DNA from: a virus
Reading direction: 5' to 3' (one strand)
Length of the DNA stretch: 38,574 nucleotides
Virus record (IMG/VR): IMGVR_UViG_3300033143_005499
Location: 1 to 38,574 of that record
Of this stretch, positions 1-38,574 are shown piece after piece. Under the pieces are notes generated by a model that ran no database searches, was not told the DNA's origin, and saw only the letters and a program-made list of their open reading frames with translations. Every line of letters starts with the position of its first letter. The stretch's first letter is position 1. The position numbers were made by a program, and so were the translations under genes.

Positions 1-1
1 T

Positions 2-568
2 TGGTGCCTTTTGGTTAATAGTATGTGGTTCTTCCCAAAAAACGCTATTCTTGGCATATATATTCTTGGAATGGCTCTCGAAGATTACTTTTTTATTGTT
101 ATTACCGGGGGATTTTTTATTCTTATTGTTTTTTTGACTGAGCCTAAGAAAGAATATAGCCGGAAATGGTCAATATTTTGGTATATATTTTATGGATTGT
201 TTTTAGTTGTTAATAATTGGGTAGGCATTTTAATATTTGGGAAATGCGGAACTTTTATTGTGTTATTTTTTAGTGTGATACCTCTTTTAAGTTATGTGTT
301 TGTGTTTAAAGACCAAATGAAACACTTTAACAGAGTGCTATTAATCATTGTATCTGTTGAAGTTATATGGGATCATATAGCCTGTGGGTACTTTCACCAA
401 TGGTTATATGTGCCAGAATCAGGATTATATAATACTTCCCTGGTAATCAAAATATTTGACAATCCAATACCAATAGAAATGACACCTTATTTGGCTATTA
501 TGGCCAGTTATTTTATTTTTGGGCTTGTGAAATCTTTGGAGAAAATTCTTGACAATAAAAAGGCATAA
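2..568 (+). CDS. Lycopene cyclase (CarR/CrtYcd)-domain membrane protein, 5' incomplete
   Basis: The frame is open to the window edge, so the N-terminus is missing; the first possible start inside is TTG at 11. The product is almost entirely hydrophobic with about five or six membrane segments. Two half-repeats fit the CarR/CrtYcd lycopene cyclase pattern: an early 'FFPKNAILGIYILGMALED' stretch (the family has a proline-x-E-E/D motif; here proline is replaced by alanine) and a second half with 'WDH..CGYFHQWLY' followed by 'NPIPIE'. This family cyclises lycopene ends in the membrane during carotenoid synthesis. Such genes are cellular, so this may be host DNA beside a prophage. The fit is from memory of the family and activity is unproven given the altered first motif. 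Confidence 0.55.
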   Translation, partial: WCLLVNSMWFFPKNAILGIYILGMALEDYFFIVITGGFFILIVFLTEPKKEYSRKWSIFWYIFYGLFLVVNNWVGILIFGKCGTFIVLFFSVIPLLSYVFVFKDQMKHFNRVLLIIVSVEVIWDHIACGYFHQWLYVPESGLYNTSLVIKIFDNPIPIEMTPYLAIMASYFIFGLVKSLEKILDNKKA

Positions 569-576
569 ATTATATT
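549..576 (+). promoter_or_regulatory. Sigma70-like promoter for the helicase operon
   Basis: TTGACA at 549-554 and TATATT at 571-576 are separated by 16 bp. The -35 lies within the last codons of the preceding membrane-protein gene. The -10 is followed by ATAATTAGTACTA, which resembles the sequence after three other promoters in this window. It would drive the leader ORF, helicase and methyltransferase. Confidence 0.6.
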
Positions 577-629
577 ATAATTAGTACTAAACTGCAAATA
601 GTACAAACTTCAAAAAAGGAAAAATTTCA

Positions 630-728
630 ATGACAAACATAAGAGGAATGATAATAGTTTCCTGGTTTTTTCCTTCCAGGTTTGCAGGCTATTTGACTTC
701 CTCTTTTTTATCTTTGGTGGCAGTATGA
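630..728 (+). CDS. 32-residue hydrophobic leader peptide coupled to the helicase
   Basis: This ATG ORF has an AAGGA ribosome site about 9 bases upstream and ends in TGA overlapping the helicase ATG as ATGA (725-728). The product is short, hydrophobic and aromatic-rich (VSWFFPSRF in the middle). The 4-bp stop-start overlap suggests translational coupling. A CCTGG/CCAGG inverted repeat lies within the coding region and could form a small hairpin. No function is recognised; it may be a leader peptide or chance. Confidence 0.4.
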   Translation: MTNIRGMIIVSWFFPSRFAGYLTSSFLSLVAV

Positions 729-2086
729 ATTATAATAGTTTTATCTTAAAAAAACAGCATACAGGTATAGGCTATGGATTTGATCCTATATTTATGCCTG
801 ATTATCTTTTTGATTTTCAAAAGTGTTTGGTTGAATGGTCTATTAAAAAAGGGAGAAGTGCAATTTTTGCCGATTGTGGACTTGGGAAAACTCCTATGCA
901 ATTAGTTTGGGCTGAAAACATAGTTAGAAAAACAAATAAGCCTGTAATAATTTTTACTCCGCTTGCTGTTTCGATTCAAACAGTAAAAGAAGCTAAAAAA
1001 TTTGATATAGAATGTAAGCTTTCAAAAGGACAATATAAAAGTAAAATAATAGCAACGAACTATGAAAAATTAAAACATTTTAACTGGCAGGAATTTGGTG
1101 GTATTGTCTGTGATGAATCAAGTATACTAAAATCTTTTAACGGATCTATTAAAAGAGAAATAACCCAATTTATGAAGAAAATACCATATAGGTTATTAAC
1201 AACAGCAACAGCAGCGCCGAACGATTACATAGAATTAGGTACATCATCAGAAGCGTTAGGGTATCTTGGTTTTATGGATATGCTTAATAGATTTTTTAAA
1301 AATGACCTTAACAATTCAGGATTAAAAAGAATGTATGGTGAGGCTCCAAAATGGAGATTTAGAGGGCATTCAGAAACACCGTTTTGGAGGTGGGTGTGCT
1401 CATGGGCAAAAGCTTGTAGAATGCCATCAGATTTAGGATTTAACAACGATAAATTCATGTTGCCAAAATTATCAGAAAATTCAATAATAGTAGAAACAAG
1501 AACTTGCGCAGACGGGACATTTTTACCTTTACCTGCAAAAAATTTAGATGAACAGAGAAAAGAAAGAAAAAGAACAATAACAGAACGATGTGAAAAAGTG
1601 GCAGAAGTAGTAAATAAAAAAAAGGATTTTTCTTTCGTTATGTGCCAATTAAACCAAGAGGGAGATCTTTTAGAAAAAATGATTAATAATTCAGTACAAG
1701 TGCATGGTCGTCATAAAACAGAACAAAAGGAAGAGAGATTGTTTGGATTTGCAGAAAAAAAAATAAAATGCTTGATTACTAAACCCAAAATTGGCGCTTG
1801 GGGTTTAAATTTTCAACATTGTAATCATATAACATATTTCCCATCACATAGTTATGAACAATATTATCAAACAGTTAGAAGATGTTGGCGATTTGGCCAG
1901 GAAAGAAATGTTTATGTTGATATAGTTATGACAGAAGGCGATGAGTTGGTAATGAGAAATATGCAAAGAAAAATGAACCAAGCAAAAGAAATGTTTAAAA
2001 AGCTTGTTGGCGAAATGAACAATGAATTATTAATTAAAAACGAAAACAAAAACATAGTAAAACAGGAGATTCCATCATGGCTATAA
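725..2086 (+). CDS. Phage SNF2/DEAD-type superfamily 2 helicase
   Basis: A 453-residue ATP-dependent DNA helicase/translocase. Walker A is DCGLGKT (residues 50-56), Walker B is DESS (130-133) and a TATAAPN motif III sits near 160-166. The C-terminal RecA domain ends with a motif VI-like QTVRRCWRFGQ (382-392), as in SNF2/DEXH proteins where arginines contact ATP. Phages of many hosts carry this compact helicase in replication modules. It overlaps the DNA methyltransferase by 10 bp, so the two are probably co-translated. The start ATG has a GGTGG just upstream and overlaps the leader ORF stop. Family assignment is firm; the exact role (replication, recombination, or restriction-modification partner) is not. 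Confidence 0.85.
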   Translation: MNYNSFILKKQHTGIGYGFDPIFMPDYLFDFQKCLVEWSIKKGRSAIFADCGLGKTPMQLVWAENIVRKTNKPVIIFTPLAVSIQTVKEAKKFDIECKLSKGQYKSKIIATNYEKLKHFNWQEFGGIVCDESSILKSFNGSIKREITQFMKKIPYRLLTTATAAPNDYIELGTSSEALGYLGFMDMLNRFFKNDLNNSGLKRMYGEAPKWRFRGHSETPFWRWVCSWAKACRMPSDLGFNNDKFMLPKLSENSIIVETRTCADGTFLPLPAKNLDEQRKERKRTITERCEKVAEVVNKKKDFSFVMCQLNQEGDLLEKMINNSVQVHGRHKTEQKEERLFGFAEKKIKCLITKPKIGAWGLNFQHCNHITYFPSHSYEQYYQTVRRCWRFGQERNVYVDIVMTEGDELVMRNMQRKMNQAKEMFKKLVGEMNNELLIKNENKNIVKQEIPSWL

Positions 2087-3057
2087 AAAATCAAACTATC
2101 ACTGAAAATTATGTTGTTTATAATGGCGATTGTAATGAAGTTATGAAAAATTTACCAGATGAATCAATGCATTTATCAGTATACTCGCCTCCGTTTGGAG
2201 GGTTGTATAATTACAGTTCTGATCCTTTAGATATATCAAATTGTTATGATTATGATGAATTTTTTGAGCATTATGAATATGTCGTAAATGAATTGAATAG
2301 AATAACAATAAAAGGCAGAATAACAGCAGTTCATTGTACCGATATACCATCAGGCAATTGTGGAAAAGATAGTCTAACCGACCTGCCTGGAGATATTATA
2401 AAATTACACCAAAAATTAGGATGGGACTATATTGCACGTCATACAATTTGGAAAGAACCTTTATGGGTGAGGAATAGAACTATGACACATAATTTGTCGC
2501 ATAAAACTATTGTCGATGACGGTGTTTATGGTGGAGTTGCAAGTGCAGATTATTTAATTTTATTTAGAAAAAAAGGGGAAAATCCTATTCCTGTAGATCA
2601 TCCTGCCGGTTTATCTTATTATGCTGGTGAAAGCGAAGTCCCAAGAGAATTGTTAAAATATAAAAATTGGCCTGGGAAACAAACAGAAAACAGATACTCT
2701 CATTGGATATGGCGACAATACGCTTCAAGTATATGGGATGACATAAGAATGGGCAGAGTGTTGCCATTTAAAGAAGGTAAAGATCCTGATGATGAAAAGC
2801 ATGTACACCCATTGCAACTTGATATTATAGATAGAGTTATAATATTACGATCGAATAAAAAAGAAAATGTTTTTACTCCATTTGGAGGAGTTGGATCTGA
2901 ACCTTATTCAGCAGTTGCATTAGGAAGAAAAGCTATTGCAGTTGAATTAAAAGAATCATATTTTCGTCAAATGCAAAGAAATTTAGAAGAATGCAAAGTT
3001 AATATTTATGAGAAAAAAGATATTGAACAGTTAGATATATTCGAAAATGCAAACTAA
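2077..3057 (+). CDS. Beta-class (N4-cytosine or N6-adenine) DNA methyltransferase
   Basis: 326 residues. The catalytic motif IV is SPPF (37-40) near the N-terminus. The AdoMet-binding FGGVG motif lies near the C-terminus (269-273), followed by 'AVALGRKAIAVEL'. This IV-before-I order is the beta class; SPP(F/Y) is typical of N4-cytosine enzymes, though some N6-adenine enzymes share it. No restriction endonuclease gene is adjacent, so it is probably an orphan phage methyltransferase that protects phage DNA or marks it for replication. It is co-translated with the helicase (10 bp overlap) and overlaps the next membrane-protein gene by 11 bp. Confidence 0.85.
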   Translation: MAIKNQTITENYVVYNGDCNEVMKNLPDESMHLSVYSPPFGGLYNYSSDPLDISNCYDYDEFFEHYEYVVNELNRITIKGRITAVHCTDIPSGNCGKDSLTDLPGDIIKLHQKLGWDYIARHTIWKEPLWVRNRTMTHNLSHKTIVDDGVYGGVASADYLILFRKKGENPIPVDHPAGLSYYAGESEVPRELLKYKNWPGKQTENRYSHWIWRQYASSIWDDIRMGRVLPFKEGKDPDDEKHVHPLQLDIIDRVIILRSNKKENVFTPFGGVGSEPYSAVALGRKAIAVELKESYFRQMQRNLEECKVNIYEKKDIEQLDIFENAN

Positions 3058-3265
3058 AAAAAACAGCTTAATAGAATCAATAACAAATGTTGCAATAGGA
3101 TATTTTGTTGCATTAATTAGCCAGATAGCAATATTTCCCCTATTTAATATTGATGTGACTATAAAAGATAATATATTTATAGGTATATGGTTTACTGGAA
3201 TATCAATTGCAAGAAGCTATTTAATAAGACGTTTCTTTACAAATAGAACAAAGAATATACACTAA
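3047..3265 (+). CDS. Small two-helix phage membrane protein (DUF7220-like)
   Basis: 72 residues with two predicted membrane helices (about 10-30 and 40-60), and a 'SITNVAIGYFVALISQ' N-terminal segment followed by an 'SIARSYLIRRFF' C-terminal segment. This arrangement recalls the small phage proteins grouped as DUF7220, which have no assigned function. It overlaps the methyltransferase by 11 bp and touches the next gene by one base. The basic tail (RRFFTNRTKN) would face the cytoplasm. Confidence 0.65.
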   Translation: MQTKKNSLIESITNVAIGYFVALISQIAIFPLFNIDVTIKDNIFIGIWFTGISIARSYLIRRFFTNRTKNIH

Positions 3266-3669
3266 TGGAAACACCAATAATAACAGATAAAACAGTACAG
3301 ATCAGGCATGATCATTGGAACAAGTTTCGTAATGTCAGATCAAAGGCAAACGAAGAATATGTTAATATTAAAAAACGAAATGCTAAAAAGAAGAAAAAAG
3401 AAAATGTTCCTAAGTATAAAATTGATGAAATTATTGTCCTTGCCGATAACGGGATGAAGGCTAAGCATTACTATCTAGCTCACATTATTGATTTTAATAG
3501 CGGTCGATGGGATGTTAATTATTATGCAATTTTACTAAGGACTACTGACGATAACGTATTACCAAGAATTGGCAGGATAATAACATTCTCAGAAGGAATG
3601 AATATGTGGAATCACAACTATTGTCCGGCAAGAATAAAAAACGAAGGAATTAAATGGTTGATTATATAA
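3265..3669 (+). CDS. Hypothetical phage protein, basic
   Basis: 134 residues, no recognised family. The N-terminal 50 residues are strongly basic, with a KKKKKEN run, suggesting nucleic-acid contact. The rest looks like a compact beta-rich domain with aromatic strands (WDVNYYAILL) and a terminal KWLII. The start ATG directly follows the stop of the preceding membrane-protein gene (TAATG). Coding is supported by its position in the operon and its uninterrupted length. Confidence 0.6.
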   Translation: METPIITDKTVQIRHDHWNKFRNVRSKANEEYVNIKKRNAKKKKKENVPKYKIDEIIVLADNGMKAKHYYLAHIIDFNSGRWDVNYYAILLRTTDDNVLPRIGRIITFSEGMNMWNHNYCPARIKNEGIKWLII

Positions 3670-3764
3670 AAATAAAAAGATTGGAAATAAATAGTGTCCA
3701 AATTTCTGCATTAGATTGTTGCCAATTAGCATATTTAAAGGATAAAGATTGTACAGAACAGTAA
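3654..3764 (+). CDS. Small ORF, 36 residues
   Basis: ATG at 3654 has a GAAGGA ribosome site 6 bases upstream and overlaps the end of the preceding gene by 16 bp. The product (start MVDYIKIKRL, end DKDCTEQ) has three cysteines, two adjacent. No family is recognised. Good ribosome site and tight overlap support it; shortness and lack of homology leave doubt. It is the last ORF before the promoter at 3875. Confidence 0.4.
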   Translation: MVDYIKIKRLEINSVQISALDCCQLAYLKDKDCTEQ

Positions 3765-3863
3765 AAACATATTTGCATAATAAAGGTTGAAATATTAAGC
3801 GGTTTAATTTATTAAAAGGGTTGTATTTGAGTACAGACACGAGTACATTTATTTTTTTTAAAC

Positions 3864-3903
3864 GCGACATTTTCTTGCTTTTTGTCGCACAATGTGGTAT
3901 ATT
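3864..3903 (+). promoter_or_regulatory. Promoter with dyad operator over the -35, upstream of the nucleotidyltransferase gene
   Basis: TTGCTT (3875-3880) and TATATT (3898-3903) are 17 bp apart. A perfect inverted repeat GCGACA (3864-3869) / TGTCGC (3883-3888) straddles the -35 and would suit a dimeric repressor. The -10 is followed by ATTAGT then ATG, so transcription would begin at or next to the start codon. Just upstream, GAGTACA occurs twice as a short direct repeat in the stretch before 3850. Confidence 0.5.
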
Positions 3904-3909
3904 ATTAGT

Positions 3910-4329
3910 ATGATAGAGAATACAAAAATACTAATCGGAGGAGCAGCGCTGGTAAAATTAGGCAGCAAGCGCTCTACTGACGATATTGATTATCTGATTT
4001 TTGACGATAACACAAAAAAAAGTTTCATTATTGACTATGAAAAAAAAATCGATTATTGTAATGCAAATGGTAATCATTTTTTTGCGGAAATTTTTGAGAT
4101 TGAAAAAGAAAATGAAATTGCCTCTCCTCAATCACTGTTAGAATTAAAATCATACGCAATGGTACAACACTGCTTATTAGGAAATTGGCAAAAAGCAGAT
4201 GATTGTGAATATGATATAAAATTTTTGATAAGGAATTTTTCCCTTACCGAAATTACAATCGCAAAAAAATATTTAAAAAACGGTGAGATTTTCGAGATTG
4301 AAAAGATCATCGAAAATACAAAAATATAA
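3910..4329 (+). CDS. Nucleotidyltransferase-fold protein (MNT/AbiEii-like)
   Basis: About 139 residues from ATG 3910 (an upstream in-frame ATG at 3892 lies inside the promoter and is unlikely). The N-terminus shows GG (10-11), then G..R.T and DDID (24-27), the pattern of DNA polymerase beta-type nucleotidyltransferases, in which the DxD aspartates bind metal. Such small enzymes are found in AbiEii-like and MNT/HEPN toxin-antitoxin and anti-phage systems. No ribosome site precedes ATG 3910 and the -10 box lies 6 bases upstream, so translation is probably leaderless. It is followed 14 bp on by a partner gene with a strong ribosome site. Confidence 0.6.
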   Translation: MIENTKILIGGAALVKLGSKRSTDDIDYLIFDDNTKKSFIIDYEKKIDYCNANGNHFFAEIFEIEKENEIASPQSLLELKSYAMVQHCLLGNWQKADDCEYDIKFLIRNFSLTEITIAKKYLKNGEIFEIEKIIENTKI

Positions 4330-4343
4330 CAAAGGAGCTGTAA

Positions 4344-4712
4344 ATGTTTAAGTCAGTCGAAGAAGTTGCAAAAGAATCAAGTGGAAAAGCGACTTGGATA
4401 AGAAAAACTTTAGAAACGATACTGACCAGAATGAAAACAATTGATAATCCGTTCAATTTACATATTCGTGTACTGTTAAGGGAAAGTGGAGATTCTTTGC
4501 ATTTAATGCCGGGGAGAAACGATTTACAAGCTATCTGGCATGGTATAATTCAAGATTATGATATCGATAAGTATTCTTGGACCGGTCTTAGCATTCCAGA
4601 AATAAAAACGATACTGTCAAATATCCCTGATGCTCTGATGGAGCTTAAAGAAAAATACGCTAAAGAAAATAAAAGTGTTGATCTACTCAAAGAAATTTTC
4701 AAAGTCAATTAA
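4344..4712 (+). CDS. Hypothetical protein paired with the nucleotidyltransferase gene
   Basis: 122 residues preceded by AAAGGAG with good spacing. Predicted mainly helical and charged; the middle carries 'RVLLRESGDSLHLMPGRND' and the end is rich in lysine and glutamate. No family recognised. It lies 14 bp after the nucleotidyltransferase gene and just before two hairpins, so the pair forms one short transcription unit. By position it could be the antitoxin or adaptor partner; that is inference only. Confidence 0.6.
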   Translation: MFKSVEEVAKESSGKATWIRKTLETILTRMKTIDNPFNLHIRVLLRESGDSLHLMPGRNDLQAIWHGIIQDYDIDKYSWTGLSIPEIKTILSNIPDALMELKEKYAKENKSVDLLKEIFKVN

Positions 4713-4718
4713 TCCAAA

Positions 4719-4761
4719 CCCCTGCCCTCAAAACCTTTGTTAGTATTTTTGAGGGTGGGGG
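4719..4761 (+). terminator. Long hairpin after the nucleotidyltransferase unit
   Basis: A 15-bp stem pairs 4719-4733 (CCCCTGCCCTCAAAA) with 4747-4761 (TTTTGAGGGTGGGGG), counting two G-U pairs, around a 13-base loop. There is no U-tract directly after it, so it may protect the 3' end or act with the second hairpin rather than terminate alone. Confidence 0.5.
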
Positions 4762-4813
4762 AATTTATAAGAGAAAATATTTAAAATTAGACAAAAACCA
4801 GATACGGATTAAA

Positions 4814-4852
4814 AAAACAGAAGATATAGTTGATATATCTTCTGTTTTAATT
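4814..4852 (+). terminator. Intrinsic terminator (possibly bidirectional)
   Basis: A perfect 15-bp stem pairs 4814-4828 with 4834-4848 around a 5-base loop. It is followed by TTTTAATTTATT on the + strand and has an A-run on its 5' side, giving U-rich ends in both directions. It closes the small unit before the packaging operon and overlaps that operon's promoter. Confidence 0.7.
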
Positions 4853-4858
4853 TATTAT
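4830..4858 (+). promoter_or_regulatory. Candidate late promoter for packaging genes
   Basis: TTGATA (4830-4835) and TATTAT (4853-4858) are 17 bp apart. The -35 lies in the loop and right arm of the terminator hairpin. The likely transcript start near 4865 leaves only a very short leader before the AAAGG ribosome site (4864-4868) and the TTG start at 4876. Confidence 0.45.
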
Positions 4859-4875
4859 AGTAGAAAGGATACATT

Positions 4876-5484
4876 TTGACTCAAACATTATTATTTGATA
4901 TTGATAATATCTCTACTGTCATAAAGAAAAAAGAAAAGAAAACAAAAAGTAAAGCAGTAAAAAACAACGAAAAAACAATATCAAAACTTGGAAAAGCTAA
5001 ACAAAAAGTAAACGAGGTGATTGGTAATGTTCAAATGGATCAAACAACACATTATGCATCTATGGGTGAATGGTCAATGCATGATTTGTTGTTTCATTTG
5101 TTAGAACAAACAGGACCGGCAAGCGTATATATATCAACATGGTCATTATCAGAAAACTCTATAAGACAATTGTTACAAAAGATTAATGACGGGATAATAT
5201 TAAAACTTTATGGTGTTTTTGATTGGCGGGTAAAAATAAGAAGGCCTGAAGCTTTTCAATTAGCAAGATATAATATTTCAGATATAAGGCTAACAACAAC
5301 ACATGCAAAGGTAACCGTGATAGAAAACGGTAAATGGAATATAGCAATAGAAGGAAGCGCAAACTATACAAATAATCCAAGAATTGAAGCCGGTGTTATT
5401 TCATGCAATAAAATAGCAGCTGATTTTCATAAAAAATGGATGCTGGAAAAATTAAACAAATCAGATCTTTTTGAGGCAAAATGA
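4876..5484 (+). CDS. Phospholipase D-like (single HKD-type motif) phage protein
   Basis: 202 residues. The first 50 are lysine-rich and look disordered. The C-terminal half carries a PLD-family half-site: HAKV (143-146), then 'EGSANYTNNPRIE' (159-171), matching HxK...GSxN...E. Enzymes with one such motif act as dimers, often as nucleases or phosphodiesterases on DNA. The start is TTG with AAAGG 7 bases upstream; no better start exists after the terminator. It overlaps the next gene by 4 bp (ATGA) and heads the packaging operon, so a DNA-end processing or packaging role is plausible but not shown. Confidence 0.65.
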   Translation: MTQTLLFDIDNISTVIKKKEKKTKSKAVKNNEKTISKLGKAKQKVNEVIGNVQMDQTTHYASMGEWSMHDLLFHLLEQTGPASVYISTWSLSENSIRQLLQKINDGIILKLYGVFDWRVKIRRPEAFQLARYNISDIRLTTTHAKVTVIENGKWNIAIEGSANYTNNPRIEAGVISCNKIAADFHKKWMLEKLNKSDLFEAK

Positions 5485-5780
5485 ATATCAATTTAGAAGA
5501 GTTAGAAAAATTAGGAGAAATACAGTTCTCAATTTATGAATGTGCTATTGTTATGAAATTAGATCCTAATGAATTAGAAAAAGAAATGCAAGAAAATACA
5601 GAAACAAAAAACGCTTATGAAAGAGGAAAATTAAAAGCATCTGCTGAAGTTAGAAAAGCAATTTTGACACAGGCAAAACAAGGAAGTTCACCCGCACAAA
5701 AACAAATGTTAGAGTTGATCGATAAAGCAAACGGAAAAGCAAAACAAAAATTTCAGCCTAAAAGAGTTAGAAAGCAATGA
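5481..5780 (+). CDS. Small helical DNA-packaging-associated protein (terminase small subunit-like)
   Basis: 99 residues, all-helical, highly charged with a very basic C-terminus (QPKRVRKQ). The middle segment 'ERGKLKASAEVRKAILTQA' followed by 'GSSPAQKQML' resembles the region of terminase small-subunit-like phage proteins that precedes DNA-binding tails. It overlaps both neighbours by 4 bp. The next gene is the better match to a small terminase, so this may be an accessory recognition protein. Confidence 0.5.
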   Translation: MNINLEELEKLGEIQFSIYECAIVMKLDPNELEKEMQENTETKNAYERGKLKASAEVRKAILTQAKQGSSPAQKQMLELIDKANGKAKQKFQPKRVRKQ

Positions 5781-6361
5781 CGGAAGAAAGAAAATTAACT
5801 CAATGCGAAATCGTTTTCTGTTATGAATACATAGCAAGTAAGTTTAATGGAACACTATCCTACCAGTCTGCATTTGGCACAAAAAACAAAAGAAGTGCAG
5901 CAGCTGAAGCTTCAAAATTGTTAACAAACCTTAACATAAAAGCCAAAATCAAAGAGTTAACTGACAAACACCTCCAAACATTAGGATATAACGCAAACGA
6001 TATTTTGAAAGAGTTGGCAAAACTTGCATTCTCCAATGTTGATAAACATATGGATTTTGACGGTGAGACAATATCGTTAAAATCATTTGATGAAATGGGA
6101 GAAAGTACTGGAGCTATTCGAGAATTTGAAATTAACGAACATATAACAACTGATAGTGAAGGTCAAAGTTATAAAGATATAAAAACTAAATTTAAATTAC
6201 ATAACAAAAAAGGATCTCTTGAATTATTGGGCAAAGGGTTACAATTATTTGTCGATAGGCATATAATAGAAACCGATGACATTGCCGAAAAAATGAAACT
6301 TATATCAGAATATGTTAACAAATCTACAACAGTTAGAGAAAATAACCCCGATTCAATATAA
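5777..6361 (+). CDS. terS: Terminase small subunit
   Basis: 194 residues. The N-terminus follows the Terminase_2 pattern: 'LTQCEIVFCYEYIASKFNGT', an alanine- and serine-rich 'AAAEASKLLTNLNIKAKIKEL', then a coil and a C-terminal oligomerisation region ('KKGSLELLGKGLQLF'). This subunit recognises the packaging site and stimulates the large subunit. It overlaps the upstream gene by 4 bp and the large terminase by 50 bp, an unusually long overlap that still leaves both frames intact. Confidence 0.85.
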   Translation: MTEERKLTQCEIVFCYEYIASKFNGTLSYQSAFGTKNKRSAAAEASKLLTNLNIKAKIKELTDKHLQTLGYNANDILKELAKLAFSNVDKHMDFDGETISLKSFDEMGESTGAIREFEINEHITTDSEGQSYKDIKTKFKLHNKKGSLELLGKGLQLFVDRHIIETDDIAEKMKLISEYVNKSTTVRENNPDSI

Positions 6362-7682
6362 ATATCTATTAGATGAAAGCCATAGGTTCATAGTTGTTTC
6401 GGCAGGAAGAAGGGCAAGAAAAACTCTAATAGCAAAGTACAAGATATACAATAGAGCTACAAGCCAAAAAAACACACTTTGGTTTCATGGAGCACCAACA
6501 TGGCAACAGGCAAAAGATATATTTTGGAATGATTTAAAGGCCATGACAACTGATATAAGAGCATGTAAGCCGAATGAAAGCGAGTTGTTTGTAAAATTAA
6601 AGAATGATTCTGAGATACATGTTGTTGGATTGGATAAGTCACAAAGAATAGAAGGTAGAACTAAATCATGGAATGGTTGTCACATAGCAGAGTTTGCAGA
6701 TGTTAAAAAGAAAGCATGGAGTGAAAACATTAGGCCGGTATTGGCAGATACCGGAGGATCCGCTATTCTTGACGGTGTGCCTGAGATGGGTAACCCTTGG
6801 CATAGGGATCTTGCTCGCTATGCTTGTGGTGGTTCTTTTCCAATTACGTTACCTTATCATGGTGCTTTCGTTGAAAACAGAGATAGTCCTGATTGGTGTT
6901 TTTATACTTGGTTTTCTGCTGATGTACTTAAGCCAAAAGAAATGGCAGACCTTAAAAGAACAACAGATCCTAAAACATTTAAACAAGAGTATGAAGGAAG
7001 TTACGAGAATTTAACCGGTCAAGTTTATTATGCGTTTATTAGTGATTATTTTCCGGCTGGTAATTTAGATAGAAATATTCAATATGATAGCAATAAACCA
7101 ATAGTAATGGGATTTGATTTCAATGTTAATCCAATGACAGCAGTTTTGGGACATGTTTGGACTGCTACAGGAGGAGCAAACAGAGGAAAGCCGGAATATT
7201 TGTTGTTTAAAGGATATTATTTAGAAAATAGTAATACGAAAACATTAGCAGAAAGAATTTGTACTGATTATCCTGATACGTATACATTTATATTAACACC
7301 ATGCCAGAGTTCAGTTAATAGGCAAACAGTTGCAGAATTAGGAATTACAGATATAAGAATAATAAAAAATGTATTCAGGGAACATGGGAAAAATTTAAAG
7401 ATAAACAAAAGACCTAAAAACCCAAAAATACAGCATAGAGTTCAAGCAAGTAATAGTATGCTGTTTTCAAGGAGACTAAGAATAAAACCAGATGAACCAG
7501 GGTTAAAGTATCTTACAAAAGACTGGGAAGGATTGCAGTACAAAGAAGGAACAAGTGAAATTAATTTAACTGAAGACAAAATGCTTGGTCATATTTCAGC
7601 TGCTTGTGATTATACAGTTGAACGAAATTGGCCGGTAAGATTAAAACAAAAAGGAAATCCATTAGAAGGAATTATAGTATAA
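6312..7682 (+). CDS. terL: Terminase large subunit
   Basis: 456 residues. The ATPase domain has a Walker A-like GRRARKT (32-38), the RIEG motif (112-115) and a Walker B-like CHIAEFAD (123-130), with AE in place of the usual DE. The F..EYEGSYE stretch (223-231) and VMGFDFN (265-271) mark entry into the RNase H-like nuclease domain, whose first catalytic aspartate is D269. The enzyme cuts concatemeric DNA and pumps it through the portal. ATG 6312 is chosen because conserved sequence begins near residue 10. Transcription seems to stop at a terminator about 50 bp downstream. Confidence 0.92.
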   Translation: MLTNLQQLEKITPIQYKYLLDESHRFIVVSAGRRARKTLIAKYKIYNRATSQKNTLWFHGAPTWQQAKDIFWNDLKAMTTDIRACKPNESELFVKLKNDSEIHVVGLDKSQRIEGRTKSWNGCHIAEFADVKKKAWSENIRPVLADTGGSAILDGVPEMGNPWHRDLARYACGGSFPITLPYHGAFVENRDSPDWCFYTWFSADVLKPKEMADLKRTTDPKTFKQEYEGSYENLTGQVYYAFISDYFPAGNLDRNIQYDSNKPIVMGFDFNVNPMTAVLGHVWTATGGANRGKPEYLLFKGYYLENSNTKTLAERICTDYPDTYTFILTPCQSSVNRQTVAELGITDIRIIKNVFREHGKNLKINKRPKNPKIQHRVQASNSMLFSRRLRIKPDEPGLKYLTKDWEGLQYKEGTSEINLTEDKMLGHISAACDYTVERNWPVRLKQKGNPLEGIIV

Positions 7683-7734
7683 ATTATAAATAACACATTC
7701 TACCTCTAACATGAGAGATCAGTATCTCGAAAAG

Positions 7735-7767
7735 AGACCTGTCCACTACGGATAGGTCTTTTTTTTA
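7735..7767 (+). terminator. Intrinsic terminator between terL and portal
   Basis: AGACCTGTCC (7735-7744) pairs with GGATAGGTCT (7750-7759) around ACTAC, with one G-U pair, followed by a run of nine T. A smaller GAGAT/ATCTC hairpin lies just upstream. The portal ribosome site (AGGAG) begins a few bases later, so portal expression would need read-through or antitermination. Confidence 0.75.
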
Positions 7768-7780
7768 TTTAGGAGCAAAA

Positions 7781-9292
7781 ATGGCAACAAAAACAGATAT
7801 ACCAGTAAATCCAGAGTTAAAGAAAAATGAGAACAAGTATAATCGGATAGAAATTCTTCTTGAACAGGACGAAGAAAAAATCCGGGAAGAGTTTTGCATT
7901 AAATTACCTAATGAAGATAATAATGGGTATGAGGAAAGAAAGAAAACATTTGACAAGACTTTTATTAATCCTGTTCAGGATTTGGTGACATCACCGGTTA
8001 ATTCTGTTTTTCGGCAAGGATACAGTTTAGAAGTTGATAATGAAAATTCGTTATTGAATGATTTTCTTAAAGATGTCACCCAGGGTAATGATGACGTTAT
8101 TCCTTATCGACAATATTTGAAAGATTATATAGGACCAAGCATCAGAGCTTATGGAACTGTTTTTGTTGTTGTCGATAAACCCCGTAACGTACCGTTAAAC
8201 AAAGAAGACGAAAAGAATAATGGATTACCCTATCTGTCGACTTTAAGACCGCAGGACGTTATTAGCTGGCAGTTTAAGGACGGCAAGTTGTTATGGTTTG
8301 CTTATCGAAAACTAATTGAAGAAGTTTGGGAAGATCCATTTATGGAAGAAAAGCCCGGATCAATCCCCGCTGAAGTGCTTTGGACTCAAACCCAAATGGT
8401 TATCAGAAAAGAAGATGACGGTGAAATAATAGAAGTATTTGATCATAATTGGGGAGTAGTGCCAGTAATTATTCAAGCATCATTTCTAAATAGACCGTCT
8501 GACATAATCGGCAATAGCGCAATGATGGAAAGCTCAAATGCTATTATTATAATGGGCAATTTGCTAAACCAAGGAGTGTTTGAATTACAAAAGCATGGAT
8601 CTGCATTATTACTTATGCCGGAAAGCGCAACGAGTGCAAGTAATCTTGAAACTGAAGACAATGGAGCAGTGTTAACTAAGAGGCATGACCGGGGGACTAT
8701 GTTACAATTTGATGGTGAAACACCTCCGAGCTATTTAGTTAAAGAATTAGAAGTTGACCGGCTTTTATCTTGGGCTGAAATGTATGGCAAGAGAGCAGTT
8801 GAAAATGAACGTGATTTAAAATCAGTTGCAAAAAAAGGTTCTGACGGATCCGATGTCCAGGAAAGCGGTTTTGCAAAGGTGATTAGTCGGGAACCGTACG
8901 AAACATCACTAATTGCATTGTCGGAAGACCTGGAAAGCAGTACTAATAAAATATTGTTTGTTGTCGACACAATGCTGGCAGAGAAAAACGAATGGAAAAA
9001 CGAATTTGATAAGGACTATGATCTTAGGACCAAGAAACAAAAACTTGAAGAAATCAAAATTGCAATTGATGCCGGTGTATGGAAAGTTTCTGAAACGCTT
9101 ATTAAGGAAATGTGGAAAAATTATACAGTCGAAGAAATCCGAGACGAAAAATTACAAGAAGCTGTGTTTACTGAAATTGATGAAGCTGAAGCAGATATTC
9201 TTGACGAGAAATTAATTGCTGAAATGACTGACAAAAATTTTAATAACACAGATAACAATGTTCCTTTTCAGAAAAAAGAAGGAGAAAATTAA
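7781..9292 (+). CDS. Portal protein
   Basis: 503 residues with AGGAG 7 bases before the ATG. Its place directly after terL, its length and its composition fit a siphovirus/myovirus portal: 'NPVQDLVTSPVNSVF' near residues 60-75, 'AYGTVFVVVDKP' near 125, 'LRPQDVISWQF' near 158, and an acidic helical C-terminus. The portal is a dodecamer that forms the DNA entry channel at one head vertex. Normally the next gene is the gp7-type minor head protein, here displaced to 34226. No catalytic motif applies, so assignment rests on context and pattern. Confidence 0.8.
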   Translation: MATKTDIPVNPELKKNENKYNRIEILLEQDEEKIREEFCIKLPNEDNNGYEERKKTFDKTFINPVQDLVTSPVNSVFRQGYSLEVDNENSLLNDFLKDVTQGNDDVIPYRQYLKDYIGPSIRAYGTVFVVVDKPRNVPLNKEDEKNNGLPYLSTLRPQDVISWQFKDGKLLWFAYRKLIEEVWEDPFMEEKPGSIPAEVLWTQTQMVIRKEDDGEIIEVFDHNWGVVPVIIQASFLNRPSDIIGNSAMMESSNAIIIMGNLLNQGVFELQKHGSALLLMPESATSASNLETEDNGAVLTKRHDRGTMLQFDGETPPSYLVKELEVDRLLSWAEMYGKRAVENERDLKSVAKKGSDGSDVQESGFAKVISREPYETSLIALSEDLESSTNKILFVVDTMLAEKNEWKNEFDKDYDLRTKKQKLEEIKIAIDAGVWKVSETLIKEMWKNYTVEEIRDEKLQEAVFTEIDEAEADILDEKLIAEMTDKNFNNTDNNVPFQKKEGEN

Positions 9293-9300
9293 GAAAACTA

Positions 9301-9350
9301 TAGACATTTGAATTGCGTGAATTATATTGATTAGTATGAATCCGCAATTC
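9301..9350 (+). promoter_or_regulatory. Promoter and dyad at the start of the structured leader
   Basis: TAGACA (9301-9306) and TATATT (9323-9328) are 16 bp apart. A perfect inverted repeat GAATTGCG (9310-9317) / CGCAATTC (9343-9350) brackets the -10 and start site, so it could be an operator. The -10 is followed by GATTAGTATGA, nearly the same as after the promoter at 3875. The transcript would begin at about 9335. Confidence 0.45.
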
Positions 9351-9488
9351 CAAACAACTAAATTATATTACAAAAATTTTTATGCAAAGCTCAGTCTTAA
9401 ACATGGCTTTGTAAATTCACCCGTTCAACAAACATCTGCCTATCTTTGCGGATTCTGTTCATTTGTTTGTTGTAACGGGTTTTTTTTA
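9335..9488 (+). ncRNA. Candidate structured leader or small RNA (about 150 nt)
   Basis: The predicted RNA has three paired elements. A hairpin forms from CAAAGC (9385-9390) with GCTTTG (9406-9411). A 16-bp terminator stem forms from 9419-9434 with 9464-9480. The 5' end GAATCCGCAA (9338-9347) is perfectly complementary to TTGCGGATTC (9446-9455) in the terminator loop. That last pairing would be a pseudoknot or an alternative to the terminator. The element lies between portal and the glycan genes. An independent small RNA, an attenuator or a regulated leader are all possible; no known RNA family is recognised. Confidence 0.4.
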
Positions 9489-9500
9489 TTTATGAGGTGA
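9336..9500 (+). CDS. Possible 54-residue leaderless ORF overlapping the structured RNA
   Basis: ATG at 9336 sits directly after the ATTAGT of the promoter and the frame stays open to TGA at 9498, across the hairpins and the T-run. The product would contain a cysteine-rich hydrophobic end (LCGFCSFVCCNGFFLF). An open frame of this length in AT-rich DNA is uncommon but not improbable, and the RNA structure explains the sequence at least as well. Listed because the start context matches that of the genes at 3910 and 35317. Confidence 0.2.
   Translation: MNPQFQTTKLYYKNFYAKLSLKHGFVNSPVQQTSAYLCGFCSFVCCNGFFLFMR
9419..9487 (+). terminator. Intrinsic terminator with large loop, upstream of the glycan cluster
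   Basis: ACCCGTTCAACAAACA (9419-9434) pairs with the complementary arm at 9464-9480 with a single bulged T (9473), followed by T at 9480-9487. The 29-base loop contains the segment complementary to the RNA 5' end. The next ribosome site (GAGGTGA) follows within 10 bases, so read-through must occur for the downstream genes to share this transcript. Confidence 0.65.
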
Positions 9501-9504
9501 GATT

Positions 9505-9690
9505 ATGAAGAATCCCAAAATATACGAAATGCAATTACATGATGAAACTTATCTTGGTGATGATCTGTTTGTAACAAGAGTTCCTGGCGGTTGGGTATAT
9601 ACACAAGTTGTTACTGAAGGTAGCGGTGATCAAAATGTTAGATTTGCTGTTTTTGTGCCTTTCAGTAAAGAGTTTATAGACAGGGAATAA
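9505..9690 (+). CDS. Hypothetical 61-residue protein
   Basis: Preceded by GAGGTGA at good spacing. Compact and probably all-beta: 'TYLGDDLFVTRVPGGWVYTQ' then 'FAVFVPFSKEF'. The RVPGGWVY stretch reminds me of small phage and plasmid proteins of unknown role, but I do not recognise a named family. First gene of the cargo region after the terminator. Confidence 0.55.
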   Translation: MKNPKIYEMQLHDETYLGDDLFVTRVPGGWVYTQVVTEGSGDQNVRFAVFVPFSKEFIDRE

Positions 9691-9705
9691 TTTTAGGAAA
9701 ATATT

Positions 9706-9861
9706 ATGAAAAAAGAAATAAAAATAGGTTATGATTGGCAGCCTGAAGATGCTTATTTCGCTATTACGAAATTGTTAAAAGAATTAGGTGTTGAATTTGA
9801 TGAATTTGATGAAGAATATATGCGTATTGAATATGAAATACCGGAATTGTTAGGAGAATAA
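9706..9861 (+). CDS. Hypothetical acidic 51-residue protein
   Basis: ATG at 9706 follows an AGGA motif 8 bases upstream and the frame ends at TAA 9859-9861. The product starts MKKEIKIGYDWQPE and has an acidic second half (EFDEFDEEYM). Its end (TTAGGAGAATAA) supplies the ribosome site for the next glycosyltransferase. No family recognised. Confidence 0.5.
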   Translation: MKKEIKIGYDWQPEDAYFAITKLLKELGVEFDEFDEEYMRIEYEIPELLGE

Positions 9862-9862
9862 T

Positions 9863-10777
9863 ATCAATATACTTTTCAATGCATCAAAATGTTGTTTGGG
9901 ACCAAATGGTGGTTCGAAAACGATAATTAAATCTGCCGAAACATTAAATCAATTAGGCCATGGGTCAATAATTTGGTCACCAATAAATAATTATATTTGG
10001 CATAAACCAAATGTTGTAATTGAAACAACAAGAGACGCTAATTTGTTTAATGCTGTTGATTGTATAGTAAATGTATCAGTTTGGGATGTACAAAGTACTA
10101 TAGACTTTTCATGTAATAAATGTAACAACAAAGTATGGTATTTACGAGGTTGGGAGGCCTGGGTTAAAGGTGAACAATACCTAATAGACCAAATCAAAAA
10201 ATTTGTCAATGCCGGTGGTAGGATGATATGTAATTCTTCCTGGCTAATTAATCAGTTGAAAGAAAAGTGTAATGTTGAAAGTGTTCTTTGTTGGTCGGGA
10301 CTGGACCTTGATTTTTGGAGACCACACACAGAATTAAGATATGATATTGGTTTTATGAAATACAAAAGGCACGAGACAAAAAGAAATGATTTGATGGAGA
10401 ATATTGCAGGGTTAAGAAAAGTGAAATCATTTGAAGTCAATATAAAATCTAATTTAGATGACTATAAATTGAGATGTGTTTATTCTGATTGCAAAATGTG
10501 GTTTTGTCCCACAGAAAACGAAGGATTTCATAATGTCGGTGCAGAAGCTAATTTATGTGGCTGTCTTATTTTTTGTAATCGTATGCAGTCTAACGGGATG
10601 TCTGATTATGCGACTGAAGAAACAGCGGAACGTTTTTCCGATTGGGATGAATTACTCAAAAAATTATCAAAGCCAGACTTTGACAAAATTCCTAAAATGC
10701 AGAAATTGTTAAAAGAGAAGATTGGATCTCGTGAAACTAATATGAAACGTTTCGTAAAAATGTTGGAGGAAAAATGA
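9863..10777 (+). CDS. Glycosyltransferase, GT4-like (GT-B fold), with unusual start
   Basis: About 304 residues. The natural N-terminus '(M)NILFNASKCCLGPNGGSKT' begins at ATC 9863, six bases after GGAG; the first ordinary start is TTG 9896, which would cut off the first beta strand. Either ATC is used or an ATG was miscalled. The C-terminal part has the GT4-like signature 'WFCPTENEGFHNVGAEAN' followed by a GC-L-I segment, where the glutamates bind the sugar nucleotide. It should move a sugar from an NDP donor to an unknown acceptor. The end overlaps the next gene by 4 bp. Confidence 0.7.
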   Translation: MNILFNASKCCLGPNGGSKTIIKSAETLNQLGHGSIIWSPINNYIWHKPNVVIETTRDANLFNAVDCIVNVSVWDVQSTIDFSCNKCNNKVWYLRGWEAWVKGEQYLIDQIKKFVNAGGRMICNSSWLINQLKEKCNVESVLCWSGLDLDFWRPHTELRYDIGFMKYKRHETKRNDLMENIAGLRKVKSFEVNIKSNLDDYKLRCVYSDCKMWFCPTENEGFHNVGAEANLCGCLIFCNRMQSNGMSDYATEETAERFSDWDELLKKLSKPDFDKIPKMQKLLKEKIGSRETNMKRFVKMLEEK

Positions 10778-10995
10778 ATTCTTTTGAAATTATATCTATA
10801 ATGGGAGGGGTGTTGTTAGTGGGTCTTGCTCTTATAGCAACGTGTTGTTATATCTTCCCAATAAAAAAGAAGCTGACAGATGAGGAAATACTTGAAAAAC
10901 AATTAGAAAACTGTTCTCCAAGGGTAAAAGAAGCATTTAGTATGGATATAGACGAACTTGATAGATATTACGATTCTTTGGATGACAACAAATGA
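10774..10995 (+). CDS. Small single-pass membrane protein
   Basis: 73 residues: one N-terminal membrane helix (about residues 5-28, 'IISIMGGVLLVGLALIATCC') and an acidic cytoplasmic tail ('LDRYYDSLDDNK'). Start ATG overlaps the previous stop (ATGA) and has GGAGGA 5 bases upstream. One of only two clear membrane proteins in the cargo. Function unknown. Confidence 0.6.
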   Translation: MNSFEIISIMGGVLLVGLALIATCCYIFPIKKKLTDEEILEKQLENCSPRVKEAFSMDIDELDRYYDSLDDNK

Positions 10996-11159
10996 AAAGA
11001 TACATAACATTAGAAGATTGTGTATTACCTGATGGAGATAGCTGTCCTTATTTTTTTTATAATGGAATTGACCATGCTAATTGTAGCCGTGATGACCATA
11101 GAGCGTCTCCAGATAAGCTATTCGATAAATGTCCATTTAAAATGTTAAATGAGTTATAA
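10992..11159 (+). CDS. Cysteine-containing 55-residue protein
   Basis: ATG 10992 overlaps the preceding stop and the TAA at 11157-11159 overlaps the next ATG by one base. The product has four cysteines spaced across its length (DCVLP, SCPYF, NCSRD, KCPFK) plus two histidines, suggesting a small zinc-binding or disulfide fold. No family recognised. Tight packing on both sides supports translation. Confidence 0.5.
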   Translation: MKRYITLEDCVLPDGDSCPYFFYNGIDHANCSRDDHRASPDKLFDKCPFKMLNEL

Positions 11160-11377
11160 TGGTAAAGTTTAAAGTCTTTAGTTTTGATAGTGAGTCTTGG
11201 AGGATTAATCAATTCCAAAACAGGGTTAATGAATTTTTGAATTCTCATGAAATATTAGATGTGAAATGTGAACAGCATTCAGAAAAAATAGAAACATGGT
11301 TTGATGCAAAGTCTGAGTATTATATCAGTTATATTGTAAAATACAAAACTAAAAACAATGTAAGTATTACACAATGA
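11159..11377 (+). CDS. Small protein resembling the Cse60-like family
   Basis: 72 residues: 'VKFKVFSF' strand, a helix ('FQNRVNEFLNSHEILDVKCE') and a final strand ('YYISYIVKYK'). This beta-alpha-beta layout with a N-F-L-x..-E-I-L/I-D-V pattern recalls Cse60-like small proteins found in Firmicutes and phages. Role unknown. Overlaps its neighbours by 1 and 4 bp. Confidence 0.5.
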   Translation: MVKFKVFSFDSESWRINQFQNRVNEFLNSHEILDVKCEQHSEKIETWFDAKSEYYISYIVKYKTKNNVSITQ

Positions 11378-11982
11378 AAAAATTCATAGATAAATGTTTT
11401 CAAGAAGTTCCCATCAAGGGAATAATACATATTGGAGCTCATGAACTACAGGAAAGAAAGCATTATCTAAAACATGGTATTGGTAAAATTGTCTGGATTG
11501 AAGCTAATGGTCCACTTGCTGCAAAGTATAAAGAAAGGATTGATTCTACTAACGAAATAATAATTAATCACGTAATAGGTAGATATGATAGAGAAGATGT
11601 GATATTCAGAAAATCAAGTAATAATGAATGTTCATCTTCTGTTTTTGAATTTTCCGGCCATAAAGAAATGTATCCTCATGTTAAAGAAAAAAAATGTGAA
11701 AAGAGAATGTCGTTTACTTTAGACTATATTTTGTCAATTTATAACATTAATCCTGAAGATTACAACATGTTAGTTTTAGATTGCGAGGGATCGGAATTAA
11801 ATGTATTAAAAGGCGCTGGAAATTATTTAAAAACGTGTGATTATATCATTACGGAGGTTGCATTTACAGAACTTTGGAAAGGCGGTTGTACTTTTGACCA
11901 GATTGACAAATGTTTAACAAATAACAGCTGCTTTGAAAACCGTACTCATACCGATATGTTTTATGTTAGGAACAAAAAATGA
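11374..11982 (+). CDS. FkbM-family methyltransferase
   Basis: 202 residues. The AdoMet-binding first strand is 'GIIHIGAHELQERKHY' (15-30), with a following acidic strand end (WIEAN). 'MLVLDCEGSELNVLKGA' (about 130-146) is the FkbM hallmark (D-x-E-G-x-E-x-x-x-L-x-G). The family O-methylates sugar hydroxyls on glycans and antibiotics. Overlaps neighbours by 4 bp on both sides. A second, diverged FkbM gene occurs at 21117. Confidence 0.8.
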   Translation: MKKFIDKCFQEVPIKGIIHIGAHELQERKHYLKHGIGKIVWIEANGPLAAKYKERIDSTNEIIINHVIGRYDREDVIFRKSSNNECSSSVFEFSGHKEMYPHVKEKKCEKRMSFTLDYILSIYNINPEDYNMLVLDCEGSELNVLKGAGNYLKTCDYIITEVAFTELWKGGCTFDQIDKCLTNNSCFENRTHTDMFYVRNKK

Positions 11983-12392
11983 AATATCCATATCTGATAG
12001 TTATTTATGGCCGGTTTCAAGATGCCGAAAACAAAAAACAGCAATTAATGATCGACGAAAAATGTACTTGCGGATATAGGCCTTATGCAAAAAAATTCGG
12101 AGAAATCATTTACCTTGCACCGCAAAAAGTAAAAGAACCGTGGGAAAAGTCAATAACAAAACAAATAGAATTGTTTCAATATCTTAAAACTAAACCGAAT
12201 AGCATTGTTTGGTCAGTTAAATTTGATCCACAAAAAGATGTTGTATTAAAAGACCTTCCAAATAAAAAAGTATACTATTCCTGTTGTTCGAGAAATATGA
12301 TTAATAGTTTTTGTGATATTAGTTTAGTTGATACCGAGAACCGCTTAGAACGTAACGCAAGACTTTGGGTAAAAGGTAAAGATCCTGATTAA
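11979..12392 (+). pseudogene. Glycosyltransferase, N-terminal part of a frameshifted gene
   Basis: 137 residues that look like a GT-B N-terminal domain: an initial 'YPYLIVIYGRFQDAENKKQQ' and a final 'NARLWVKGKDPD' that in related proteins runs straight into the second domain. Here the frame stops at TAA 12390-12392. Adding one T to the TT at 12389-12390 would read DLKIRHSKHKVVCTP and join it to the downstream ORF. Whether the break is real or a read error cannot be decided here. Confidence 0.55.
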
Positions 12393-12790
12393 AGATTAGA
12401 CATTCGAAACATAAAGTGGTATGCACTCCTTTCCTGTCTATGGACCAGGTAAGACAACATATTCCATTGGCTAAGATTGGGATACTATTGACAGAGCATC
12501 CAGCCGAAGGTTTTCCTCAAAGCGTTTTAGAGATGGCTATGTGCGGATTACCGGTTATTTATTTAGCAAGTGCACCGAGTAACAAATATTACAAAAGAAT
12601 AATAATACAAATTAAAGAGAAACATGAAATCAGAAAAAAAGCAATAGAGACATTAAATAGTTATCACAATTTAGCAAAAGATGATGCTGATTGGGGATAT
12701 TATTTTAGGGAATGTGCAAAAAATCATTATTCACTTGAAAAGAGCTACGAAAGCATTTTAAAAGGACTTAACTATAAATGCACAAAGTAA
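12389..12790 (+). pseudogene. Glycosyltransferase, C-terminal part of a frameshifted gene
   Basis: Continuation of the preceding gene in another frame; the first standalone start would be GTG 12416 (124 residues). It has the GT-B C-terminal signature 'TEHPAEGFPQSVLEMAMCG', whose glutamate pair binds the nucleotide-sugar. Repaired, the whole gene would be about 270 residues, close to other glycosyltransferases here. It overlaps the next gene by 13 bp, so translation of the second half may still be coupled. Confidence 0.55.
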
Positions 12791-13530
12791 TAACAATGAG
12801 TGATAGAGACTATTTTCAATACGGGAAATACTTTCTTCAAACCAGGAACAGAATTAATGCTGATTTTGTTTTGTATACTTCTAATTTAACCGGTGAACAA
12901 ATAAAGATCTGTAGGAAGCATGATATAGAAGTAAAGTTTGTTAATTCGAAAATTTGGGAATTGAGAATGCAGACTTTGAAGTTTCGGTTTTTGTTGGAGG
13001 AATTATCTCTTGAAGTAAACTGCTTTTGTGATTTTGACACATTTTTTCTAAAAGATTTTATACGCATTATATTACATCAACAAAATGATTTTAGTTTAGG
13101 GATAACAACGACAGAAGGATATAAACAGAATGTTTATGATAGAGCAAAGGCAAACGGTGGTGTAATATTTGCCTATAGTAATAGTGTATGGATATTAAAA
13201 TTTGCTATTAAATGTATTAATTTGGGAGGCCATAAAGATTTACCTGAATACGATCAAATATGGAAAACGCTTGAAGATCCGAAAAGAGCTGAACATAAAC
13301 GACATTCAAGGTGGAATCAAAGATGGTGGTGTGATCAGGTGTTTTTGTCCGCATTAGTATTAGCAAAAGATAGATTTGATGTGTCATTGTTCCCCTGTAA
13401 AAAATTCAATGCATTAGATGCGGATCCAAGTATAATTGATAATCCTGGATGTGTAATTAAGGATAATGGTGTTGTTGAGAATGACATTTATATTGGGCAT
13501 TTAAAGAATTCCGGCAGAGGGAAAATTTGA
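12778..13530 (+). CDS. GT-A type glycosyltransferase with DFD motif
   Basis: 250 residues. 'VNCFCDFDTFFLKDF' contains the metal-binding DxD (85-87), preceded by the typical 'LKFRFLLEEL' helix, as in nucleotide-diphospho-sugar transferases that use small-protein or sugar acceptors. A 'WNQRWWCDQVFLSALV' segment (residues 179-194) fits the acceptor-side D-Q motif. The end 'IGHLKNSGRGKI' supplies the H found after the DxD in many GT-A enzymes. Overlaps the next TTG start by 4 bp. Confidence 0.7.
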   Translation: MHKVITMSDRDYFQYGKYFLQTRNRINADFVLYTSNLTGEQIKICRKHDIEVKFVNSKIWELRMQTLKFRFLLEELSLEVNCFCDFDTFFLKDFIRIILHQQNDFSLGITTTEGYKQNVYDRAKANGGVIFAYSNSVWILKFAIKCINLGGHKDLPEYDQIWKTLEDPKRAEHKRHSRWNQRWWCDQVFLSALVLAKDRFDVSLFPCKKFNALDADPSIIDNPGCVIKDNGVVENDIYIGHLKNSGRGKI

Positions 13531-14270
13531 TAGTATCAATTAATAGAAACGGTCTTTGCAATCGCATTAAATCATTAGTAACCGCAATGGTATACGATGA
13601 TAATGCAAGGGTGTATTGGCAGGAATCACAAAAGGTTAATTGTCATTTCAGTGATTTATTTGAAAACAAAATATATCTATCAGGAATTCCATCAGGAGCA
13701 AAGGTATGTGGTTCATGGGAATGGTTATTTATGAAGGGGAAAGGAAAACCAGAAATAGATTTTCTTTATAATAAAACTCCACAAAAATATATTGATATGA
13801 TACTTCCAAAGATTTTGACATTAGTACCTACAAAGAAGATAAAGCGGAAAATAAACAGATTCGTGATAGAGAACGAACTTGATAAGCCATTTACGACGAT
13901 TAGTTTACGAACATGGAACAGAGCGTTTAAAAGAGCAAATAGGCGAATAACTAATATAACAGATACATATCGAGTGATTTGGCAAATAGACCAAAAAGAA
14001 AAAATATTATTAACTTGTGATGATAAAGATACAATAGAAAAAATAGTTGAAAAATTCCCTGATCGTGATATTGTTTACTTTCCAAAAGAAAGTTATGATA
14101 CCGAAAGAACTGGGATTCAAGGTGCGTTGGCAGAGCTTTGTTGTGGTAGTTACTGCAGGAAGTTGTATGCTTCTTATCGCAGTACCTTTAGTGAAATCCA
14201 ATGGTGGATAGGTGGGTGCAAGGCTGAAGTTGAAGTGTTTAATGAATATAAGCAGATTCGGAGAGAGTGA
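13527..14270 (+). CDS. Fucosyltransferase-like glycosyltransferase (copy 1)
   Basis: 247 residues with a TTG start overlapping the previous stop (TTGA). The N-terminus 'INRNGLCNRIKSLVTAM' is the G-L-C/G-N-R-L/I signature of GT-B fucosyltransferase-like proteins (NodZ/O-fucosyltransferase/GT11 group). 'SLRTWNRAFKRANR' stands where the H/S-x-R-x-W motif contacts GDP-sugar, and 'YASYRSTFSEIQWWI' near the end matches the conserved S-x-F-S/A region. Same family as the gene at 19655. Donor sugar uncertain. Confidence 0.65.
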   Translation: MIVSINRNGLCNRIKSLVTAMVYDDNARVYWQESQKVNCHFSDLFENKIYLSGIPSGAKVCGSWEWLFMKGKGKPEIDFLYNKTPQKYIDMILPKILTLVPTKKIKRKINRFVIENELDKPFTTISLRTWNRAFKRANRRITNITDTYRVIWQIDQKEKILLTCDDKDTIEKIVEKFPDRDIVYFPKESYDTERTGIQGALAELCCGSYCRKLYASYRSTFSEIQWWIGGCKAEVEVFNEYKQIRRE

Positions 14271-14271
14271 T

Positions 14272-14463
14272 ATGCAAACAATAAATCGTTGTTTATTTGA
14301 CGGGTTATGTGATAGCGATGTAGGTAATATGGGAGATATTCTTGATAAAATTGACGAAATAGTTAATTGGATAAATAGCTTTGAAGATGGGTTTAAAAAG
14401 GGTTGCAATAACAAAGCATTCGATGATGTCATTGAAGCTTTTAATGAACAATGGGGTAAATAA
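14272..14463 (+). CDS. Hypothetical 63-residue protein
   Basis: I choose ATG 14272, which follows GGAGAGAG just after the previous stop, over the upstream in-frame start at 14212 that would overlap the fucosyltransferase by 59 bases. Helical and acidic, with two cysteines near the N-terminus (NRCLFDGLCDSD). No family recognised. Overlaps the following methyltransferase start by one base. Confidence 0.5.
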   Translation: MQTINRCLFDGLCDSDVGNMGDILDKIDEIVNWINSFEDGFKKGCNNKAFDDVIEAFNEQWGK

Positions 14464-14954
14464 TGAATGAACTAACAGAATTAGCCAACAAATACGGAAC
14501 CGATAAAGGCAATTTGAAACATGCCTATACTTATATCTATTCTGATTATTTTGAGCACATGATGAATGACGATTTGAAAATATTGGAAATAGGTGTTGAC
14601 GATGGAGCGAGTATAAAAATGTGGTTGGATTATTTTCCTTGTTCGGTTATTTACGGGTTAGATGTTTTGAGCAATCCATTGCCATCGATTGGGAGGTATT
14701 TGCATTTTAAAATCGATCAATTGGAATGGGCAAAAACCATGAAAAATGAATTGTTTAGATATGACATAATAATAGACGATGGGTCACACGAATTAGATAC
14801 AACTATTCAAACATACGAAAATCTAAAAAACAGTTTCACTAAATATTATTTCATAGAAGATCTGGACGCGAAGAGAAGTAAACGTGCTATGAAAATATTC
14901 CAGGACAAAGGATTTAAAAAACTTTCAGCTAAATTGGCGGTATTTGAGAAATGA
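14463..14954 (+). CDS. Class I AdoMet methyltransferase (macrocin O-methyltransferase-like)
   Basis: 163 residues. 'LTELANKYGTDKGNLKHAYT' at the N-terminus is characteristic of the macrocin/demethylmacrocin-type sugar O-methyltransferases. It is followed by 'ILEIGVDDGASIKMW' (motif I) and 'YGLDV', then 'YDIIIDDGSHELDTT' with the acidic metal/substrate residues. Shorter than the usual family length, with a brief C-terminus. Likely methylates a sugar hydroxyl. Overlaps neighbours by 1 and 4 bp. Confidence 0.75.
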   Translation: MNELTELANKYGTDKGNLKHAYTYIYSDYFEHMMNDDLKILEIGVDDGASIKMWLDYFPCSVIYGLDVLSNPLPSIGRYLHFKIDQLEWAKTMKNELFRYDIIIDDGSHELDTTIQTYENLKNSFTKYYFIEDLDAKRSKRAMKIFQDKGFKKLSAKLAVFEK

Positions 14955-15211
14955 TTACAATAAAAAAGAAAGCTAAATATGTGAATATAGAAGGAGTAAA
15001 CACAATTGGAGAGAATAGGAAAGTTGTAGGAACGATTGAACTTTCCATAAAATTAGATGAAGATGTCGAGAAAGAAGCTGTTAGTATACAAGAAAAATCG
15101 TTATCGTTTATTGAAGCAATAGGCGTGTTTTTGAAAGATGCAATAGAAACTGAGAGTATGATGTGGGATGATGAGGAAAACAAAGCTTGTGAATTGGATA
15201 TAGAGTTATGA
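14951..15211 (+). CDS. Hypothetical 86-residue acidic protein
   Basis: A first half of beta strands ('AKYVNIEGVNTIGENRKVVG', then 'TIELSIKLDEDVE') and a helical acidic end ('MWDDEENKACELDIEL'). The pattern suggests a small beta-sandwich, but no named family is recognised. Overlaps both neighbours by 4 bp. Confidence 0.5.
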   Translation: MITIKKKAKYVNIEGVNTIGENRKVVGTIELSIKLDEDVEKEAVSIQEKSLSFIEAIGVFLKDAIETESMMWDDEENKACELDIEL

Positions 15212-15978
15212 AAATCGATTTTACATGTACAGCAATGCCAGTACCTGAATTAATGGAACGGTGCTTTAAATCACTAAAGAGAAATTTAATTGGAATTGAT
15301 TTAAAAAAGTGTAATATATGTGTATCTCTTGACAATTTTCCCGATGTGTCAAGGCGTTTGTTACATGCGCAATTTGGGAAAATATATGAGTTATTATATA
15401 AATATTTTGGGGACAATGCAATTGGTTTTTGTGAAGATTTTAGTAATAGTGTAAGGAATTGTTTTTTGTCGGTCAGAACAGATATAATTTTCCATTTTGA
15501 ATATGATTGGGAGCTGACAAAGCCAATTAACGTTGATGAAATTATACAAAAGTTCTCACAGTCTCCTAATTTGTATCAAGTCCCATTAAGGGCATATAGC
15601 TATGATTACCCGGCATTATGTTTAAGCCCGTCATTTCTACATAAGAGATTCTATAAACCATTTGCAAGAAATATGAATATCAATAGGAATCCAGAAGCTG
15701 AAATGCATACCGGGAAAATAGGAATATTTTTACCTAATAGAAATAGTTGTAAACAGGCTGGTGTAAAAGTTACTGATTATATCCAGGCATATCCTGAAGA
15801 AAATAACGATATAGTATTAAAAGATATTGGCCGGGAATGGTTAGGGAATTCGCCATATATGAAACCGCAGGATTTACCTAAAACGGATCCGCGATATAAA
15901 AAGAAGAGTGAATTTATTAAATGGATTAAACGCAATGAAAATGAGGATTGTTTGGAATGGTTGGCAAAAACAATTTAA
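15208..15978 (+). CDS. GT-A-like glycosyltransferase (DIGREW family, copy 1)
   Basis: 256 residues. N-terminal strand 'IDFTCTAMPVPELMERCFKS' resembles GT2-type folds. 'IIFHFEYDWEL' takes the position of the DxD loop, as EYDW, and 'DIGREWLGNSP' lies towards the C-terminus. The gene at 29966 has the matching pair MEDDW and VEDIGREW, so the two belong to one family I cannot name. Likely transfers a sugar from an NDP donor, with the acidic residues binding metal. The next gene overlaps its end by 22 bp. Confidence 0.6.
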   Translation: MKIDFTCTAMPVPELMERCFKSLKRNLIGIDLKKCNICVSLDNFPDVSRRLLHAQFGKIYELLYKYFGDNAIGFCEDFSNSVRNCFLSVRTDIIFHFEYDWELTKPINVDEIIQKFSQSPNLYQVPLRAYSYDYPALCLSPSFLHKRFYKPFARNMNINRNPEAEMHTGKIGIFLPNRNSCKQAGVKVTDYIQAYPEENNDIVLKDIGREWLGNSPYMKPQDLPKTDPRYKKKSEFIKWIKRNENEDCLEWLAKTI

Positions 15979-16823
15979 ATATCTATACCTTTATTACTCG
16001 TAATAGTAAAGTATATGCAGAATTGCTATATAAAAGTATGGAAAAGCTTAAAAGCGATGGAAATAACATTCTCTATTGGTGTGTGAAAACATATGATACG
16101 TTTGAGAAAAGTTACCCTCTGCCTGATGGATGGGAATGTATAGGAGAATCAGGTAATTGTGGCCATAATTCTCTAAATCATGCAATGGCAATACACAAAG
16201 CTTTGGAGCATGTTAAAAAAAACCGATGCAGATATGTAATATTCTGTGATCCTGATATTTGCATATTGTATAAAGACTGGGATAAAGTTATCAGGAAACA
16301 GTTAGAAAAAGTCCAGTTTTTTGGGACTGCTTTTCAGGAAGGATCAAAGTTTTACCAAAAATTCCCTAATGTGTTTTTCTTTTGTTTCCGGCGGCATGTA
16401 CTCAATATGGCTAATTTAGATTTTAAACCCCGGATAATAAAAGGATTGGATTCACCGGTAAGAAAAGTGATTAAAGGCAAAAGGGACGTTAAAGCATATA
16501 ACATGCCCGGAGGATCAATCCTTAAGTGTGATACCGGCTACAAATTGCCTGAGATAGCCTATAATTATAGTTTGTATTCTAATTACATGCCAATGGTATT
16601 AGGAAAAGATAATAATTCCCAATTACCGTTTAATGTATCAATAACACAATATGAATTATGTATGAAAAAACCGACTCATATGGCCGAGTTTCATTATAAT
16701 GGAAAACTATTCTGCTCGCACAAACAGGCTAGCCGGAATCATCCATTAAATAAGGAATATGGAAAAGCCTGGAAAGATAGAATTGATTTATATACTCAAA
16801 AGGAATTTGGATGGCAGCTGTAG
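15957..16823 (+). CDS. GT-A-like glycosyltransferase (RIDLYT-KEFG family, copy 1)
   Basis: 288 residues from ATG 15957; an in-frame TTG at 15948 would add three. GAGG lies 10 bases upstream of the ATG. 'YVIFCDPDICIL' holds the DPD metal motif (98-100). The end 'WKDRIDLYTQKEFGWQL' and the start 'NIYTFITRNSKVYAELL' are shared with the gene at 17515, so they are diverged copies. Role: sugar transfer, acceptor unknown. Confidence 0.65.
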   Translation: MVGKNNLNIYTFITRNSKVYAELLYKSMEKLKSDGNNILYWCVKTYDTFEKSYPLPDGWECIGESGNCGHNSLNHAMAIHKALEHVKKNRCRYVIFCDPDICILYKDWDKVIRKQLEKVQFFGTAFQEGSKFYQKFPNVFFFCFRRHVLNMANLDFKPRIIKGLDSPVRKVIKGKRDVKAYNMPGGSILKCDTGYKLPEIAYNYSLYSNYMPMVLGKDNNSQLPFNVSITQYELCMKKPTHMAEFHYNGKLFCSHKQASRNHPLNKEYGKAWKDRIDLYTQKEFGWQL

Positions 16824-17002
16824 TTGTAGAAATAATTCTGAGGACATTTGAAGGGGTGTTTGTTGTTTGCGCATGTACATCAATAGGCATAATTATACTG
16901 AGCTGGGATATAAGATATACATGTTTAGGGTTTTATCTTTCAATTGTTAATTTAATTACTTGTATTACGTTTTTATTAGCTATAGAAGTTTGGTATTTAT
17001 AA
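16811..17002 (+). CDS. Small two-helix membrane protein
   Basis: 63 residues, almost wholly hydrophobic: helices at about 5-30 ('VVVEIILRTFEGVFVVCA...') and 38-60 ('GFYLSIVNLITCITFLLAI'). Overlaps the preceding glycosyltransferase by 13 bp. No family recognised. It could anchor part of a glycan-modifying assembly to the membrane, but nothing in the sequence shows that. Confidence 0.5.
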   Translation: MAAVVVEIILRTFEGVFVVCACTSIGIIILSWDIRYTCLGFYLSIVNLITCITFLLAIEVWYL

Positions 17003-17011
17003 GGAGAAATT

Positions 17012-17518
17012 ATGATTGACAAAAAAACATGTAAAATAGCACATATACCTATAATAGAAGAAATAGCAAAAGGGTTAAAATGGGCTGGAATGAATGAGGC
17101 GTATCTTGAATTGGGAATTGCTCGTGCTCGATGCTTTAATCGTGTATCGACTTATTTTACCCATTCGGTTGCTGTAGACAGAAGTGCCGATTCATTAAAA
17201 AACATTACTGTTCAATGTGACAAAAACGATATGACAACAGATGATTATTTCCGGCAAAATTATCATGAAAGGACTAAATTCAACCTAATATTCATTGATG
17301 CAAGGCACCGATACGAAAACGTTAAAAGAGACTTTGATAATTCGTGGGAGTATTTAGCTAAGTTTGGCATAATCCTTATTCACGACACCTTTGCCCCAAG
17401 CAAAGAATGGGAAAAGCACACATTGGATTGCTGGAAAATACAGAATCATTTAGACGAAAGGAAAATTAAATATATTACTTTTCCTTTTTACTTTGGTTTA
17501 ACGGTGGTTCGGAAATGA
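17012..17518 (+). CDS. Class I methyltransferase (Methyltransf_24-like)
   Basis: 168 residues, AAGGAG 7 bases before the ATG. 'AYLELGIARARCFNRV' is motif I (normally E-x-G); 'HSVAVDRSADSL' follows; 'FNLIFIDARHRYENVKRDF' (F-x-D-x-x-H-x-Y) and 'GIILIHDTF' are typical of small sugar- or polyketide-tailoring O-methyltransferases, where the aspartates and histidine bind metal and substrate. Overlaps the next gene by 4 bp. Confidence 0.75.
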   Translation: MIDKKTCKIAHIPIIEEIAKGLKWAGMNEAYLELGIARARCFNRVSTYFTHSVAVDRSADSLKNITVQCDKNDMTTDDYFRQNYHERTKFNLIFIDARHRYENVKRDFDNSWEYLAKFGIILIHDTFAPSKEWEKHTLDCWKIQNHLDERKIKYITFPFYFGLTVVRK

Positions 17519-18360
17519 ACTTAATAGTATATACTTTCATTACCTACAACTGCTCAGAATACGCAGAGTACCTCCATAAATCATTAGAGCTATTCAAAAG
17601 CGGAAATAATGATATAACCTATTACGGCATAGCTTCTATAGGGACCAATTACTGGCCTAAACAATGGATGTATGCAGGAGGCACCAATGCGGGTAGTTGT
17701 GGGTCAGAAAGCCATATAAAGGCCATAGACATAGCTAAAATCCATTGCAGTTCTAAAGATAGTTATATAGTGTTCGTAGACACAGATATGTGTATATTAC
17801 ACCCTGGATGGGACGATGCAATTGTGAGAGAGTTGCAAGCAGTTGATGTGTGGGGTGGTGGATATAATATTAAGACTCAAAAACCCAATGGGTTTCCATC
17901 ACCTCATTTATTCTGTTTTCATTCTTCTTTAGTTGACAAGGTTAATTTAGATTTTTCTATGGAGGACGATCCTAAAACGAAAAGTTGTAAAAGACATTTT
18001 ATTAAGCCGGGGGAGGAATATATTTATGGTCGACCTGTCGGAGCAAAAGTAAAATGTGATACTGGTTGGAAGCTTCCAATGATATTTCATAAAGCCGGTT
18101 TAAAGTGGGGTGTAATGGATATGATGTATTCTAAATTTCACAAAACATTGCTTCCCTTTGGTAGTGATAATGACCGTACTCTTTGCGAGGAGAAACACTT
18201 CTATCAAATGGCTGAGTGGCAGTATAATAAAAAGCTTTTTGCTACTCATAAGAAAACCTATATGTTTGCTCATGGGCATAAATTCGGTGAAGTTTTCGGT
18301 AGGCTATGGAGGTCTCGAATTGATCTTTATACTCATAAGGAATTTGGGTTTTATTTGTGA
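17515..18360 (+). CDS. GT-A-like glycosyltransferase (RIDLYT-KEFG family, copy 2)
   Basis: 281 residues, diverged copy of the gene at 15957. DTD metal motif at 89-91 ('YIVFVDTDMCILHPGWD'). 'GAKVKCDTGWKLPMIFHKAG' matches 'GGSILKCDTGYKLPEIAYNY' in the other copy, and both end in RSRIDLYTHKEFG or its equivalent. Two CDTG-containing cores with different surroundings suggest different acceptors. Its stop overlaps the next GTG start by 4 bp. Confidence 0.65.
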   Translation: MNLIVYTFITYNCSEYAEYLHKSLELFKSGNNDITYYGIASIGTNYWPKQWMYAGGTNAGSCGSESHIKAIDIAKIHCSSKDSYIVFVDTDMCILHPGWDDAIVRELQAVDVWGGGYNIKTQKPNGFPSPHLFCFHSSLVDKVNLDFSMEDDPKTKSCKRHFIKPGEEYIYGRPVGAKVKCDTGWKLPMIFHKAGLKWGVMDMMYSKFHKTLLPFGSDNDRTLCEEKHFYQMAEWQYNKKLFATHKKTYMFAHGHKFGEVFGRLWRSRIDLYTHKEFGFYL

Positions 18361-18872
18361 CAGAAGAAGAAAGAAAAGAAAAGTATATAAAATATCAAAA
18401 AGAATATCGGGGGAAAAATAAAGACAAATCAAAAAGGTATAGTAAAGAATATTACAAACAAAATAAAAAGATAATAGAAAAACGTCAAAAAAAATATTGC
18501 GAAGAAAACAAAGAAAAAATAAGTGAAACAGCATCAAGGTATTACTATAAAAATTCATCAAAATGCAAAGAACGAAGCAGAGAATATTACAAAAAAAACA
18601 AAAAACATATTATAACCCTGAATAGAGATTATAAAAGAGAATGGCAAAAAAAATATCGAGAAAGAAATAAAGAAAAGGCAAAGAAAGTAATGGCTTTATA
18701 TGTTCAAGAAAACAAAGAAAGAATAAAAAAATACAAAAAGGAATACTATAAAAAAAATAATGATAAAATAATTAGGCGAATACGAAAACTAAGTTTAAAA
18801 CCAAAAGAATATTGGAAATTATACGACGAACTAAAAACTTTCAAACAGGAGGTTACCAATGCAGAGAGTTAA
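18357..18872 (+). CDS. Lysine/tyrosine-rich repeat protein
   Basis: 171 residues from GTG 18357 (GTGA overlap). Extremely basic with long helical character. About eight copies of a 14-16-residue unit of the type 'KEYYKKNKEKI.E..' can be followed from residue 13 to 145 ('REYYKKNKKHI', 'KKYRERNKEKA', 'ALYVQENKERI', 'KEYYKKNNDKI'). Similar K/E/Y/N-repeats occur in phage and algal-virus proteins fused to nuclease domains, but no such domain is present here. Likely a nucleic-acid- or polyanion-binding rod. Function unknown. Confidence 0.6.
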   Translation: MTEEERKEKYIKYQKEYRGKNKDKSKRYSKEYYKQNKKIIEKRQKKYCEENKEKISETASRYYYKNSSKCKERSREYYKKNKKHIITLNRDYKREWQKKYRERNKEKAKKVMALYVQENKERIKKYKKEYYKKNNDKIIRRIRKLSLKPKEYWKLYDELKTFKQEVTNAES

Positions 18873-19062
18873 TTTAGTGGATGAAATTCACAAAGCAACA
18901 AGAGAGCTGTCAGCGCTTAGAAAACAATTTAATGATGACAAAATGGATATTGAAAAGGCTAAACAAGTAATTGGCTTTTTTAATACTACTACAAGAGTTA
19001 TTAATATTGCAATAAATGCAGAGAAATGGTATAAGATTAAAAATAGGACTCCTAAAAAATAG
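18859..19062 (+). CDS. Hypothetical 67-residue helical protein
   Basis: Strong ribosome site AGGAGG 6 bases before the ATG. Two or three helices with a coiled-coil-like first half ('EIHKATRELSALRKQFNDDK') and a basic end. Resembles small phage-encoded helical proteins of unknown role. Overlaps the previous gene by 14 bp and the sulfotransferase start by one base. Confidence 0.55.
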   Translation: MQRVNLVDEIHKATRELSALRKQFNDDKMDIEKAKQVIGFFNTTTRVINIAINAEKWYKIKNRTPKK

Positions 19063-19655
19063 TGATAATATCAAAAGACAAATACAATTTCATTTGTTTC
19101 CGACTTCCTAAAACAGGCAGTTCAAGCATGGTGAAATTGTTAACCGACAAAGGGTATGTCAGAAGAACATACGCCATGAGAATAAGAGCTTTTGAGTTTT
19201 TAAGGAATAAAGAAAGCTTATCTAATCAGCGATTTAAATTTGCTTTTGTTAGAGACCCTTACGATAGAGCGGTATCTTATTATTGTTATACTATAAGAGT
19301 ATATACCGATAGAGTAAAGAGAGGCAGCACAAGAAGAAAAGACAGCATTGACACTTTTAGTCAATTTTTGCATGGGCATGAACAAATGTTAGTTAATCAA
19401 ACTGCTTGCAACTATTTAACCGGGAAAGATAACGATAAGGTATTAGTTGATTTTGTCGGAAGGTTTGAGAATTTACAGGGTGATTTTGATAAAATATGTG
19501 ACAAAATTAAATTGCCAAGAATGATTTTACCGTATGTTAATAAAAGCGAAAATAGAAAAAAGGATGATTATAAAAAATATTACAATGACAAAATATATGA
19601 TTTTGTTACTAATATTTACAAGGATGATTTAAAGATGTTTGGGTATAAATTCTAA
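19062..19655 (+). CDS. Sulfotransferase (PAPS-dependent, family 2-like)
   Basis: 197 residues from GTG 19062. The 5'-phosphosulfate-binding loop is 'RLPKTGSSSM' (14-23) and the 3'-phosphate-binding segment 'FVRDPYDRAVSYY' (62-74), both intact. The family moves sulfate from PAPS to hydroxyls of glycans (or other acceptors); in this company a sugar acceptor is most likely. No PAPS synthesis gene is in the window, so PAPS must come from the host. The next gene begins at the last base of its stop codon (TAATG). Confidence 0.8.
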   Translation: MIISKDKYNFICFRLPKTGSSSMVKLLTDKGYVRRTYAMRIRAFEFLRNKESLSNQRFKFAFVRDPYDRAVSYYCYTIRVYTDRVKRGSTRRKDSIDTFSQFLHGHEQMLVNQTACNYLTGKDNDKVLVDFVGRFENLQGDFDKICDKIKLPRMILPYVNKSENRKKDDYKKYYNDKIYDFVTNIYKDDLKMFGYKF

Positions 19656-20455
19656 TGATAATAGCAGCTAATCAAAACGGTTTATGTAATAGGCTTAAAG
19701 CTCTTCTATCTGTAATGCATTTATCACAGACACTTAATACTGATTATGGTATTTATTGGGAAATCGACAAGAAAAGGACTGGAATACAATGTAAATGGGG
19801 TGATTTATTTGAAAACAACATTGATACTGATAGTGCATTGTGTGGTTTTGCTCATAGAGTTTATGATTCATGGCGGTTTGCAATAGACAAAAAACAATAT
19901 TCGGATGAAACAAATCAACAATTAGGCAAATTGTTTAAGGGAAAAATTGATTTTCAGTATGAGAAAGCACCATTAGAAATTGTTAATATATATAGATCAT
20001 TATTTGCTCATTTAATTCCGATAGAATATGTTGTTAATGAAAACGAAAAAATGTTTTATAAAATAATTGGATCTAATTGTCTTCATGGTATACATATCAG
20101 ATCATGGGGAGATAGTCTTCCCAACAAAAAAGAATGTTGGAAAGAAGGTATGAAGGGATTCAATATAAATAATCAGATTAAATTTGTTGAAAGCATATAT
20201 CCTCAAAGAGTTTTTGTTGCTTGTGACAATGAAAAATACCTAAAAATATTAATAGATAAATTTGGTGATAGAATAATATGTCGACAAAAAAGAAAAGGTT
20301 TTCCAGGGAGCAAAGAACAGTTGCAGGATGCTTTAATTGATTTGTATTCATTGCGACTATGTTCATATTTGGTATTGTCATATTATAGCACCTTTTCTGA
20401 TTTGGCATGGTGTATAAGTTATCGGAACAAGCCAACAATCTTAGGTAGCAAATGA
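19655..20455 (+). CDS. Fucosyltransferase-like glycosyltransferase (copy 2)
   Basis: 266 residues. 'IAANQNGLCNRLKALLSVMH' is the N-G-L-C-N-R-L signature; 'GIHIRSWGDS' (H-x-R-x-W) is the GDP-sugar-binding motif of the O-fucosyltransferase/NodZ group and is better kept than in the 13527 copy. 'LVLSYYSTFSDLAWC' near the C-terminus matches 'YASYRSTFSEIQWW' in that copy. Likely uses GDP-fucose or a related GDP-sugar; the donor is not proven. Overlaps the next gene by 4 bp. Confidence 0.7.
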   Translation: MIIAANQNGLCNRLKALLSVMHLSQTLNTDYGIYWEIDKKRTGIQCKWGDLFENNIDTDSALCGFAHRVYDSWRFAIDKKQYSDETNQQLGKLFKGKIDFQYEKAPLEIVNIYRSLFAHLIPIEYVVNENEKMFYKIIGSNCLHGIHIRSWGDSLPNKKECWKEGMKGFNINNQIKFVESIYPQRVFVACDNEKYLKILIDKFGDRIICRQKRKGFPGSKEQLQDALIDLYSLRLCSYLVLSYYSTFSDLAWCISYRNKPTILGSK

Positions 20456-21120
20456 GTAATCAAACAAATTATAGCAATGCTACTAAATGTGTATATACAG
20501 TGATCTGCTGGAATCCTGAAAAGAATTATGAGCTTAGAGAGCCGAAATCAAGATTAACTGGATGGGATTACATTTGTTTTACTGATGATCCGAAAAGAGC
20601 AAGGTTAAAAACCAAAAGTTGGCATATTGAAAAGCTTGAAATAGATGAGGGCTTATCATTAAGGCAAAACAGTAGAGTCCCTAAAATATTATTTAACGAG
20701 TTTGATTTATCTCTTTATTTAGATTGCAAATTTGTTCCAGATCAAATGCTAAATATGTACGCCAGAAGAATGTTTGGAGATGACATAAAATGGGACATGG
20801 GATTAATGCTGCATAGCAAAAACAATTGTGTATATAAAGAGGCTGAAATAACAGGTTATGGAGATTCTGCTCAAATCAAACGATACAAGAAAGAAGGGTT
20901 GCCGGGCAAGCAGGGTTTATATGCGCCGGGGATAATGTGGCGACATCACAACGACAGAGTAAATGCAATGATGAAAACATGGTATGAGGAATATTCTAAT
21001 GGTTGTGAACGTGACCAAATATCTCTTGCTTATACAGTTTGGAAACATCCAGAAGTTAAAATCAAGGGAATGAAATTTAAAAAAACTTATGATCTTTTTA
21101 GGCATGGGAAAAAGCAATGA
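20452..21120 (+). CDS. DUF616-type glycosyltransferase (copy 1)
   Basis: 222 residues. 'CVYTVICWNPEKNYELREP' at the start, 'GWDYICFTDDP', then 'RQNSRVPKILF' and 'LSLYLDCKF' (the DxD-like D-C-K position) follow the layout of DUF616 proteins (TOD1/MUCI70 type), which are glycosyltransferases. 'CERDQISLAYTVWKHPE' is shared with the copy at 22652. Its stop overlaps the following FkbM gene by 4 bp. Confidence 0.7.
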   Translation: MSNQTNYSNATKCVYTVICWNPEKNYELREPKSRLTGWDYICFTDDPKRARLKTKSWHIEKLEIDEGLSLRQNSRVPKILFNEFDLSLYLDCKFVPDQMLNMYARRMFGDDIKWDMGLMLHSKNNCVYKEAEITGYGDSAQIKRYKKEGLPGKQGLYAPGIMWRHHNDRVNAMMKTWYEEYSNGCERDQISLAYTVWKHPEVKIKGMKFKKTYDLFRHGKKQ

Positions 21121-21830
21121 AAGGGATAATTGAAACAAAAACCAAGCATGGTGTAATAAAATTTTATTGTCCTGGCGGGCATACTCCCAAAAGAGCAAAT
21201 ACGTTGTTGACAAAAGAAACAGAAACAATAGAATGGATTAATACATTTAAAAAGGGCGATATTTTATGGGACATTGGTGCAAATGTTGGATGTTATAGCT
21301 TATATGCCGGATTAAAAGGGTTTTTGGCTTTAGCCTTTGAGCCAGCTTTTAATAATTACGACATTTTAAATCGTAATATTTATATAAACAAACTGGATAA
21401 ACTTATAACAGCTTACTGTATAGCTTTTCACAACAAAAATATTGTTGCAAAATTCAATATGCGTAGCATTGTCAACGGCATGTCATTACATTGTTTTGCG
21501 GATAATATAGGTCAACGAGAGGAGAGATTTGTCCCTGAATTCTGTCAAGGAATGATAGGCTATTCTATTGATAAGTTTATTCAAGAATTTAATCCAATAT
21601 TTCCAAACCATATAAAAATTGATGTTGATGGCAATGAAGATAAAATATTAACAGGGGCAATAAAGACTATATCTGACAAAAGAATAAAATCTATGTTAGT
21701 TGAAATAACTCCTGGGTACAAAAATAGTTATAAAAAAGAATACGAAAAAACGATATTGGACACATTAAAAAACGCTGGATTGGTATTTAGTCATAAAAAA
21801 ATGCCTAATTACATATTTGTGAGGAAGTAA
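21117..21830 (+). CDS. FkbM-family methyltransferase (second copy)
   Basis: 237 residues. 'KKGDILWDIGANVGCYSLYAG' (about 42-62) is the AdoMet-binding motif and 'HIKIDVDGNEDKILTGA' (about 164-180) the FkbM D-V-D-G-x-E motif. Longer than the 11374 copy and with a canonical motif I. Expected to O-methylate a glycan. The next gene begins immediately after its stop. Confidence 0.85.
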   Translation: MKGIIETKTKHGVIKFYCPGGHTPKRANTLLTKETETIEWINTFKKGDILWDIGANVGCYSLYAGLKGFLALAFEPAFNNYDILNRNIYINKLDKLITAYCIAFHNKNIVAKFNMRSIVNGMSLHCFADNIGQREERFVPEFCQGMIGYSIDKFIQEFNPIFPNHIKIDVDGNEDKILTGAIKTISDKRIKSMLVEITPGYKNSYKKEYEKTILDTLKNAGLVFSHKKMPNYIFVRK

Positions 21831-22655
21831 ATGAAAGTAATCAAAACAGAAACTGGGTATGAATTAGTAAAAGAAGAATTCGATCTTAACCAACACAAGA
21901 ATAGCTATGACGATTGGATTAAGGCTTTTGAGATAGCCATTAGTAATTATGCTCAGTATTTCCGAAAGGTGTTTATCGGTTTAAGCTCTGGTTACGATAG
22001 TGGTTGTATCGCTTGTGAATTGACAAAGCAAGGGGTGGATTTTAAAGCTTATAGTATTGTTGGCGATGAGAACACAAACACTTTGCTTGAACGACATGAC
22101 CGACTATTCAGAACTGAATTAATATTTCTTCAAAAAACGAGATATGATTCAATGCGTGACTGGATACAAAAATTGCCCGATTATAAATATATTGATAAAC
22201 ACGGCACGTATAACTATAAAAAAGATAAAGCTGGGCCTGGATTTTCTGAAATATGTTTTAAGGCAATGACTGAAGGAATGGATATATCAATATCCGGCGG
22301 CGGCTGTGATGAAATTATATCTGATTATGCTATTAATGGGAAAAAAAGATATAAGATCAGTAATTTCTCTGGTATATTTCCTGAAGACTTATCAACTATT
22401 TATCCATGGCATAATTTTTATAACGGAACACAAGTAAAATTTCTTAACAAGGAAGAACACATTGCAAGATCCTGGAATGTAAAAACTTTTTATCCTTATC
22501 TTGACCATGATGTAATTCAGGAATATTTATGGCTAAAGGCAGAATTAAAAAATCGACATTATAAAGCTCCATTAAGAGAATACTTTATAAGAAACAATTT
22601 TCCTTTTGAGGAAGACAAGAAAAAAGGGTTTAATTCATCGGCCAATTTAGTATGA
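21831..22655 (+). CDS. Asparagine synthetase-like PP-loop ligase without glutaminase domain
   Basis: 274 residues. PP-loop 'GLSSGYDSGCIAC' (50-62), in place of the usual SGGxDS, and 'ISISGGGCDEI' (153-162), matching the S-G-x-G-x-D-E that coordinates ATP and magnesium in AsnB. The N-terminal glutaminase domain with its catalytic cysteine is absent, so ammonia or an amine must be supplied otherwise. In glycan clusters such proteins amidate sugar carboxylates. It might amidate the acidic sugar predicted from 25900-29757. Overlaps the next gene by 4 bp. Confidence 0.65.
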   Translation: MKVIKTETGYELVKEEFDLNQHKNSYDDWIKAFEIAISNYAQYFRKVFIGLSSGYDSGCIACELTKQGVDFKAYSIVGDENTNTLLERHDRLFRTELIFLQKTRYDSMRDWIQKLPDYKYIDKHGTYNYKKDKAGPGFSEICFKAMTEGMDISISGGGCDEIISDYAINGKKRYKISNFSGIFPEDLSTIYPWHNFYNGTQVKFLNKEEHIARSWNVKTFYPYLDHDVIQEYLWLKAELKNRHYKAPLREYFIRNNFPFEEDKKKGFNSSANLV

Positions 22656-23290
22656 CAACAAAAGTATTATACACAGTAATTATAGGAAACAATTACAACC
22701 TTAGGGAGATAAGAAAAAAATGTCCTGGTTGGAAATATTACTGTATTACTGATCAGAATATTAAATCTAAAACTTGGGAAATAAGAAGAGTAATAAAACA
22801 GGATCATTTAACTGATCGGCAAAATTCGAGGATTGATAAAATATATCAAACATGGGACATTTCTATGTATATCGATTCAAAATTCATTCCTTTTTATTGG
22901 GATTTAGATACTTATCTTGAAAGATGGCTTCGTGGTTGCGATATGACATTATTAAAACATGATCAAAGAAAGTGTATTTATGAAGAAGGTGATTTCCTGA
23001 TCAACAACAATATTACCGATAAAGGTAATTTGATTAAGCAATTAGATCGGTATATTGAAAATGACTATCCTGAATGCAATGGATTATTAGTCCCTAATAT
23101 TATGATAAGGAAAAACAGCAAATTAATGCAACAATTTCAAAATTTTTGGTGGAATGAATATATCCGTAGTTGCGAAAGGGATATGATAAGCCTTGCATAT
23201 TCACTATGGAAGTTTCCTGAATTAAAAGTAAGAAAGTTACAGTTCAGGAGAATTTACCGAAGATTTAGTCAAGAAAGGGTCTGTAAATGA
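22652..23290 (+). CDS. DUF616-type glycosyltransferase (copy 2)
   Basis: 212 residues. 'VLYTVIIGNNYNLREI', 'GWKYYCITD', 'DRQNSRIDKIY', 'ISMYIDSKF' and 'CERDMISLAYSLWKFPE' track the 20452 copy position by position, with clear divergence between them. The first 4 bp overlap the PP-loop ligase stop. Assumed to transfer a sugar; the acceptor is unknown. Confidence 0.7.
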   Translation: MTTKVLYTVIIGNNYNLREIRKKCPGWKYYCITDQNIKSKTWEIRRVIKQDHLTDRQNSRIDKIYQTWDISMYIDSKFIPFYWDLDTYLERWLRGCDMTLLKHDQRKCIYEEGDFLINNNITDKGNLIKQLDRYIENDYPECNGLLVPNIMIRKNSKLMQQFQNFWWNEYIRSCERDMISLAYSLWKFPELKVRKLQFRRIYRRFSQERVCK

Positions 23291-23745
23291 AATTCTGGCA
23301 ATACATAAGAGATTTGTCATTACAACAAATAGATGTTAAATACATACCGATTAATGAAATCAAATGCCAATACAATCCTGATCGTTATCGCCATTGGAAA
23401 TATGCATGTAGTGAATCGCTCGACATTAAGAATGGACCATTTTGGGAGTATTTGAATTATAAGAAGACTGATAAATATAAAAAACTGTTTCGTGGTTATG
23501 GTAGAGATGAAGTGTGGATTACTAAAAACATTAAGGCGTTTCAGGAATTAGTTGAGGACATTTCTCAAAATGGTGTAAAAGAATTGCCGATGGTACTGGA
23601 AAAGCCTATTATTAATAATCCTTATAATGATTCGTTTGAGATTTTTGAAGGACATCGACGGCTTTCTATTTGTTTATATTTGGGAATTAAGCAAGAAGTT
23701 AAATTGTTTCGGGTTATTTCTCATAAGAAATGGGCTGGCAAGTGA
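23287..23745 (+). CDS. ParB/sulfiredoxin-like domain protein
   Basis: 152 residues. 'FEIFEGHRRLSICLYLGIKQ' (about 118-137) is the E-G-H-R-R motif of the ParB N-terminal-like fold, and 'VKYIPINEIKCQYNP' (17-31) is the initial strand. ParB proteins bind CTP or nucleic acids through this motif; isolated domains also occur near glycan genes with unknown role. No HTH or dimer domain follows, so plasmid-type partition is unlikely. Overlaps by 4 bp at each end. Confidence 0.6.
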   Translation: MKFWQYIRDLSLQQIDVKYIPINEIKCQYNPDRYRHWKYACSESLDIKNGPFWEYLNYKKTDKYKKLFRGYGRDEVWITKNIKAFQELVEDISQNGVKELPMVLEKPIINNPYNDSFEIFEGHRRLSICLYLGIKQEVKLFRVISHKKWAGK

Positions 23746-24377
23746 AAGAATTTATAAACAAACATAAAGGTAAAGATTTTCTGATTGTATGTACTGGAAA
23801 AACATTGTATAAGCTATCATCAGAAGTTAGAAAGTTTTCTGTTTTTAATTATACTATGACAATGGGAATAAACACATGTACAAGAATATTAATTCCTTCT
23901 TACCATGTTTTTACTAACAATGATAGGATCAAAACTTATATAGGTGAACATAATAGTTATTCAACGTTATTAATCGGGTCACATATTAAAGAAAGAAATA
24001 TCCCTAAAATCGATCATCACATAATCAAATATACTGACAGAGATCCTGACGAACCGATTGGCTATGAAAACGATACTATCAAAGGGTATTATCGAACTGG
24101 CGGCTGTTTAATGATTATGATGGCTCATTTAATGGGAGCTAAAAATATTTATGTAGCTGGCATGGATGGTTTTTGCTATAACTTTGACGGGAATGTTCAT
24201 TTTCACTTTGATGATCGGAGAAACAAAAACAATGTCAAGGAATTTAAAGAATGGTACGATTATGACACTAAAGTAATAAAAGTGCTTAGTAATTTAAAAG
24301 AATATGGAATTAACTTTAAAATAATCACTCCCACGGTATATAAGGAACATTATGAAAATATTATGGATCTATCCTAA
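23742..24377 (+). CDS. MptE/DUF115-like protein, probably glycan-related
   Basis: About 211 residues from GTG 23742, which overlaps the previous stop (GTGA); ATG 23730 would add four. 'DFLIVCTGKTLYKLSSEVRK' near the start corresponds to the G-x-G-P-S-L loop of DUF115/MptE-like proteins, and 'YRTGGCLMIMMAHLMGAKNI' with 'YVAGMDGF' to the second conserved region. In flagellin and LPS loci relatives act on nonulosonate or other sugars. The sugar-binding role is inferred. The radical SAM gene begins 26 bp before its end. Confidence 0.5.
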   Translation: MKEFINKHKGKDFLIVCTGKTLYKLSSEVRKFSVFNYTMTMGINTCTRILIPSYHVFTNNDRIKTYIGEHNSYSTLLIGSHIKERNIPKIDHHIIKYTDRDPDEPIGYENDTIKGYYRTGGCLMIMMAHLMGAKNIYVAGMDGFCYNFDGNVHFHFDDRRNKNNVKEFKEWYDYDTKVIKVLSNLKEYGINFKIITPTVYKEHYENIMDLS

Positions 24378-25686
24378 TTCTTTTCTCACTTCGTCAATCC
24401 CATTAGGCATTGCAAATTTAAGTGCAATCTGTAAAAATGCTGGACATGAAGTAGGGTTATTTGATACCACATTCTATGACACCGGAGAAAACCAGAATGA
24501 GAAAAAGGAGAAATTAGGGCAAGCCCCTGATACTGATTATAGTTTTTTTGATGACTGTATTAAAACTGATATGTTTGGTGATTTATATAAAAAGCTGAAT
24601 TCATTTGTTCCTGATATTATAGCGATTAGCATTGTTGAAGAATCTTGGCATATTGCAAAACAGATTATCAAAAATACAAAGAAATATTATTATACACCAA
24701 TAGTTGTTGGCGGAGTATTCCCGACATGTGCATATAAAAAAATTAAAGAAGAATTCCCTTATATTAAAATTTGTGTTGGGGAAGGCGAAAAATGGATTTT
24801 AGAAGGTGTTGAAAATGTTCATGACAAAACAATGGCAGATATAAACATTACCCCATTCCCTGACTATGATTTGTTTCATCCTAAAATGATGCATAGGCCA
24901 ATGTCCGGTAAAATGAGAAAAACATTAATGGTAGAGACACAGAGAGGATGTCCTTATAATTGCCATTTCTGTAACTCTGAAGCACAAAAGAAGCTTTATG
25001 GGAACAAGTTTTACCGAAGAAAAACGATTGAAAGGCTCGGTCAGGAATTGTGTTATATGATCGAGAAACATGATCCTGAGTTTGTTTACTTTGTCGGTGA
25101 TAGCTTTCTTTCAATGCCAGAACATGAATGGTCAAGATTTTGTTATATGTATATATGTATAAGATTCGGGTTGCCATTTTGGATGAATACCAGGCCTGAG
25201 ACAATAACAAAAGACAAAGTAAAAGACTTAGAAGATATAGGGTGTGTACGTTGTAATATAGGGATAGAACATGGTGATCCAACATTCAGGAAAGACATGG
25301 TTAATAGAAATCTGTCAAATGAAACTATAATCAATGCAGCGAAATGTTTTAAGGATAGTAAAATCGATTTAGTTGTTAATAACATTATAGGCTTTCCCGG
25401 TGAAACAAGAGAGCAATTACAGGCTACAATCGATTTAAATAAAAAGATTGTTTCATATATAACAAGTGCAAGCGCTTTTATATTTACACCGTATCATGGT
25501 ACTTGGTTAAGGGATTACGCTATTAAAAATAATTACCTCGATGAGTCTGTAATATGTTCTAACATTTGGGCAGGATCAGTATTGAAAAATCAGGAAATAG
25601 ATAATAATGAATTAATATTTATCCAGAATAATTTTAACGATATTATCAGAGGAATAGGTCAATATAATGTATTTGGCAATATGTAG
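24352..25686 (+). CDS. B12-binding-domain radical SAM protein
   Basis: 444 residues. The N-terminal third is a Rossmann-like cobalamin-binding domain ('PLGIANLSAICKNAGHEVGLFD', 'PIVVGGVFPTCAYKKI'), without an obvious DxHxxG cobalt ligand. The radical SAM core has 'CPYNCHFC' with cysteines 200, 204 and 207 for the 4Fe-4S cluster, and 'NIIGFPGET' near residue 344 typical of the later strand. Such enzymes make C- or P-methylations and ring changes in natural products. AAGGAAC precedes the ATG. Substrate unknown. Confidence 0.85.
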   Translation: MKILWIYPNSFLTSSIPLGIANLSAICKNAGHEVGLFDTTFYDTGENQNEKKEKLGQAPDTDYSFFDDCIKTDMFGDLYKKLNSFVPDIIAISIVEESWHIAKQIIKNTKKYYYTPIVVGGVFPTCAYKKIKEEFPYIKICVGEGEKWILEGVENVHDKTMADINITPFPDYDLFHPKMMHRPMSGKMRKTLMVETQRGCPYNCHFCNSEAQKKLYGNKFYRRKTIERLGQELCYMIEKHDPEFVYFVGDSFLSMPEHEWSRFCYMYICIRFGLPFWMNTRPETITKDKVKDLEDIGCVRCNIGIEHGDPTFRKDMVNRNLSNETIINAAKCFKDSKIDLVVNNIIGFPGETREQLQATIDLNKKIVSYITSASAFIFTPYHGTWLRDYAIKNNYLDESVICSNIWAGSVLKNQEIDNNELIFIQNNFNDIIRGIGQYNVFGNM

Positions 25687-25900
25687 TGACAGACATGTTG
25701 ATCCTGAATATTATTTATTTGTAAAATTAGACAGCGCAAATAAATTTGTCAGAGATTTTATGTATGACAATATGGCTCATCCTGAAAACATAAATCCGGT
25801 AATGGTGCAAAAAGGAGTTTGTCATAGATATGAATATATTGAATCGGATTATGCAGAGGTTACCCCAATATACTTAGAAGATAGTGAGCAATTACAATAA
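25667..25900 (+). CDS. Hypothetical 77-residue acidic protein
   Basis: Overlaps the radical SAM end by 20 bp and the following dehydrogenase by one base. Mixed fold with three short aromatic runs ('YYLFVKLDSANKFVRDF', 'YEYIESDYAEV'). No family recognised. It may be a small partner of the radical SAM enzyme, by position only. Confidence 0.45.
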   Translation: MYLAICSDRHVDPEYYLFVKLDSANKFVRDFMYDNMAHPENINPVMVQKGVCHRYEYIESDYAEVTPIYLEDSEQLQ

Positions 25901-26880
25901 TGCTTAATATAATGGTAACAACATATCCTTTCGGGCATAATAACAAAAAGCCAGTTGAACTATTAAAGGAAATTGATTGCAAAGTGTTTTATAATGATTT
26001 CAAAAGAAAATATACCAAAGGAGAATTAATAAGATTTCTTCTAAATATTCAACCTGAAATTATTATTGCCGGTACTGAAAAGTATGATAAAGACACATTG
26101 GATAACAATCCTAATCTAAAAATGATTAGTCGGGTTGGTATCGGGATTGATGGTATAGATTTGAAAGAGTGCAAAAAAAGGGGAATAATTGTAACGAATA
26201 CACCTGAAGCTCCGAGTAATGCAGTTGCGGAATTAACCGTTTTACAGATCCTTAACATGCTAAGAAAGATTCAAAATGTTTCTGAGGACCTGCTTCGGAG
26301 GGAAAAGTGGAATAGATATATAGGCAGAGAATTAAAAAACTGTCTTGTTGGCATTATAGGCTTGGGAAGAATCGGAACATTAGTTGCGCATAAATTAGGA
26401 TCCATTGTAACTAATAACAAAATATGGCTTAATGACATTGACCCGAAAAAATGTTTTGAATATGGAAATTATATGCCAATGCCATTAAACGAAATCTTAA
26501 AGAAGTGCGATATAATAACAATACACATTCCATTGCAGGACGACATTTCAAAAGTAAACAATCATAATCTTATTGGAAAAAAAGAACTTTCCATAATGAA
26601 AGATAACGTTCGATTATTGAATCTTTCTCGCGGTGGCATCATTAATGAAGGAGAATTGTATATCTGGCTAAAAAAACATAGAAAGGCTTGTGTGGCGCTT
26701 GATAGTTTTGAGAGCGAACCGTACAATGATATACTTAGGACATTAGGTAACGCTTATCTAACACCGCATATAGGGTCATGTACAATTGAAAGCAGATTAG
26801 AAATGGAAGTTGGGGCTGTTGAGAATGTTGAAGCGTTTATTTGTAAAAATGTGTTTAAATATGGGAACAGGGTGATTTGA
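25900..26880 (+). CDS. D-2-hydroxyacid dehydrogenase (SerA-like)
   Basis: 326 residues. Rossmann motif 'GIIGLGRIGTL' (151-161), catalytic R244 in 'LNLSRGG', E273 in 'DSFESEP', and H290 in 'LTPHIGS': the full Arg-Glu-His set of the NAD-dependent D-2-hydroxyacid dehydrogenases. Substrate-binding 'SRVGIGIDGID' near 78 is as in phosphoglycerate dehydrogenase. Without the ACT domain of feedback-regulated SerA. Here it probably produces or consumes a 2-keto acid for the neighbouring aldolase. Confidence 0.85.
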   Translation: MLNIMVTTYPFGHNNKKPVELLKEIDCKVFYNDFKRKYTKGELIRFLLNIQPEIIIAGTEKYDKDTLDNNPNLKMISRVGIGIDGIDLKECKKRGIIVTNTPEAPSNAVAELTVLQILNMLRKIQNVSEDLLRREKWNRYIGRELKNCLVGIIGLGRIGTLVAHKLGSIVTNNKIWLNDIDPKKCFEYGNYMPMPLNEILKKCDIITIHIPLQDDISKVNNHNLIGKKELSIMKDNVRLLNLSRGGIINEGELYIWLKKHRKACVALDSFESEPYNDILRTLGNAYLTPHIGSCTIESRLEMEVGAVENVEAFICKNVFKYGNRVI

Positions 26881-27170
26881 TGAGAGTAAATATTAATTCT
26901 AAAGGGTATTCAGATTTTGTTGATGAAATTAGTGTTGGGAAAAACGAAAAGCTGATATTAAAATATGTTGATGATGATGGAATTATTGATATTTGGTTAG
27001 AGTCGTATAATCTTGCAGACATAGAAAAAGAAAACCATTCTAAACAAGGCGAAATGTCTTTATTTAGATATGATGAAAGCAGCGGAAATGATATGCAAAA
27101 CAAAATGGTATTAATAGATGATTTAATAAGTGGTTTAAAATTAGTTAAAAAAATATGGTTAAATGGGTAA
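26877..27170 (+). CDS. Hypothetical 97-residue protein
   Basis: Two-part protein: a beta-rich, acidic start ('GKNEKLILKYVDDDGIIDIW') and a helical end ('LIDDLISGLKLVKKIWLN'). No family recognised. The start overlaps the dehydrogenase stop by 4 bp, and the aldolase begins 6 bp later. Confidence 0.5.
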   Translation: MMRVNINSKGYSDFVDEISVGKNEKLILKYVDDDGIIDIWLESYNLADIEKENHSKQGEMSLFRYDESSGNDMQNKMVLIDDLISGLKLVKKIWLNG

Positions 27171-27176
27171 TAAACT

Positions 27177-27830
27177 ATGAATCTTTTATTTCAACAAATA
27201 GCAAATACAACAGTAACTGAAATACTATGCAGTACTCAAATGGATGGAATAGTCCTTGATACAGAGCACGGGTATTTTAACAACGAAACTTTAGTTGACT
27301 GTATCCGGGTAATAAAATTGTCTGGTAAGCAAGCTTTTGTTAGGATGAAAATTGACCAGCAATTGGCGCAATTGTGTATTGATAATAGTATTAATGGAAT
27401 CATTTTGTCAGATGTTAGGTATCCAAGCGATTCAATAAAAGAATATATCGGATGTGGATTAGTAAAAAACAATTTTTGGGGAATGAAAGATTTAAGTACC
27501 AGGAAAACCTCGTTAATTGCACAAATAGAATCAAGAGAAGCTATTGATCGAATTGAAGACAACGACTGGCTTTTTGTGTATGACTATCTTATGATAGGCA
27601 TGTATGATTTATCACAAAAATATGGTTGTTTCGGTGATTTCGATAACAGAAAGTTTATGGAAGCAATAGAAAGATTTGAAAAAAATGTTGGAAGAAAAAG
27701 ACGTGGAATTCATTTAGTAAAAGATATTGATAGTGATTATGACAAATATAAAGATTATGGATTGAAGGGTTTCTCTCTTGATACTTTGGGGATATTAGAT
27801 CGAGTAAAGGAGTTGAACAAATATGTCTAA
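27177..27830 (+). CDS. HpcH/HpaI-family aldolase
   Basis: 217 residues. 'GIVLDTEHGYF' (24-34) contains the D-x-E-H-G catalytic motif, R56 ('FVRM') the 2-ketoacid-binding arginine, and E118 ('AQIESREA') with D144 ('GMYDLS') the divalent-metal ligands of class II pyruvate aldolases. A shortened form (family usually about 250-270). It joins pyruvate or a related 2-ketoacid to an aldehyde, giving a 2-keto-3-deoxy acid, which is the chemical precursor of ulosonic acids. The downstream SDR gene starts 8 bp before its end. Confidence 0.8.
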   Translation: MNLLFQQIANTTVTEILCSTQMDGIVLDTEHGYFNNETLVDCIRVIKLSGKQAFVRMKIDQQLAQLCIDNSINGIILSDVRYPSDSIKEYIGCGLVKNNFWGMKDLSTRKTSLIAQIESREAIDRIEDNDWLFVYDYLMIGMYDLSQKYGCFGDFDNRKFMEAIERFEKNVGRKRRGIHLVKDIDSDYDKYKDYGLKGFSLDTLGILDRVKELNKYV

Positions 27831-28644
27831 AATATTAGTCACTGGATGTAATGGCTTTATTGGTAAATATGTTGTCAAAGAATTGGAAAAGACTAGTCAT
27901 AATATAATAGAAACTGACAAAAACAAATTGTTTCTCCAAAAAAGCATTGACGTTAAAGCTTGTTTAAGCCATATAATGCCGGATGTCGTAATTCACACTG
28001 CGGGACTTGCTCATTTAGGCCAATGTAATAACAGCCCGATTGAAGCAGTAGAAGTAAACATCTTTGGAACTGCTAATTTGCTCCAGGCATGTAGAATATG
28101 TAGAGCAAAAAGAATTATATATATATCCTCATCTTACGTATTTTCAAAAGAGGGTGGAATATACAAAGTGTGTAAAAAAGCTTGCGAAGATTTGATTCGG
28201 GAATATTACAATCTTTATAGTCTCAATTATACTATTATAAGATGTGGTACAGTTTATGGTGTCGGATCAGATGAAAACAACGGCATTTACAATTTGGTTC
28301 AAAAGGCAAAGAAAAGCGAATTGGATAATATAAATAGCCCAGGGACGAATTCTTACTTTAATTCAGTTAGAGAATATATCCATGTTACAGATATTGCAAA
28401 GGGAATTGTAAAATCATTAGAAGACAAATATATCAATAAAGAGTTATTACTTTCAGGGACACAAACTAAAACAGAAGAAGAGATAATTGACATGTTAAAA
28501 GAAATGGTTATCGATAAACGTAATAAGAACGGGCACTATAACAAGATTCCTTATTCATACCAACCAATACAAAACGAAAAGTTAACATTAGATTCATACA
28601 AAGATTTAGGCGCAGGATTACTTGAAATGATGGAGAATGAATAA
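27823..28644 (+). CDS. NAD-dependent epimerase/dehydratase (extended SDR)
   Basis: 273 residues. Nucleotide-binding 'TGCNGFIG' (7-14), catalytic S near 103-104 ('YISSSYVFS') and Y114-x-x-x-K118 ('YKVCK'). 'VREYIHVTDIAKGIV' is typical of sugar-nucleotide epimerases and reductases. Strong ribosome site (AAGGAG) 9 bases upstream. By position it may oxidise, reduce or epimerise the aldolase product or its nucleotide form. One base overlap with the cytidylyltransferase. Confidence 0.8.
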   Translation: MSKILVTGCNGFIGKYVVKELEKTSHNIIETDKNKLFLQKSIDVKACLSHIMPDVVIHTAGLAHLGQCNNSPIEAVEVNIFGTANLLQACRICRAKRIIYISSSYVFSKEGGIYKVCKKACEDLIREYYNLYSLNYTIIRCGTVYGVGSDENNGIYNLVQKAKKSELDNINSPGTNSYFNSVREYIHVTDIAKGIVKSLEDKYINKELLLSGTQTKTEEEIIDMLKEMVIDKRNKNGHYNKIPYSYQPIQNEKLTLDSYKDLGAGLLEMMENE

Positions 28645-29366
28645 TGTCTGAATGCATAATAATACCAGCAAGATATGAATCAACTAGATTCCCAGGGAAA
28701 CCGCTTGCTAAAATTAATGGCAAAGAAATGATATTGCATGTTGTAGAAAGATGTTGTCAAGCATTGCCTAAAAAAGATGTTTATATTGCTACTGACAATT
28801 TAAAAATTGCCGATTGTTGTACAGGTGAAGGTTGCCAAGTATTAATGACACCAAAATGTGAAACCGGTATGATTCGAGCTGCAGAAGCAGCAAAATATCT
28901 TGATTATGAGATTATTGTTAATGTCCAGGGAGATGAACCATTAGTTGATCCTGAAGACATTAGAAACGTCATTAAACTAAAAAAAAAATATCCAGATACT
29001 GCTATTAATTGCTATGGGATTGTCCATACAGAACACGAAGATATAAATAATCCTAATACGATTAAAGTTTTAATACTAAATAATCGTCTTTTGTATATGT
29101 CGAGGTCACCAATACCGTATAATTCAAAAGGCTGGTATTCAAAACAAATATGTATTTATGCTTTTTATCGCACACAATTGTTGTCATTATACGAAAACAG
29201 ATATTCTATTAAAAAAATGTCTTATGAAGATTGCGAAGGTATTGATATACTTAGATGCGTTGAACATGACAAACCAGTATATATGCATCGAATTACAAAT
29301 ATTTACCAATCCGTTGATATTCCTGAAGACATATCGAAAGTAGAAAAAATATTAAATGAAAAATAA
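28644..29366 (+). CDS. kdsB: CMP-KDO synthetase-like cytidylyltransferase
   Basis: 240 residues. 'IPARYESTRFPGKPLAKING' (7-26) is the KdsB nucleotide-binding signature. 'IVNVQGDEPLVDPEDI' (91-106) has the metal-binding aspartate, and 'NPNTIKVL' and 'SRSPIPY' (153-159) are further KdsB landmarks. The usual SG-T-D-R segment is altered to 'CETGMIRAAEAA' (72-83). The enzyme activates a 3-deoxy-ulosonic acid with CTP. A different but related acid is possible given that change. The next gene overlaps by 11 bp. Confidence 0.75.
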   Translation: MSECIIIPARYESTRFPGKPLAKINGKEMILHVVERCCQALPKKDVYIATDNLKIADCCTGEGCQVLMTPKCETGMIRAAEAAKYLDYEIIVNVQGDEPLVDPEDIRNVIKLKKKYPDTAINCYGIVHTEHEDINNPNTIKVLILNNRLLYMSRSPIPYNSKGWYSKQICIYAFYRTQLLSLYENRYSIKKMSYEDCEGIDILRCVEHDKPVYMHRITNIYQSVDIPEDISKVEKILNEK

Positions 29367-29757
29367 TCCAGCTTATCCTAATGCAGATGAAACAATTTGT
29401 CTTGATTTTGACGGCATTATTCATGACGACCATTTAGGTTATCATGATGGATCTGTTTATGGAGAGCCTTTTTATCAAGCAGTTTGGGGCCTTAAAATAT
29501 TAAAAGTTTTATTTGAAAAAATAGTAATATGTTCAACAAAAGCAAGGCTTGACCGACCTAAAATTAATGGTAAAACAGGAAGACAGTTAATTGTTAATTG
29601 GCTTGTTGATAATGATTTAAGTGCATATATAAATGAAGTGACAGCAGAAAAACCACCGGCAAAATATTACATAGATGATAGGTCGATAGGATTTGAAAAA
29701 GACAAAAACAAACGATGGAAATATATTCTCACTGAAATTATTAAGGAAGAATTTTAA
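29356..29757 (+). CDS. HAD-like phosphatase
   Basis: 133 residues. 'ICLDFDGIIHDD' (14-25) is HAD motif I, 'VICSTKA' (57-63) stands at motif II and 'YYIDDRSIGF' near 104-113 at the C-terminal D-D motif. Small, without a cap domain. Directly after the cytidylyltransferase, so it may remove the phosphate in the ulosonate pathway, the role KdsC plays in KDO synthesis. Polynucleotide 3'-phosphatase-type relatives are an alternative. One-base overlap with the next gene. Confidence 0.75.
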   Translation: MKNNPAYPNADETICLDFDGIIHDDHLGYHDGSVYGEPFYQAVWGLKILKVLFEKIVICSTKARLDRPKINGKTGRQLIVNWLVDNDLSAYINEVTAEKPPAKYYIDDRSIGFEKDKNKRWKYILTEIIKEEF

Positions 29758-29969
29758 TGGAAAGAGATAATTTATTATTGAGAGGATGTAAAAGTCTCCC
29801 AGAAGAACTATGTGAAAATTATGAAACATGGGTATGCGAACCAATAATTAAATACCCACTATCTCCGAGATGGGCAAAATTAATATTAACTATTGTTGGC
29901 GAAATGCTTTTAAAGGGAATGCCTGTTTCGGAAATCGTTTTATTGTTAGAAAGTAAAAAGAAATTATGA
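29757..29969 (+). CDS. Hypothetical 70-residue helical protein
   Basis: Helical with a conserved-looking 'PLSPRWAKLILTIVGEMLLK' segment (35-54) and a short C-terminal helix. No membrane helix is certain and no family is recognised. Overlaps neighbours by 1 and 4 bp. Confidence 0.45.
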   Translation: MERDNLLLRGCKSLPEELCENYETWVCEPIIKYPLSPRWAKLILTIVGEMLLKGMPVSEIVLLLESKKKL

Positions 29970-30694
29970 AACAAATTGATTTATGTATTGTGGCTACTTT
30001 AAGGCCAGAGATATTATACAAAACATTATCAAGCTTTGAAAAAATGACAAAATTTGATGGGTTGATAAATTTTGTCATGAACATTGACACTGTTCCTCGA
30101 AAAGAAGCCTATACATTAATTAACGATATTATGAGAATGGGAATTGCTATTGGGTCTTTTAATCCAGCTAAAGCCGAGGTCCATTTCTCTGTGCTTGGTG
30201 AAGGCAATTTCGCTAAAGCAGTAAAAACAGTATGGGAAAATTCAACTTCTGAATATGTTTTTCACATGGAGGATGATTGGAAATTCATTCGAGAAATTGA
30301 TCTAAATAAATGTATAGAAAGGATGGAAAAAGAAAACTTTGATTATATGCGTTTTCCAAAGGTCCATGCTCCACATTTGAACTGTATGCACAAGGTAGCA
30401 TTGCAACCAAGTCTATGGAAAGGCGATGTTGTTAGAAGGCTTGCAAAGCATATGAGAATAGATAAAGATCCTGAGAAGCAATTAAGGGCAGGTCAGGGCA
30501 ATGAAGAATTGGATAAAGTATTATTCGAGATACAGAAAAAGGGATTAAAGGATTATTGTTCAGAATGGTGTGTTGAGGACATCGGCCGGGAATGGCGGGA
30601 TAAACAAGGCTTAATGAAATGGAATGCTGTTGAGCCTGGAAAAGAAAATAAGAATAATCAGAATGCTAAAAATGTTACTTGGTGGAAAAGATGA
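29966..30694 (+). CDS. GT-A-like glycosyltransferase (DIGREW family, copy 2)
   Basis: 242 residues. 'IDLCIVATLRPEILYKTLSS' resembles a GT2 first strand. 'YVFHMEDDWKFI' carries the acidic metal motif (M-E-D-D-W) and 'VEDIGREWRDKQGLMKWN' the second family motif, both also found in the 15208 gene. The preceding 'KIDKDPEKQLRAGQGNEELD' type region is family-specific. Its stop overlaps the ATG of the cysteine-rich ORF (ATGA). Confidence 0.65.
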   Translation: MKQIDLCIVATLRPEILYKTLSSFEKMTKFDGLINFVMNIDTVPRKEAYTLINDIMRMGIAIGSFNPAKAEVHFSVLGEGNFAKAVKTVWENSTSEYVFHMEDDWKFIREIDLNKCIERMEKENFDYMRFPKVHAPHLNCMHKVALQPSLWKGDVVRRLAKHMRIDKDPEKQLRAGQGNEELDKVLFEIQKKGLKDYCSEWCVEDIGREWRDKQGLMKWNAVEPGKENKNNQNAKNVTWWKR

Positions 30695-30876
30695 ACGGAA
30701 CTTTATGCGTAAATTGCAATCAGAAAAAACATGAATGTAAACATTGGGGATATTGTTGCAATTGGCATCAGCGCAAAAACAATTGCGGAGATTGTGCCTT
30801 AACCTCTGCAAATGTAGGTCGATGTCCTTTAGGATTGGTAGATTTTAGACTTATGGAGAGAATGTGTAATGAATAA
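30691..30876 (+). CDS. Cysteine-rich small protein (zinc-binding candidate)
   Basis: 61 residues from ATG 30691, overlapping the preceding stop; an in-frame TTG 12 bases earlier is less likely. Nine cysteines, including 'CVNCNQKKHECKHWGYCC' and 'NNCGDC', in CxxC-like pairs with nearby histidines, suggest two zinc sites. Overlaps the following glycosyltransferase by 8 bp. Confidence 0.5.
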   Translation: MNGTLCVNCNQKKHECKHWGYCCNWHQRKNNCGDCALTSANVGRCPLGLVDFRLMERMCNE

Positions 30877-31906
30877 ATCATGGATGATGTTAAGGGGAGA
30901 AAGCAAAAATCATCAGGAAATAGAAAAAACATATAATGAAGATTCGGATATGTATTGTCAGTTATTTGAAGAGCTTTGTAGTGATGGAGATTTGACTTGG
31001 CTTAATAACAAAGAAAATTTTCCTCCTGTAATAGAGTTTTTAAACAGAGAGATAAATGGTCCATGTAAAACAAAATATGATATAATAACAAGTTCGCCCA
31101 ATCAGATTATTGAATACGCTGAACAACCAGATATGGTTTTTGCCAGAGGAGCTTTTTCTTCATATCTTCCTATACTAAAAGCATGGAAAGATTCTTATAT
31201 CATCAGGTATTCATCTGGCAAGCGATATATGCCTGATCCCGGTATAAATTACAATCTAATATTAGTAGACACTGAAAAACAAAAACAGGAAGTTCTATCA
31301 AAATTTCCTAAATTACGGGTTGAACTTTTCGTGAAGTCAGCAGCTAAACATTTTCACCCTATCGAATGTGAGACTAAATATGATGTATGTTTTATTGCGA
31401 AGCATGGGCATCCTTTCAAGAATATTGATTGGGTTTATCAAACTGTGCCAAAAGATTTATCAATTCTTCATTTAGGTGGAAGAATAGAAGACAATCCTCC
31501 TGACAATGTAACTGTTAAATATGTTGATCGAATTGATATGAATAAATATATCAATCAATGCAATGTCGGAATTGTTCCTTATGAGAATGTTGATTCATGC
31601 CCAAGAGTGATTCCTGAAATGTTAGCTTGTGGATTACCAATTATTTGTTTAGATACGGTTAATATTTGGAAAGAAAAATATTTAATAGATTTTTATTGTC
31701 CAGACGATGAGTATTTTAACGGAGAATATGATTGGGGAAAAATATCCAACAGAAAAGTTTTTTGGAATCGTGTTAGAGAAGGAATAGAAGAAGGCAAAAA
31801 TGATCATTACAAAAGAATTATATCTTCTTATTACAAAGAATATCTTTCAATACCAGTAGCCGCACAATATTTAAAGGATTTGATTAATGAAGAAAAAAGA
31901 GTATAA
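30869..31906 (+). CDS. GT4-like glycosyltransferase (GT-B)
   Basis: 345 residues. The C-terminal domain holds 'VGIVPYENVDSCPRVIPEML' and 'ACGLPIICLDT', the acidic and glycine-rich donor-binding region of GT4-type enzymes. 'YDVCFIAKHGHPFKNIDWVY' (170-190) opens the second Rossmann domain. 'SSGKRYMPDPGINYN' (110-124) is in the first domain. A close fit to the plan of the 9863 gene, but not an obvious recent copy. A 52-residue ORF overlaps its end by 20 bp. Confidence 0.7.
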   Translation: MNKSWMMLRGESKNHQEIEKTYNEDSDMYCQLFEELCSDGDLTWLNNKENFPPVIEFLNREINGPCKTKYDIITSSPNQIIEYAEQPDMVFARGAFSSYLPILKAWKDSYIIRYSSGKRYMPDPGINYNLILVDTEKQKQEVLSKFPKLRVELFVKSAAKHFHPIECETKYDVCFIAKHGHPFKNIDWVYQTVPKDLSILHLGGRIEDNPPDNVTVKYVDRIDMNKYINQCNVGIVPYENVDSCPRVIPEMLACGLPIICLDTVNIWKEKYLIDFYCPDDEYFNGEYDWGKISNRKVFWNRVREGIEEGKNDHYKRIISSYYKEYLSIPVAAQYLKDLINEEKRV

Positions 31907-32045
31907 GTACTTAATAAACATCAAAATTAAAGAAGGCGGGTATATTGTATATGATTACAATAAAAATCCTGCCAGAACTGAAACTATTGGAGAAACGATT
32001 AATCATGTAAAGGAAATTTTAGATAATGAACCTGAATCTAACTAA
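31887..32045 (+). CDS. Hypothetical 52-residue protein
   Basis: ATG 31887 with a 20-bp overlap into the previous gene and a 20-bp overlap with the next. Product 'MKKKEYKYLINIKIKEGGYI...' is basic then acidic, perhaps a small beta-hairpin. No family; supported only by position, with no other reading of this stretch. Confidence 0.4.
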   Translation: MKKKEYKYLINIKIKEGGYIVYDYNKNPARTETIGETINHVKEILDNEPESN

Positions 32046-32283
32046 TATCGTTGTCAAAGTACACTGGGGAGGATTTACTGATATAATAGCAAACACTACT
32101 AAAACTGACGATATAAATCAACCCAATGTTAAAGGTACTGTATTTGTTCAAAAGAAGAGAGTGTTAAAAGAGCAGATTCCATTTAACAAAAAATCAATAT
32201 TGTCAAAATTAGAGAAGTTACTGAGGAATGACGAAAAGTATATCAAAAAATTAATATTAAAAGAGTGGTTGGAGGAAGAATGA
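32026..32283 (+). CDS. Hypothetical 85-residue protein
   Basis: Beta-rich first half ('LTNIVVKVHWGGFTDIIANT') followed by a basic helix ('FNKKSILSKLEKLLRND') and an acidic end. No family recognised. Its stop overlaps the next ATG (ATGA) at 32280. Confidence 0.45.
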   Translation: MNLNLTNIVVKVHWGGFTDIIANTTKTDDINQPNVKGTVFVQKKRVLKEQIPFNKKSILSKLEKLLRNDEKYIKKLILKEWLEEE

Positions 32284-32753
32284 AGGATCCGCGAATAATA
32301 GAAAATTTTGAAAAAAGTGTTGATACTATTTTGTTTAATGATAAAGGAAACAGAAAAGCTATATTGTATTACAAGGTTGGAAGCTCAAGAAGAAAACGAA
32401 AAGCAATGTGGAAATATGTAATTTTCTTTTTTGATTGGTGTAAGGATGTGAAAGAATTAGAGTCAAGAGAATGGACAGGTTTTACCGTTGTGACATTGGC
32501 AAACGATAGATTTTCAGGTGCAAAAGTTCAAAACGGTGACCGGTGGTCATTTGAAAAGGGTTGTTTATATGCTTATATTAAGGTTAAGAAAGTAACATAT
32601 ACAACACCAGCAATAACTAAAAGAACGTATAGTCCAAAATATCAATATACAACATCGGCAGACAACAAATCTATAACGTATGATGCGTTAATGAAAGATT
32701 TTAGGAATCAAATGTATCAATCTCCTTTATCAACAATGTCAGCACAAACATGA
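32280..32753 (+). CDS. Hypothetical 157-residue basic protein
   Basis: ATG 32280 has GGAGGA 4 bases upstream and overlaps the previous stop; the in-frame GTG 32265 is less likely. A mixed fold of three aromatic strands ('YVIFFFDWCKDV', 'WTGFTVVTLAN') and a long polar tail ('TTPAITKRTYSPKYQYTTS'). Function unknown. Overlaps the next gene by 4 bp. Confidence 0.5.
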   Translation: MKDPRIIENFEKSVDTILFNDKGNRKAILYYKVGSSRRKRKAMWKYVIFFFDWCKDVKELESREWTGFTVVTLANDRFSGAKVQNGDRWSFEKGCLYAYIKVKKVTYTTPAITKRTYSPKYQYTTSADNKSITYDALMKDFRNQMYQSPLSTMSAQT

Positions 32754-33532
32754 CAACACTAATAGCCGGACACCATGCAGGAGAATTTGGCCATATGCTT
32801 ATGACTTGGCAAGGAATTATTAGAAAGATGGCTGAAAGATATGATGAAGTTGTTATGGGTTGCGAAAGGCAATATCGTTATTTGTATGAAGATTTTACAG
32901 ACAAATTTAATAGTTTCCATTATGAAATCAAAACTCGTAATATGTGGATGACTAATCAAAGAGTGTATAAACTTGGAGATGATTATACAGATTTTCATTC
33001 TTCTAAAATTGACCATATTTATCCTTCCAGGGAACTATGCCTAAACCCAAAAACAGAACAAAAATTTATTAAGTATGGCAAGTTTGACGAAAACAAAAAA
33101 TTTGATATATTAATTCATGCACGATCTACAGACAATTTGAATACCGGTTACCGAAATTGGCCGATTGTTAAATGGGAAGAATTGGTGTTGAGGTATAATA
33201 AAACAAGAGACATTGCCAGTATTGGATCTAAAGACGGCGCTCATTGGATTAAGGGAACACATGATTTAAGAGGTGTTCCGTTGAATATACTTGCAGATAC
33301 AATGGCATCGAGTACATTATTATTATCACCATCGTCAGGACCGGTATTATTTGGGCTTCTTTGTGGACTAAAAAGTATTGTATGGTCTGACATTCCAGAC
33401 AGAGGATTGTATAACAACAGAGATAGATATTTAAAAATGTGGAATCCTTTTAAAACGCCATGCATATTTATCCCTGAGTGGCAACCGAGTGTTTTATCTA
33501 TTGCAAAAGAGGTTGATAGATGTACCCTATAA
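32750..33532 (+). CDS. GT-B glycosyltransferase resembling GT9 heptosyltransferases
   Basis: 260 residues. 'ILIHARSTDNLNTGYRNWP' (about 120-138), 'IASIGSKDGAHWIKGTHDLRG', then 'LADTMASSTLLLSPSSGP' and 'LFGLLCG' follow the sequence of the second Rossmann domain in heptosyltransferase-type enzymes, including the S-x-S-G-P loop and the L-C-G helix. The N-terminal domain starts 'LIAGHHAGEFGHMLMTWQGI'. Likely uses an NDP-sugar. The next gene begins 13 bp before its end. Confidence 0.6.
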   Translation: MTTLIAGHHAGEFGHMLMTWQGIIRKMAERYDEVVMGCERQYRYLYEDFTDKFNSFHYEIKTRNMWMTNQRVYKLGDDYTDFHSSKIDHIYPSRELCLNPKTEQKFIKYGKFDENKKFDILIHARSTDNLNTGYRNWPIVKWEELVLRYNKTRDIASIGSKDGAHWIKGTHDLRGVPLNILADTMASSTLLLSPSSGPVLFGLLCGLKSIVWSDIPDRGLYNNRDRYLKMWNPFKTPCIFIPEWQPSVLSIAKEVDRCTL

Positions 33533-34233
33533 TGATTACAACATACGAAAGGCCACAATATTTTCAAGAGTGTATTGAATCGTTAATAAAAACAAATGCC
33601 GATTTAAGTAATGTATATGTGTTTGATGACTTTTCTAAGAACAAAGACAAAGAAACATTGCTGTCAAATTACGCCAATCAATTTAATGTGATTTATCGAC
33701 AACGGCAATTAGGGACTACACTAAATACAGTTTGGGCAATTGAGTATCTTTATAACAAATTTCCCGAATCAGAATATATTATTTTTCTTCAGGATGATAT
33801 TATATTTTCAAAAAACTGGTTAAAAAACGGATTGCATATATTAAGAAAAATCGATGAAAAAGAAAACCTTAAAATTGGCTTTTTATGTCTATATAATAAA
33901 AGCAAAAATTCAGAAAAACTATATTATATTCTTCCGAGCGGACATCCTGGTGGTGTTACATGGATAATTAAACGAGAATTCTGGGCTGCTTTTCGAAATA
34001 AATATAATGTAATAGATGAATATTATGTCGATAGAATACCAAAGAATCTTATGAGAAGACATTTTATATTAAATGTTGTAGATTATAAAATAGCACATGC
34101 TGCACATCTTATTAATTGGCACAATGCCAGAGTCGGAAGGTCATTAGTCCAACATATCGGTGATAAAAGCTCTGTAACTAATCGAGACATGACTGAACAT
34201 AGAAGTGATAATTTTGTGGGGGTAAATGCCTAA
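33520..34233 (+). CDS. GT2-family glycosyltransferase
   Basis: 237 residues. 'PIMITTYERPQYFQECIESL' (3-22) is a GT2 first strand and helix, 'VYVFDDFS' (32-39) the first acidic site, and 'YIIFLQDDIIFSKNWL' (about 88-103) the DxD/Q-D-D loop. 'PSGHPGGVTWIIKREFW' follows, the usual second half. Last gene of the cargo. It overlaps the minor head gene by 8 bp, so cargo and head genes are translationally linked at this border. Confidence 0.8.
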   Translation: MYPIMITTYERPQYFQECIESLIKTNADLSNVYVFDDFSKNKDKETLLSNYANQFNVIYRQRQLGTTLNTVWAIEYLYNKFPESEYIIFLQDDIIFSKNWLKNGLHILRKIDEKENLKIGFLCLYNKSKNSEKLYYILPSGHPGGVTWIIKREFWAAFRNKYNVIDEYYVDRIPKNLMRRHFILNVVDYKIAHAAHLINWHNARVGRSLVQHIGDKSSVTNRDMTEHRSDNFVGVNA

Positions 34234-35164
34234 ATTAAACGAAAACGAATTACAATCAATTAAATCTCTTGAACAAGAATTAATTGATTCGCAACAAATA
34301 GAAATCAGGATGAAATCTACTGATGGTAGAAATCCTGTTCAGGCTATTACGAATGTTTATGCGGCTTCTAAATCATTATACACAGATCCTGACAGATTAA
34401 ATAGAATGATTGAAGAGTTAGAATTTGCCCAGGAAAGATATATTAAAAATGCTGGTATTCGAGGCAGGATATTAGGCAAGAAAGCAATTCAAACATATTT
34501 AGCGAAATCAGAAAGGGCTGATCTTTCACAAAGGCAATTACGACTAATTAACAAGTCTACTGATCGACAGGCAAAAAGAAGATTAGATCTTGCATTAACA
34601 GAACTGGGGAAAGAAAAAGGCATTTTAAAAGACGATATTGCTTTGTTTTTTAAACGAGGGAAAGCTGGAGGCTTAAAAGACAAGGATTTGTTAAATCAAT
34701 TAGTAATCGCTGGCAGGGATAAAGATGGCGTTGTCCAGGGATTTGCAAAAAGAGTTAAAAGAGTAACTGTTGATGCAAAAAGAAGAGAACAGTCTGCAAG
34801 AGAAATTGATGAATATTTAAAAGAGTCTAAATTTAATGAGCAATTTGTTTGGATAACAGTGTCTAAAAAACCTTGTCCTGATTGCCGGTTAAGAGCTGGA
34901 AAAATACTGCCTTATGATCGATGGGTTAAAAGAGGATTACCGGGAACAGGTCGAACTATTTGTGGTGCTTCATGTTTGTGTAAAATTGTTCCAATTAAAA
35001 TAGCAGATGAAAAATTCCCAACAGTAAGAGAATTTTCAGTAAACAAAGACACATTGGTTTTGGCAACTGCCAGTGATGAAAGAGTTTTTGAAGCCAGGAA
35101 AAATCAATATAAATTTTTGGAGGAAGACAATGCCAAACGAAAAAGAACCACTAAAAGAAAATGA
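34226..35164 (+). CDS. Minor head protein (SPP1 gp7/Mu F-like head morphogenesis)
   Basis: 312 residues: a helical N-terminal two thirds and a C-terminal cysteine-rich domain. 'KKPCPDCRLRAGKILPYDRW' and 'GLPGTGRTICGASCLCKIVP' (about 213-252) are typical of the phage head morphogenesis domain. It normally binds the portal and takes part in DNA entry or exit, and normally lies directly beside the portal gene. Start ATG overlaps the last glycosyltransferase by 8 bp. The following small gene overlaps the end. Confidence 0.8.
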   Translation: MPKLNENELQSIKSLEQELIDSQQIEIRMKSTDGRNPVQAITNVYAASKSLYTDPDRLNRMIEELEFAQERYIKNAGIRGRILGKKAIQTYLAKSERADLSQRQLRLINKSTDRQAKRRLDLALTELGKEKGILKDDIALFFKRGKAGGLKDKDLLNQLVIAGRDKDGVVQGFAKRVKRVTVDAKRREQSAREIDEYLKESKFNEQFVWITVSKKPCPDCRLRAGKILPYDRWVKRGLPGTGRTICGASCLCKIVPIKIADEKFPTVREFSVNKDTLVLATASDERVFEARKNQYKFLEEDNAKRKRTTKRK

Positions 35165-35273
35165 ATATGATGAAAATAAATACACAGAATTCCCCAAAAT
35201 TGTACCTGGAAAGCCTTTTATGATTCGAAGGAAAAGGGAAAAAATATTAAAAGATAGAATGAATTTAAAATAA
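35130..35273 (+). CDS. Hypothetical 47-residue protein overlapping the minor head gene
   Basis: ATG 35130 with GGAGGA 5 bases upstream; the frame ends at TAA 35271-35273 and the first 35 bases overlap the minor head gene. Basic C-terminus ('MIRRKREKILKDRMNLK'). Good ribosome site supports it. No family recognised. Confidence 0.5.
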   Translation: MPNEKEPLKENEYDENKYTEFPKIVPGKPFMIRRKREKILKDRMNLK

Positions 35274-35276
35274 TAG

Positions 35277-35308
35277 TTGAAATATTACAAATCTTAATAT
35301 ATTATAAT
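35277..35308 (+). promoter_or_regulatory. Promoter upstream of the 60-residue ORF
   Basis: TTGAAA (35277-35282) with overlapping -10 candidates TATTAT (35300-35305, 17-bp spacer) and TATAAT (35303-35308, 20-bp spacer). It is followed by ATTAGTGT and the start codon, so the mRNA would have almost no leader. Similar in layout to the promoters at 3875 and 9301. Confidence 0.45.
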
Positions 35309-35316
35309 ATTAGTGT

Positions 35317-35499
35317 ATGATGAGTGTTAAGAATAAAAAATACAGTTTAGTAGAAAAACTGGAAAAGGCTGAATATGTAAGCACATTAATTGTTGACGAT
35401 GTTAGGAAGTCATATACAGGATCGACAGAGATACATTTTTATGAAGGAAACATCTTGTATTTAATTGATCATAGAAAGAGAAAAGTGGATATAGAATAA
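35317..35499 (+). CDS. Small 60-residue ORF with likely leaderless start
   Basis: ATG 35317 (or the next ATG at 35320) lies within a few bases of the probable transcription start and has no ribosome site. The product is helical then beta, 'SLVEKLEKAEYVSTLIVDDV', then 'STEIHFYEGNILYLID', with a basic end. No family recognised. Its own promoter and the terminator at 35535 make it a separate small unit inside the head module. Confidence 0.45.
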   Translation: MMSVKNKKYSLVEKLEKAEYVSTLIVDDVRKSYTGSTEIHFYEGNILYLIDHRKRKVDIE

Positions 35500-35534
35500 A
35501 ATAATTTAAAAATAATAGTTAGGTATCTTGCAAA

Positions 35535-35593
35535 AAGGCCTATTAATTTTTTCTCCGAAAGGAACCGGGGATGATTTTAATAGGTCTTTTTTT
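35535..35593 (+). terminator. Intrinsic terminator with structured loop
   Basis: AAGGCCTATTAA (35535-35546) pairs with TTAATAGGTCTT (35577-35588), one G-U pair, followed by T to 35593. The 30-base loop contains TCC-GAAA-GGA, a small stem capped by a GNRA-type tetraloop. It separates the small ORF from the scaffold and capsid genes. Confidence 0.7.
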
Positions 35594-35659
35594 ATTTATA
35601 GCTCAAAGGACCGAGCAAACTATTAATAAAGGAATTTTGATAGACAGGAGATTTTTTCA

Positions 35660-36478
35660 ATGGCATTAAGTGCAGCATTAAAGAAGGTTTTGGCAGATTT
35701 AAAAGTTGGTGAAAAATTTGTAATTGATATTGTCACTGATCTTGATGACAAAGCAGAGGCAAAGGATAAAGTTCAGAAGGCTAATGACGATTTAACGAAG
35801 CAGCGGGAAAAATGGGAGACATCAGAGAAAGATTACAAAACTAAAGTTGAAGGATTTGAAACCAGTGTAAAGGATAAAGATACTGAAATCAAAAGACTAC
35901 AAAGCAATCAATTAACTGATGAAGATAAAAAGAAAATCGAAGACTATAAGAAGGGCGTTATGAACGAAGACGTTACAGCACAATTTACCGCAATAAATAG
36001 TAAGCTGGAAATAGTTACTAAATCTTTGCAAACTGAACAAGATCTTAGAAAAACAGAGCAAGAAAATGCCAAGACTTTAAAACTTGACACTGCAAATGAA
36101 ACATTGAGAAATACTCTTAGCAAAGCACTAACCGGGAAAAAGATCCTGGACGGTGAAAATACAAAATATAACACATCTGCCCTGCATACAATTATAGGCG
36201 AAGGATTGGCAAAAGTTGTTGTAAATGAGGATGGGACTATCGAAAAAAAGTTTTATACTCGAAACGATAAAAAAGAAATCCAAACGGCAACCGTCGATGA
36301 ATTAGCTGATTATTTCGCATCTAATAATGAAGGGTTTATTGCAAGCAGCGGAAATTCTGGATCAGGACACGATCACAATAATAGTTCAAAAAATCACCAA
36401 AGTAATTATGGTCAATCGAGAACTACTATTGCGGAAAGACAGAAAAACGCTGCCAGAATGTTATCTATGGACAAATAA
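35660..36478 (+). CDS. Scaffolding protein
   Basis: 272 residues with AGGAG 9 bases before the ATG. Residues 25-140 form a long charged coiled coil ('KVQKANDDLTKQREKWETSE', then 'DKDTEIKRLQSN'), and the end is a low-complexity 'SGNSGSGHDHNNSSKN' stretch before a basic tail. Length, composition and position directly before the capsid gene fit a phage capsid scaffold that guides procapsid assembly. It is not an enzyme; the histidine-rich patch may bind metal or be a linker. Confidence 0.75.
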   Translation: MALSAALKKVLADLKVGEKFVIDIVTDLDDKAEAKDKVQKANDDLTKQREKWETSEKDYKTKVEGFETSVKDKDTEIKRLQSNQLTDEDKKKIEDYKKGVMNEDVTAQFTAINSKLEIVTKSLQTEQDLRKTEQENAKTLKLDTANETLRNTLSKALTGKKILDGENTKYNTSALHTIIGEGLAKVVVNEDGTIEKKFYTRNDKKEIQTATVDELADYFASNNEGFIASSGNSGSGHDHNNSSKNHQSNYGQSRTTIAERQKNAARMLSMDK

Positions 36479-36491
36479 CAGGAGAAAATAA

Positions 36492-36902
36492 ATGGCAACT
36501 GGAAATATATCACTACTGGATGTAGCAGGAAATTTGCCTGAAGGAAGGGCGCGTGGAGCAATAGAAACATATGCGCTTTCATCTCATCCTTTAAGCGTAA
36601 TGCCTTTGGAAGATGCGCCTGGAGGCACAAAAAAATGGTCTATTCAAAATCAACTTGCGTATTCAACAAGTGCAGCTGGATATAGAAATTTAGATGCTGA
36701 ATTTACTGCAACGAAAGCAAAAAAGCAACCGTTTGCAAGTAACATCAAAATTGCTGGTGGAAGATTTAAGCTCGATAGAAAAGTAAAAAGTTTAGCACCT
36801 GCAACAATTGAAGAGCAAAGACGGGCACAATTGGCAGCAAATGCCAATATTTTGACTAAGGATATTTTTGAAGGGGCTAACGTTGAACATTATGCATGGT
36901 AG
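36492..36902 (+). pseudogene. Major capsid protein, N-terminal part (frameshifted)
   Basis: 136 residues before TAG. AGGAG 8 bases before the ATG. 'GNISLLDVAGNLPEGRARGA' then 'FKLDRKVKSLAPATIEEQRR' and 'NANILTKDIFEG' look like an HK97-fold coat N-arm, E-loop and spine helix. The frame breaks near GGGG (36873-36876): dropping one G gives 'DIFEGLTLNIMHGRTYLYMN', continuing in the next frame. The coat protein is essential, so either the base is an assembly or read error or the phage is defective. Confidence 0.65.
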
Positions 36903-37305
36903 AACTTATTTATATATGAACCAAACCCCGTATTTGAGATTACAGAAAATCGCAAGAGGTCAGGCAAGTACCACTGACTTTCTGACTCAAAACATTAATT
37001 ATACAGAAACTGACTTTGGAAAATTTGCGGGGTTCTATGCAGGAATACCTTGCATTGTTCTTAAAGATGGTGCCGGTGTCGATATGCTATCAAATACAAA
37101 AGGAGATGGGTCAAGTACAACTGTGTATGGTGTTACGTACGGACCTGAAAATTTTACTGGGTTTGAAGATGAAAGTATAAAGTTCCATGAAATGAAAGAA
37201 ATTTCAGTAATGGAAGCTTTTGATTTGGAGTGGGGTATTGGAACAGCACCGCAATCGAAAAGATGTGTTGCAAAACTTCAATATGTTGCTAATTCAGTAA
37301 CTTAA
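36868..37305 (+). pseudogene. Major capsid protein, C-terminal part (frameshifted)
   Basis: Open from 36856; the first start codon in frame is TTG 36868, giving 145 residues. 'TYLYMNQTPYLRLQKIARGQ', 'YAGIPCIVLKDGAGVDMLSN' and 'EAFDLEWGIGTAPQSKRCVA' are capsid A- and P-domain-like, with an ending (AKLQYVANSVT) typical of phage coat proteins. The whole gene, repaired, would be about 270 residues. A programmed frameshift is possible but no clear slippery site or stimulatory structure is seen. Confidence 0.65.
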
Positions 37306-37326
37306 TATTAACAAAAAAGGGATTGT

Positions 37327-37719
37327 ATGACTGAGGAAAACAAAAACCTTGAGCAGGAAACGGACGTAAAAGAAAGCCATCCTGAACAAGTTGAAAATTT
37401 GTTGAAGAAAAACAAAAGGCCTTATAAAAGAAAACCAAAAGAAGATAACGGCCTTTTAAGAAAAGTTGATTATTTGATTTCTATGGTTGAAAAATTAGCT
37501 AAAGAAGTTGGATTGTTGAAAGAAATCAAAGACGATGGTTCAACACCTATTGATGAGTATTTAGGTAATTCACCGAAAGTAGCGATGGAACCTATTGAAA
37601 TTGGAGGAGAATCAACTTCAACAAATGATTTTCTCGGTAATACCCCGACAAAAAATAATGTTCAAGTCGTAAGATCGGAATCAGATTCCAAACCTTTAGA
37701 AACGATAAATTTTAAATAA
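37327..37719 (+). CDS. Hypothetical head-module protein with a repeated D/N-E/D-Y/F-L-G-N motif
   Basis: 130 residues, charged and probably disordered at the N-terminus ('KKNKRPYKRKPKEDNG'), with a central helix ('LLRKVDYLISMVEKLAKEVG'). The tail repeats 'STPIDEYLGNSPKV' and 'STSTNDFLGNTPTK', which looks like a short internal duplication. Position between capsid and cement genes suggests a head accessory role. No family recognised. Confidence 0.55.
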   Translation: MTEENKNLEQETDVKESHPEQVENLLKKNKRPYKRKPKEDNGLLRKVDYLISMVEKLAKEVGLLKEIKDDGSTPIDEYLGNSPKVAMEPIEIGGESTSTNDFLGNTPTKNNVQVVRSESDSKPLETINFK

Positions 37720-37730
37720 GGAGATAAAAC

Positions 37731-38156
37731 ATGGCATCATATCAGCAATATAATGATTGGAGTATGCCCTGGAGAAACACAGATTCAACGACTGCCTTGG
37801 CAGCATCCAATCGTATAACAAGCGATACTACCACTACAGCGGTTTTTGTGGGTAAAGGACTTTTCGCAATAGAGATTTTAGTGACCGAAACCCATTTTGA
37901 AACGGGTTACGATGCAATATTTTTCTATGTTGAAGCGAATACGGTGGCAGCATCGAGTACATATGTACAGCTTGACTGCCTTCCCATTGGTGATAGTGCC
38001 GGTGTAGGATTTGCAAACAATGTTGGAAACTATGTGCTTATAGTAAACAATATCCAGGATAATCAGATCCGGCTTAATATTAAGTTTAAAGGATCATCTG
38101 ATGGTGTTACTTATAGCTCAAAAGCAACATTAATCAGAGACAAATTAGTAGCTTAA
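37731..38156 (+). CDS. Bbp16-like capsid cement (decoration) protein
   Basis: 141 residues with AAGGAG 7 bases before the ATG. Beta-rich, with alternating polar and hydrophobic strands ('GLFAIEILVTETHFETGYDA', 'IRLNIKFKGSSDGVTYSSKA'). It lies two genes after the capsid, where a Bbp16-type trimeric cement protein is found in several podo- and siphophages. Pattern similarity is modest; a tail-tube or adaptor protein is an alternative. Confidence 0.55.
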   Translation: MASYQQYNDWSMPWRNTDSTTALAASNRITSDTTTTAVFVGKGLFAIEILVTETHFETGYDAIFFYVEANTVAASSTYVQLDCLPIGDSAGVGFANNVGNYVLIVNNIQDNQIRLNIKFKGSSDGVTYSSKATLIRDKLVA

Positions 38157-38197
38157 CAGCAAGCATTTTAATTTTTTTTCTTTTCTTGGTAACCTGA

Positions 38198-38574
38198 AAA
38201 AGCTCCAAGGTAAAACTTGGGGCTGAATTAGATGCTGATGCGGTTAATGATAACAATGAATTATCAAGAGCGGTTTCAGGAGCTACAAACTTTGTCAATA
38301 CTTATGCCACAAGATACGATCCTTTTGATGTCTATAATTCCGATGACGACACTACCAGGGCACCGGATGAAATAGTATCTATTTGTATAGAAGTGGCAAA
38401 ATTAAAATATTTTCAAATCATTGGTCAGTATGCTCGCAATGGTGATGATATGCTGACAATGAAAGAAATGCTTAATAGTTATCGAGATGACTTGAAAGCT
38501 ATTAGGTTAGAGCCTACATGGGAAACACAAACTATTTCATTAGATTCAAATTATGCAATGGTAATAGGATCAAG
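38198..38574 (+). CDS. Head-tail connector protein, both ends incomplete
   Basis: This frame follows TGA at 38195 and is open to the window end. No ordinary start lies near the expected N-terminus; the conserved part begins 'KLGAELDADAVND' and includes 'PDEIVSICIEVAKLKYFQII' and 'GQYARNGDD', similar to small gp6/gp15-type head-tail adaptor proteins. The 5' end looks damaged: a one-base deletion in GG at 38209-38210 would join an upstream frame ('LKKLQVKLGAEL'), though a second change or a CTG start would still be needed. A hairpin (38201-38209 with 38216-38224) overlaps this border. Confidence 0.45.

Follow-up and report, generated by a model that had tools for sequence, protein, structure and literature searches.

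Why a tailed phage should carry about 25 kb of glycan genes between its portal gene and its minor head gene is the question raised by the window, a stretch of 38,574 nucleotides corresponding to positions 1 to 38,574 of the virus record IMGVR_UViG_3300033143_005499. An earlier note on this DNA had described such a block, and its ORFs, strand, and borders are all as claimed: the portal gene (7781–9292; PHROG_145, 5.9e-16; 44–47% identical to its counterparts in the related genomes G1 and G2) forms the left border, the gp7-type minor head gene starts at 34226, and the 24.9 kb between them is read throughout on the + strand, as is every feature described below. Upstream of the portal gene lie the terminase small subunit (5777–6361; PHROG_51, 5.9e-23) and large subunit (6312–7682; PHROG_2, 3.3e-25; 60% identical to that of G1). 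The right border protein (34226–35164) has no direct PHROG or Pfam match; it is homologous to 9507–10001 of contig L054, a PHROG_115 minor head protein, and its profile aligns around a CPDC motif with a Phage_Mu_F-type protein pair at 96% probability in hhalign. By this indirect route it can be assigned to the Mu F/SPP1 gp7 minor head family, at the expected position between portal and scaffold. The putative scaffold (35660–36478), named from its position, has syntenic homologues in G1, G2, G3, and L101, and the major capsid protein that follows (36492–37305; PHROG_212, 6.2e-10) is broken and about 45–50 aa short in the window contig, while it is intact at 310–313 aa in G1, G2, and G3.

The island is a single same-strand, tightly overlapping operon. 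Gene junctions within it overlap or abut in 37 of 44 cases, GC content and GC skew are constant across both borders, and the last gene, which encodes a GT2 enzyme, overlaps the gp7 start codon in the window contig and likewise in L101. These tight junctions, together with the GT2/gp7 overlap, lead to the expectation that the island is co-expressed with the head genes; promoter and terminator scans gave no clear excess over shuffled sequences. Helicase and DNA methyltransferase genes are also present in the window.

The positions of all 14 glycosyltransferase (GT) genes of the earlier note are recovered, and about nine of these phage-encoded enzymes are supported by profiles or folds (9896, 11979 + 12416, 12778, 15948, 17515, 20452, 22652, 30869, and 33520, with 12778 being sub-threshold), whereas those at 15208 and 29966 have no family match. 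The first conserved island gene encodes a GT-B enzyme (9863–10777; PHROG_2170, 1.1e-5; a weak match to the chlorovirus GT 3oy2) and is found in the window contig, G1, G2, G3, L008, L101, and L106; its listed ORF starts at TTG 9896, and the homologous N-terminus extends in frame back to ATC 9863, with TAGGAG upstream. The GT4 gene (11979–12790; PF00534, 5e-4), described earlier as frameshifted, indeed occupies two frames (11979–12392 and 12416–12790) and corresponds to one unbroken ORF of 307–330 aa in G1, G2, G3, and L106, so the break at 12392/12416 is specific to the window contig. It is followed by a GT-A, Nucleotid_trans-like gene (12778–13530; PF03407, 2.7e-4, just below the cutoff), which is core to the window, G1, G2, G3, and L106, and by a probable fucosyltransferase-type GT (13527–14270; PHROG_32718) with a homologue in L106 and a paralogue at 19655–20455; the profile of this pair shows weak similarity to the plant FUT 9nqh (E = 0.0014). 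The putative GT-A enzyme at 15208–15978, a core gene conserved in the window, G1, G2, and G3, and its paralogue at 29966–30694 (63% in G1, 43% in L101) are read as GTs from a conserved E-(D/Y)-D-W motif and from their conservation.

The GT6-like GT-A core gene (15948–16823) is predicted by AlphaFold with a pTM of 0.85 and matches blood-group GT6 enzymes in Foldseek (E = 4e-7, prob 1.0), and a second, paralogous copy that is 36% identical lies at 17515–18360. Two TOD1/MUCI70-type core-family GTs are located at 20452–21120 (PF04765, 1.9e-5) and 22652–23290 (PF04765, 3.7e-6; PHROG_26101 GT, 3.1e-16). The right edge is formed by a trio of core genes encoding a GT4-type enzyme (30869–31906; PF13692, 3.7e-6; present in the window, G1, G2, G3, and L101), a GT9-like enzyme with kin in bacterial glycan loci (32750–33532; PF01075, 5e-7, via a bacterial homologue), and a GT2 enzyme (33520–34233; PF00535, 1.4e-11). 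The core gene at 23730–24377, previously suggested as a possible fifteenth GT of MptE type, receives moderate fold support: its model (AlphaFold pTM 0.78) matches archaeal MptE (8sd5) in Foldseek with prob 0.98, but with E = 0.0046 and TM 0.44, and PF01973 (0.01) falls below the cutoff. PF01973 also includes Maf-type flagellin GTs, and the product is a candidate CMP-ulosonate-using transferase. A GT42 sialyltransferase identity was considered and rejected; the PDB profile match to a CMP-Neu5Ac transferase reaches just E = 0.31 and the fold search favours archaeal MptE, so the label is limited to "MptE-like".

Among the tailoring genes, the sulfotransferase (19062–19655; PF03567, 1e-13), the AsnB-like amide ligase (21831–22655; PF00733, 7e-5; TIGR01536, 2.9e-5), and the B12-binding radical SAM enzyme (24352–25686; PF04055, 2.4e-22; PF02310, 8.4e-10) named in the earlier note are confirmed by profile matches, and the last has no homologue in G1, G2, or G3. 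Three of the four proposed methyltransferases have Pfam matches, namely two FkbM-type enzymes (11374–11982, PF05050, 8.4e-12; 21117–21830, PF05050, 2e-10) and a core Methyltransf_24 enzyme (17012–17518; PF13578, 1.6e-9), whereas the fourth (14463–14954) has none and is called methyltransferase-like from a LEIGVDDG-type motif. A ParB-N-like core protein (23287–23745; PHROG_4715, 3.3e-4) ranks among the best conserved island products, at 61% in G1, 50% in G2, and 31% in the G3 contig.

The ulosonate-type gene set is likewise borne out by profiles for a 2-hydroxyacid dehydrogenase (25900–26880; PF02826, 5.3e-35), an HpcH/HpaI-type 2-keto acid aldolase (27177–27830; PF03328, 1.2e-7; GarL/HpaI models), an NAD-dependent sugar epimerase/dehydratase (27823–28644; PF01370, 8.4e-34), and a KdsB-type CMP-ulosonate synthetase (28644–29366; PF02348, 1.2e-37; 1gq9, 9e-32), which scores 207 bits against NF003952 at a cutoff of 193. 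A possible HAD phosphatase follows (29356–29757), with a DFDG motif and no family match. The pair taken to mark a CMP-ulosonate pathway, a KdsB-type cytidylyltransferase and a 2-keto acid aldolase, is thus present; the aldolase is of the HpcH type in the window contig, and G1 and G3 have one of the DRE-TIM type adjacent to the synthetase, and the G2 synthetase was detected through tblastn alone.

A search of the portal–gp7 interval of related phages, as the earlier note had proposed, revealed islands of the same kind in seven other contigs from six lineages; L101 and L102 are 99.98% identical, so the eight island contigs represent seven lineages, window included. Four of the other contigs (three lineages) span both borders, with glycan genes from the portal through to gp7 over 6.8, 6.8, 16.5, and 25.4 kb, and all eight clade contigs that reach the interval carry glycan genes adjoining portal and/or gp7. 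In seven more distant contigs, the portal–minor head junction measures just about 0.7 kb and contains one ORF. The block can therefore be called inserted, as it had been, by comparison with these distant phages, whose junction is empty; in its own clade, however, it is the rule. At least nine GT- and methyltransferase-type families, together with the ParB-like and MptE-like genes, are common to the window, G1, G2, and G3 in nearly the same order, and the 30869–32750–33520 trio lies upstream of gp7, with small ORFs alone intervening, in every contig that reaches gp7. Between genomes, the core genes of the island have diverged to about the same extent as the head genes, indicating that the island is not a recent foreign block; a comparison of island distances with head gene distances in five genomes gave a mixed correlation, which does not prove strict co-inheritance. 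The G2 large terminase is 26–30% identical to those of the window and G1, while its portal is 44–45% and its gp7 47–50% identical, and these comparisons support the view that the island travels with portal, gp7, scaffold, and major capsid protein even where the terminase differs. In this phage clade the island appears to be a fixed part of the head operon, with edges that are conserved and a sugar-making centre that can be exchanged.

Cultured phages gave no match to 32750, 12778, or gp7. The best large-terminase match is an uncultured spring-water record at 33%; in that record, 6.5 kb of unrelated ORFs with no Pfam matches separate the portal and minor head genes. A host search by genome scan with the 32750 family returned single homologues of 21–37% on scattered bacterial contigs, many in PVC-group MAGs, and never the island.

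The absence of polymerase, flippase, and lipid-carrier transferase genes also holds. In the window, G1, G2, and G3, simple hydropathy analysis detected neither large membrane proteins nor any protein predicted to cross the membrane four times or more, so that no Wzx, Wzy, ligase, or lipid-carrier transferase can be recognised, and the island and scanned G1/G2 proteins have no Pfam matches to flippase/polymerase, ABC export, or lipid-carrier transferase families. A Wzx-type flippase gene adjoins a bacterial relative of 32750, and the phages are without it. G2 carries a run of small ORFs with one to three membrane spans directly before gp7.

A phage-borne soluble glycan system within the head operon is well supported. 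Its co-transmission with head genes, the lack of large membrane or export proteins, and the failure to detect DNA-hypermodification genes point to virion glycosylation, and we give an even chance to a clade-wide, late-expressed operon whose soluble enzymes would assemble a tailored, CMP-ulosonate-containing oligosaccharide in the cytoplasm for attachment to a virion protein. We infer the substrates, order of transfer, expression time, acceptor, and benefit as follows. The aldolase product, formed with the HpcH/HpaI-type aldolase, 2-hydroxyacid dehydrogenase, and epimerase in the window or a DRE-TIM-type aldolase in relatives, would yield an ulosonic acid that the KdsB-type synthetase converts to a CMP-sugar. 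Soluble GT2, GT4, GT6-like, GT9-like, TOD1/MUCI70-like, and other GTs, drawing on host nucleotide sugars too, may then assemble the oligosaccharide, which methyl-, sulfo-, and amide-transfer enzymes would cap. The glycan would finally be joined to the capsid or a neighbouring virion protein from the same operon, and would either shield the particle or make its surface adhesive. Several observations count against this reading: cell-envelope glycans are the typical setting for KdsB-type CMP sugars and GT9 enzymes, the place of the genes in the operon points to timing rather than target, and the small membrane ORFs of G2 and the mixed distance correlation belong here as well.

Other explanations have to be weighed against virion glycosylation. 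A chimera joining a host glycan locus to phage ends, a concern raised in the earlier note, might account for the breaks in the window contig (the split GT4 gene and the shortened major capsid protein), but independent contigs with identical borders and colinear genes led to its rejection, and with composition uniform across the window its probability is negligible. It is improbable that, instead of a surface coat, the product is a glycoconjugate or small molecule, soluble or packaged, such as a glycosylated effector or nucleotide signal. Natural-product clusters also contain radical SAM, AsnB-like, and FkbM genes, all of which occur in the island; these, however, have no homologues in G1, G2, and G3, where the conserved core consists of glycosyltransferases. 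Glycosylation of phage DNA by base hypermodification, as a defence against restriction, is very improbable: DNA-glycosylating phage GTs are known from work cited in PMC12619734, and the helicase and DNA methyltransferase genes of the window would fit, but a dozen diverse GTs with a sulfotransferase and an aldolase go far beyond the need, and the scanned G1/G2 proteins (very small ORFs excluded) contained neither a thymidylate-synthase-like hydroxymethylase nor any other hypermodification family, G1 being apparently complete.

The main rival, which we consider rather unlikely, is a remodelling of the host's surface glycan by the island enzymes in the course of infection: lipid-linked glycans made by the host would be extended or capped with phage sugars, as a means of shielding or of excluding superinfection. 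Soluble enzymes could pass their products to a flippase and ligase of the host, the KdsB- and GT9-type enzymes are of envelope type with 32750 kin within bacterial glycan loci, and cyanophage sugar clusters, including the 15-gene P-SSM2 cluster, have been read in this way (PMC7824862). Yet the phages have no recognised gene for a flippase, polymerase, lipid-carrier transferase, or ligase, placement among head genes and clade-wide fixation would be odd for an exclusion function wanted early, and the cyanophage sets are described as sporadic among relatives, whereas the frame here is conserved.

If virion glycosylation is correct, up to about 40% of the phage genome (25 of about 58–61 kb) would be devoted to a sugar coat that the phage makes for itself and links to capsid assembly, and phage "serotypes", shielding by glycans, and adhesion through sugars would become testable. 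The gene content suggests that uncultured phages with a 7 to 25 kb island of enzymes for making and attaching unusual sugars would build their own sugar coat. The broader picture, in which a tailed-phage lineage carries virion glycosylation within the head module, as a conserved frame of GTs around an exchangeable synthesis and tailoring centre, and each phage obtains a distinct, complex coat as a counterpart to the autonomous capsid glycosylation of chloroviruses, is offered tentatively. The conserved edges (the 9863 GT and 30869–32750–33520–gp7) provide a search signature for cultured members, and the soluble GT set could be an enzyme source for rare sugars.

Phage glycan clusters and virion glycosylation are already known; a glycan island fixed in the head operon of a phage clade appears undescribed, and a search of open-licence papers found no description of one at the portal–gp7 junction. 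Bacterial capsule and O-antigen loci with CMP-ulosonate genes share the KdsB-type synthetase, aldolase, epimerase, GTs, and methyl/sulfo tailoring, whereas the island has no recognised Wzx/Wzy/ABC export, lipid-carrier, or ligase genes. Cyanophage "LPS/capsular polysaccharide" clusters, such as that of P-SSM2, are also large and combine several GT families with nucleotide-sugar enzymes, and they have been interpreted as modifying host O-antigen (PMC7824862); they occur sporadically in T4-like phages, however, whereas the island is clade-conserved in the head operon of unrelated smaller tailed phages. In mycobacteriophages, glycans decorate the capsid and tail tube and phage GTs are thought to be responsible (Freeman 2023, as cited in PMC12619734); the island differs in combining a dozen or more GTs with sugar synthesis, methylation, and sulfation between portal and gp7. 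Chloroviruses and mimiviruses are eukaryotic giant viruses with an unrelated capsid, and the GT similarity is weak (3oy2, E = 0.004), yet they offer a parallel in encoding their own sugar synthesis and GTs that have no membrane spans (PMC4691112, PMC9614988), with which chloroviruses make their own virion glycans (PMC4691112).

ORF listing and profile searches place the small and large terminase subunit genes (TerS and TerL) at 5777-6361 and 6312-7682 in this virus record of 38,574 bases, the portal gene at 7781-9292, and a Mu F/SPP1 gp7-type minor head gene (gp7) at 34226-35164, followed by a putative scaffold gene and the major capsid protein (MCP) gene. A portal end at 9292 and a minor head start at 34226 bear out the arrangement described in the earlier note, with an island of glycan genes, 24.9 kb long and all on the same strand, in between. 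GC content (0.30-0.36) and GC skew are unchanged over both borders. As 37 of the 44 island gene junctions are overlapping or abutting, and the final glycosyltransferase (GT) gene shares 8 bases with the minor head gene start, the island and head genes look like one operon. The minor head gene gives no direct match in profile searches; its homologue in the more distant contig L054 matches the PHROG_115 minor head protein, and a five-member profile of its family compared with a Phage_Mu_F-type pair gives 96% probability.

The contig has breaks of its own, which may be sequencing errors. The GT4 gene at 11979-12790 is frameshifted, and is a single ORF in the related contigs G1, G2, G3, and L106. 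The MCP gene (36492-37305) is split over two frames and lacks about 45-50 middle residues relative to the intact homologues of 310-313 aa in G1, G2, and G3, through either assembly error or real damage. The first island GT (start region 9863-9896) seemingly begins with ATC behind TAGGAG where homologues have ATG; the ATC at 9863 is either a rare start codon or a base error.

Relatives in IMG/VR were found with TerL, gp7, ParB-like, portal, and GT queries, and their portal-gp7 intervals, which the earlier note had suggested searching, contain islands of the same kind, so the window is not a one-off. All island-bearing members are metagenomic contigs. In G1 (3300022220, 60,954 bases), 16.5 kb of colinear glycan genes lie between the portal end at 31931 and the gp7 start at 48480; the interval is 25.4 kb in G2 (3300028920, 57,860 bases), and G3 (3300035698) starts within the island, which continues up to gp7. 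The first island GT also comes after the portal in L008 (3300032397), L106 (3300031952), and L101 and L102 (3300022548 and 3300010289), the last two being near-identical and almost certainly one virus from two data sets. The chimeric assembly raised earlier as a refuting case is rejected, since colinear glycan genes with the same borders occur in independent contigs. Homologue identities of mostly 26-64% indicate that the arrangement is old. The island accompanies portal, gp7, scaffold, and MCP even where the terminase differs, G2 TerL being 26-30% identical to those of the window and G1 versus 57% to that of L106. The genes at the two ends of G1 adjoin each other in G2, so the G1 genome is probably complete and permuted. 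At the left edge of the window, a small membrane protein (2-568) has its sole homologue (32%) inside the G1 island (L006 2880-3539); the window copy has no NCBIfam match and the G1 copy no Pfam match.

Named by start coordinate, the core genes common to the window, G1, G2, and G3 are 9863/9896, 11979+12416, 12778, 15208, 15948, 17012, 20452/22652, 23287 (in G3 by tblastn), 23730, 30869, 32750, and 33520, in shared order except for the 15948 family, which is relocated in G2. The edges are constant, with the 9896 family after the portal and 30869-32750-33520 ahead of gp7; even the compact 6.8 kb island of L101 runs from a GT through further ORFs (putative GTs) and a PIG-L deacetylase to homologues of 29966, 30869, 32750, and 33520, then gp7. 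Between the last GT and gp7 of G2 (L070 9898-12279; G2 29898-32279) lies a row of small ORFs, each predicted to cross the membrane 1-3 times, perhaps lysis genes. The centre differs between phages: in the window, genes for a radical SAM enzyme, a 2-hydroxyacid dehydrogenase, an HpcH aldolase, and an epimerase precede KdsB, whereas G1, G2, and G3 encode an aldolase of the DRE-TIM type, for which 3dxi is the best solved relative (6e-41), with a sulfotransferase of its own in G2 and another methyltransferase in G1. If, as we infer, these phages make CMP-activated ulosonic acids that differ in precise type from one phage to another, one would expect the aldolase to be swapped for a non-homologous one while the nearby CMP-synthetase is kept.

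Family evidence is strong for two FkbM methyltransferases, Methyltransf_24, sulfotransferase, radical SAM/B12, 2-hydroxyacid dehydrogenase, epimerase, KdsB-type synthetase, and GT2, and moderate for the GT4 and TOD1/MUCI70 types, HpcH aldolase, and AsnB-like genes. Genes 15948 and 17515 form one family without a Pfam match; its AlphaFold model (pTM 0.85) finds a structural match in GT6 transferases of the blood-group type (E 4e-7, prob 1.0). Bacterial relatives of 32750 are situated in polysaccharide loci, one of them matching GT9; 13527 and 19655 show weak similarity to fucosyltransferase, and 15208 and 29966 are putative GTs by motif and conservation. The count of 14 GT genes is thus fair as a total, though two of the 14 are called by motif and another two by a weak similarity. 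One of the best-conserved genes of the island (61% in G1) encodes a ParB-N-like protein (23287-23745). Outside the island core, one protein of the G1/G2 genomes matches the Thoeris inhibitor Tad5 family (4e-34); others match the ABC-3C defence components MC4/MC2 or immunity proteins of the Imm5-like kind, or are long proteins built of pentapeptide repeats. A 651-aa G1 protein among the head-tail genes (L006 17462-19417; G1 54461-56416), with many similar NVxxGxxA-type repeats, is a candidate fibre.

In seven more distant contigs (L054-L060), found via gp7, just ~0.6-0.75 kb directly upstream of gp7 is occupied by one ORF of 147-209 aa, which directly follows the presumed portal ORF, identified by position, in six (L058 starts too late to include it). 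This near-empty junction makes the island, most simply, a derived feature of the window's clade. The junction takes other inserts too, as a Manatee Spring phage (MW202621) has a 6.5 kb portal-minor head interval (L003 15486-21952) that includes two ~700-aa proteins without a Pfam match.

Host envelope, DNA, and virion protein were weighed as acceptors. Action on a host surface glycan is the main rival, though less likely than virion decoration: the flippase, polymerase, lipid carrier, and ligase of such a route are expected as large membrane proteins, and hydropathy finds none in the window, G1, G2, or G3, in agreement with the earlier note, which saw no polymerase, flippase, or lipid-carrier transferases, although the host's own four components could serve. 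Modification of phage DNA was also considered, but the scanned G1 and G2 proteins include no hydroxymethylase-type gene. Decoration of a virion protein, to which we give about an even chance, would require just soluble cytoplasmic enzymes made alongside the acceptor, which fits the gene set seen.

Virion glycosylation is known in mycobacteriophages, according to work cited in PMC12619734; T4-like cyanophages carry multi-gene sugar clusters interpreted as host-surface modification (PMC7824862), and chloroviruses glycosylate their virions autonomously through virus-encoded GTs (PMC4691112). In none of them is a glycan island fixed within the head operon throughout a clade of phages, an arrangement that, judged against open-licence full texts, appears new.
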